NCBI GenBank assembly: GCA_937884755.1
Contig: CAKZYJ010000205.1
Coordinates: forward strand, 1-38,903
Length of the DNA stretch: 38,903 nt
Direction of reading: 5' to 3'
DNA from: an uncultured Flammeovirgaceae bacterium
Lineage (GTDB): Bacteria > Bacteroidota > Bacteroidia > Cytophagales > Cyclobacteriaceae
The stretch's first letter is position 1; each line of letters begins with the position of its first letter. A model generated the notes under the pieces. That model worked only from the letters and a program-made list of their open reading frames with translations. It did not search any database and was not told the origin of the DNA. Shown piece after piece: positions 1-38,903 of the stretch. The translations under genes were made by a program, and so were the position numbers.

Positions 1-979
1 CTAAACGAACGGCAATGCCTTTGTAGGCAAAATTATTTTCCAGGTAATTCTCATCTGGGTACGGTCGGGGCCCCGGAGAGTGGAAGCGTTTGGGTCCGGT
101 TTCAGCGTCGACTAATTCGTAGGTATTGATGAAAAAATCACCGTAATCCATATCTGACCAGGGGTGGTAGGGTTTAGCGGCAGGACCAGTAGATGAACCG
201 TCTGGCAAAGCAGACAAGTAGGTTGGACTTACCGAAAAATATTCTTTCCGATTGTTCTTTCGGATAAAATGCTCACGAATGTAAAGGATGACATCGTATT
301 TCTCTTGGGGAGTTAAGGTTAGTTGAGGAGGCATAGACCCGTAGCCCCTACTAATGGTATGATACATAGTATAGGGGTCATTTCCCGCTTTGAACGGTTG
401 CTCCCAAAATTTAAGGGATAATGGAATAGAGCCTTCGTTGTCCGGGTTGCCATGACAATTAATGCAGTTGGCATTGTAGATTCTTGCTCCGCGTTGGTAA
501 TTATCTTCGCTAAAAGATGTAATAAGGGTAGTATGGTCAAGGTCATGTTCGTAGTCGGCGAGATCAGATTCAGCCAGAATGTACTGCACGTCAGGCAGGT
601 TTTCTGCTGAAAAATTATCAATAATTCGGGTGGCATTTACCGTAAATGTGTCGTTGTTAGTCAGTATACTGCCTGAAAAGGTTTCACCTACAAACTCGCC
701 CTGTATGATTGATTCCTTGTCCCGGATGACTAGGCTACCGCTCAATTTATTTCCATTCATTTTAATATTGTCAAGCCTTATGTTTCCTTGGTCGATAGAG
801 ATCAGGCTTCCGGTATAGTTGCCCCCTTGCTTTTCAATGTTCATTGTCCCGTAGCTATTGTAGTCAGATGAAAAAGCAAGCGTGTAGTCCCACGACCCCT
901 CGACACTTTCGGTAGTACAGCAATGAAATAAACCTATCAGTCCCACCAATAGTATTAGCAGTAGATTATTCTTTGTCAT
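1..979 (-). CDS. c-type cytochrome lipoprotein, DUF6797-like, 3' part cut by window edge
   Basis: Reading from the ATG at 979, the frame stays open to base 1, so the C-terminus is missing. Residues 1-20 are a lipoprotein-type signal (hydrophobic LLLILLVGLIGLF, then His-Cys-Cys). A beta-rich segment of about 120 residues follows. Residue 172 begins a haem-binding CINCH motif (bases 452-466), with a possible axial Met in GYGSMPPQL and the helical end of a cytochrome c fold. After it come PWSDMDYGDFF and NFAYKGIAVRL, which resemble the start of DUF6797 domains found on cytochromes in Bacteroidota and Planctomycetota. It is probably exported, lipid-anchored and redox active. The cytochrome call is firm, the DUF6797 name is from memory of the family, and the electron partner is unknown. 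Confidence 0.75.
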   Translation of the reverse strand, partial: MTKNNLLLILLVGLIGLFHCCTTESVEGSWDYTLAFSSDYNSYGTMNIEKQGGNYTGSLISIDQGNIRLDNIKMNGNKLSGSLVIRDKESIIQGEFVGETFSGSILTNNDTFTVNATRIIDNFSAENLPDVQYILAESDLADYEHDLDHTTLITSFSEDNYQRGARIYNANCINCHGNPDNEGSIPLSLKFWEQPFKAGNDPYTMYHTISRGYGSMPPQLTLTPQEKYDVILYIREHFIRKNNRKEYFSVSPTYLSALPDGSSTGPAAKPYHPWSDMDYGDFFINTYELVDAETGPKRFHSPGPRPYPDENYLENNFAYKGIAVRL

Positions 980-1084
980 GATATTACAGTCTAATGGTTA
1001 TTGCTTTACCTCTCAGAAATCAAGAAGACCGAATTTGTCTGATAACATTCGCTTTAGCCTGAAAAGTAACTTTATAACATATCT

Positions 1085-1182
1085 TTAGTAGTCCCCTTTC
1101 ACCATTTTGTAAAGTGTCGCCCGGCTACAAGAGAACTGATTTATTAATTCAGGAATAGTAACATTGGTGTAGTAATCTACAG
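1085..1182 (-). pseudogene. Possible resolvase-type helix-turn-helix tail
   Basis: On the minus strand a short open stretch reads TIPELINQFSCSRATLYKMV and ends at a stop at 1085. The spacing resembles the C-terminal helix-turn-helix of serine resolvases (hydrophobic, then Ser-Arg-Ala-Thr-hydrophobic-Tyr). No catalytic domain is visible. It lies beside a dead transposase, so it may be another mobile-element remnant. The stretch is too short for a firm call. Confidence 0.3.
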
Positions 1183-1261
1183 CTTATTTTGAACTTTTGG
1201 CAAGCTTCATCTTTAGAAAGTCGTTCGGGTACTGGCTGGGCAGTCTGAAAATCCCTCACAA

Positions 1262-1757
1262 GGTGTTATCGGTAGCCAGAGCGTGAGGACAGTACTCTTC
1301 GTATCTAACAACCGGAGTGTGGATGGCCACAAACAGATTAATGGGAGAAAACGTCATCTGGTGGTAGATAAAATGGGCCTCCCCTTGGCTATCGGAGTAA
1401 GTACCGCCTATTGCCACGATGGTATAGAGGATATTGAATTACTATGGAAATTAGAACCGTTTGATCGGCTCGCTCTTATTTGTGCTCATAAAGCCTACCG
1501 GGGCGAATTTACCGTAGCAGCCGAACTATATGGCTAGCAAATAAAAGTATACAAAAGCCAGAAAGCATAGAGGGCTATATTCCACAGAAAGGCCGCTGGC
1601 GAGTGGAGAGAAGTTTTAGCGAACGACGTCCGGTTGGCTGAATGCTTACCGAAGATTGTCTAAAGATGATGAGAAAACGGTAGCTTCTGCTATCAGTTTC
1701 ATACAATTAGCGTTCATCAACATCATTTTAGCAAAAATCCAGCGTGTTCATTCCTAA
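1262..1757 (+). pseudogene. Degenerate IS5-family (DDE) transposase
   Basis: The central DDE region is recognisable: GSQSVRT, then GHKQINGRKRHLVVDKMGL, then AHKAYRGEF, then RWRVERSF, then WLNAYRRLSKDDEKT. IS5-type enzymes normally have DSQSVKT and AD.AYRG at the first two acidic positions. Here the first Asp is Gly and the second is His, while the Glu of VER remains. There is a stop at about 1535 and a frame change between VERSF and WLNAY. The 5' end (dimerisation/HTH region) is missing and I found no terminal inverted repeats. The element is inactive. Only residues about 1283-1537 form one clean ORF. Confidence 0.75.
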
Positions 1758-2051
1758 ACAATCTTCTATACTTGAACAAAGATTATCGAGTATAAATGTT
1801 AAACTTACTACGACACAGATGCCAATACCACATATACTGATATTGTCAAAGACTACCGCTAGTTTGAGCGACTTGGTAGTCCACTTTGAGAAAACTATAA
1901 GATGACGTTATACACCTAAGAAATTACAAAAGCAGACTCTTAGCATAGAGTTGAGGATGATACTAGAGTAGTATGTTGCGGCGAAAAAATCAGAGTGTCG
2001 TATTTGGTAAGCAAGTAGTTACAAAAAATTAGGAGAGAGTAATGGCCCAAC
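1758..2051. other. Gene-free stretch between dead transposase and AraC gene
   Basis: I see no convincing ORF, repeat or RNA here. It is probably decayed mobile-element flank. Confidence 0.4.
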
Positions 2052-3068
2052 TTACTTCGTACTAAAAAATCCTTTCTTCAACTGGCTGGGAACTACTCCA
2101 AATCGACGTTTAAAAGCAGCCGTAAAGTGAGATGCATACTGGTAGCCGCACTGTTCGGAAACTTCAGTGATTGTTTTGTCTTTTTCATCTAACAGCATAC
2201 TACGGGCTTGCAACATTTGTTTTTCATGAAGATAGCCAAAAACGGTGGTGCCAAACAATGTTTTGAACCCTTTCTTAAGTGTAAATTCGTTGGTGCCTAC
2301 TTGCTTAGCTAAGGCCCCTAACGAATAAGGGTTGTTTAAATTGGCCTCGATGATGTCCCGGACGGCGTACATCCGGTCTATGTCAGCTTTTTTTAAGCAG
2401 TTAGAAGAAGTTTTCAGGGGAGTATCATGGTCAGCGATCATCTGTTCTACTTGTAGTAGCAGTAGTTCAATAACCCGTGCCTCAACCAGCATTTTCTTGA
2501 GTAATCCGGTTCGCTCGCAATGAATTATTTCGTGAATGATCATCCTCATACGGGTGCTAATGGGGCGATTTTGATCAGCAAGTGTGTCCGTCCGCTGTTG
2601 GGTAAGTGCTTTTCGGAAGGTCTCAAAGGCCAAATGTTCCGGTAAGTACCTGGCAAAAAAACTAGGCATCATGTTCACTTCAAATACTTCCATAGGAGGG
2701 TTGGAGGCCCACATTGACTGTCCTTTAAAACCTGCAGCGTACAGAATATTATGCTCATTATGACCAAAGGTGTACTGCTTGCGGGTTTGCAAGTCCGTGG
2801 TCTGCACCTGCCCACCGAGGGCAAAGTGCATTTCCACCGTTTCAAAATCGCTCTCAAAGTGAAGAAGGGTATTTTGTTCGGGGGCTAGACTTCCGTAGCC
2901 AATGTGCATTCCCTCAAAATACATCTCCCGATACTTTCCGTGTCCTAACCAGGGATCGGCCCGATGAATACGTTCGGTAATGATCTTTTTTTCATCGTTA
3001 AAACCAGGAGGGTAGTGATGTTCAATGTAGTTATCAATCAGGTCGGTGGCGTGCAGTCGTACTTTCAT
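2052..3068 (-). CDS. AraC-family transcriptional regulator, PchR-like
   Basis: The 338-residue protein has a ligand-sensing N-terminal part and a C-terminal AraC DNA-binding domain at about residues 235-335. Two helix-turn-helix units are visible: SLGALAKQVGTNEFTLKKGF and the typical second one, ITEVSEQCGYQYASHFTAAF followed by KRRFGVVPSQ. The size and the NEFTLKKGFK form resemble PchR-type siderophore-responsive activators. It is transcribed divergently from the gene at 3382. The shared spacer holds a perfect 19-bp palindrome also found near cassette unit 1, so metal-controlled expression is likely. Family call firm; the inducer is inferred only from family and neighbourhood. Confidence 0.85.
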   Translation of the reverse strand: MKVRLHATDLIDNYIEHHYPPGFNDEKKIITERIHRADPWLGHGKYREMYFEGMHIGYGSLAPEQNTLLHFESDFETVEMHFALGGQVQTTDLQTRKQYTFGHNEHNILYAAGFKGQSMWASNPPMEVFEVNMMPSFFARYLPEHLAFETFRKALTQQRTDTLADQNRPISTRMRMIIHEIIHCERTGLLKKMLVEARVIELLLLQVEQMIADHDTPLKTSSNCLKKADIDRMYAVRDIIEANLNNPYSLGALAKQVGTNEFTLKKGFKTLFGTTVFGYLHEKQMLQARSMLLDEKDKTITEVSEQCGYQYASHFTAAFKRRFGVVPSQLKKGFFSTK

Positions 3069-3151
3069 TTTTTCCGTTTAGCGTAGATTTTATTCCGTAT
3101 CGGGTTATCTCCTAGGCGCATTCAACCTATTTCTTTGCGGAATATATAACT

Positions 3152-3170
3152 ATTTAGAATAATTCTAAAT
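3152..3170. promoter_or_regulatory. Operator-like 19-bp perfect palindrome
   Basis: ATTTAGAATAATTCTAAAT is a perfect 9-1-9 inverted repeat in the AraC/3382 spacer. It is identical except for one end base to the site at 12020-12038 and related to sites before every sigma gene of the cassettes. The architecture suits a Fur- or DtxR-type metalloregulator. The identity of the regulator is inferred. Confidence 0.6.
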
Positions 3171-3267
3171 AAAAAAGCTAAATATGTTCACTGATTATTA
3201 ATTTATCTTGAACTATCGGCAAATAAGCCCAGCTCACTTTAGGCTAGTAATGCAATAAAATAAATAT

Positions 3268-3283
3268 TTTAGATTTATCTAAA
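3268..3283. promoter_or_regulatory. Second palindrome upstream of 3382 gene
   Basis: TTTAGATTTATCTAAA is a perfect inverted repeat (7-2-7) built from the same TTTAGA/TCTAAA half-sites as the site at 3152. A third, imperfect version (TTTAGATTAATATAAA) follows at about 3290-3305, next to the promoter box. The cluster suggests cooperative binding by the same repressor. Confidence 0.5.
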
Positions 3284-3309
3284 TATATTTTTAGATTAAT
3301 ATAAATTGC

Positions 3310-3317
3310 TATCTTTG
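3310..3317 (+). promoter_or_regulatory. Bacteroidota-type -7 promoter box
   Basis: TATCTTTG matches the TAnnTTTG -7 box used by the primary sigma factor of Bacteroidota. It lies about 65 bases before the ATG at 3382 and directly downstream of the operator-like palindromes. The identical octamer occurs before the nitroreductase gene. Confidence 0.55.
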
Positions 3318-3381
3318 TATTGATGGTTTGCATGATCGTCTAGCTGGAAGACTACAAGGAAGACAGTTTGAAAAAGGTGAT

Positions 3382-4245
3382 ATGAAAAAGATACTCAAAT
3401 GGCTATTATCAATATTTTTTTTATCGATAACAGCCTTAGTGTTCTTCGTGTTTATTGAGGATTTAACTTATGACAAGAGTAAAACTGACACTGAAATGAG
3501 AGAGCCGAGAAAAGCATTAGTTTTAACGTGGGAAGCTGATGATCAAAGTGCTTTTTGGAGTAACTATGAACAAGATTTACATTCAACGGTAGCCGCATTG
3601 CACCAAAAAAAACTCATCAGCGAAGTGTTTCCTTTTAAACACAAGCCCTTAAACTACAAAGAAGAAAAAGGGCATTGGACAAATTGCGTGGTTCTGATGC
3701 CAACGGCTGAAGAATACCATGCTGAAATCCTCACTTCTCTACTTTCTTCAATTGAGAACTCTTCGCTGAAAAAATATTTTCGCTCATTGGATTTGATGAA
3801 AATTCAGAAAGGATTGGATATGTTTTACCCCATGAAGGATGGGATTAGAAGAGCGTCTAAAATGCATCAAACTATAGAGTATGTTTTTTCTAATCCCGAA
3901 GCAAGAGATGAATACTACCAAGACCAATATCGTTTTTCTGGTCCGGCCATGCGGGATTTATACAGCAGAGACAAGGCCGGGAGATTTATTGGCTTCGAGC
4001 TGGAACAGCGGTTATTTGCATCCGAGAATATGCCCCAGTGGGATGTAATCCATATCATTGGTTTCACTACCTGGCAGGAAATCAAAGCCGCACCGTTTTT
4101 TTACGGGACTTGGAATAAGCACGCCGAAAGAGCCTTCGGTGAGGGAATGACTTTAAAGAAAAAATTGGCAGCATGGGATAAGATTCGCACTAATGTGAAA
4201 AGCTCAACAAAACAAAATTTTTCACTCACCTTGATAAAAAACTAG
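3382..4245 (+). CDS. Membrane-anchored protein of unknown function
   Basis: I do not recognise the family. The ATG at 3382 (MKKILKWLL) is preferred over the upstream TTG because it begins a clear hydrophobic segment (about residues 3-25) and follows AAAAAGGTGAT. This gives 287 residues. The rest is soluble, rich in charged and aromatic residues (HWTNCVVLMPTAEEYHAEI; WDVIHIIGFTTWQEIKAAPF), probably on the outer side of the inner membrane. Its promoter spacer holds at least two TTTAGA/TCTAAA palindromes, so it is a likely member of the same metal-responsive regulon as the AraC gene. A MATE gene follows after about 80 bases. Confidence 0.6.
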   Translation: MKKILKWLLSIFFLSITALVFFVFIEDLTYDKSKTDTEMREPRKALVLTWEADDQSAFWSNYEQDLHSTVAALHQKKLISEVFPFKHKPLNYKEEKGHWTNCVVLMPTAEEYHAEILTSLLSSIENSSLKKYFRSLDLMKIQKGLDMFYPMKDGIRRASKMHQTIEYVFSNPEARDEYYQDQYRFSGPAMRDLYSRDKAGRFIGFELEQRLFASENMPQWDVIHIIGFTTWQEIKAAPFFYGTWNKHAERAFGEGMTLKKKLAAWDKIRTNVKSSTKQNFSLTLIKN

Positions 4246-4328
4246 GCATAATATACGTAGCAACCTAGCCTTCTGCTAGGTTCATGATACTGACAATTGT
4301 ACACTATTCTATTGAAATTTCAACCTAC

Positions 4329-5714
4329 ATGGATATAAAAGATCGACAAAAGAATCTGGTGCTTCAGGAAAATCTGACCAAGGTAATGTGGAAACTCTCC
4401 CTACCTGCTATTGCGGCAATGGTACTGTATGGACTGAATGCTTTTATGGATACGGTCTACATTGGTCAGTTGATGAACCAAACGGCCCTAGCAGGAGTAG
4501 CACTAGCTTACCCGCTCACCGCTATTATGATGGGGTTGGGCTCCTGGGCGGGTACCGGCGCGGGCAATCTGCTCAGTATCGTTCTGGGTAAAAACGATGA
4601 GGAAACCCAACGAAAAATAATAGGAAACGCTACTCTATTCATGCTGCTAACGACCAGCTTATTCGCGCTACCCGCCTACGTATTCGCCGATAGTCTAATC
4701 CAGACTATGGGTGGTTCAGGTGAGGTGTTAGCCTACGGAACAGAATACCTACAAATAACGCTACTAGCTTCCCCACTGTGGGTTTACGGACTGGGACTCA
4801 ATTTCATTGTGCGGGCCGAAGGCAAAATGAAAGAAGCGGCCATTATGATGAGTTACGGGCTGGGCGTAAACTTAGTACTGACTCCAATCTTTATATACTA
4901 CCTGGATATGGGCGTAGCTGGAGCAGCCTGGGCGACCAATATTGGGATGCTAGTGTACTGCCTAACGGGTTATCTCTATTTCCAGCGAGGGAAAGCCTCT
5001 TTTCAAGCTGACATCCATTCATTTACCTACGATCAGTCGGTATTCTCATCGATTGCCAAAATGGGCTTTCCCGGATTTATTCTCACCATTATGAGTTTGG
5101 TACAGGCCGTGGTAGTGTTTAATGCCATTACCGGGATAGGAACCGAAGACGATCTGGCATTTTTTGCGGCAGCCAATCGTATTCAGTTGTTTCTTATGAC
5201 TCCACTTTTTGGGCTGATGCGTGCCCTACAGCCGGTTGTTGGCATCAACTTCGGGGCAGGACAATATGAGCGGGTAAAACAAGCGTTTCTACTGTTTTGT
5301 AAAACTGGCTTCTGGATTGTAGCTCCCTTCTGGTTATTGCTGACGCTCTTCCCCGCCACTAGTCTCAGTTTGGTACTGCCCGATATGGTGTTTAGCCCGA
5401 CTGATTTATTTCATTTTCGGGTGTACGCGTTCGTGCTTCCTTTTTTACCCTTCGTATTTATGTCCCTCACCTACCTACCGGCCATCGAGCAACCTAAGTA
5501 CGCTAGTATTGTCGGCCTGGCCCGGCAGGTGGTTTTTTATGTGCCGGTGATGCTATTGCTACCAAAGTGGATTGGTATTGGTGGTGTGTACTACGGTTCT
5601 ACCGCAATTGATATTGCCCTCACTGGCTGGCTAGTGTATATCGTTTGGCGTACATTTCAGTCCTTCCAAACTGATGAGCCAAAACAAGAACTTACCCGAT
5701 CAACTACAGTGTGA
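4329..5714 (+). CDS. MATE-family multidrug/Na+ antiporter
   Basis: The protein has about 12 hydrophobic segments in two MatE halves, beginning KLSLPAIAAMVLYGLNAFMD, with MATE-typical GxGxGN-like and ANR..QLFLMTPLFGLMRALQP stretches. The ATG at 4329 (MDIKDRQKN) gives 461 residues, the usual family length; the ATG at 4284 would add a 15-residue tail with no family likeness. The product should sit in the inner membrane and export cations or toxic organics by antiport. MATE proteins sometimes export siderophores, but nothing here shows that. Family call firm, substrate unknown. Confidence 0.9.
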   Translation: MDIKDRQKNLVLQENLTKVMWKLSLPAIAAMVLYGLNAFMDTVYIGQLMNQTALAGVALAYPLTAIMMGLGSWAGTGAGNLLSIVLGKNDEETQRKIIGNATLFMLLTTSLFALPAYVFADSLIQTMGGSGEVLAYGTEYLQITLLASPLWVYGLGLNFIVRAEGKMKEAAIMMSYGLGVNLVLTPIFIYYLDMGVAGAAWATNIGMLVYCLTGYLYFQRGKASFQADIHSFTYDQSVFSSIAKMGFPGFILTIMSLVQAVVVFNAITGIGTEDDLAFFAAANRIQLFLMTPLFGLMRALQPVVGINFGAGQYERVKQAFLLFCKTGFWIVAPFWLLLTLFPATSLSLVLPDMVFSPTDLFHFRVYAFVLPFLPFVFMSLTYLPAIEQPKYASIVGLARQVVFYVPVMLLLPKWIGIGGVYYGSTAIDIALTGWLVYIVWRTFQSFQTDEPKQELTRSTTV

Positions 5715-5833
5715 TCGTTTTTACCAACTAAGCGGCATTCAAGGGAGACTAAACCTAAAAAGGGCATTGCGTTGGCTTAACAAATTCGAGTTGTTAAGGT
5801 TGTTCTATTGAAAATATCTCAAACACTAATACC

Positions 5834-6118
5834 GTGAAAACCTTTGATCAGAAATTTGTGGATAGTGCTGTCGAGCATGTTAATGAAGATCATCGCGATG
5901 CGATGGTTGATATTTTGACTGGATTGTGTGAGGCAAACTGGGTAACGGACGCTGAACTCATCCATTTTGATAAAGAAAAGATGGAAGTACGTGGGTTAAA
6001 TGCGGAAGGAAGAGAAGAAATCTTTACCGTACCCTACGACGCACCACTGGAAAAATCCAATCAGTTTCGTCCAACACTTATTGCCTTACTTCAACGAGCA
6101 AGGGCTGAGCTAAAATGA
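5834..6118 (+). CDS. DUF2470 domain protein (HugZ C-terminal-like, haem utilisation)
   Basis: This is a 94-residue stand-alone DUF2470 domain. The signature HVNEDHRDAMVDILTGL near residue 18 matches the HMN.DH.DAL helix of the family. In HugZ/HutZ-type proteins this domain follows a split-barrel haem-binding or haem-degrading domain, which is absent here. The start codon is GTG at 5834. It is probably cytoplasmic and connected to haem or iron handling, matching the region's iron theme, but the exact role of the isolated domain is not known. Confidence 0.8.
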   Translation: MKTFDQKFVDSAVEHVNEDHRDAMVDILTGLCEANWVTDAELIHFDKEKMEVRGLNAEGREEIFTVPYDAPLEKSNQFRPTLIALLQRARAELK

Positions 6119-6166
6119 TGAATCCTAAAAATATTAATTACCTAAGAGTTTGTTAACCTGTAATAA

Positions 6167-6799
6167 ATGAATAAGCACATTGCCTTATTCGGACCGACAG
6201 GCGGTACCGGTCAATCTCTAATCCAACAGGCGCTGAAAAGAGGGTACGAGATAACCGCCTTAGTGCGAACACCCACTAAGTTGAGTATAACCAACGAAAT
6301 GTTACATCCGGTTCAGGGCGATGCTATGCGCTATCAAGATGTGCAAAAAGTGGTTGCTGATAAAGATGCGGTTCTGTGTTGCTTGGGCACCCGTGCGGCT
6401 GATACGACGATGGTTCGGGCCCATGGCACTGAAAATATTGTACGAGCAATGCAAGAGGAAAATGTAGCTAGGCTGGTCTGTCAAACCTCACTCGGCTACG
6501 GCGATACGGCCTCAGCGATGCCCTAGTACATGACCTACATCATTATTCCCTACCTACTCAAAAACGCCTTTAAAGATCACGCCGAGCAGGAGCGTATCAT
6601 TGAAGAGTCAAATTTACAGTGGACAGTTGCTCGACCGGGTAGCCTAACCAACGGTCCAAAGACCGAACATTACCGGCACGGTTTTCCTCCGATCACCAAA
6701 ACAAAATTACGTATTTCCCGTGCTGACGTAGCCCACTTCATGCTCAGTCAGATTGAGAGTGGTGACTATATCCGACAGAAAGTAGGCTTGTCTTACTGA
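6167..6799 (+). pseudogene. NAD(P)-binding oxidoreductase (NmrA/atypical SDR) with internal amber stop
   Basis: Residues 5-20 form a Rossmann start, IALFGPTGGTGQSLIQQAL. Later come AVLCCLGTR and, after the break, WTVARPGSLTNGP, as in atypical SDR or NmrA-like proteins of about 210 residues. A TAG at 6524-6526 interrupts the frame between SAMP and YMTYIII. The frame is otherwise continuous, so one base change (probably Trp TGG to TAG) explains it. A restart at the ATG at 6530 would lack the nucleotide-binding part. Either a nonsense mutation or a sequencing error. Function: probably an NAD(P)H-dependent reductase or redox sensor. Confidence 0.8.
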
Positions 6800-6870
6800 C
6801 TAGATGTAAAGGCTTCTAGGGGGGATTATACAGTTTTAAATGTCGTGGGTTAGACTTTAACTGGAAAATA

Positions 6871-6897
6871 GGGGGGCGCTTGGCTAATCCGCCCCCC
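6871..6897. terminator. GC-rich hairpin between convergent genes
   Basis: GGGGGGCG and CGCCCCCC pair across a short loop between the ends of the oxidoreductase and unit 1. On the minus strand TATTTTCC follows, a weak U-tract, so it may terminate unit 1 transcription. Confidence 0.5.
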
Positions 6898-6937
6898 AAA
6901 AGAAACTTTACTTACAACCTGCCTATTGTTGTGTCGT

Positions 6938-8218
6938 TTACCAAAGCTGGGCTACTTGTCGTAATTGAACACCTTCTGCTGACTGGAAAACCTCAGAGTA
7001 GGATTCAATACCATCTTGTCTTACCAAAATATTAGGCCCCTCTGCTGGGAATGCGGATAAATAGATAGTTCCTTGGAATTCCCCAATAATATTAAATCCG
7101 TTGTATTGATCAAGCGAAGTGAAAGGTCTGGATTCAAATGTATCGAGGTTTATCGTAGAAGCTGTACGAGGTTGACCAAATATGCCTCCCCAGGATTCAT
7201 TAGGGTCTATTGGAGTTTCTTCTGGCCAGTAACTTACCACCATTTCATTACCCACTACAAACTGGGGCCTCCATATAAAGTCAGTTCCCGTAACTTCTTT
7301 CATATCAAGAAAGAAATCAGGATCCCAAGTACCATTTGGAAGAAAACGTAGAATAGAGGTCGTAGGCGGAAGCAAGCTTTCGTCATGATCCGCAAATGTT
7401 GTCAGAAGACCTGCATAGAACCTATTGGGGAAGTACATTTCACCTGATGGAGCTGTTAAGAATCGATCATTTCCGGTGGCCATCCTGTCATCTGTTACAA
7501 ACTTAACTTCATTGGTCACCGTATTGAACACGAACATGATTGCCTCATAAGGTGCATTGAAATCAACGAAATCCCCCGTCATAAATGGAGCTATAATTAA
7601 GTCATCTACCAATCGGTGTTGAAAAGTGTTGACGAAAGGCTCATTAGGATCATTGGGGAACCATCCTACCGGCTGGTAAGGAGGATACTCAATTACTTCC
7701 ACTACTTCCATGATTTCCGGATTAAATTCTACAATGACACCAATTTTATTGTCCATGAGGTAAGCCTCAGTAGGTGATTTACTAATAATTGTTCCGATGT
7801 CACCTTCTACCCCAAGTTCAGCAATATCAATAGTCCCATCCTGGAATACATCAAGAGTCGTTCTATCTACTGCCCATTTGGTAATCAATCCTTCGCCATT
7901 CCATACGATAACCGCGTCACCCACCGGATTCACAGTAGAACCAGCCTGACCAACCTCGGTAACAGTGGATATATCGACCCCACTAGGGATGTCTTCATAA
8001 GCCTCAATGAACCAGGTATCTGAATTAGTATCTATGATTCTGTAGACAATGACCACCGCATTCTCAATTTCGTTTGGATCAGTTCCTGGACCAACATCCG
8101 CATCATCATCTTCCGATGAACATCTGGAAAAGATTATAGTACTCGATGCCAGTAGCACTATAGAGGCCAGTTTCATTATGAACCTGGCATTTTTGCTGTT
8201 GAATAATTGTAAAATCAT
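6938..8218 (-). CDS. Unit 1 surface lipoprotein, DUF4374/XusB-like
   Basis: The 426-residue protein has a lipoprotein signal (LLASSTIIFSRC, then SSEDDDAD). Ser followed by acidic residues after the Cys fits the Bacteroidota surface lipoprotein export signal. The rest is beta-rich with no enzyme motif, likely a beta-propeller. It resembles DUF4374 proteins, the family to which XusB (xenosiderophore-capturing lipoprotein of Bacteroides) is, to my knowledge, assigned. It ends RQVAQLW, like its paralogues (KLW or KLWGD). It follows the receptor gene by 92 bases. A later start at 8176 (MKLASIV) is possible, but paralogues also carry 14-18 residues before the hydrophobic core. Unlike units 3-7 it lacks the Cys-Cys pair. 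Ligand inferred. Confidence 0.65.
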   Translation of the reverse strand: MILQLFNSKNARFIMKLASIVLLASSTIIFSRCSSEDDDADVGPGTDPNEIENAVVIVYRIIDTNSDTWFIEAYEDIPSGVDISTVTEVGQAGSTVNPVGDAVIVWNGEGLITKWAVDRTTLDVFQDGTIDIAELGVEGDIGTIISKSPTEAYLMDNKIGVIVEFNPEIMEVVEVIEYPPYQPVGWFPNDPNEPFVNTFQHRLVDDLIIAPFMTGDFVDFNAPYEAIMFVFNTVTNEVKFVTDDRMATGNDRFLTAPSGEMYFPNRFYAGLLTTFADHDESLLPPTTSILRFLPNGTWDPDFFLDMKEVTGTDFIWRPQFVVGNEMVVSYWPEETPIDPNESWGGIFGQPRTASTINLDTFESRPFTSLDQYNGFNIIGEFQGTIYLSAFPAEGPNILVRQDGIESYSEVFQSAEGVQLRQVAQLW

Positions 8219-8310
8219 CTCATTGTTAGTTTGTGGGACTTACCCCGTTAATTGAATTTGAACATATTAGCACACTGCCAATTTCTTAGTAAGGTCTCAG
8301 AAGCCAGCAT

Positions 8311-10701
8311 CTAAAATCTCCCGGTTAGTTTGACAAAAAATGCCCGTCCCGGACGTTGCACCCCAAAAAAATCAAAAACAGTTTCATTGGTTAAATTTTG
8401 AATCTCAGCGGTCAATGAACTGTTGACCTTCATGGGCATATTGTAAGTAATACCAGCATTGAAGGTAGTCTGCGATGGAATTTCTGGCTTGAAATTCTCG
8501 TTACCGATACTCTCCCATGTCCTAAAAAAGGATTCTACAAAGCGGGCATTACCGAAAAAGTTAATTTCATCGTATCTACTTAGCAGAGATTTTAGACGAT
8601 AATTTGCGGCGGCATTAACAAAAAAGTAGGGCCTGTTTGGAATGCGATCCCCTTCAAAACCTATGCCTTCACTAGAGGTATTCCGGAATGAGAAATAGGT
8701 CGAGTTCCAGTCTAGACTTAGCTTTTCTTTGAAGAAAGTAGCTGTACCTCGTACTTCCCCACCAATAGAAGTTGCCGCTAGGACATTCTCGAATGTTGAG
8801 AAAAAATTATTCTGTGGAATAAAGAAAATCAGGTCATCAGTTGCTCTCAAAAAGCTGTTGAATTTCAATGTCCAGCTATTAGGTCTCCCCGGAACACTTC
8901 GCAAGAAGAGTTCTAAATTGACGTTATGGCTTCTCTCAGGTTTAAGTTCCGGGTTTCCGATGATTCCCCGACCATCACCAAATGCTTCATTGGTTCTGGG
9001 TAGGCGTACTGACCACTCGTAAGAGAGCTTCGTTGATAGCTGATCGCTTATTGTAAATCGGGCTACGTTGCCAAAACCCCAATCATTTACTTCATTGGCT
9101 CCAGTTAAAGAAATAGAGCGAATACCAACGGGTACCGTAAATGATTTGTTTTGCCGATAGTTTTTTACAAATAATTGATTCTCAAAGGAATTTTCTTGGT
9201 TGAGAAATTTATAAGTCAAACCGTTGATCCAGGTTTGTAAAGTTGCATCGGTATCGAAAACATCTGCCCCCTCTTCAATCACTGCATTCTCGCCTGTTCG
9301 ATGTACGAATGTAGGCGCTATTACTAATTCAAGCGAGTGTTGATCGCTAATAGACCATTCCGTTAAAAATCTAGCGAAGTAATTGTTATCGAAAATGGTG
9401 CGGTCAATTCCGTTTCTGATCTCTCGACTAATCTCACCGATGATGTCTCGATTGATAGTAACCGGTTCTCCAAACCAATTAAATAATGTAGTGCTAAGAT
9501 CCTGCAGATTAACCGCAGTCTCGTTATACCCACCCACCAGCGATGTTGTTAAATTTTCACTAAACTGCTTTTGATAGCGAAGATTTGCCCCCATCGACTC
9601 GGAGAAAAGTTCTACACCACCGTAGGGAAGCCCGGTCTGGACGGGATTGCTTTGGATTTGCCGGTCCTCATCCAAAAAATAGAATTCCAAACTAACTTCG
9701 TCAGCCCATTTCCTGCCCTTTAGCCCTACTGTGATATTCGAACCATACTGTCGAAAGGCATCGTGAAATCGCGGCACAGTAACTTCCACTTGCTGGAAAT
9801 TAGTAGAAGCGTTAGCAAACTGGACCTGGATGTCATAATTATTACGAGCAAAATCAAAGAATCCAGAACCTTTGACAAAAAATCCTGATTCTTCATCTGC
9901 TTTGCCAAGGTAGGCCGCAATGCGATGCGTGCCAAATGAACCAATCTGATAGGATGCCATACCGTTCAGATCATTTCCCTGAGGCGTAGATGTCACTAGG
10001 TTTACCGCCCCACCCAATGCGTCAGACCCGAACCGAGCCGGAACAACGCCTTTGTAAACCTCTATCCTATCGATCAGATTCGGTGAGACATTCGCAACAT
10101 TGAGGCCTCGCCCCGCGAACTCTAGTGGGATGTCATCAACAAAGATACGCACCTGATCATCCGTGAGACCATTTAACGACAGCCTGGTTCCAGATCCCAG
10201 TCCCCCAGCTCTTTGAATCGCTACTCCCTCGGTCCGCGCGAGAACTTCACCTAAATCAGCAGTTCTAAGCTTAGCCGTTTTTAACTCTACCACGGTGATC
10301 GCCTGGGCCGAACGTTCTAATCTCTGCGTTTCGCTTTCGCCTACGATCACTACATTTTCTAACTCACTGACTGATTCTTTCAGCACTACTTCTAGGCTAG
10401 TGGATCTACCCTCGATGACATCAACGGCTATTTCCTGACTCTCGAACCCCGCGTGGGCAATTTGAAGGGTCCGGCGTCCTACCGGAATATCCTTCATCGA
10501 AAACTCCCCCGATTCATCCGCCAAGGTTCCTTTTGTAGTTCCTTTTAGCGTAGCTGTGGCAAACGGTAATACTTGACCTGACTCGTCTTTAACAGTACCG
10601 CTCACTTCTCCAGTAATGTTTCTGGTATCTGTCTGAGCGAGAATCAACCGGGGAAACACCAGCGCGATAAGAAAAAAGTAGATTAGTACTCCTCTCATCA
10701 T
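8311..10701 (-). CDS. TonB-dependent outer-membrane receptor (only intact copy)
   Basis: The chosen ATG at 10701 overlaps the FecR stop as ATGA, suggesting translational coupling; a TTG six bases upstream is less likely. The protein is about 796 residues: a signal peptide ending near ILAQ, a carboxypeptidase-D-like domain (VSGTVKDESGQVLPFATATL, residues ~30-110), a plug (about 115-225, with RVEVY-like IDRIEVYKGVVPARFGSDAL), then a 22-strand-type barrel ending in Phe. There is no N-terminal STN signalling domain, so coupling to FecR would need another route. It imports a ligand energised by TonB; the XusB-like partner suggests a siderophore. Its last residues (FDFFGVQRPGRAFFVK) match the scars in units 2-6. 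Confidence 0.92.
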   Translation of the reverse strand: MMRGVLIYFFLIALVFPRLILAQTDTRNITGEVSGTVKDESGQVLPFATATLKGTTKGTLADESGEFSMKDIPVGRRTLQIAHAGFESQEIAVDVIEGRSTSLEVVLKESVSELENVVIVGESETQRLERSAQAITVVELKTAKLRTADLGEVLARTEGVAIQRAGGLGSGTRLSLNGLTDDQVRIFVDDIPLEFAGRGLNVANVSPNLIDRIEVYKGVVPARFGSDALGGAVNLVTSTPQGNDLNGMASYQIGSFGTHRIAAYLGKADEESGFFVKGSGFFDFARNNYDIQVQFANASTNFQQVEVTVPRFHDAFRQYGSNITVGLKGRKWADEVSLEFYFLDEDRQIQSNPVQTGLPYGGVELFSESMGANLRYQKQFSENLTTSLVGGYNETAVNLQDLSTTLFNWFGEPVTINRDIIGEISREIRNGIDRTIFDNNYFARFLTEWSISDQHSLELVIAPTFVHRTGENAVIEEGADVFDTDATLQTWINGLTYKFLNQENSFENQLFVKNYRQNKSFTVPVGIRSISLTGANEVNDWGFGNVARFTISDQLSTKLSYEWSVRLPRTNEAFGDGRGIIGNPELKPERSHNVNLELFLRSVPGRPNSWTLKFNSFLRATDDLIFFIPQNNFFSTFENVLAATSIGGEVRGTATFFKEKLSLDWNSTYFSFRNTSSEGIGFEGDRIPNRPYFFVNAAANYRLKSLLSRYDEINFFGNARFVESFFRTWESIGNENFKPEIPSQTTFNAGITYNMPMKVNSSLTAEIQNLTNETVFDFFGVQRPGRAFFVKLTGRF

Positions 10702-11324
10702 ACACAAACTTTAAATGTGGTGTTTGATGGTAAGTACTGGTAGAGTTCGGCATCATTAAAGTACGCTTCAGGGGCTAGGAGATGGGCTCCTAGTTCGGTG
10801 TGACTGAAGATAACATATTGCCGTCGGGGTTGAATGATGAAGGTCTTACCGTTACAAGTTACCTCCCGAGCGAAAGATGAAGTGTTGAGCAGCTGTACAC
10901 CTCCGTCTAAGATGATTTCGCATGCATTGGCAGCGACCTCTATCGAAGAATTAGGATCACTAGATACATAAAGCATGCCTTTAGCCCTGGAGGTGCTTGC
11001 GATATGCGCTGCTGGGGTTGGTTTTTTTGTTTCCGTAAAATAACCTATCCCAAAGATGACAATACTTAAACAAGCCGCAACTGCTAAATAGGCCAGACGG
11101 CGGCGAATAGGAATTACGCTAGCCGGAACCGTTCCCGGATTATCCATCTCGGCACGCTGAGTGATGTTCTGCCACATCTGAGTGGTAGCATCAGAAAGTT
11201 CTTCTTGAGAAAAAGTAGCCGTAATATCGCTATCCCCCGGAAGCCATTCCTCTACTAGCCCTCGTTCTGCCTCGGTACATTCTCCAGCTGTATACTTTTT
11301 AAGTAGTTCGGGAGTAATCTTCAT
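10698..11324 (-). CDS. Unit 1 compact FecR-like anti-sigma factor
   Basis: The 208-residue protein has a FecR-type cytoplasmic anti-sigma start (PELLKKYTAGECTEAERGLV, ending in a WLPGD linker), one membrane helix at about residues 75-95 (LAYLAVAACLSIVIFGIGYF), and a short periplasmic domain of about 110 residues. Standard Bacteroidota FecR proteins are 300-390 residues with a C-terminal DUF4974/STN-like part; that part is absent. The periplasmic core ACEIILDGGVQLLN, VTCNGKTFIIQPRRQYVIFS aligns with that of the paralogues, including the single Cys. The stop overlaps the receptor start by 4 nt. It is inferred to hold and activate the sigma factor encoded upstream. This copy is the most divergent of the six. 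Confidence 0.8.
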   Translation of the reverse strand: MKITPELLKKYTAGECTEAERGLVEEWLPGDSDITATFSQEELSDATTQMWQNITQRAEMDNPGTVPASVIPIRRRLAYLAVAACLSIVIFGIGYFTETKKPTPAAHIASTSRAKGMLYVSSDPNSSIEVAANACEIILDGGVQLLNTSSFAREVTCNGKTFIIQPRRQYVIFSHTELGAHLLAPEAYFNDAELYQYLPSNTTFKVCV

Positions 11325-11417
11325 AGGTATAGTTAGTGCGTTTACCTACAAGTCGATTAAGCGGTAGGCAACATGAAGGTTGGAAACAAAAAAATGATCA
11401 TTTTTTTATTCCGGTGA

Positions 11418-11966
11418 TTACAGAGATTGATATGATCGTAGCTTTCCCTGCAAAAAGGCTGTTCCCTTTGCTACATGGTACGCTACCGCCCGTTCGGAAA
11501 TCAGCAACATACTAGCAATCTCCCGATTGGATAAACCCTGCTCGCGGCTCATCTGATATACCCGGCGGCACTGAGCCGGAAGCTGATCTACTAGCGCAGT
11601 GATATTACTTTTCAGCTCCCGGTAGGCTACTTCTTCTTCGGTACAATTATCGGATTCACAGTAGTTTACTGTTGCCTGCTGCTGGTGGTGCTCGCGTTTG
11701 GTTTGGGAGCGGAAATGGTCAATGACGCGGTACTTAAGGGCCCGCATTAAGTAGGGTTCAATGGCCCCCTGGATATTTAACTTCTTTCTCCGCTCCCATA
11801 GTGAGGTAAAAATATCCTGAATAATCTCGCGGGTAACCTCGGCATCACCGGTTTGTGAGTAGCCGATCTTATACATCTTTTCCGAATAGGTTTGGTAGAT
11901 TTGCTCAAACCCCCGGGGAGTACGAAGGTCAAATTCTGCCTTCTTTGTTTTTCGTAAAAAGGACAT
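11418..11966 (-). CDS. Unit 1 ECF sigma factor, FecI-like
   Basis: The 182-residue protein shows sigma region 2 (GFEQIYQTYSEKMYKIGYSQ, followed by IIQDIFTSLWERR) and region 4 (VDQLPAQCRRVYQMSREQGL, SNREIASMLLISERAVAYHV). It belongs to the Bacteroidota FecI-like ECF group that works with FecR-type anti-sigmas. It heads the four-gene unit and probably directs RNA polymerase to its own receptor and lipoprotein genes. An operator-like 19-bp site lies 54-72 bases upstream, shared with the divergent nitroreductase gene, suggesting the sigma gene itself is metal-repressed. Start ATG at 11966 gives the MSFLRKTKK N-terminus seen in other units. Confidence 0.9.
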   Translation of the reverse strand: MSFLRKTKKAEFDLRTPRGFEQIYQTYSEKMYKIGYSQTGDAEVTREIIQDIFTSLWERRKKLNIQGAIEPYLMRALKYRVIDHFRSQTKREHHQQQATVNYCESDNCTEEEVAYRELKSNITALVDQLPAQCRRVYQMSREQGLSNREIASMLLISERAVAYHVAKGTAFLQGKLRSYQSL

Positions 11967-12019
11967 AGGTTAAAAAAGTGTGTAGAGTTTGGGGAGTAAC
12001 TAATTCTATTAGCACTTTT

Positions 12020-12038
12020 GTTTAGAATAATTCTAAAT
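12020..12038. promoter_or_regulatory. Operator-like 19-bp palindrome between unit 1 and nitroreductase
   Basis: GTTTAGAATAATTCTAAAT differs by one end base from the perfect palindrome at 3152-3170. It sits in a divergent spacer, 54 bases before the sigma gene and 17 bases before the TATCTTTG box of the other gene. Confidence 0.6.
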
Positions 12039-12054
12039 AAAAAATATTTCTGGC

Positions 12055-12062
12055 TATCTTTG
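12055..12062 (+). promoter_or_regulatory. -7 promoter box for nitroreductase gene
   Basis: TATCTTTG matches the TAnnTTTG consensus and lies about 47 bases before the ATG at 12109. The operator-like palindrome is just upstream, positioned to interfere with polymerase binding. Confidence 0.55.
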
Positions 12063-12108
12063 GGCATGAAGACGTACTATTTTGGTAACCTACCCGAACC
12101 TGAGCATC

Positions 12109-12702
12109 ATGAATATCACCCCTGAACAAGCTAGCGAGTTAATTCAAAACCGACGATCACTGTACCCGACAGTGTATAACGACCAGCCGGTAGATGACGC
12201 CATTGTCAATACCATGCTGGAAAATGCCAACTGGGCACCCACCCATCGGCTCACCCAACCCTGGCGGTTCACCGTCTTTACGGGTTCTGGTTTAGAAAAA
12301 CTGGGTAACTTTCAGGCTGACTTGTACCGTAAGAAGGCCGAAGCTAGCGGCACGTTTGATACTGGGAAATACGAAAAGCTAAAGCAAAAACCGTTGCAAT
12401 GTTCACACATTATTGCTATCGGTATGAAGCGTGACCCTAAGGAACGAGTACCCGAAGTTGAGGAGGTGATGGCTACCGCTTGTGCGGTGCAGAATATGTA
12501 TCTTACCGCTTCGGCCTACGGAGTAGGCGGCTACTGGGGTACTGGTGGGATTACTTACTACGAAGAAGCCAAACCCTTCTTTGGCTTAGAACCAGATGAC
12601 AAACTGCTAGGATTTTTCTACTTAGGTATGCCTAAGATCAGCAAGTGGCCCGAAAGCAAGCGCGATCCCATTGAGGAGAAAGTACACTGGGAGCGGGTAT
12701 AA
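12109..12702 (+). CDS. Nitroreductase-family flavoprotein
   Basis: The ATG at 12109 (MNITPEQASELIQNRRSLYP) is preferred over the TTG at 12082; it gives 197 residues. The RRS start, ANWAPTHRLTQPWRF and the C-terminal AYGVGGYWGTGG are typical of FMN-dependent nitroreductases of the short YdjA-like type. It would catalyse NAD(P)H-dependent two-electron reductions in the cytoplasm. Because it is divergent from unit 1 and shares its operator, a role in reductive release of iron or in stress under iron limitation is possible, but this is inference from position only. Confidence 0.88.
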   Translation: MNITPEQASELIQNRRSLYPTVYNDQPVDDAIVNTMLENANWAPTHRLTQPWRFTVFTGSGLEKLGNFQADLYRKKAEASGTFDTGKYEKLKQKPLQCSHIIAIGMKRDPKERVPEVEEVMATACAVQNMYLTASAYGVGGYWGTGGITYYEEAKPFFGLEPDDKLLGFFYLGMPKISKWPESKRDPIEEKVHWERV

Positions 12703-13135
12703 TCTATTGTTAAATAACTCGTCTCCTACGACTTTTCAATAATCGTAGATTCTCCTAGCCAGACCACGAAAGGGACAAGTCGCTAGTTTCTTCGTAGGTA
12801 GGTGGTTGTATTGTTCCTCGAGTTGCTGCTGCACCATCTTCTTTTCCTTGTACTTACTCAGCAAGTAATCTAACTACTGTACCTCCTGGTTTTTTAAACT
12901 GGAGAGAGCATAGTTATCCTCGATCAGGTGGATACCTCGGTAAAGGAGGGAAAACCAGATAGACCTAGCACTGCCCTGGAAAATGGGTGTAATAATACGG
13001 TTGACTGTCAGGAAAAGGGCATGCTAAATCAGCAAATTGTTTATTTTTGCTATCTCTAGAGAATTTAGATGTCTCTTGTTTTGTTCTATTGGCATAGATT
13101 TAGACGTCTTTTTTCCAAGTTAAAAGAAAATTTTT
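12703..13135. other. Gene-free stretch before acnB
   Basis: No intact gene. On the minus strand about 12770-12950 can be read as a charged coiled-coil-like stretch (LSKYKEKKMVQQQLEEQYNH) broken by stops, perhaps a decayed gene that I cannot name. TATTTTTG at 13042-13049 is a candidate -7 box for acnB. Confidence 0.35.
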
Positions 13136-15940
13136 ATGAGCAGATATAGTGAATACCTCCTGGAGATTGAAGAAAGAAAAGGTCAAGGACTTCATCCGAA
13201 ACCGATTGATGGGGCAGCATTGCTGAGCGAGATCATTGAGCAGATCAGAGATTTAGATAACGAGCACCGATCAGACTCTCTTAACTTCTTCATTTACAAT
13301 GTATTACCCGGAACTACCAGTGCGGCGGGAGTGAAAGCGGCATTTTTAAAAGAAATTATTCTGGGTGAAGCCATTGTTGAGGAAATTTCACCAGCATTTG
13401 CTTTTGAGCAACTATCCCACATGAAGGGTGGACCCTCCATTGAAGTGCTTCTCGATCTGGCATTGGGTGACGACCCAGCAATTGCCGAAGAAGCGGCTAA
13501 GGTATTAAAAACTCAAGTTTTTCTCTATGAGGCCGATATGGAACGTTTGGAGAAAGCTTATAAATCGGGTAGTGAAATTGCCAAGGATATTATTGAGAGC
13601 TACGCGAAGGCCGAATTTTTCACCAAACTACCGGAGGTAGAAGAAGAAATTGAGCTAGTGACTTTTATCGCGGGAGTAGGGGATATTTCCACCGACTTAC
13701 TTTCGCCGGGTAGTGATGCTCACTCTCGGTCAGACCGCGAGCTACACGGTCAGTGCATGTTTGAACATAACAAAGAGCAGCAAAACGCGCTACTGGCGTT
13801 ACAAGAAAAACACCCGGATAAACGAGTCATGCTCATCGCCGAGAAGGGGACGATGGGAGTAGGTTCTTCCCGAATGTCCGGTGTAAATAATGTAGCCCTT
13901 TGGATTGGAAAACAAGCTAGTCCCTACGTGCCCTTTATCAATATTGCTCCGGTAGTAGCAGGTACCAATGGTATTTCGCCTATTTTTCTTACTACAGTTG
14001 GCGTAACCGGAGGTATTGGCTTAGATCTTAAAAACTGGGTAAAAAAGTATGATGCTGAAGGAAATCTCGTCGTAGACGAAGAAGGTGAACCTATTCTGGA
14101 GCAAGCCTACTCCGTTGATACTGGTACCGTATTGAAGGTCAATACCAAAACGAAAAAACTCTACAAAGGTGACCAGGAATTGATGGATGTCTCCTCGGCA
14201 TTCACTCCCCAGAAAATGGAATTTATGCGAGCCGGAGGCTCCTACGCTATCGTCTTCGGTAAGAAGTTACAGACGTTTGCAGCTAAAACATTAGGTATTG
14301 AAGTTCCTTCCGTATTTGCGCCATCGAAGGAAGTTTCGCATGAGGGACAGGGGCTCACGGCAGTGGAAAAAATCTTCAATAAAAATGCTGTGGGTACTTC
14401 AGGTGCAACCTTGCACGCGGGCTCGTACGTACGCGCAGAAGTCAATATCGTAGGTTCACAGGATACCACTGGACTGATGACTTCCCAGGAATTGGAAATG
14501 ATGGCAGCCACCGTGATTTCGCCTATCGTAGACGGTGGCTATCAGTCGGGCTGCCATACCGCTTCGGTGTGGGATCGTAAATCCCAAGAGAATATCCCCA
14601 AACTGATGAAGTTCATGAACGATTTCGGGCTGATTACGGCTCGTGATCCCGAACACAAATATCACCCGCTAACCGATGTAATCCATAAGGTGCTGAATGA
14701 TATAACGATAGACGATTGGGCGATCGTCATTGGGGGTGACTCTCACACCCGGATGTCTAAGGGAGTGGCTTTCGGGGCAGACTCGGGTACCGTAGCCCTT
14801 GCCTTGGCAACGGGAGAAGCCTCTATGCCTATTCCCGAATCAGTAAAAGTGACGTTTAAGGGAAAAATGCAGGACTACATGGATTTTCGTGATGTCGTTC
14901 ATGCTACCCAGTCGCAGATGCTTAAGCAGTTTAAGGGTGAGAATGTATTTCAGGGGAGAGTGATTGAAGTCCATATTGGGACACTACCCTCAGATCAGGC
15001 ATTTACCTTCACAGATTGGACTGCGGAAATGAAGGCGAAGGCCTCTATCTGTATTTCTCAGGATGATACGCTGATCGAGTCGCTAGAAATAGCCAAAGGA
15101 AGAATCCAGATCATGATCGATAAAGGGATGGATAATGAGAAGCAGGTATTGCAAGGACTTATCGATAAGGCTAATGAACGAATTGCTCAGATCAGATCAG
15201 GCGAAAAACCAGCGCTTGCTCCCGATGAAAATGCTAAATACTACGCAGAATTTGTCGTAGACCTAGAAATCATTGATGAGCCAATGATTGCTGACCCCGA
15301 CGTACACAACGAAGATGTTTCTAAACGATATACCCACGATACCATTCGCGAACTTACGTACTACAAGGGTGAGAAAAAGGTGGATTTAGGTTTTGTTGGG
15401 TCTTGTATGGTGCATAAAGGCGATATCAAGATTGTTTCCAAGATGCTTAAAAACCTGGAAGAAGAGCATGGTAAGGTTGAGTTCGGTGCGCCTTTGGTGG
15501 TAACAGCCCCTACTTACAATATCATTGATGAACTCAAAGAAGAGGGAGACTGGGAAGTACTCCAGAAATACTCTGGTTTTGAGTTTGACGATGCTTCTCC
15601 TAAGAGCACAGCGCGTACTGAATACGATAACATCCTGTACCTAGAGCGCCCCGGCTGTAACCTGTGTATGGGTAACCAAGAGAAAGCTGAAAAGGGAGAT
15701 ACCGTGATGGCTACTTCTACTCGCTTGTTTCAAGGGCGAGTTGTTAAAGATTCAGATCGTAAGAAAGGAGAATCTTTGCTAGCATCTACCCCTGTGGTGG
15801 TACTTTCGGCCATTCTGGGTCGAACTCCTACTATTGAGGAATATAGAACGGCGGTGAAAGGCATTAAACTAACGCAATTTGGCCCGCCCCTCAAGAAACT
15901 AACCTCGAGTCCGATCCCCTCACACCAGATTTCTTACTAG
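13136..15940 (+). CDS. acnB: Bifunctional aconitate hydratase 2 / 2-methylisocitrate dehydratase
   Basis: The 934-residue protein matches AcnB in order: an N-terminal HEAT-like helical domain (about 1-160), the swivel domain (about 165-390), and the catalytic aconitase core. The [4Fe-4S] ligands are visible: Cys in VGSCMVHKG and the pair in ERPGCNLCMGNQ. GGDSHTRMSKGVAFGADSG is the aconitase signature. It interconverts citrate and isocitrate in the TCA cycle and acts on 2-methyl-cis-aconitate. It is somewhat longer than the E. coli enzyme (865). It splits unit 1 from unit 2 on the opposite strand. As an Fe-S enzyme its level usually follows iron supply, but no operator palindrome was seen before it. 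Confidence 0.97.
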   Translation: MSRYSEYLLEIEERKGQGLHPKPIDGAALLSEIIEQIRDLDNEHRSDSLNFFIYNVLPGTTSAAGVKAAFLKEIILGEAIVEEISPAFAFEQLSHMKGGPSIEVLLDLALGDDPAIAEEAAKVLKTQVFLYEADMERLEKAYKSGSEIAKDIIESYAKAEFFTKLPEVEEEIELVTFIAGVGDISTDLLSPGSDAHSRSDRELHGQCMFEHNKEQQNALLALQEKHPDKRVMLIAEKGTMGVGSSRMSGVNNVALWIGKQASPYVPFINIAPVVAGTNGISPIFLTTVGVTGGIGLDLKNWVKKYDAEGNLVVDEEGEPILEQAYSVDTGTVLKVNTKTKKLYKGDQELMDVSSAFTPQKMEFMRAGGSYAIVFGKKLQTFAAKTLGIEVPSVFAPSKEVSHEGQGLTAVEKIFNKNAVGTSGATLHAGSYVRAEVNIVGSQDTTGLMTSQELEMMAATVISPIVDGGYQSGCHTASVWDRKSQENIPKLMKFMNDFGLITARDPEHKYHPLTDVIHKVLNDITIDDWAIVIGGDSHTRMSKGVAFGADSGTVALALATGEASMPIPESVKVTFKGKMQDYMDFRDVVHATQSQMLKQFKGENVFQGRVIEVHIGTLPSDQAFTFTDWTAEMKAKASICISQDDTLIESLEIAKGRIQIMIDKGMDNEKQVLQGLIDKANERIAQIRSGEKPALAPDENAKYYAEFVVDLEIIDEPMIADPDVHNEDVSKRYTHDTIRELTYYKGEKKVDLGFVGSCMVHKGDIKIVSKMLKNLEEEHGKVEFGAPLVVTAPTYNIIDELKEEGDWEVLQKYSGFEFDDASPKSTARTEYDNILYLERPGCNLCMGNQEKAEKGDTVMATSTRLFQGRVVKDSDRKKGESLLASTPVVVLSAILGRTPTIEEYRTAVKGIKLTQFGPPLKKLTSSPIPSHQISY

Positions 15941-15964
15941 ACTATTAGGAATTGCATTGACATT

Positions 15965-16441
15965 ATGCACCTAGATGAAATAGGCTTTGGATGCTTGAAG
16001 TCTGAGCTTGAGGACTATATGACTACCGCTATATACGTCAACGGAATCAATCTCAAGGAGGTAATTGAAGAAATAGAGAGAGAACAAGTAGCGAAGAGAG
16101 GCCTACGTATTCGAAATGGTTGCTACGAAGGCGTGTCATTCTTTATTGCCTTTCACCATCAGAATCATTTCTTGGGCAAAACCCTAAATGATTATGTCTA
16201 TCCCGACCAGCAATATACGCTGTATGATTATAAGTATTCGGGTATTCCGGGTGATCACAGTCTCACCTGTAAAATATCGGTTGGGTCTAAAGAGGTAACT
16301 TGGCACGACTTTAAAAACGTCTCCAGAATCATTCCATTTGAGCTGGACTACGAGGGCCTTACGTTTCGCTTCTGCAAAGATCAATACTGCAACGCAATTG
16401 ATCTAGCTAGAAATAATCCAGAAGAAAGTATATTTACATAA
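15965..16441 (+). CDS. Small protein of unknown function downstream of acnB
   Basis: I do not recognise this 158-residue protein. It starts 24 bases after acnB on the same strand and may be cotranscribed. A Met at residue 19 (16019, MTTAIYVNGINLKE) is an alternative start. The sequence is soluble, rich in aromatic residues and His, with no signal peptide; the order (INLKEVIEEIEREQ, then GCYEGVSFFIAFHH) is vaguely like small immunity-type proteins, but that is a loose impression. Two late cysteines (FCKDQYC) could bind a metal or form a disulfide. Confidence 0.6.
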   Translation: MHLDEIGFGCLKSELEDYMTTAIYVNGINLKEVIEEIEREQVAKRGLRIRNGCYEGVSFFIAFHHQNHFLGKTLNDYVYPDQQYTLYDYKYSGIPGDHSLTCKISVGSKEVTWHDFKNVSRIIPFELDYEGLTFRFCKDQYCNAIDLARNNPEESIFT

Positions 16442-16608
16442 ACTTACCGTTGTTTGCCGTGGAGATTTGCTGTGTTCAACAGCTCCTCAAGTAGGTTCAA
16501 CCAGAACTGAATTCGTAGCTTTCGCAAAGCTGTTAGTCAGTGTTTTGTCAAGGCAGAGATGTCTGGCACCTCTTTCGGGCGGACGATTAGGTAACAGATA
16601 TCCTTTAT
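16442..16608. other. Short spacer after unit 2
   Basis: No small charged ORF of the type found after units 3-6, and no strong terminator, were seen here. Confidence 0.4.
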
Positions 16609-17898
16609 TTACCAAAGCTTAGCAACTTCTTGAAAGAGGTTGTCACCATTATGGATGGTAACAACAGTCATTGGATCTAATCCATTCTGAATGAGTAAAG
16701 AACCTTGCCCATCAGCAGCACTGTAACCTGAAAAGTAATTTACCCCTTCCACAGTGCCTAAGAAAATAGCTAAATCAACAGTATTACCATCAATATCAAA
16801 TCCTGTAAAATCCGAGACGTCTCCTGTAATCAAATCTACTGCGAGCAATTTGGCTGGCTGGCTAAAAACATCAAACCGATCATCATAGGATTCTGGATAT
16901 TGATAATCGGCAGTATTTATATAGCTAAAAACAAATTTTTGATCGAAGACAAAAAATTGACTTCTTAAAAATGCGATATCTACAAAATCTCTTAAATCAA
17001 CAAAGAAATTAGGATCAAAGCTACCATCAGGATTGATCCTGGTCACCCCCATTGCAGTAGGCCTACCTGTCATATTTAAATAAGGGTCCCAAAAAGAATT
17101 ATAAGCATTAGGAACCATATAAAACGAACCGTCTGCAAAATCAGGCATAAGGGTGGAATGGTTGGCAATCATACGGTCATCTCGGTTATAGACTACCGAG
17201 CTGGTCTCAGGATCAAAAATAGCCATCATGGCCCCTTCAGGACTGGGAAACTGCGATGGATCATTGGGTGTTGGAAACACAATAGGCATCATAATTTTCT
17301 CATCGGAAGTTTGGTAGATAACTTGCTCAGTGTAAAATGAAAACTCTACGCCTAAGTCTGGCAGAGGATCTATATTATGTACTGTAATGATTTCCATTGT
17401 TTGAGGATTCCATTCCACAATGGTTCCTTCAGCAAGGTTGGTAATAAAAGCTTGTGTTTCAGAGAAAAAAACATTTGCAACCCTCCTTCCTGATATTCCA
17501 GTAGTCGCTATACTCAGTAACTCTGTGACGGAAAAATCCAGGGTAGTTCTATCTACCTCCCATTTGGTAATGGTGGAAGCATCTCCATTCCAGGTCCAAA
17601 CATCACTTCCGAAAGTAAGAATTTGAGCATTGAAACCTATTTCTACCGCATTTGACTGGTCGGTTTCGGCAGGAAGTTCTTCATTTACTTCCATATACCA
17701 AACCAGTCCCTGTGGTGTTCTGGTACGATAGCCTATCAGCCAGCCAGCTTCAGTTTCCACCGGTTCATTCGGCTCAGGAGTTACGGTATTGTTGTCATCG
17801 TTATTGTCATCACAGGAAATGGTTCCTACGGAAAGCACTCCAATCAATAGCATGGTTAGCCAAGCCCATTTCCTACTGGTTTTCAATTTACTGGTCAT
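16609..17898 (-). CDS. Unit 2 surface lipoprotein, DUF4374/XusB-like
   Basis: The 429-residue paralogue of the unit 1 lipoprotein starts with MTSKLKTSRKWAWLTMLLIG and a lipobox ending TISC, followed by an acidic/Asn run (DDNNDDNN) and a Pro/Glu linker, suggesting export to the cell surface. The core shows the family pattern: GYRTRTPQG, then KWEVDRTTLDF, then FITNLAEGTIVEWNPQTMEI, and the end VAKLW. It is closest by eye to unit 7 (shared VHNxDPLPxLG). It lacks the Cys-Cys pair present in units 3-7. No receptor gene precedes it; only a scar lies between it and FecR. Binding of a siderophore-like ligand is inferred from family only. Confidence 0.65.
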   Translation of the reverse strand: MTSKLKTSRKWAWLTMLLIGVLSVGTISCDDNNDDNNTVTPEPNEPVETEAGWLIGYRTRTPQGLVWYMEVNEELPAETDQSNAVEIGFNAQILTFGSDVWTWNGDASTITKWEVDRTTLDFSVTELLSIATTGISGRRVANVFFSETQAFITNLAEGTIVEWNPQTMEIITVHNIDPLPDLGVEFSFYTEQVIYQTSDEKIMMPIVFPTPNDPSQFPSPEGAMMAIFDPETSSVVYNRDDRMIANHSTLMPDFADGSFYMVPNAYNSFWDPYLNMTGRPTAMGVTRINPDGSFDPNFFVDLRDFVDIAFLRSQFFVFDQKFVFSYINTADYQYPESYDDRFDVFSQPAKLLAVDLITGDVSDFTGFDIDGNTVDLAIFLGTVEGVNYFSGYSAADGQGSLLIQNGLDPMTVVTIHNGDNLFQEVAKLW

Positions 17899-17919
17899 GT
17901 TTATTGTTGTTTTTAAAAG

Positions 17920-17951
17920 TTAAAATTGTATGGTCGTTTTCATGCAGTGGA
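17920..17951 (-). pseudogene. Receptor C-terminal scar, unit 2
   Basis: Between the FecR stop (17952) and the lipoprotein start, the minus strand reads MKTTIQF then TAA. It matches the end of the unit 6 scar (FKTTKQF, stop). On its own it is too short to be convincing; its position in the cassette makes it credible. Confidence 0.45.
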
Positions 17952-18620
17952 CTAGTCGTTAAGTTTGAGGATAGAAAAGCCACCCGACAAAGTAATATGG
18001 TCGTCGTATACGTCCGAAGACTCATATGCTAAGTAAGCCTTCCGGTCGGAGCCTCTCAGGCGATACGCTCGGTGAGGCTCTAGGGTAAATTCCTGCTCAC
18101 CGCACACAATTTGTTGGGGGGTCTGCGAACCATTATATAGACTCAGTGTACCCTCAAACTTTATCCGGTACCGCGCAGCATCCATTTTAGCGTAAGTATC
18201 ATTGCCTCCGTAGACATGCAGTACATCAGTGAGTTGCTGGCTAGTCTCAATGGTGTCAGCCTGGGCATTCGGTGATGCAATGTAGCCGAGAAAGAAGGTT
18301 CCGATGAATAGGCAGGCCACGGCGGCGTAGCGTATAATCCTTTTGTACATTGGTACTACCTTTTCATCTTTCTTGGTGGTGAGCTTTTGGCCTTTTACGG
18401 TTGGTAACTCTTGTGATACCTCAGACCGGATTTGTTCCCTATTTATCTTCTCACTCAGGATCTTGTCCCAGGTTTCCTCCTTGATTTGGGAAATAAATTC
18501 ATCGGAGTACTTTGAGGGTTCATCCTCCGAAGACTCCAGCCATTTTTCAACAAATTGACGTTCTTCTTCCGAGCACTCTCCGGAATAATAGCGTAGTATA
18601 AGTTCTTCAGAAATCTTCAT
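17952..18620 (-). CDS. Unit 2 compact FecR-like anti-sigma factor
   Basis: The 222-residue protein begins MKISEELILRYYSGECSEEE, a FecR-type anti-sigma helix region, followed by a charged linker, a membrane helix (about residues 90-112, YAAVACLFIGTFFLGYIASP), and a periplasmic domain. The latter contains LTDVLHVYGGNDTYAKMDA and IVCGEQEFTLEPHRAYRLRG, the hallmark of these compact versions. There is no DUF4974-like C-terminus. It follows the sigma gene by 77 bases. Role inferred: membrane sensor holding the unit 2 sigma factor. Confidence 0.82.
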   Translation of the reverse strand: MKISEELILRYYSGECSEEERQFVEKWLESSEDEPSKYSDEFISQIKEETWDKILSEKINREQIRSEVSQELPTVKGQKLTTKKDEKVVPMYKRIIRYAAVACLFIGTFFLGYIASPNAQADTIETSQQLTDVLHVYGGNDTYAKMDAARYRIKFEGTLSLYNGSQTPQQIVCGEQEFTLEPHRAYRLRGSDRKAYLAYESSDVYDDHITLSGGFSILKLND

Positions 18621-18697
18621 AACACAGGAAGTTAGTCGAGCCCTTTATCCCTATGTCGTTTCAGAAGTAGCGTACCCCCACTCGGGAAGAGAATTTT

Positions 18698-19315
18698 TTA
18701 GGTATCGGTTAAACTCACTCGCAGAAAGCCAAGTGCTTTGGTCATGTGCCTCTCAACCGTCTTTTCAGAAATTTCTAGAGTAAGGGCAATTTCTTTGTTG
18801 CTCATATGATTTTCACGGCTCAGCCGGAATACCGTTTGGCACTTAGGGGGAAGAAGATTGACCAAATGGTCTATTTCATTTTTTAGCTCAATGGCATCTA
18901 ATTGCTCTTCCGGATCATGGTGAACAGTGGGTGTCTGGGTTTTCACTTCTTCTTTGAGCCGTTCTCGGGCGGCTTTGGCTCTTAAGTAGTCAATAGAAGC
19001 ATACTTGACGGCCCTTACTACGTAAGCGTCTAGGGAAGTGTTAATATCCAGTGTATTGCGACGCTCCCAAAGGTCACCGAAAACGTTTTGGATAATTCCT
19101 TTAGCTACTTCTACGTCATCGACGAGATTCAAGGCAATGCGGAATAGCTTGTCACCACTTTGGTCGTACAATAACTTCAGAGCTTGGCTATTCTTAATTG
19201 CTGCTTGGGCGTTGTTTTCTTGCTCGTTAGCGTAGCGATTTTCACTCAGTGGGATCTTTATTTCTTTTTCCCGCGAAACTTTATTCCCCTTACTATTTTT
19301 CCAGAGAAGTGACAT
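18698..19315 (-). CDS. Unit 2 ECF sigma factor, FecI-like
   Basis: The 205-residue protein has sigma region 2 (LKLLYDQSGDKLFRIALNLV, IIQNVFGDLWERR) and region 4 (VNLLPPKCQTVFRLSRENHM, SNKEIALTLEISEKTVERHM). Its N-terminus is about 25 residues longer than the unit 1 protein. It heads unit 2 with an operator-like site 48-66 bases upstream and a conserved leader (a TTACGCTAATAACTAAC-like block) shared with units 3 and 4. It would direct transcription of the unit 2 FecR and lipoprotein genes. Confidence 0.9.
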   Translation of the reverse strand: MSLLWKNSKGNKVSREKEIKIPLSENRYANEQENNAQAAIKNSQALKLLYDQSGDKLFRIALNLVDDVEVAKGIIQNVFGDLWERRNTLDINTSLDAYVVRAVKYASIDYLRAKAARERLKEEVKTQTPTVHHDPEEQLDAIELKNEIDHLVNLLPPKCQTVFRLSRENHMSNKEIALTLEISEKTVERHMTKALGFLRVSLTDT

Positions 19316-19362
19316 GGTCAGTATGTGCGTAGTACAGCTGAATTACGCTAATAACTAACTTT

Positions 19363-19381
19363 ATTTAGATTGGTTATTAAT
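19363..19381. promoter_or_regulatory. Operator-like site of unit 2
   Basis: ATTTAGATTGGTTATTAAT lies 48 bases upstream of the sigma start, matching the site in the other units at the same distance; the right half is degenerate. Confidence 0.5.
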
Positions 19382-19447
19382 AAGCCAAATATTGGTACTC
19401 ATCACAAAAGCCATCATGTTTGGCGATACTGACTACAGTAAGTTACG

Positions 19448-19705
19448 ATGTCCGAGCACCAATCATGTAGAATATAAGGAATCCTGGCGGGCAGTCGCAG
19501 CACGAACGAATATCTCAAATAGATTGGCTTTGTAGATGCCCAGAGAGGTATATTATTGATTGGTACTGATGACCAAGAAAATGGGCGAGAGCTTATCAAC
19601 TATAGAAAGCTGCTAGATGATATTCCCAACAAAGCTAAAGACATTTTGGGTATTTTGATGGATGTCAACCTATTTAGAGAAGAAGATAAGCATTATATTC
19701 ACTAG
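19448..19705 (+). pseudogene. Schlafen/AlbA_2-type regulator fragment
   Basis: The plus strand carries the start of a Schlafen AlbA_2 (divergent AAA) protein: HVEYKESWR in one frame, then NEYLK, stop, IGFVDAQRGILLIGTDDQEN and NYRKLLDDIPNKAKDILGIL in another, ending at a stop at 19703. Intact members read close to EYLKWICGFANAQGG. The remnant has a frameshift, at least one nonsense codon and no C-terminal part, so it is dead. Such genes are often accessory and mobile; it probably marks an old insertion between units 2 and 3. Confidence 0.7.
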
Positions 19706-19723
19706 CGAAGTAATCGTTCGGTT

Positions 19724-19912
19724 TTAGGTATGGGGGCTGCCCGTGTTTCGTAAGTCGGGGGACTCCCGATAGAGGGACTTGATTTTCTTCCGCAAGGCAT
19801 CCGTTTGCTTCATCGCCTGAAGTAGAATTCGGCACTTATGGTCGGGGTCTTGCAGTAGGCATCGGTCAAGCTCCCAGTAGTAGCGGTAGGCGGTTTCAAA
19901 GGGTTGATAGTT
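19724..19912 (-). pseudogene. Small charged-protein ORF downstream of unit 3 (start lost)
   Basis: The frame reads YRYYWELDRCLLQDPDHK, then AMKQTDALRKKIKSLYRESP, and runs on to a stop at 19724, about 9 residues past the end of its relatives at 23462 and 31393. No ATG or TTG start is in frame; the region equivalent to MKQP is altered by a small deletion. Family unknown. Probably inactive. Confidence 0.5.
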
Positions 19913-19917
19913 TAGTT

Positions 19918-20063
19918 AACTGTCTGCATCAGGATTCTCAGGATTTAAGGATGAACAGGATTAACAGCCTCCGCTATTAAGATCATGATGGTACCTTATA
20001 TTTTATTGTCAGCACTCAAGTTTCACAATCCTGTTAATCCAATAATCCTGATACAGACAGTTA
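19918..20063. repeat. Palindrome-ended intergenic repeat (MITE-like), copy A
   Basis: The left end AACTGTCTGCATCAGGATT and right end AATCCTGATACAGACAGTT are near-perfect inverted repeats, with further internal ones (AACAGGATTAAC versus CCTGTTAATCC). A second copy is at 23669-23830 and a half copy near 27760. No coding capacity. It is probably a non-autonomous mobile or REP-type element. Confidence 0.7.
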
Positions 20064-20130
20064 CAGAAGGCACCCACTCACTGCGCGTACCTCCTGATGA
20101 ATTAAGCTATAGAAAGATTCAGGGTAAAGA

Positions 20131-21426
20131 TCAATCGCCCCAAAGTTTAAACAGACCACCTGCTGCAACGCTGTAAGTCGAAAGCTCAGTATAATTATCA
20201 AAAGAATTGACTCTCAGATAGTGTGATCGGTCAAATGGATTAACCTCCATACTGTAAGCAACAACGTAAAGTTCTCCCCTTGTCTCCGGCAAAAACTCAG
20301 CGTAATCATAGTCTGCCCAAGCTGTAAACTCCATCACATCTCCAGTTGTCAAATCAACTGCTACTGATTTAGTTCCAAAAGCTCGAGGTATACCATACCT
20401 ATCATCGAAAGCAACTGTATCAAGGCTTACATCATTAGAACTATAGTATTGTACTATGGCTTTTCCATCTAAAACAGCGGGCATAATTTCTATTTTTTCC
20501 AAATCCGGGATTACACTTGCCAAATCAAATGAAAAGGTGGGATCAAAGGTACCATCTTGGTTCAATCTTAGAATTACATGTGGCGAAGATGGCCCGGTGT
20601 AGTTGTAGTATGGTTCCAAGAAAGCATTTTCACGAGTTGGAGTTATGTACAGAGAACCATCATTATCAACTCTTACTGTATTGAATGCAGCTATTGACCT
20701 GTTATCAGAGTTGTACTGTAAAGTCTTTGATGCTACGTCAAATACCGCTATGGTAGCACCAATACCATTCATATTACCAATATTGCAACAGGTACTCAGT
20801 GGATATTCACGGATTGACATGAGTACTTTATTCCCTATAACTTTTGGCACAGTAACGGCAAATTCGTCACCAGAGATGTGATCTGTCCAAGGTTCAATGT
20901 TGAGCACTTCTTTAACTTCCATGTTTTCGTAATCCCACTCGATTGCAACACCTTCAGTTAGGTCAAAAAGATAAGCAATAGAATCAGACACCACTGCTGG
21001 ATTCGGGAACGGATTATTAAACCCTACTGAAGCCAGACTAACAATGCCCACTGCTGATATTGATAGGTCTGTGCGGTCTACTGAATATTTAGTGAACGTC
21101 TGTGCATTAACATTCCAAGAAAATGGTCTATCACCTATCCCAAAAGCGAACGTATTTAAGCCTAATTCTATTGAATTACTTACATCGAGGTTTTCTGGTA
21201 CATTTTCCGATATATTTATGTATCGTACTCTACCTGAGGGTCCATCGACCCCATAGACTGTCATGTATGCTGATGCTATTTCTTCCGGTTCAGGAGTTAC
21301 GGTATTGTTGTCATCGCTATCATCCTCATCGCAGGAAACAGTTCCTACCGTAAGTATTCCTATCAGTAGCATGGTGAGCCACGCCCATCGTTTTCTAGTG
21401 TTTATCGTTATGTGTGTCTTATTCAT
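20131..21426 (-). CDS. Unit 3 surface lipoprotein, DUF4374/XusB-like
   Basis: The ATG at 21426 (MNKTHITINTRKRWAWLTML) fits the paralogues better than the ATG at 21444; it gives 431 residues. The lipobox ends TVSC, followed by DEDDSDDNN and a Pro/Glu linker, suggesting a surface lipoprotein. The body is beta-rich with family landmarks YSVDRTDLSIS, GVAIEWDYENMEVKEVLNIE and the end FKLWGD. It carries a vicinal Cys-Cys (STCCN, codons at 20785-20790) conserved in units 3-7. A decayed receptor end lies directly upstream. Probably a ligand-capturing protein of siderophore type; the ligand is unknown. Confidence 0.65.
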   Translation of the reverse strand: MNKTHITINTRKRWAWLTMLLIGILTVGTVSCDEDDSDDNNTVTPEPEEIASAYMTVYGVDGPSGRVRYINISENVPENLDVSNSIELGLNTFAFGIGDRPFSWNVNAQTFTKYSVDRTDLSISAVGIVSLASVGFNNPFPNPAVVSDSIAYLFDLTEGVAIEWDYENMEVKEVLNIEPWTDHISGDEFAVTVPKVIGNKVLMSIREYPLSTCCNIGNMNGIGATIAVFDVASKTLQYNSDNRSIAAFNTVRVDNDGSLYITPTRENAFLEPYYNYTGPSSPHVILRLNQDGTFDPTFSFDLASVIPDLEKIEIMPAVLDGKAIVQYYSSNDVSLDTVAFDDRYGIPRAFGTKSVAVDLTTGDVMEFTAWADYDYAEFLPETRGELYVVAYSMEVNPFDRSHYLRVNSFDNYTELSTYSVAAGGLFKLWGD

Positions 21427-21455
21427 TGTGTTAAAATTTAGCATTGGTTTAAAAG

Positions 21456-21530
21456 TTAAAATCGTATAATGATCTTCAAGCAGGGCCTTTAATCCGGTTG
21501 CGGCATACCGAAGAAAATGCGTTTGGCATT
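21456..21530 (-). pseudogene. Receptor C-terminal scar, unit 3
   Basis: On the minus strand the region reads NAKRIFFGMPQPD, stop, RPCLKIIIRF, stop. It aligns residue by residue with the unit 6 scar (AKVFDFFGVQRPG, then FFFKTTKQF) and with the true receptor end in unit 1. One internal stop shows it is decayed. Confidence 0.65.
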
Positions 21531-21556
21531 TAGAAAAAAATATTAATCCCTACCAT

Positions 21557-22189
21557 CTATTTGAGTAGCACAACCGAAAAATCACCTACCAATTCAGGTT
21601 GCTTGTCGTCGTAAGCTGGCTCCGGACTCTCAGCCGCGGCTAGGCTGGCTTGTCGGTGAGAGCCACTGAGGTAGTACGTTCGGCGGGGTTCCAGCGTAAA
21701 CTCCTGCTCCCCGCATACAATCTGCCTGGGGTGCGGCGCCTCGTTGTACAGCTTTAGTCTTCCCTCAAACTCTACCCGGTAGCGGTTCTCCGTCACTACG
21801 CCGTAGGTTCCGTCGCCCCCGTAAACATGTAGCACATTGGTAAACTGTATGCCCTTCTTCACAGTATCAGCTTGGGCACTCGGTAATGCGGTGAAGTAAC
21901 CGATAAAAAAGGCTCCGATGATTATGCAGGCGGCCGCGGCGTATCTTGTTACATGGTTGAATAAGACTAAATTCCTCGCTTTTTGGTGACTCATTTGTTT
22001 CTTAAGCTGTGGTCGGCCTTCAGACAGTATCGACCATATCTCATCACTATCCGCTTTCGGTCTTTCTTTGGTGCTCACGCGTAGCTCGGGATACTCCGGT
22101 TGATCTAGCCATTTCTCAATAGCTTTTCGTTCTTCTTCGGTGCAGACTCCTCGGCCATACCGCTTCAATAGTTCTTTAGTAATTCGCAT
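21557..22189 (-). CDS. Unit 3 compact FecR-like anti-sigma factor
   Basis: The 210-residue protein starts MRITKELLKRYGRGVCTEEE and has a membrane helix (about residues 82-102, YAAAACIIIGAFFIGYFTAL), then the compact periplasmic domain with LHVYGGDGTYGVVTENRYRV and IVCGEQEFTLEPRRTYYLSG. It is very close to the unit 4 protein, so these two units share a recent ancestor in this part. As in the other copies, the C-terminal part of standard FecR is absent. It is 203 bases after the sigma gene. Membrane-bound sensor for the unit 3 sigma factor (inferred). Confidence 0.82.
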   Translation of the reverse strand: MRITKELLKRYGRGVCTEEERKAIEKWLDQPEYPELRVSTKERPKADSDEIWSILSEGRPQLKKQMSHQKARNLVLFNHVTRYAAAACIIIGAFFIGYFTALPSAQADTVKKGIQFTNVLHVYGGDGTYGVVTENRYRVEFEGRLKLYNEAPHPRQIVCGEQEFTLEPRRTYYLSGSHRQASLAAAESPEPAYDDKQPELVGDFSVVLLK

Positions 22190-22392
22190 AGTATTTTCGC
22201 AACTGTTTTAGCATTGAGACCTTCATCACTAGTTTAAACCCCTATATATGTTAGTCGGACGAGTGGGGGAGATAGCCACATTGGCGTCTGAAAAAAATCA
22301 AAATATTAACTCCAAGAAAAAATAGGATCAGTGAGATATGGTTTTACAGAAAGTATGGCATAGGGAAAATGGAAACGTTGGGATAAATAACC

Positions 22393-22962
22393 CTACCTCT
22401 TCATAGCTCGTTTTGGAATCTGGTACGCTTCCAAATGGCCTCTTAGCTTATTAAGTGCAACTTCAATATGTCTTTTTACCGCATAAGTAGTCATCCCCAG
22501 CTTTTTGGCAATTTCTTTAGTAGACATATCAGCTTCGCGGCTGAGCCTAAACACTTGTTGGCATTTTGGGGGTAGTTGCTCGATAGCCTCAGTAATCTGT
22601 TCCGCTAATTCCTCATAATCTAGCTCCAGATCAGTGGTGTTTTCGTAGTAGGGAAACTCTCGTAGCGAGGCGGCTAGATATCGGGCCGATTGTTCTTTGC
22701 TTCTCAAGTGATCCACTATCTTATTCTTGGCGGCGCGGGTAAGGTAGGTTTTCCAAGAAGCTTTTTTCAGCCCTTGGGTTTGGAGCTGCTCCCGACGGTC
22801 CCAAATTGAAGCGAAAATATCAGCCGTAATATTTTTACTTACCTCAGCATCTTCCAGATAATTGTAGCAAATATTGAACACATGATCCAAGTAAGTTTGG
22901 TACAGCAGGGTAAATCCGGCGGTGGTTCGAATGTCTAGCGTTCGCTTCGGAAAGATGCTCAT
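22393..22962 (-). CDS. Unit 3 ECF sigma factor, FecI-like
   Basis: The 189-residue protein begins MSIFPKRTLDIRTTAGFTLL, with region 2 (LDHVFNICYNYLEDAEVSKN, IFASIWDRR) and region 4 (IEQLPPKCQQVFRLSREADM, TKEIAKKLGMTTYAVKRHIE) intact. Its ATG overlaps the stop of an upstream 59-codon ORF by 4 nt (ATGA), unlike units 1, 2, 5 and 6, where the sigma gene follows the promoter directly. Translation may therefore depend on the upstream ORF. It should drive the unit 3 FecR and lipoprotein genes. Confidence 0.88.
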   Translation of the reverse strand: MSIFPKRTLDIRTTAGFTLLYQTYLDHVFNICYNYLEDAEVSKNITADIFASIWDRREQLQTQGLKKASWKTYLTRAAKNKIVDHLRSKEQSARYLAASLREFPYYENTTDLELDYEELAEQITEAIEQLPPKCQQVFRLSREADMSTKEIAKKLGMTTYAVKRHIEVALNKLRGHLEAYQIPKRAMKR

Positions 22963-23138
22963 AATGCTAGGTAGTGCTTGACAGTTAAGGATATTATACC
23001 CCAGCTGGATCGTAGATAGGAAACAACACTAATAGCAAGAAGTACCCGAAGGTTATGGATCCGCTCAAATCCTTCAGCAGTTTGGATATTAGGCGGGGGA
23101 ACCTTATTCCGCTTGATGATTTTCCCAAAAGATGACAT
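22959..23138 (-). CDS. 59-residue upstream ORF coupled to unit 3 sigma gene
   Basis: From ATG 23138 to TGA 22959 the frame is fully open. The first half (MSSFGKIIKRN, then TAEGFERI) resembles sigma N-termini such as that of unit 5 (MSSFQKSNKKSK, then TLEGFRQI). The second half (SYLRSSWGIISLTVKHYLAL) reads through what looks like a second copy of the sigma leader. The unit 4 counterpart has exactly the same length, no stops and the same 4-nt overlap. The ATG lies 48 bases from the operator-like site, the distance seen for sigma starts elsewhere. It is either a leader peptide setting sigma translation or a neutral duplication scar. Confidence 0.6.
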   Translation of the reverse strand: MSSFGKIIKRNKVPPPNIQTAEGFERIHNLRVLLAISVVSYLRSSWGIISLTVKHYLAL

Positions 23139-23185
23139 AGTTGGTAGGTGCGTAGTGAAGCCGAATTACGCTAACAACTAACCTT

Positions 23186-23204
23186 ATTTAAAATGGTTAT
23201 AAAT
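23186..23204. promoter_or_regulatory. Operator-like site of unit 3
   Basis: ATTTAAAATGGTTATAAAT, identical to the unit 4 site, lies 48 bases upstream of the small ORF start at 23138. Confidence 0.5.
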
Positions 23205-23461
23205 AAGTCGGATTCATGAGACACCTGGTTGGTAGAGAATAGATATCACCCCCACTTGATACGGTACTAACACGCCTACCATCGGTTTCCTACTGCTGAA
23301 ACCTAGAATAAAATACTAGGTGACAACTTCCAGAGGATCTCTGTTCTTTTACCATTTATTCGGTATAGGATAAGGCAGGGGAAGCATTCAATGAACGACT
23401 GCCCGTTAGAAAGCCAGACTGTAGTCTTTTACAGAATAAAACAAGGGTTGCCTGTGTTTCG
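23205..23461. other. Spacer between units 3 and 4
   Basis: I see nothing coding or structured here apart from the start of the small-ORF region. Confidence 0.35.
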
Positions 23462-23650
23462 TCAGTCGGGGGACTCCCGATAGAGAGACTTGATTTTCTT
23501 CCGCAATGCATCTGTTTGCTTCATGGCTCGCATCAGAATACGATGTCTATGATTGGGGTTTTCCTGTAAGCAATGGTGAAGCTCCCAGTAGAAGCGGTCG
23601 AGGTGCTTCTGATTTTCGGTGGGTGGTTGCTGAGTGGTAGGCTGTTTCAA
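23462..23650 (-). CDS. Small charged protein of unknown family, downstream of unit 4
   Basis: This 62-residue ORF (HLDRFYWELHHCLQENPNHR, then RAMKQTDALRKKIKSLYRES, ending PD) has relatives at 31393, 27524 and 19724, each following a cassette on the same strand. It looks helical and highly charged, with no signal peptide. The start is TTG where the relative at 31614 has ATG (MKQP in both), so translation may be weak. It may be a cytoplasmic RNA/DNA- or protein-binding helix pair; function unknown. The reading frame is conserved between copies while third positions vary, which favours a once-functional gene. Confidence 0.5.
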   Translation of the reverse strand: MKQPTTQQPPTENQKHLDRFYWELHHCLQENPNHRHRILMRAMKQTDALRKKIKSLYRESPD

Positions 23651-23668
23651 GAGGTTGATAGTTTAGCT

Positions 23669-23830
23669 AACTGTCTGTATCAAGATTCTCAGGATTTAAG
23701 GATGAACAGGATTAAAGGCTGATCGGAGCCAAGACTACAGACGTGCTACATAGATTTCTAAATTCAATAATCTTGTTAATCTAATCATCCCGTAAATCCT
23801 GCCGAGCAGGCGTACCAGTGCAGACAGTTA
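23669..23830. repeat. Palindrome-ended intergenic repeat, copy B
   Basis: It has the same left end (AACTGTCTGTATCAAGATT) and right terminal CAGACAGTT as copy A, and lies at the same place, 5' of a small charged ORF. The right half carries an insertion (about 23799-23820). Confidence 0.65.
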
Positions 23831-23861
23831 CAGAAGGAACCCACTAACTTGGTCGGAAACA

Positions 23862-23896
23862 AACTAACGGGGTTACTCCGAGTAACCCCGTTAGTT
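23862..23896. terminator. Perfect 16-bp stem hairpin after unit 4
   Basis: AACTAACGGGGTTACT pairs with AGTAACCCCGTTAGTT across a 3-base loop. There is no U-tract, so it may be a processing or bidirectional termination element. An imperfect homologue is at 31674-31708 after unit 6. Confidence 0.55.
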
Positions 23897-23914
23897 CGAG
23901 ATTCAGGGTAAAGA

Positions 23915-25243
23915 TCAATCTCCCCAGAGCTTCCCTAGCTGTGATACTAGCACGTAAGAAGCATCGCCGCTGCCGTCGACGCCGTAAGCACCCAGTTCTG
24001 TGAACTGATCAAATGCATCTTGGCGTAGGTAATACGAAATAAAATTACCATCTTCGTCATTGCTCCCAGCCAAATGGTAAAAAGTTCCATCTATTTTCGC
24101 AGTTGGTTGTACATAAACATTATATTTTGCCAAGCCAGTAAAATCGGAAGCCACTCTTGTGTCAAAATCTACAGATACAATTCTTACGCCACCTTGTCTA
24201 TGTTGAAATCTGTCATCAAATGATTCTGGCAGTCCACCATCAACTATATCATAATAGGTAAATATAGCTTTATTGTTGCCAAAGGCTATTGGACTTCCCA
24301 TGGCATAAATATCTAAAACCTCTTTTAAGTCAAATGCGAAATTGGGGTCAAATGTGCCATCAGCATTAAATTTAAGTAGGGTAGTGAATGAAGGTAGCGT
24401 ACTGGAATCAACATCGAAATATTTCGGTACAAAAGCACTTGGTTCAATAGAGCTAACAAGGAAATCACCATTTTCATCTTCTGGCATGAAGTTCCAGCTA
24501 GCCAGAATTCTCGAATCTCTTTCATATGTCAAAGTATTTGTTCTCGTGTCAAAAACGCCAACAATGGCTCCCAAACCATTTGTATTAAATTCACAGCATA
24601 CAGAGGGCCCCCAATCTCTGATTGGATAGAAAATTTTCTCGTTGCTTACGTAAATCCATTCACTTCCGAAAAGGGTTGGATTTGGTTGAATTGAGGTTAT
24701 TGGTTCCACCTGATGAACCTCAGTAATGGTCATGTCTTGTTGGTTCCACTCGATTATTAGCCCTTCTTCTAGATCTGCTATGTAAGCTTCAGTTTCCGAT
24801 ACATAAGCTGGGTAGACAACACCATCCGGATCAAATCCAGAAGCGGCTAAACTTAGAATACCTTCAACCGATAAAGATAAATCACTCCGATTTACCGCCC
24901 ACTTTGTAATCGTCTTAGCATTTGCATCATAGACGTAGGGATGTTCACTAAAAGAGGAAACACTTTTACCTAGTCCTAGTTCTATGCCACGAGAAAGATC
25001 AAAGCTCTCGGGAATCTCCTCAGAGACATTTAAATAAAAGACATCACCATTGGGTGTTCCTACCCGATATGAGGTCATCCAGGCGGATTCAACTTCCGTA
25101 CCTGGATCTACGGGTGCTCCGTTGTCATCATCTTCTTCACTACAGGAAATAGTTCCTGCCGCAAGTATTCCTATCAGCAGCATGGTCAGCCAGGCCCTTT
25201 TTTTACTCGTTTTTTTGGTGTCTTTAGCATTAAACATTTTCAT
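23915..25243 (-). CDS. Unit 4 surface lipoprotein, DUF4374/XusB-like
   Basis: The 442-residue protein begins MKMFNAKDTKKTSKKRAWLT with lipobox TISC followed by SEEDDDN, close to the Ser-acidic surface export signal. Family landmarks are SYRVGTPNGDVFYLNVSEEI, KWAVNRSDLSLSVEGILSLA, GLIIEWNQQDMTI and the end GKLWGD. It has the vicinal Cys-Cys (PSVCCEF, codons at 24593-24598). Its N-terminus and upstream leader match unit 6, whereas its sigma and FecR match unit 3, pointing to recombination between units. Probably a siderophore- or metal-ligand-capturing protein on the cell surface (inferred). Confidence 0.65.
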   Translation of the reverse strand: MKMFNAKDTKKTSKKRAWLTMLLIGILAAGTISCSEEDDDNGAPVDPGTEVESAWMTSYRVGTPNGDVFYLNVSEEIPESFDLSRGIELGLGKSVSSFSEHPYVYDANAKTITKWAVNRSDLSLSVEGILSLAASGFDPDGVVYPAYVSETEAYIADLEEGLIIEWNQQDMTITEVHQVEPITSIQPNPTLFGSEWIYVSNEKIFYPIRDWGPSVCCEFNTNGLGAIVGVFDTRTNTLTYERDSRILASWNFMPEDENGDFLVSSIEPSAFVPKYFDVDSSTLPSFTTLLKFNADGTFDPNFAFDLKEVLDIYAMGSPIAFGNNKAIFTYYDIVDGGLPESFDDRFQHRQGGVRIVSVDFDTRVASDFTGLAKYNVYVQPTAKIDGTFYHLAGSNDEDGNFISYYLRQDAFDQFTELGAYGVDGSGDASYVLVSQLGKLWGD

Positions 25244-25287
25244 TTCTTAGTACTTTGCATTTAATAATTATTTTGAATTATTACCTG

Positions 25288-25430
25288 CCAATTTGGAAGT
25301 GTGTCCTGGTACGACACATTTCCTGGCAGGTTTCCCAAATCAAGTTTGGGACAGGTCCCCGAAACCAGTTCGGGACAGGTTCCCAGATCAAGCCTGCCTT
25401 TGTCGGCAGTCAGATTCAGGACAGATTAAG
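25288..25430. repeat. Structured leader repeat before unit 4 lipoprotein
   Basis: Several small inverted repeats lie in series: CCTGCCAATTTGG/CCTGGCAGG-type ends, AAATCAAGTTTGGGACAGGT, then GAAACCAGTTCGGGACAGGT. Similar blocks lie before the lipoprotein genes of units 5 (29474-29625) and 6 (33130-33235), but not in units 1-3. It would form a multi-hairpin 5' leader in the transcript. Confidence 0.6.
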
Positions 25431-25489
25431 TCTTCCGACTTAGTATTTTTTATGTTTCTGTTTCTTCTACATAGGCATTTAATTTAGTG

Positions 25490-25561
25490 TTAAAATAGAA
25501 TCGTGGATTTGATGTAAAAGACCCTGCTCGGTTGCTGCACTTCAGAAAAGTTAAATTTAGT
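25490..25561 (-). pseudogene. Receptor C-terminal scar, unit 4
   Basis: The minus strand reads TKFNFSEVQQPSRVFYIKST then ILF and a TAA at 25490. It matches FDFFGVQRPGRAFFVK of the intact receptor at most positions with conservative changes. The frame is open back to the FecR stop but in another phase. Confidence 0.75.
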
Positions 25562-25590
25562 ACTTGGAAAAAAGAGGCCATCTCTACCGT

Positions 25591-26235
25591 CTACTCAAGT
25601 CGTAGAAACGAAAAACCACCTACTAATTTAGGTTGCTCTTTGCGGTAAGCATCTATCCCCCAATGCTCACTGATTACTAGGCTGGCTTGTCGGTGAGAGC
25701 CGCTGAGGTAGTACGTTCGGCGGGGTTCCAGCGTAAACTCCTGCTCTCCGCATACAATCTGCTTAGGGTGCTGCGCCTCATTGTACAGTGCTAGCCTCCC
25801 CTCGAACTCTATCCGGTAGCGGTCCTCAGTTACTACCCCGTAACCCCCGTCGCCCCCGTAGATGTGCAGTAGACCGGGCAGGTCGGTTAGCCGATTACTA
25901 CTCTTTGTTGGATTAGCCTGGGCATTGGGTAACGCAGTGAAGTAGCCGATAAAGAAGGCCCCAATGAGTAGGCAGGCGGCTGCCGCAAATCTCGTCACAT
26001 AATTAAGTAAGAGGATATTCTTGGCCTTGCTTGTGCTCATCTGATTTTCCAATTCAGGAACGCTTTGGGCCATCTTCGACCAGATGTTCTCCTCGTTTAC
26101 TTCTGGGGTGCCCGTAACCGTAAGATTTGTGGAGGGATCGTCCAGGGTCTCGAACCACTTCTCAATGGCTTTTTTCTCTTCCTCGGTGCACAGTCCCATA
26201 CCATGCCGCTCTAGTAATTCTTTGGTTATTTTCAT
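25591..26235 (-). CDS. Unit 4 compact FecR-like anti-sigma factor
   Basis: The 214-residue protein starts MKITKELLERHGMGLCTEEE, with a membrane helix (about residues 85-105, FAAAACLLIGAFFIGYFTAL) and the compact periplasmic domain (LLHIYGGDGGYGVVTEDRYR; IVCGEQEFTLEPRRTYYLSG). It has a small insertion (DLPG) beside the YGG motif relative to unit 3. The gene is intact although the sigma gene before it carries two nonsense codons; if the sigma is dead, this anti-sigma has lost its own partner and might act on the close paralogue of unit 3. Confidence 0.82.
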   Translation of the reverse strand: MKITKELLERHGMGLCTEEEKKAIEKWFETLDDPSTNLTVTGTPEVNEENIWSKMAQSVPELENQMSTSKAKNILLLNYVTRFAAAACLLIGAFFIGYFTALPNAQANPTKSSNRLTDLPGLLHIYGGDGGYGVVTEDRYRIEFEGRLALYNEAQHPKQIVCGEQEFTLEPRRTYYLSGSHRQASLVISEHWGIDAYRKEQPKLVGGFSFLRLE

Positions 26236-26446
26236 AGCAATTATCTAGTTGATTTACTGTCAAGCTATTTACGCAGCTTAATGAACCCTCTATAGTTATA
26301 GTCCAACAACTAAGAAAAATGGGTACCTCCCCATCAAAAAAAATTGAGGCGAGATATAAAGTGCCAGTAGCGGGATTGCAGTAAATAATCGCTAATTAGG
26401 CTTTTATATGCCAGCAATAAGAAAAGTTTCTATAGAATTAGGGAGT

Positions 26447-27016
26447 CTAACTACCCGTAGTGCGCTTGGGTGGTTGATAGTCGGCAAGGTTTTCACGCAG
26501 GTGATTGAGGGCTTTAGCAATATGCTTTTTTACGGCATTATCAGAAATGGAAAGATGGTGGGCTATTGCCTTATTAGACAGCCCTTTCTCTCGGCTTAGT
26601 CGGAAGACGTGCTGGCACTTGGGCGGTAATTGATCGACCAACGTATTTAATAGGAAGGCGAGTTCTCAGAAAAGTTAGTCTTCTTCGGTAGCCCGATAGC
26701 AAACTGGGGTGTCTTGAAGGGCTTTACTCAAATATGCCTCAAATTGCTTTTTAATTCGGAGGTGATTATAAACTTTATGCTTGGTGGCCTTCGATAAATA
26801 GCGTTCCCAGGAATCTACTTGCCAAGTATCCTGATGAAGGGCCTCTCTTCGTTCCCATACTGAGGTAAAGATCTCAGAAGTAATATTTTCGCTAGCTGCA
26901 ACATCACCCAAGTACCGGTAGCAGGTACGGAAGACGAATTTTACGTAGGTTCGGTAAAGGATGGTAAACCCAGCTTTGGTTCGTATGTCTAGCGTTCGCT
27001 TCGGGAAGATGCTCAT
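26447..27016 (-). pseudogene. Unit 4 ECF sigma factor split by two in-frame stops
   Basis: Region 2 is complete in 27016-26675 (MSIFPKRTLDIRTKAGFTIL, ITSEIFTSVWERR). After ATEED there is TAA, Leu-Phe, TGA, and the same frame then continues ELAFLLNTLVDQLPPKCQHV with a complete region 4 (SNKAIAHHLSISDNAVKKHI) to 26447. No frameshift is involved; the stops fall in the linker between domains. Most likely a pseudogene. A TTG at 26641 could in principle start a separate region-4 protein. It is a close relative of the intact unit 3 sigma. Its ATG overlaps the upstream ORF by 4 nt. Confidence 0.8.
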
Positions 27017-27192
27017 AATGCTAGGTGGTACTTGACAGTTAATGATACTACACCCCAGCCGGATCGTAGATAGGAAATAGGGTCATTAGAATGATTTACC
27101 CAATGGGTAGGGATTTGCTCAAATCCTTCGGTAGTCTGATTATCAGGCGGGGTAGCATTATTTCGCTTGGTGAGTTTTCTGAAAGATGGCAT
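27013..27192 (-). CDS. 59-residue upstream ORF coupled to unit 4 sigma gene
   Basis: Open from ATG 27192 to TGA 27013 and the same length as the unit 3 version. Shared residues are M.SF.K..KRN, PP..QT.EGFE.I and SYLRS.WG..SLTVK..LAL. The middle (about residues 30-38) diverges completely, yet no stop has appeared although the sigma gene after it already has two. It is preceded at 48 bases by the operator-like site. See the unit 3 entry for the two interpretations. Confidence 0.55.
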   Translation of the reverse strand: MPSFRKLTKRNNATPPDNQTTEGFEQIPTHWVNHSNDPISYLRSGWGVVSLTVKYHLAL

Positions 27193-27239
27193 AGTTAGTA
27201 GGTGTGTAGTACAGTCAGGTTACGCTAATAACTAACCTT

Positions 27240-27258
27240 ATTTAAAATGGTTATAAAT
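27240..27258. promoter_or_regulatory. Operator-like site of unit 4
   Basis: ATTTAAAATGGTTATAAAT lies 48 bases upstream of the small ORF start at 27192; it is identical to the unit 3 site. Confidence 0.5.
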
Positions 27259-27394
27259 AAGCTAGATATAGAAAGTGGGGCTTCGGCAGATAATAACCAT
27301 GAAAACAAATTTCTTCATCGCCCCTTCAGATAAAACGCTTAGATTGGATGCCATGTAGCTACTTAGTACCTAGGAGGAACAAGCTGGCATTAAG

Positions 27395-27512
27395 AGAGGT
27401 CAAGTAGGCAGGGTGTAACTACGGTGTCTTAAGCGGCTGATTTAGCCGGCGGAATACCTAAAATGCAGGAAAAATACGGTAGATCGTCGTTTGCTGAATC
27501 GAAGAGGGTGCG
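27395..27512. repeat. Intercassette direct repeat, copy 1
   Basis: The blocks GGCAGGGTGTAACT and GCAGGAAAAATAC...AGATCGTCGTTT recur at about 31220-31372 in the same order, in both cases just 3' of the small charged ORF and between two cassettes. Non-coding as far as I can see. Confidence 0.55.
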
Positions 27513-27523
27513 CGTGTGTTTCT

Positions 27524-27745
27524 TCAATCGGGAGACTCCTGATTGAGGGACTTGATCTTTTTCCGCAAGGCGTCGGTTTGCTGCATCGTTCGAAGTAGGA
27601 TACGATGTTTATGGTCGGGATCATCCCGCAGGCAGCTGGGTCCACCGTGGACGCGGGGCAATCCGTGGTTGAGTCCCCAGTAGTAGCGGTCGAGGTTTTG
27701 TTAGTTCTCAACGGTTGCTGGCTTGGTTTCCGTGGGTGGTTTCAT
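27524..27745 (-). pseudogene. Small charged-protein ORF downstream of unit 5, nonsense-mutated
   Basis: From ATG 27745 the frame reads MKPPTETKPATVEN, stop (TAA), then QNLDRYYWGLNHGLPRVHGG, and DALRKKIKSLNQESPD to a stop at 27524. It is a homologue of the intact ORF at 31393-31614 and shares its 10-residue insertion (GLPRVHGGP region). The single early stop makes it a pseudogene unless translation restarts. Confidence 0.65.
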
Positions 27746-27759
27746 TCTATTTTTCATGA

Positions 27760-27801
27760 ATCATGGTAATCCTCCCATCCCGTACATCCTGATACAGACA
27801 A
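27760..27801. repeat. Half copy of the palindrome-ended repeat
   Basis: ATCCTGATACAGACAAT, preceded by GTAATCCTCCCATCC, matches the right half of copies A and B; the left half is missing. Confidence 0.5.
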
Positions 27802-27827
27802 TAAGCACTACGTGCAGTGCAACTGGT

Positions 27828-27868
27828 GGTGGGCGCCACGCGGTGGGCGCCACGCGGTGGGCACCACC
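27828..27868. repeat. 14-bp tandem repeat
   Basis: GGTGGGCGCCACGC repeats just under three times. The unit is itself nearly palindromic (GGTGGGCGCCACC), so it can form nested hairpins. Confidence 0.6.
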
Positions 27869-27915
27869 AACTCGAATGCTAGCCCGAGCCAGAGGTAAGC
27901 GACCAAATAGAAAAG

Positions 27916-27937
27916 GCATAGCGTCAGCTATGCCTAG
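27916..27937. repeat. REP-like hairpin 1
   Basis: AGGCATAGC and GCTATGCCT pair across a 4-base loop. On the plus strand AGATTACTTTTTTT follows, so it could also act as a terminator, although no plus-strand gene precedes it. Confidence 0.5.
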
Positions 27938-28012
27938 ATTACTTTTTTTCCTATTCTACGTCCAGTTGGGGGAGTAATTAGCCAATACGGGCGGATACCC
28001 TCATCTATTTTA

Positions 28013-28034
28013 GGTCGTAGCGGAAGCTACGACC
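28013..28034. repeat. REP-like hairpin 2
   Basis: GGTCGTAGC and GCTACGACC are perfect inverted repeats with a GGAA loop. There is no U-tract. It resembles short palindromes scattered in Bacteroidota genomes. Confidence 0.5.
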
Positions 28035-28082
28035 AGTAAGGGGCAGTCGGGGGCGGGCGAATGGACACGATAAGGTAGGAAT

Positions 28083-28121
28083 AAAAAAAGCCCGAGCAGA
28101 ATCGCTGTTTCCCTCCGGGCT
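28083..28121 (-). terminator. Rho-independent terminator of unit 5
   Basis: On the minus strand AGCCCGGAGGG...CTGCTCGGGCT is followed by a run of seven T, 24 bases after the lipoprotein stop. Unit 6 ends with a near-identical element. Confidence 0.85.
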
Positions 28122-28144
28122 ATAAAAATATAGTGAGCGGTTGT

Positions 28145-29437
28145 TTACCAGAGTTTGGCTACATTTTGTACGTTAAAACTTGGTGCCCCTTCTGTCACTA
28201 GTACGAATTCATCGAATGATACCTGTCTTAATAAATCACCCTGTTGGTTGGATACATCTGCCCCTTCAGGAAGTGTGGTAGCTACAAAATAATTGTCACC
28301 GTCAATTGTTGTTATGTAAAATGAGCCCAAACTATAGTCATCAAAAGCCGTAAATGGCTTTGTCGCATTTGTAGTCATATCTATAACAGTATTATTGGTA
28401 AAATCCGGATTTCCCCACCAGTTCCATCTATCCGAATAGGCACTAGGCCAAGTGTCAATATCTTGGTAATTAACTAAGATCTCGTTACCTAAAACCGCAT
28501 TTATCTGACCGCCATAGTCAATAGTTATTGCTGAAGATAACTCGCATTCAAATGACGGATCAATATTTCCATTTGGATCAACCCTGATGGTATAATATTT
28601 TGCATATCTGTCATCCAAACCAAAGTAATGACGGTTAACTTCAAGGTAATAGTTAGGAGACATATACCAGTTTCCATTTGCATCCGAAGTAGAAAACAAA
28701 CCGCCGATCGGCAATCTTTCATCAGAAATATATTCTACAGAGCCTGAGGACGGATCGTATATAGCCATAAAGGGTGTTGGTTCATCGAAAGGAAAATCAC
28801 AGCAATTTCCTTCTACTACATGCTGGAATGAATACATTACTTTACCGTTTTCTAAGCCTATACCATTGGATGTTATACTAGCACTTACCCCATTGCTAGA
28901 GCCAGGCATCAATGGCTGGATCTGCCGAGTTTCTGTAATCTCCATTGTCTCTGAGTTAAACTCTGCAATTACTCCATCAAAAAAACCTGCAAGGACAGCT
29001 TTGCTGTCATCGATAAATGCTATTGGTACAAAACCAGTTAGTCCCAATGAAGCATAGCTCAAAACACCAGTTACATTAGCTTCAAACGTTGACTTATCTA
29101 TTTCCCATTTGCTTATTGTTTGTGCGTTTGTATTGATAACGAAAAAATTATCACCAGAAGCAACAACACCGATATTCGATCCTAATTCAATACTATTGGA
29201 AAGATCTATTTTATCCGGAAAAGATTCTCCGATATTAGCGTACATGACAACACCACTGGGTGTTCTAACTTGATAGACCTGTAGATAGCCTGATTCTGCT
29301 TCCACACCGCCATCAGGGGTCAAGTTATTGTCCTCGTCTTCACTACAGGAAATCACTCCTAGTGAAATAATTCCTACTAAAAGCAAGGTGAGCCATGCCC
29401 ATTTGCTATTTTCATTTTTTGATTTTAAAAATTTCAT
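28145..29437 (-). CDS. Unit 5 surface lipoprotein, DUF4374/XusB-like
   Basis: The ATG at 29437 (MKFLKSKNENSKWAWLTLLL) is chosen by likeness to the paralogues; an ATG-equivalent at 29479 would add 14 residues. This gives 430 residues. The lipobox ends VISC, followed by SEDEDNN, fitting surface export. Landmarks are YQVRTPSGVVMYANIGESFP, KWEIDKSTFEANVTGVLSYA, GVIAEFNSETMEITETRQIQ and the end VAKLW. The Cys-Cys pair is present (GNCCDF, codons at 28799-28804). A strong terminator follows. Ligand capture for an outer-membrane receptor is inferred from family only. Confidence 0.65.
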   Translation of the reverse strand: MKFLKSKNENSKWAWLTLLLVGIISLGVISCSEDEDNNLTPDGGVEAESGYLQVYQVRTPSGVVMYANIGESFPDKIDLSNSIELGSNIGVVASGDNFFVINTNAQTISKWEIDKSTFEANVTGVLSYASLGLTGFVPIAFIDDSKAVLAGFFDGVIAEFNSETMEITETRQIQPLMPGSSNGVSASITSNGIGLENGKVMYSFQHVVEGNCCDFPFDEPTPFMAIYDPSSGSVEYISDERLPIGGLFSTSDANGNWYMSPNYYLEVNRHYFGLDDRYAKYYTIRVDPNGNIDPSFECELSSAITIDYGGQINAVLGNEILVNYQDIDTWPSAYSDRWNWWGNPDFTNNTVIDMTTNATKPFTAFDDYSLGSFYITTIDGDNYFVATTLPEGADVSNQQGDLLRQVSFDEFVLVTEGAPSFNVQNVAKLW

Positions 29438-29473
29438 TTCTTTTGTGTTTAAACAGTTTTTAAATTGTTCACC

Positions 29474-29625
29474 TGCCATCCATAGTAATGTGTTCCTTCA
29501 CCACACATTACTTGGCAGGTTTCCCAAATCAAGTTTGGAACAGGTACCTGAATCAAGTTCAAGACAGGTCCCCAAATCAAGTTTGGGACAAGTCCTCGAA
29601 AGAGTTCAGGAAAGGTTTAGCCGTT
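29474..29625. repeat. Structured leader repeat before unit 5 lipoprotein
   Basis: The block CCTGCC...TGGCAGG is followed by three AAATCAAGTTTGGGACAGGT-like repeats, as in units 4 and 6. The inner stem (AGTAATGTG/CACATTACT) has a different sequence from units 4 and 6 but pairs equally well, a compensatory change that suggests the hairpin matters. Confidence 0.6.
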
Positions 29626-29687
29626 TGGCTAAGTGGGTTTGATTGATGATTCGCTTGTGTTCAATTGTTTACATAGGCATTCAGCGT

Positions 29688-29747
29688 TTAACGTTGAAGA
29701 GTTGATTTAAAGAAGTAAAAAACCCATTTGCCAGCGTAGCAATAACT
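29688..29747 (-). pseudogene. Receptor C-terminal scar, unit 5
   Basis: Immediately after the FecR stop and in the same frame the minus strand reads YAGKWVFYFFKSTLQR, stop. VFY.xKST matches the unit 4 scar (RVFYIKST). Only the last part of the receptor end is recognisable. Confidence 0.55.
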
Positions 29748-30368
29748 CTAATCATCCAATTCTAGGATAGAGAAATCCCCTTCTAATGAATAAGGCTGTC
29801 CTTGATCTTTTGTCAGAAGGGCATTCTGGTTAGAACCACTAAGGAAGTATGCTCGATGAGGCTCCAGGGTAAATTCTTGCTCGCCGCACACAAGCTGTTT
29901 GGGTTGATCCGCATCATTATATAGCTTTAGCCTTCCCTCAAATTTTACCCGATATCGGGTAGCATTCATTTTTGTGTAAGCACCATTACCCCCGTAGATA
30001 TACAGCAAATCGGTAAGATGCTTAGGCTTTTTTACTGTATCCGCCTGAGCACTCGGCGGGGAAGCAAAATAACCGATACAAATACCAATAATTAAGCAGG
30101 CTACCGCCGCGTAGCGAGAAATTCTTTGGTATAGGGAGACTACTTTACCCCGTTTACTTTCACTGCTTGATGAGGCCAAATCCGGTCCCATTTCAGTTAT
30201 TTTCTCCCAAATAGCTTCTTTGCTTTCCTCATATTCTCTCCGGTAATTTATATCGATCACTGAAGGTATATCATCGGTGGAACGTAACCACTTTTCAACG
30301 GCTGTCCGTTCTTCTTCACTACAAAGCCCCTCGTGAAATCTTCTCAATAATTCTTTTGTGATAATCAT
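29748..30368 (-). CDS. Unit 5 compact FecR-like anti-sigma factor
   Basis: The 206-residue protein starts MIITKELLRRFHEGLCSEEE, has a membrane helix at about residues 86-106 (YAAVACLIIGICIGYFASPP), and a compact periplasmic domain with LTDLLYIYGGNGAYTKMNAT and LVCGEQEFTLEPHRAYFLSG. No DUF4974-like tail. It lies 155 bases after the sigma gene. In-frame continuation past its stop enters the receptor scar, as in unit 6. Inferred to be the membrane sensor for the unit 5 sigma. Confidence 0.82.
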   Translation of the reverse strand: MIITKELLRRFHEGLCSEEERTAVEKWLRSTDDIPSVIDINYRREYEESKEAIWEKITEMGPDLASSSSESKRGKVVSLYQRISRYAAVACLIIGICIGYFASPPSAQADTVKKPKHLTDLLYIYGGNGAYTKMNATRYRVKFEGRLKLYNDADQPKQLVCGEQEFTLEPHRAYFLSGSNQNALLTKDQGQPYSLEGDFSILELDD

Positions 30369-30523
30369 GATAAAAATTTTTGGTTCGTATCGAATAAGCA
30401 GGAAAGCCTACATAGATAAAGTAGACGCGGAACGAAAAATCTACGAACGGGGCAGGAAAAAAATTAAACTTTTTTCTACGCCAACGGAAAAGCTCAGAAT
30501 TTTGAGGGAATGAGGAAGCTGGA

Positions 30524-31102
30524 CTACGACCCAGTGAACCGGGAATTAGTTCCGTAATCGGCTAACTTTACTTTCAATTCAGATAGGGCTTTGTAGAGAT
30601 GGGTGTTTATGGTAGTTTCTGCTAAGGACAATTTTTGAGAGGCCATTTTGACCGATAGCCCCTCTAGTTTCACTAGTGTAAAAACCTTTTTTCGTTTAGG
30701 GGGCAGGCTTTCAATGGCGTTTTCTAGCTGCTCTAAAAAGTCCTGATACCATACTTCATTTTCTACGGTGACATTTAGCAAGCCGAGTTTCTCCGCCGCC
30801 TTCTGCAATCTATCGGCTCTCCGTTTTTCAAGTTTAAAATATTCCGATACTTGCCATTTGGCAGCCTGGTATAAATAGCCTTCTATAGAACCTCTAATGG
30901 TTAGAGAGTTTCGGCGCTCCCAGACAGATAAGAATATTTTTGCCGTCAAATCTTCGCATGCGGCTCGGTCATCAATGTATTGACGACATACTGTATTTAC
31001 CAACAGGCCATGCTCTTCGTAAATTTGTCTGAAACCTTCAAGAGTTCGGATATCAGGGATAGCAATTTTACTCTTTTTATTACTTTTCTGGAACGATGAC
31101 AT
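30524..31102 (-). CDS. Unit 5 ECF sigma factor, FecI-like
   Basis: The 192-residue protein has region 2 (GFRQIYEEHGLLVNTVCRQY, LTAKIFLSVWERR) and region 4 (IESLPPKRKKVFTLVKLEGL, SVKMASQKLSLAETTINTHL). The region 4 recognition part is clearly different from the other units (CQ.VFRLSRE replaced by RKKVFTLVKLE), so promoter or anti-sigma specificity may differ. Its N-terminus MSSFQKSNKKSK is the best match to the upstream ORFs of units 3 and 4. The operator-like site is 51 bases upstream. Confidence 0.9.
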   Translation of the reverse strand: MSSFQKSNKKSKIAIPDIRTLEGFRQIYEEHGLLVNTVCRQYIDDRAACEDLTAKIFLSVWERRNSLTIRGSIEGYLYQAAKWQVSEYFKLEKRRADRLQKAAEKLGLLNVTVENEVWYQDFLEQLENAIESLPPKRKKVFTLVKLEGLSVKMASQKLSLAETTINTHLYKALSELKVKLADYGTNSRFTGS

Positions 31103-31152
31103 GGTTAGTTGGTAGGTGGCGCAGTTAGATAACTGTGAAAAATGGTATATTT

Positions 31153-31171
31153 GTTTAGACTAATTACAAAA
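31153..31171. promoter_or_regulatory. Operator-like site of unit 5
   Basis: GTTTAGACTAATTACAAAA lies 51 bases before the sigma start. The left half matches unit 6 exactly. Confidence 0.55.
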
Positions 31172-31219
31172 AACAAATGTACTGGTCAGCTCGGTAAACC
31201 GCTTGGATTTGATAAAATA

Positions 31220-31372
31220 AGGGAGGGCAATCAGGCAGGGTGTAACTGCAGTATCTTGAATGGCGGTAGCCACGAAGGCTCAGTAAACCATCTTCCATGT
31301 GGCGGGAGAGTTTGGTAGATGGGATACTTAAAACGCAGGAAAAATACAGTAGATCGTCGTTTACTGAATAGG
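31220..31372. repeat. Intercassette direct repeat, copy 2
   Basis: Homologue of 27395-27512, with the same flanking order (small ORF, then this block, then the next sigma promoter). Confidence 0.55.
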
Positions 31373-31392
31373 GGGGGAGCAAGTGTGTTTCG

Positions 31393-31614
31393 TCAATCGG
31401 GGGACTCCCGATAGAGAGCCTTGATCTTCTTCCGCAAGGCATCGGTCTGTTTCATGGCGCTGAGAAGAATACGATGCTTTCGGTTGGGATCATCCCGCAG
31501 GCATCTGGGTCCACCGTGGACGCGGGGCAATCCGTGGTTAAGCTCCCAGTAGTAGCGGTCGAGGTTTTGTTGATTTTCGTCGGTTGCTGACTTGGTTTCA
31601 ATGGGCTGTTTCAT
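31393..31614 (-). CDS. Small charged protein of unknown family, downstream of unit 6
   Basis: The ATG at 31614 (MKQPIETKSATDENQQNLDR) gives 73 residues, the most intact member of the four-copy family. It continues YYWELNHGLPRVHGGPRCLR and ends KQTDALRKKIKALYRESPD. Compared with the copy at 23462 it has a 10-residue insertion that coincides with a 13-bp DNA palindrome (GTCCACCGTGGAC), so the insertion may come from a small mobile repeat. Predicted helical, basic, cytoplasmic. Function unknown; it lies after the unit 6 terminator, so it probably needs its own promoter. Confidence 0.55.
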   Translation of the reverse strand: MKQPIETKSATDENQQNLDRYYWELNHGLPRVHGGPRCLRDDPNRKHRILLSAMKQTDALRKKIKALYRESPD

Positions 31615-31673
31615 AGTAGTGTCACAGTAAAGGTCGGTCGGGGGACAGGCCAAGGATGGGAGCGGGTGAACTT

Positions 31674-31708
31674 AACTAACGGGATTACTCTGAGTAATCC
31701 TGCTAGTT
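31674..31708. terminator. Imperfect hairpin homologous to 23862-23896
   Basis: AACTAACGGGATTACT and AGTAATCCTGCTAGTT pair with two weak positions. It stands beside the stronger terminator of unit 6. Confidence 0.5.
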
Positions 31709-31746
31709 AAAAAAAGCCCGAGCAGAATCGCTGCTCTGTTCGGGCT
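31709..31746 (-). terminator. Rho-independent terminator of unit 6
   Basis: On the minus strand AGCCCGAACAGAGCAG...CTGCTCGGGCT is followed by seven T, 24 bases after the lipoprotein stop; near-identical to the unit 5 terminator. Confidence 0.85.
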
Positions 31747-31770
31747 ATAAAATATTATTATGATTTTACT

Positions 31771-33093
31771 CTACCAGAGTTGAGCCATACGCTGCATAGA
31801 TCCACCGACGTGCTTAGTAAGTTGAGTGTAATTGAAACCATCTTCTCGTCTAAGAACATATGAGACTTCTTCTATATTCTCATCAGGTACAGCGAATGTG
31901 CCTGCCACTGTAAAATCAACTCCGTTTGTAGTGTGGTTAAAGCTAGCGTACTGGTATTGATCAAAAGCAGTGAAAGGAGTGACTCCTCCTGTTACTATAT
32001 CAAGGGTTACTGGAATAAAATCATCGGCAGAAAAACCATCAAATCGGCTATCCCAGTTATCACCAAACTTCCAGACAGCACTATCGGGGTAACTGAAAGG
32101 AACGAGATTCCCAGAAGCTATCTCAATGGGTCTAGCCCATCGCGCTGGCAAAACACTTTGATAATTAAAGCTAAAGTTAGGATCAATATTTCCATCTGCG
32201 TCAATCCGTAAAATATTAGGTTCAGTAGATATTACAGACTGATCGTAGTTCATGTATTTTCTAACAAGCTCAGCGGTTGAGGTAGGAACCGCATATACAA
32301 AACCGTCTCCATTAGGTATCAACGTTTCAGCTGCTACCAATCTGTTGTCTTGTTTGTACTCCATAGTTTTTGATTGGGCATCAAAAACACCAAGTATAAA
32401 TCCATCTGGCCCATCATAATCGCAGCACCCTGTTGGAAAATAACTTATACCGTATAGTATTTTTTGAGTTTCGGGGATAAAAACAGGATCGTTAACAAAA
32501 TAAATTCCATTAGTAGGATTAGCATTAGGAACAGGAGGGAGATCGAAAGTTATTACCTGCGTAATTTCCATTGTAGTTGGGTTAAATTCCACAATCTGGC
32601 CTTCAAAAATATCCTGCACATAACCTTCAGTTTCCGAGGCAATAACTATAGTAAGACCTATATTGCCCGAGATACCATTAGAAGCAAAACTAATGATTCC
32701 ATCTACCGAAAATTCCAGTGTGGTTCTATCTACATTCCATTTTGTAAGTGTACCTGCGGCATCGTTCCATGAGTAAGGATGTTCGCCAAAGGAAAGAATT
32801 CTGTTGCCAAGTCCTAACTCCACTGCATTTGAGACATCTGTTTCATCAGGTATGTTTTCGTTTACTTCCATATAGTACAACCTGCCATTGGGAGTAGCGG
32901 TAAAATATCCGGTGAGCCAAGCGGATGCTACTTCCTCGGGTTCCTCTGGCTCCGGGGTTACAATATTGTTATCATCGTTATCGTCGTCATCACAGGAGAT
33001 AATTCCTATCGATAGCACTGCTATCAGCAGCATGGTCAGCCAGGCCTTTTTGTTACTTGTTTTTTTGATGTCTTTAGCATTAAACATTTTCAT
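31771..33093 (-). CDS. Unit 6 surface lipoprotein, DUF4374/XusB-like
   Basis: The 440-residue protein starts MKMFNAKDIKKTSNKKAWLT, almost the same as unit 4, with lipobox IISC, then DDDDNDDNN and a Pro/Glu linker. Landmarks are TATPNGRLYYMEVNENIPDE, KWNVDRTTLEFSVDGIISFA, GQIVEFNPTTMEITQVITFD and the end MAQLW. The Cys-Cys pair is present (TGCCDYD, codons at 32422-32427). Upstream are the multi-hairpin leader and the best-preserved receptor scar. Probably a surface-exposed binding protein; the ligand is unknown. Confidence 0.65.
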   Translation of the reverse strand: MKMFNAKDIKKTSNKKAWLTMLLIAVLSIGIISCDDDDNDDNNIVTPEPEEPEEVASAWLTGYFTATPNGRLYYMEVNENIPDETDVSNAVELGLGNRILSFGEHPYSWNDAAGTLTKWNVDRTTLEFSVDGIISFASNGISGNIGLTIVIASETEGYVQDIFEGQIVEFNPTTMEITQVITFDLPPVPNANPTNGIYFVNDPVFIPETQKILYGISYFPTGCCDYDGPDGFILGVFDAQSKTMEYKQDNRLVAAETLIPNGDGFVYAVPTSTAELVRKYMNYDQSVISTEPNILRIDADGNIDPNFSFNYQSVLPARWARPIEIASGNLVPFSYPDSAVWKFGDNWDSRFDGFSADDFIPVTLDIVTGGVTPFTAFDQYQYASFNHTTNGVDFTVAGTFAVPDENIEEVSYVLRREDGFNYTQLTKHVGGSMQRMAQLW

Positions 33094-33129
33094 TTCTTAG
33101 TACTTTGCATTTAATAATTGTTTGATTAT

Positions 33130-33235
33130 TACCTGCCGTTTTGGGAGTGTGTCCTGATCCGACACATTTCCTGGCAGGTTTCCCCCATCAAGCTGGGTAC
33201 AAGTCCCTGAAACATGTTCAGGACAGGTTAAGTCA
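33130..33235. repeat. Structured leader repeat before unit 6 lipoprotein
   Basis: A CCTGCCG...CCTGGCAGG outer stem with an inner GTGTCCTGATCCGACAC-like stem, then CCTGAAACATGTTCAGG. It is the same layout as units 4 and 5 but shorter. Confidence 0.6.
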
Positions 33236-33280
33236 TCCGACCTAGTTTTTATTCTGTTTCTTCTACATAGGCAGTCAGTG

Positions 33281-33364
33281 TTAAAATTGTTTGGTGGTTT
33301 TGAAGAAAAAAGCCCCTCCTGGTCGTTGCACCCCGAAGAAGTCAAACACCTTGGCATAGTGCCC
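33281..33364 (-). pseudogene. Receptor C-terminal scar, unit 6 (best preserved)
   Basis: Directly after the FecR stop, in the same frame, the minus strand reads GHYAKVFDFFGVQRPGGAFF then FKTTKQF and TAA. Ten consecutive residues (VFDFFGVQRP) are identical to the C-terminus of the unit 1 receptor. It has no internal stop. Suppression of the FecR TAG would append it to FecR, but there is no sign that this occurs. Confidence 0.85.
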
Positions 33365-33976
33365 CTAATCATATATCCCTTTGATAGAAAAAGTACCGTC
33401 TAAACGATCATAAACATCGTAAGCGTCTGGTAGATTGATTTCCTCAGTAAGATGAGCGTCTTGGTCGGAGCCACTGAGAAAGTACGTTTTATGAGGTTCT
33501 AGTGTAAATTCTTGCTTGCCGCACACAATCTGTTTGGGTACGTTGGCACTATTATGTAGTCTTAATGTTCCTTCAAACTTTAACCGATACCGAGAATTAT
33601 CCACTTGGCCGTAGGTACCGTTACCCCCGTAGATATACAGCACGTCGGTGAGTTGTTTCCCCTGCTTTATCTCACTAGCATAGCTCACACTTTGCCGTCC
33701 TGAAAGGTGCCCGGCGAAGAACAGTCCCATGGCCAAACAGGCCGCCGCTACGTAGTGCATCACTCTTTTATACATTGGAACTACCTTTGCCCCCCCCTTT
33801 GGCAATTGCTGACTTAGACGGCTCCAGACTTTAGGGGTAATCTCGTCTAATTCATCATCGTAACTGGGAAGGTCCGGGTGCTCGATTTCGGATAACCAAG
33901 CCTCGACCAGACCTTTTTCCTCAGGAGCACACTGACCCTTGGCGTACTTTATTAGTAGTTCACTCGTCATCTTCAT
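33365..33976 (-). CDS. Unit 6 compact FecR-like anti-sigma factor
   Basis: The ATG at 33976 (MKMTSELLIKYAKGQCAPEE) matches the paralogues; the upstream start at 34012 would add 12 hydrophobic residues with no counterpart. This gives 203 residues. There is a membrane helix at about residues 76-95 (YVAAACLAMGLFFAGHLSGR), then LTDVLYIYGGNGTYGQVDNS and IVCGKQEFTLEPHKTYFLSG. The standard C-terminal FecR part is absent. The last codons run in frame into the receptor scar. Inferred sensor for the unit 6 sigma. Confidence 0.82.
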   Translation of the reverse strand: MKMTSELLIKYAKGQCAPEEKGLVEAWLSEIEHPDLPSYDDELDEITPKVWSRLSQQLPKGGAKVVPMYKRVMHYVAAACLAMGLFFAGHLSGRQSVSYASEIKQGKQLTDVLYIYGGNGTYGQVDNSRYRLKFEGTLRLHNSANVPKQIVCGKQEFTLEPHKTYFLSGSDQDAHLTEEINLPDAYDVYDRLDGTFSIKGIYD

Positions 33977-34185
33977 AGCGTAAGATATTGCGTTAACTAC
34001 TAATAGAGTCACCTGAGGGGCTACTCAACCCTAAACAAAAAGTATCTTTTTCTAAATTTTTAGTAAAAATTTTCAGTGCGACTGGATAAGTGTTTATAAA
34101 GCTTTGAAAATCAGAATTTTACAGAGGTATAGTCTTGGAAAAGAGTTAGTGTCAAAAAGAAAGATGGGTGAAATACAGCGTGCTT

Positions 34186-34725
34186 TTACTTAAATCTAAG
34201 CTTCTCTCGTACCAGTGCTACGGCTTTTTTCATACGGTACTCTACCGTTTTTACTGATATAAGCAGCGACGATGCTATCTCCTGATTACTCATTCCGTGG
34301 TCGAGTCTCAATCGGTATACTTCCCTAAAATGTTCGGGTAGTCGATCGGTCGCTTCAGTCACCAGGGAGCGGAGTTCGCGGTAGTTAACCGCCTGTTCGG
34401 TATAATTTTCGGCATAGGGAAAATCCTCGGTAGCTCGCTGGAGATGTTTTTTGCGGCGAGCCTCATCGCGAAAGTAGTTAATTACTTTAAGCTTAGCCGC
34501 TCGGTTCAGGTAGTGCTCGATGGGTTCTTTAATAGTTAATGAGTTCCTTCTTTCCCAGAGCGAGCTGAATATTTCGTGCAGAATTTCCTCGGCAACCTCC
34601 TTACTGCCCGTTTGATTACGGACGATACGATAGACTTGTTGGTGGTATTTATAAAAAACGCTCTCAAATTCTTCAGCAGTTCGAATACTGGGTGAGCGTT
34701 CTTTATTTCTACCTTTAAGGAACAA
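34186..34725 (-). CDS. Unit 6 ECF sigma factor, FecI-like (TTG start)
   Basis: The 179-residue protein has region 2 (EFESVFYKYHQQVYRIVRNQ, ILHEIFSSLWERR) and region 4 (TDRLPEHFREVYRLRLDHGM, SNQEIASSLLISVKTVEYRM). The start is TTG within ACCATTGTTCC; other units have an ATG here, and removing one T would restore CCATG-TTC. The initiation codon thus looks weakened by a one-base insertion. The next in-frame Met is far inside. An operator-like site lies 56 bases upstream. Confidence 0.85.
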   Translation of the reverse strand: MFLKGRNKERSPSIRTAEEFESVFYKYHQQVYRIVRNQTGSKEVAEEILHEIFSSLWERRNSLTIKEPIEHYLNRAAKLKVINYFRDEARRKKHLQRATEDFPYAENYTEQAVNYRELRSLVTEATDRLPEHFREVYRLRLDHGMSNQEIASSLLISVKTVEYRMKKAVALVREKLRFK

Positions 34726-34780
34726 TGGTACAGCTAGTTTGTGTGAAATTCAGCTAGGTAACATTAAGGGTAGTGGTCTT

Positions 34781-34799
34781 GTTTAGACTAATTATAAAT
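34781..34799. promoter_or_regulatory. Operator-like site of unit 6
   Basis: GTTTAGACTAATTATAAAT lies 56 bases before the sigma start. I use it as the working consensus for the cassette operators. Confidence 0.55.
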
Positions 34800-35018
34800 A
34801 AATTATTAGAATCGCTCACTATCAAAATAGTAGTACTATTGTCTTGGAATTACTGGTGTTATCAGGGTCTTTTTGGCTTTGTTAGTTTTTGTGAAAAGGC
34901 TAGGAGGGGAGTAAGGTCGGCTATGTAGAAGAAAAGTATTATTTTCGTTTACTTACCTAAATTATACTCGACATAAATAAACTAAAACCAAGATACTCCG
35001 TTGATAGGCTTCTTGTAC

Positions 35019-37253
35019 TTACTTGCTTATCTCCAGAATGCCACCCTTTACCAGCTCATGGTGGTCGATAAAGAAAGCATTAATGGTACGCCCATCTTTC
35101 TCGATAGAGCTTACGTATTCCTTCTCACCGGACTTACGAATAATCAGTTGTTCACCTTTGTAGTACGTACTATCAAGAGAGATAATAATTTCATCAAAAA
35201 CCGGCTCTGAGATCGCAAAATTCATGTCACCAGGACAAACCGGGTAAAGGCCCATCATGGCAAAAACCGCCCAAGCGGAAAGCGTACCGCAGTCGTCGTT
35301 TCCGGGCAATCCGTCTGGGGCATTTTTGTAGTAGGTATCAAGCAGGTGGTTAACTACTTGTTGTGAACGCCACTCTTCACCCTTCACATAATTGAACAGC
35401 CACGGATAGTGGATATCAGGTTCGTTCGCCATATCGAAGAGTCCCTCATCAAATATCTTCTGTAGGGTAGCAACGAACTTCTTTTTACCCCCAAAGAGGC
35501 GGATTAACCCCGGAATATCGTGCGGAACCCCTAGAGTATACTGCCAGGCGGTGCCCTCGTGAAATCCGGGGGATGGCTCGAAGTTGACTCCTTGCGTAGG
35601 ATCAAAATCTTTGTAAAAAGTACCATCGGCCAGCCGGGGGCGAATCATACCGAATTCTTTTGAATCAAAATATTCCTTGTATCTCAGCGACTGTTGATGA
35701 AAGCGCTCGTAATCATCTTTTTTACCCAGAGCTTTAGCAAATTGCCCGAGGTTCCAATCGGCAATGTAGTACTCCAGAGCGTGAGACACCGAGTTGTCGT
35801 ATTCTTCTTCGTAAGGTACGTATCCATGGGCGAGGTAGAAATCGATATCGGGGCGAATTTTATTATCTGCTCCGGGCGTAGTAGCCGATTTCACCATAGC
35901 TTGGTAGGCCGCTTCCGTATCAAAATCTTGCAGCCCCCGTAGGTAGCTATCGACAATTACCGGAATAGCTGGGTCGCCTTCCATGACTAACGTTTCGGTG
36001 CTATTTAGCTCCCATTTGGGAAGCCAACCGCTCTCCTGATACATTTGTACCATAGAACGTACCATATCCATCTGCCGAGCGGGATATACCAGACTCATGA
36101 AAGGATGAAAATTTCGGTAGGTGTCCCACAGGGAAAAAACGGTATACCGCTCACCGTTTTCCACTTTCCCCGTTTTGAAAGACTCCATCATTGGATATTC
36201 TCCGTTCAGATCGCTAATTACGTTGGGATGAATTTGCATGTGGTAGAGTGCGGTATAAAAAATGGTTTTTTGCTCTTCGCTTCCGCCTTTCACCGCTATT
36301 CTCGACAGGGATTGGTCCCAATCAGCCCGAGCTTTGGCCACGGTTTGGTCGAAGTCAAACCCAGGCATCTCCCGATCCAAATTCTCTCGGGCATTCTCAA
36401 TGCTTACGTAGGAGATTCCCACCTTGACCAGTATCTCATCGTCTGCTTCGGTGTTGAAGGTCAGGTAGGCCCCGATGCTATCACCCGCCAGCGTGTGCTG
36501 ATAACCGGGATAGTATTTATACGCCCCACTCGTGGCTGACCACACGCTTTCCGCGCCCATTGGAGGCATTTTTTTCCAAACGCCCATTGCTTCGGCAGCT
36601 CGGCTGAAGCGAGCTACGAAGTACACCGGACGCTCGGTACCGTCATTATAACAAAACGTTCCGGTCATCCGCTGGCCTTCTATTTCAGTGCTGTTCACTA
36701 CCTTTATTGTGGCTCCGGTTTCGTTCGTAAGTCCGTTGCCCAGGTCAATGAGGATATTTGATTTTCCTTTCGGGAAAGTAAACTTGCTAAGCCCAACGCG
36801 CGGAGTGGCGGTAACTTCAGTGCGTATGTCGTACTTGGTGAGTAGATTACTGTAATAACCCGGGGAAGCCTGTTGTTGGCTCATCTTTGATCCGTATTCT
36901 TTAACATCAGCGCTTACGTCGCCGGTAGTAGGCATCACCAGAATAACCCCTAATTCGGGACAACCGACGCCACTCAGGTTTACGTGAGAGTATCCGGTGA
37001 AGTACTCATTTTCCCAAGCATAGGGCGTAGACCACCATCGCTGGTCTTTATCCCAGGTGTTCTCATCCGAACCAGTTACGTTAAACGGCACTACTGAAAC
37101 CATTCCCTGAGGGACGAGTGCGCCCGGATTGGTAGTACCAAAGTTAGAAGTGCCAATAAAAGGATTTACGTAGTCGAGTCTGCTCTGGGTAATGCCGGGC
37201 AAGTAGCCTAGACCAACTAAAGCAGCAGTAACTAGCCAGTGATTTTTCTTCAT
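35019..37253 (-). CDS. GH92 alpha-mannosidase
   Basis: The ATG at 37253 (MKKNHWLVTAALVGLGYLPG) begins a signal peptide cut near ITQS; the longer 37280 start is unlikely. The 744-residue protein begins its mature part with DYVNPFIGTSNFGTTNPGAL, then shows WDTYRNFHPFMSLVYP and GNDDCGTLSAWAVFAMMGLY, classic GH92 landmarks; the GNDD acidic residues belong to the Ca-dependent catalytic site. GH92 enzymes are exo-acting alpha-mannosidases, mostly on N-glycan or yeast mannan linkages. It is probably periplasmic or outer-membrane associated. It interrupts the cassette array between units 6 and 7 and has no obvious functional tie to it. Confidence 0.93.
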   Translation of the reverse strand: MKKNHWLVTAALVGLGYLPGITQSRLDYVNPFIGTSNFGTTNPGALVPQGMVSVVPFNVTGSDENTWDKDQRWWSTPYAWENEYFTGYSHVNLSGVGCPELGVILVMPTTGDVSADVKEYGSKMSQQQASPGYYSNLLTKYDIRTEVTATPRVGLSKFTFPKGKSNILIDLGNGLTNETGATIKVVNSTEIEGQRMTGTFCYNDGTERPVYFVARFSRAAEAMGVWKKMPPMGAESVWSATSGAYKYYPGYQHTLAGDSIGAYLTFNTEADDEILVKVGISYVSIENARENLDREMPGFDFDQTVAKARADWDQSLSRIAVKGGSEEQKTIFYTALYHMQIHPNVISDLNGEYPMMESFKTGKVENGERYTVFSLWDTYRNFHPFMSLVYPARQMDMVRSMVQMYQESGWLPKWELNSTETLVMEGDPAIPVIVDSYLRGLQDFDTEAAYQAMVKSATTPGADNKIRPDIDFYLAHGYVPYEEEYDNSVSHALEYYIADWNLGQFAKALGKKDDYERFHQQSLRYKEYFDSKEFGMIRPRLADGTFYKDFDPTQGVNFEPSPGFHEGTAWQYTLGVPHDIPGLIRLFGGKKKFVATLQKIFDEGLFDMANEPDIHYPWLFNYVKGEEWRSQQVVNHLLDTYYKNAPDGLPGNDDCGTLSAWAVFAMMGLYPVCPGDMNFAISEPVFDEIIISLDSTYYKGEQLIIRKSGEKEYVSSIEKDGRTINAFFIDHHELVKGGILEISK

Positions 37254-37669
37254 TGTTACAGGGTGTATACGCCATAGCAACTAAGGCAAAGGGATTTCTA
37301 TACTCAGTTGGACAACGCTAGCGAGAGCGTAATGTTTGGGGTTGGGTAGTGAGGTTAGCCTGGCAAAAATCCTGTATCCAGCGTTAGTATCCGTTCGGAT
37401 TTGGCTAGGTACACAATAGGGAAAGTTCGCCCAAAGCAACAATGCTAGTTCAGTAAGTTTGCCAGTGTATAGTTTTATATTAATACTTCAAATCAAGAAT
37501 AGACTGCTCGCGGGAAACGGCGAGTCCAGTGAGGTTCGTCGGGTTATGAGATTTTAGAACTGTTTTTACACAAAAGAATGTTAAAAAGTTACACTGATTT
37601 ACAAGGGATAAATCCTGCTTATCCTTTAATTCTGCGAATCACGATAGAGACAATTAGAAGATAAAAATA
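37254..37669. other. Spacer between unit 7 and the GH92 gene
   Basis: No gene seen. About 37590-37655 (ATCCTGCTTATCCTTTAATT, ATCACGATAGAGACAATTAG) looks like a strongly decayed copy of the palindrome-ended repeat found at 19918 and 23669. Confidence 0.4.
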
Positions 37670-37698
37670 GAAGGCACGGGCTTGTCGCGTGTGCCTTC
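37670..37698 (-). terminator. Rho-independent terminator of unit 7
   Basis: On the minus strand GAAGGCAC and GTGCCTTC pair, followed by TATTTTTATC, about 30 bases after the lipoprotein stop. Confidence 0.75.
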
Positions 37699-37727
37699 TG
37701 TGGATTCAAAAAAATGTAGATTAAAAA

Positions 37728-38903
37728 TCAATCTCCCCACAGCTTACCTACCCAGCGGAAGTCGCCATTGTCGTTGGTGGTCAGTGTGGTAAACGAATCA
37801 AACCCGTCCTGGCGCAGAATGCCGTTGTCGGCGCCATCACTTGATGTACCATCAAAGTAATTTACTCCATCAACGCTGTTGAGATACCAGCCGAATGGAA
37901 ATTCATTAAAACCATTGAAAGGCAGTACTTCACCAGTGTTGATGTCTATGGCGACGGTCTTGATAGCATCAGGGGGGAGGGTGCCGAACCAATTCCATCG
38001 CTCGGCAAAAGAGGTGGAATAATCAACATTTTCAATATACGTGAAGACGAGCTTGTTGTCGAAGATAAAGTCCGCGTCGCTGAAGTAGTCAATACTGACG
38101 TGGTCTTCAAGATTTAAGGCAAAGTTTGGATCGAACGAGCCGTCGTCATTAAGCCTCAACAAAACGAATGGGTTCTCGATTAATTCTTCGCCAAAGTATT
38201 CTGAAGCAATGGAGTTACCATCTGCTGGTGGGGCGTAATAAGTATCCGTAACCGGATCGTAGAGCAAATCATCGTGGGTGCTATACAGTCGGTCATCTTG
38301 ATTGTATTGGATCGTTCCACTGGCCGGATCAAACACAGCGACAATTGCACCATCCGGCTGTGCTAGGAATTCTTCATCGCAGCACGCGTCTGGGGCGTAG
38401 TGTTCAACGGCCATAACCACTTTACCGTCGCTGCTTGCATACTTATTCCACTCTCCGTAGAAGCCTGACTCGTACCCATCGCCAAGACTTGGAAGGGGAT
38501 CCACGTTATGTACGGTGGTAATTTCCATGATACTTGGATTCCATTCAAGAACGACTCCTTCCCGAAGGTTGGAAACAAAAGCCTGGGTTTCTGAGAGGAA
38601 AATTGGCGGACCTCCGGCAAGACCCGAAAAGCCCTGGGAGGCGAAGCTGACGATACCGGCTACGGAGATCTCGAGTGTCGATTTGTCAACTGACCATTTG
38701 GTCATGGTACCGGCATTCTCGTTGTAGGTAAACGGGTGCTCACCAAAAGAGTACACCCGAGAGGCAAGACCTACCTCAATGGCCTGAGATGGATTAGTTT
38801 GGGATGGAAATTCTTCGTGAACCTCAAAGTAACGCACCGCCCCCTGCGGTGTACCAACCCGATAGCCGATCATCCAAGCGGTCTCGGTTTCCTGCGGCTC
38901 ATC
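37728..38903 (-). CDS. Unit 7 surface lipoprotein, DUF4374/XusB-like, N-terminus cut by window edge
   Basis: The frame is open to the last base; the signal peptide and lipobox lie outside. The visible part starts EPQETETAWMIGYRVGTPQG, equivalent to about residue 50 of the paralogues. Landmarks are KWSVDKSTLEISVAGIVSFA, GVVLEWNPSIMEITTVHNVD and the end GKLWGD. Cys-Cys is present (DACCDEE, codons at 38379-38384). It is closest to unit 2 by eye. Its FecR and sigma genes, if present, should lie to the right of the window. Confidence 0.7.
   Translation of the reverse strand, partial: DEPQETETAWMIGYRVGTPQGAVRYFEVHEEFPSQTNPSQAIEVGLASRVYSFGEHPFTYNENAGTMTKWSVDKSTLEISVAGIVSFASQGFSGLAGGPPIFLSETQAFVSNLREGVVLEWNPSIMEITTVHNVDPLPSLGDGYESGFYGEWNKYASSDGKVVMAVEHYAPDACCDEEFLAQPDGAIVAVFDPASGTIQYNQDDRLYSTHDDLLYDPVTDTYYAPPADGNSIASEYFGEELIENPFVLLRLNDDGSFDPNFALNLEDHVSIDYFSDADFIFDNKLVFTYIENVDYSTSFAERWNWFGTLPPDAIKTVAIDINTGEVLPFNGFNEFPFGWYLNSVDGVNYFDGTSSDGADNGILRQDGFDSFTTLTTNDNGDFRWVGKLWGD

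Follow-up and report, generated by a model that had tools for sequence, protein, structure and literature searches.

In FecI-FecR-FecA cell-surface signaling, an ECF sigma factor and FecR are encoded upstream of a TonB receptor, and in exported lipoproteins the acidic residues which follow the lipobox act as a surface-export signal. The XusABC xenosiderophore uptake system of Bacteroides comprises the TonB receptor XusA, the beta-propeller surface lipoprotein XusB, which binds siderophores and serves this receptor, and an adjoining PepSY protein (PMC13142918). The BtuBG transporters carry vitamin B12 and do not belong to an iron neighborhood, and the opening of the abstract of their account makes no mention of receptor remnants (PMC10404256).

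The window (the whole stretch of 38,903 nucleotides that was analyzed) harbors an array of units (Table 1) in which, as in FecI-FecR-FecA, genes for an ECF sigma factor and a membrane FecR-like protein precede the position of a TonB receptor. They differ from that system in that no STN signaling domain was detected in the three full receptors scanned (those of unit 1, contig C337 and L037a), and in that the FecR-like proteins have no FecR match in Pfam (10 members, E up to 0.1) and a fold search of the PDB returned nothing below E 0.7. As in XusABC, a beta-propeller surface lipoprotein, a TonB receptor and a PepSY protein adjoin one another in intact units; however, in contrast to that system (PMC13142918), the lipoproteins encoded here are only 11 to 13% identical and fall outside the DUF4374 sequence family (no match among 12 members in Pfam at E up to 0.1 or NCBIfam at E up to 0.01), the operon brings its own sigma and FecR-like genes, and 12 of 15 units genome-wide lack a complete receptor before the lipoprotein. 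Neither receptor-less Xus units nor receptor remnants were found among the titles and abstract openings listed in literature searches.

Table 1. Coordinates of genes, receptor remnants and spacer hairpins in the window
Feature	Coordinates	Strand	Basis or remark
Unit 1 lipoprotein	6938..8218	-	own-genome match of lipoprotein family
Unit 1 TonB-dependent receptor, intact	8311..10707	-	Pfam CarbopepD_reg_2 (PF13715) and plug (PF07715); no STN match
Unit 1 FecR-like protein	10698..11324	-	A1 profile match
Unit 1 ECF sigma factor	11418..11966	-	Pfam sigma70 regions 2 and 4
Unit 2 XusB-like lipoprotein	16609..17898	-	lipoprotein-family match; in tree with L037b
Unit 2 receptor 3' remnant, about 8 codons, singly weak	17920..17944	-	11.5 bits, E 0.0084, rank 4 of window
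Unit 2 FecR-like protein	17952..18620	-	A1 profile
Unit 2 ECF sigma factor	18698..19315	-	Pfam sigma70 regions 2 and 4
Unit 3 XusB-like lipoprotein	20131..21444	-	lipoprotein-family match
Unit 3 receptor 3' remnant, about 20 codons, singly weak	21456..21516	-	10.5 bits, E 0.017, rank 5
Unit 3 FecR-like protein	21557..22189	-	A1 profile
Unit 3 ECF sigma factor, named by likeness	22393..22962	-	open frame
Unit 4 XusB-like lipoprotein	23915..25243	-	lipoprotein-family match
Unit 4 covarying hairpin, receptor-lipoprotein spacer	25277..25333	-	
Unit 4 receptor 3' remnant, about 24 codons	25490..25562	-	31.3 bits, intact-only profile
Unit 4 FecR-like protein	25591..26235	-	A1 profile
Unit 4 sigma gene, two in-frame stops in region 2-region 4 linker	26447..27016	-	translation
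Unit 5 XusB-like lipoprotein, true start probably 29437	28145..29479	-	family match; in tree with C286
Unit 5 covarying hairpin, receptor-lipoprotein spacer	29464..29522	-	
Unit 5 receptor 3' remnant, about 12 codons, singly weak	29690..29726	-	9.1 bits, E 0.045, rank 6
Unit 5 FecR-like protein	29748..30368	-	A1 profile
Unit 5 ECF sigma factor, named by likeness	30524..31102	-	open frame
Unit 6 XusB-like lipoprotein	31771..33093	-	model pLDDT 83.7; best Foldseek match XusB 9hqe
Unit 6 covarying hairpin, receptor-lipoprotein spacer	33125..33181	-	
Unit 6 receptor 3' remnant, about 26 codons	33281..33359	-	69.5 bits, intact-only profile
Unit 6 FecR-like protein	33365..33976	-	A1 profile
Unit 6 ECF sigma factor, named by likeness	34186..34725	-	open frame
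Unit 7 lipoprotein, cut by window edge	37728..38903 (38873 also given as end)	-	start and receptor remnant on contig C286

Gene content of the units

The modeled unit 6 lipoprotein displays a XusB-like beta-propeller fold, its best Foldseek match being Bacteroides fragilis XusB (9hqe/9hqk; for 9hqe, E 2.3e-11, TM 0.56/0.64, rmsd 6.1); propellers of the BtuG type, to whose class it belongs (8bmz and 8okv are among the top matches; PMC10404256), and others rank next, with 345 matches at E<=0.001. A sequence search of the PDB returned no match for the lipoprotein. In 18 of 20 rows, the lipobox cysteine is followed by three to six acidic residues within eight positions; as for the other two rows, unit 7 is cut before its lipobox and unit 5 was scored at an upstream cysteine, the likely one being that of CSEDED. 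The lipoprotein gene of C156b contains one in-frame stop.

The FecR-like members do not show the domains of FecR anti-sigma factors (FecR, DUF4880, DUF4974), a DUF4880 match being obtained for one of the 10 (E 0.074). The model of the unit 6 protein presents cytoplasmic helices, one membrane helix (assigned by eye) and a periplasmic beta domain, in that order, with a mean pLDDT of 66.3 and blocks of residues 121 to 190 at pLDDT 81 to 94.

Contig C337 encodes the whole operon, i.e., sigma factor, FecR-like protein, receptor, XusB-like lipoprotein and PepSY membrane protein (PepSY_TM, E 3e-64), and the relative L037 likewise encodes receptor, lipoprotein and PepSY together. This adjacency of TonB receptor and PepSY was not observed in units 2 to 6, and a search of the window for PepSY remnants yielded none (best match, E 0.19). 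Hollowed PepSY genes were found in the genome; as two PepSY genes follow C156b, loss of PepSY is not general. The spacer hairpin lies downstream of the receptor stop codon, outside the remnant, and is absent from short spacers; an Rfam scan of the window at gathering scores returned nothing. Contig C286 and the window have 55 nt in common, where the end of the contig overlaps the window's right end, and on this contig a receptor is located one gene upstream of unit 7. The genome is a fragmented assembly, in which identical repeats may be collapsed.

Receptor 3' remnants in the window

According to the first-pass annotation, the stretch that separates the FecR-like and lipoprotein genes in units 2 to 6 holds a decayed TonB receptor 3' end, a proposal which was borne out clearly for units 6 and 4, with the ends in units 2, 3 and 5 being weak when taken singly. 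All of the peptides it quoted are encoded on the minus strand: VFDFFGVQRP in unit 6, identical to that of unit 1, FNFSEVQQPSRVFYIK in unit 4, and RIFFGMPQPD and KTTIQF, each followed by a stop, in units 3 and 2, respectively. VFYFFKST is likewise present in unit 5, but its pairing with VFDFFGV did not hold, the best alignment pairing it with VFYIKST of unit 4, approximately 12 codons before the end. Nor is a uniform length of about 25 codons retained, the remnants comprising approximately 26, 24, 20 to 25, 12 and 8 codons (stop included) in units 6, 4, 3, 5 and 2, respectively; that of unit 3 extends to about position 21529 when aligned with C128a.

A profile of 240 nt built from eight intact receptors recovered units 6 and 4, the unit 7 remnant on C286 (28.7 bits) and, with a weak score, unit 2 (2.8 bits, E 0.04); units 3 and 5 were missed. 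In alignments to the 3' ends of five intact receptors, the unit 1 end serving as one reference in both the profile and the shuffle comparisons, the observed score was reached by none of 500 dinucleotide shuffles for units 4 and 6 and by 2 for unit 2, but by 267 for unit 3 and 131 for unit 5. With a broader profile, which also holds other remnants but none from units 2, 3 or 5, the native end and the five remnants were the top six matches of the window on both strands, followed by an unrelated site at E 0.058.

It is very improbable that units 2, 3 and 5 are devoid of a receptor remnant and merely resemble one by chance in an AT-rich spacer. Such a reading would accord with the shuffle counts of units 3 and 5, with their absence from the intact-only matches and with the score of the unrelated site, which nearly equals that of unit 5 (8.8 versus 9.1 bits); it sits poorly with their ranking fourth to sixth window-wide, at the predicted place and strand, under a profile built without them. 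They also match other remnants, since units 2, 3 and 5 beat 300 of 300 shuffles for three, four and two of eight other spacers, respectively (for unit 3, those of units 2, 4, 6 and C128a; for unit 5, those of units 4 and 6), albeit in a test helped by spacer homology beyond the remnant. When homology and operon position are considered jointly, units 4 and 6 qualify singly and units 2, 3 and 5 by rank only. The remnants of units 4 and 6 are each certain, and those of units 2, 3 and 5, weak singly, lie at the expected place. A working peptide composed of a signal start and the last strand was considered and dismissed, as the remnants of units 2 to 6 contain stops or frame breaks or lack a start.

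Receptor loss across the genome

A receptor end precedes each of the 12 lipoprotein genes lacking a complete receptor, being clear in nine and weak in three. A genome-wide search with a receptor 3'-end profile gave 12 matches at E<1e-11, three of which are the ends of receptor genes; the other nine precede lipoproteins of the family without a complete receptor, and the three weak additional remnants are those of units 2, 3 and 5. As the first-pass annotation had supposed, these remnants are receptor ends left after loss of the receptor body, the receptor occupying that very place in intact units. Contig C466 carries two units in which the receptor is cut in frame, its plug being fused to the last codons.

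Phylogeny and break points

Receptor-less and receptor-bearing units interleave in both the lipoprotein tree (20 rows) and the FecR-like tree (12 rows), and a single receptor-less clade is rejected in each (p-AU 2.5e-55 for all 12 receptor-less lipoprotein rows and 1.1e-4 for the FecR-like proteins); removal of most signal peptides left the lipoprotein picture unchanged. In the lipoprotein tree, unit 2 pairs with an intact unit from a different genome (100/100) and unit 5 with receptor-bearing C286 (100/99). Unit 6 groups with C466 and with an intact unit that likewise comes from another genome (100/100); only units 3, 4 and C128a cluster with one another (97/99). The lipoproteins reject a grouping of both C466 copies with units 3 and 4 (p-AU 1.6e-8), whereas the FecR-like proteins reject those of unit 6 with C466 (1.2e-4) and of units 3, 4 and C128a (2.1e-3). 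Because the two trees conflict, recombination between units is indicated. Units 4 and 6 are 86 to 87% identical across the spacer and signal peptide, versus 70 to 72% for their sigma, FecR-like and mature lipoprotein genes, the latter values being the floor of a per-gene global alignment whose gap scoring puts most pairs near 70%, such that only the excess in the spacer and signal peptide was used. The C466 copies are identical over 3 kb as far as the signal peptide and divergent beyond it. The unit 6 remnant is closest to the C286 receptor (112 versus 75 for the second best), and the C156b remnant is closest to C337 (51 versus 36). Remnants occur in two spacer types, each of which a receptor-bearing unit has as well.

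The 5' break points, read by eye from the alignment, correspond to the end of the plug in C466, approximately the start of the plug in C156a, the position immediately after the start codon in units 5 and 6, and the lipoprotein-side spacer in unit 7, while units 3, 4 and C128a have a 5' junction piece of approximately 25 nt in common. The first-pass annotation had itself named break points that differ between units as grounds for abandoning a shared deletion point, and such differences are what was found. At the 3' side, the retained segment begins nearly alike in 8 of 11 rows (profile positions 155 to 186 of 240); that of unit 2 begins at position 215, and units 3 and 5 gave no match. The chance of this near-coincidence is approximately 2e-5 for seven uniform starts, a set chosen after the fact and without unit 2, and the near-common break point may reflect either a constraint or a founding junction that recombination has spread. 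The residues AK before VFDFF were rejected as a derived junction of unit 6 and C466, the intact receptors C337 and C286 having the same residues.

Origin of the receptor-less units

We consider it probable that receptor loss was repeated, in units which also recombine. The ancestral operon would have encoded a sigma factor, a FecR-like protein, a XusA-like receptor, a XusB-like lipoprotein and a PepSY membrane protein, from which the receptor, and PepSY in most units, would have been lost repeatedly after the lipoproteins had diverged. Internal deletions may have left approximately 8 to 26 codons of the receptor 3' end, and sometimes a 5' part, with recombination between units presumably removing further receptors; the surviving unit without a gate would specify a beta-propeller lipoprotein at the surface together with an ECF sigma factor and a FecR-like membrane protein. 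Repeated loss is supported by the remnants, the receptors hollowed in frame on C466, the hollowed PepSY genes, both trees, the XusB fold match and the xus context as published (PMC13142918). Against it stands the near-common retained start, which is hardly expected from independent deletions. The PepSY pair of C156b, the receptor upstream of unit 7, the missing DUF4374 link and the fragmented assembly are further points on that side. The conflict between trees also implies that lipoprotein lineages may have moved onto a receptor-less cassette rather than undergoing deletion in place.

The scenario originally put forward, namely, one deletion in one unit followed by tandem amplification of the shortened unit, is hardly credible, as both trees reject the single clade it predicts. 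On a small scale, the clade and common junction piece of units 3, 4 and C128a make these look like one loss that may have been followed by amplification, although their FecR-like proteins do not group. A founding junction that arose once and spread by gene conversion or unequal crossing-over within the spacer and the conserved 3' end of the receptor, such that FecR-like genes and lipoproteins of different lineages became joined, is somewhat unlikely: it would account for the near-common 3' boundary, the tree conflict across the receptor position, the excess identity between units 4 and 6 and the partly identical C466 copies, but not for the differing 5' junction partners, the two spacer types or the different nearest receptors of the unit 6 and C156b remnants. 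Retention of the last approximately 80 nt of the receptor because the lipoprotein gene needs an element there (for transcription start, processing or translation) appears more doubtful still; a receptor end is kept in 12 of 12 receptor-less units and the retained starts cluster, yet units 2 and 5 keep just about 8 and 12 codons with their lipoproteins still open, and the conserved hairpin is situated beyond the remnant.

Biological implications

The array in the window looks like a set of xus-like operons stripped to their regulators and a putative binding lipoprotein. The lipoproteins are presumably expressed and still bind ferric siderophores, which they may deliver in trans to the few remaining receptors, unless they act as surface or vesicle-borne traps. 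We tentatively suggest, as one possibility, that importer operons, stripped repeatedly of receptor and PepSY, have become a set of many separately regulated, receptor-less siderophore-binding surface lipoproteins, affording wider specificity with a common gate or traps which deny iron to rivals, and that recombination near the signal peptide swaps binding domains behind a fixed cassette of sigma factor, FecR-like protein, remnant and secretion signal. A tandem array need not stem from one shortened unit, and neighboring genes here record different histories. One genome here displays stages in the shedding of the transporter by a lipoprotein-assisted importer, from intact operons through an in-frame, plug-only receptor to graded remnants, and, provided that the lipoproteins function, it would become testable whether lids of this kind can operate when no receptor of their own is present.

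Organization of the units and distribution of the lipoprotein family

The contig (C205) forms part of an 8.35-Mb assembly of 528 contigs, and the units on its minus strand encode an ECF sigma factor, a FecR-like protein and a lipoprotein, to which unit 1 adds a receptor bearing CarbopepD_reg_2 and plug domains. The designation "FecR-like" is based on place and topology, as no FecR match was obtained in Pfam and one of ten proteins matched DUF4880 (E 0.074). Units 6 and 7 are separated by a large gene which we take to resemble a glycoside hydrolase. A small open frame recurs downstream of lipoprotein or PepSY genes, and two related sigma factor genes carry in-frame stops (two in the window, one in L030) in the linker that joins region 2 to region 4, both regions still being readable; a split sigma factor, read-through and decay are possible readings. 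At a further locus, L032, sigma-like and FecR-like matches fall inside a single 185-aa open frame or overlap, as though fused.

Locations of features in the window and in other extracted loci (L numbers)
Feature	Location	Strand	Basis
Two-helix hairpin, receptor-lipoprotein spacer	window 25277-25333, 29464-29522, 33125-33181	-	covariation
Two-helix hairpin, other loci	L035:4832-4888; L037:2941-2999, 10039-10092; L030:2778-2834; L033:8094-8151		covariation
24-nt-spaced repeats (AATCAAGTTTGGGACAGGT type)	window 25314-25380, 29503-29617, 33186-33228		
Small open frame, ~60-86 codons (QKHLDRFYWEL and similar)	window 23462-23650, 31393-31653; L030, L031, L035, L062	- (window)	
Sigma factor genes with stops	window 26447-27016; L030:464-1030	- (window)	
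Sigma-like/FecR-like frame	L032:282-839	-	
FecR-like stop to receptor start, C274	L083:5920-6060		
Large gene between units 6 and 7	window 35019-37280	-	

At E 1e-20, the lipoprotein family occupies 16 places in the genome, corresponding to 15 members because one gene is split across two contigs; a distant sixteenth (contig C419, E 1e-7) lies downstream of a receptor. Three of the 15 follow a receptor (unit 1, C337, and C286, whose receptor is truncated at the 5' end by the contig edge), while 12 have no complete receptor directly upstream (units 2 to 7 and, on other contigs, C466a, C466b, C156a, C156b, C128a and C66). Upstream of unit 7 lies the C286 lipoprotein gene, with the C286 receptor further upstream. 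Across the taxonomic family, 7 of 390 genomes, this one included, encode the lipoprotein at E 1e-40. Among the relative loci inspected, with L044 not taken separately, eight lipoprotein genes directly follow receptor sequence (two on L037/L059, and one each on L058, L060, L061, L040, where the receptor is in two pieces, L041 and L042). Two have no receptor directly upstream, namely, the second lipoprotein gene of L042, which follows the first, and that of the distant L043, in whose flank no receptor was found.

Receptor remnants upstream of the lipoprotein genes

The remnant peptides reported for units 2 to 6 in the first-pass annotation are all present in the sequence, that of unit 5 lying approximately 12 codons before the end and not at the VFDFFGV position. 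With the 3' termini of five intact receptors as reference, the remnant scores of units 4 and 6 were reached by 0 of 500 dinucleotide shuffles and that of unit 2 by 2, with 267 for unit 3 and 131 for unit 5. A profile of eight intact receptors gave 69.5, 31.3 and 2.8 bits for units 6, 4 and 2, respectively, and no match in units 3 and 5. With other remnants added to the training set and units 2, 3 and 5 kept out, the six top-scoring sites over both strands of the window were the native receptor end and the remnants of units 2 to 6 (E 0.0084, 0.017 and 0.045 for units 2, 3 and 5; 0.058 for the next, unrelated site). In pairwise comparisons with eight other spacers, units 2, 3 and 5 beat 300 of 300 shuffles with three, four and two spacers, respectively, scores which are helped by spacer homology outside the remnant. 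Thus, the remnants of units 4 and 6 are certain on their own, and those of units 2, 3 and 5, although individually weak, lie exactly at the predicted place; the receptor remnants are real.

A whole-genome search with the receptor-end profile returned 12 sites below E 1e-11 (next site, E 0.075), comprising the three receptor ends and nine sites each upstream of a receptor-less family lipoprotein gene. Eight of these nine belong to the training sequences and the remaining one is a twin of such a sequence, so the search mainly shows the absence of further strong copies. Counting the weak units 2, 3 and 5, a receptor end is present in all 12 receptor-less units.

Repeated receptor loss

Receptor loss has occurred repeatedly, and this replaces the history proposed in the first-pass annotation, a single deletion followed by amplification of the shortened unit, which both trees reject. 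Placing the 12 receptor-less lipoproteins in one clade was rejected (p-AU 2.5e-55), as was a single clade of the nine receptor-less FecR-like rows (p-AU 1.1e-4; 12 rows, the long rows of unit 1 and L060 being left out). The lipoprotein tree (20 rows) requires six state changes, and starred branches force four of these: unit 2 and L037b are sisters (100/100), as are unit 5 and C286 (100/99), C466a, C466b and L037a group with unit 6 (100/100), and units 3, 4 and C128a form a clade (97/99). The same picture was obtained minus signal peptides (that of unit 5 still included). In the FecR-like tree of all 14 rows, one or two state changes are forced by starred branches, C274 being scored as receptor bearing from its receptor start because its contig ends within the receptor gene; C274 meets C286 through a 55-nt overlap that is also found in C128.

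Since the two trees conflict, the units are mosaics. Units 4 and 6 share 86 to 87% identity across the spacer and signal peptide, above that of the flanking genes on both sides, and C466a and C466b are identical over 3 kb to ~135 nt inside the lipoprotein gene and diverge thereafter (dN 0.105, dS 0.247), an identity that collapsed repeats may inflate, as contig overlaps appear to be about one k-mer in length.

The 3' boundary of the deletion is nearly shared: against a 240-nt profile, the retained receptor ends of 8 of 11 rows begin at positions 155, 159, 161, 164, 165, 165, 174 and 186 and unit 2 at 215, with no match for units 3 and 5. Seven uniform starts fall within such a range in ~2 of 100,000 draws, an estimate in which C156a and C156b were merged, unit 2 was excluded and rows were picked after the fact. 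The 5' partners of the junction differ among units. A founding junction may have been copied from unit to unit by recombination; constraint on the final 80 nt of the receptor gene is also possible, but units 2 and 5, which keep ~8 and ~12 codons, argue against a strict form.

Stripping of receptor and PepSY genes looks stepwise, given the states preserved in C466 and C156a and the PepSY remnants. Each of the two tandem C466 units encodes a 255-aa protein comprising a whole CarbopepD_reg_2 domain and plug positions 2 to 103 of 107, fused in frame to the final 22 to 26 receptor codons, and C156a retains ~115 to 140 residues of the receptor N terminus upstream of its remnant. Downstream of the lipoprotein gene, a PepSY protein is encoded in C337 (PepSY_TM, E 3e-64) and L037 and two in C156b; the match is limited to residues 10 to 80 in C466a, and residues 3 to 19 are fused to 375 to 414 in C466b. 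No PepSY gene was found for units 2 to 6 in the window. The ~130-nt gap preceding the C274 receptor may contain an older remnant.

A covarying hairpin in the spacer

The hairpin of the receptor-lipoprotein spacer has 92.4% of cells paired and two-sided changes in 8 of 18 pairs, each figure being reached by 0 of 500 shuffles, the structure having been derived from these same sequences; further pair types were reached by 16 of 500, and slid controls paired at no more than 42%. Among eight genomes searched, matches at E <= 1e-18 are limited to these spacers (seven in this genome, G000, and two in G296). Weaker matches lie chiefly on the opposite strand, with one each in G296 (C168), G003 and G000 (C273), and the window gave no Rfam match. 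The hairpin perhaps sets the lipoprotein-to-receptor ratio. The long spacers also contain the 24-nt-spaced repeats.

Predicted role of the lipoproteins

As modeled (pLDDT 83.7), the lipoprotein of unit 6 best matches Bacteroides fragilis XusB (E 2.3e-11), followed by BtuG-type B12 proteins, and a lipobox and an acidic stretch are observed in the lipoproteins. This predicted fold class is shared with the XusB system, as is the operon neighborhood of the intact units C337 and L037; XusB homologues adjoin TonB transporters and PepSY proteins, and excess XusB is likely bound for vesicles (PMC13142918). The array looks like a xus variant and not a separate new kind.

No STN match was found in the three full receptors scanned, which makes FecA-type signaling via the receptor unlikely, and from this we infer that receptor loss need not silence a unit. 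The sigma factor and FecR-like pair would drive the lipoproteins, which are predicted to bind siderophores and may use another receptor in trans or serve as traps.
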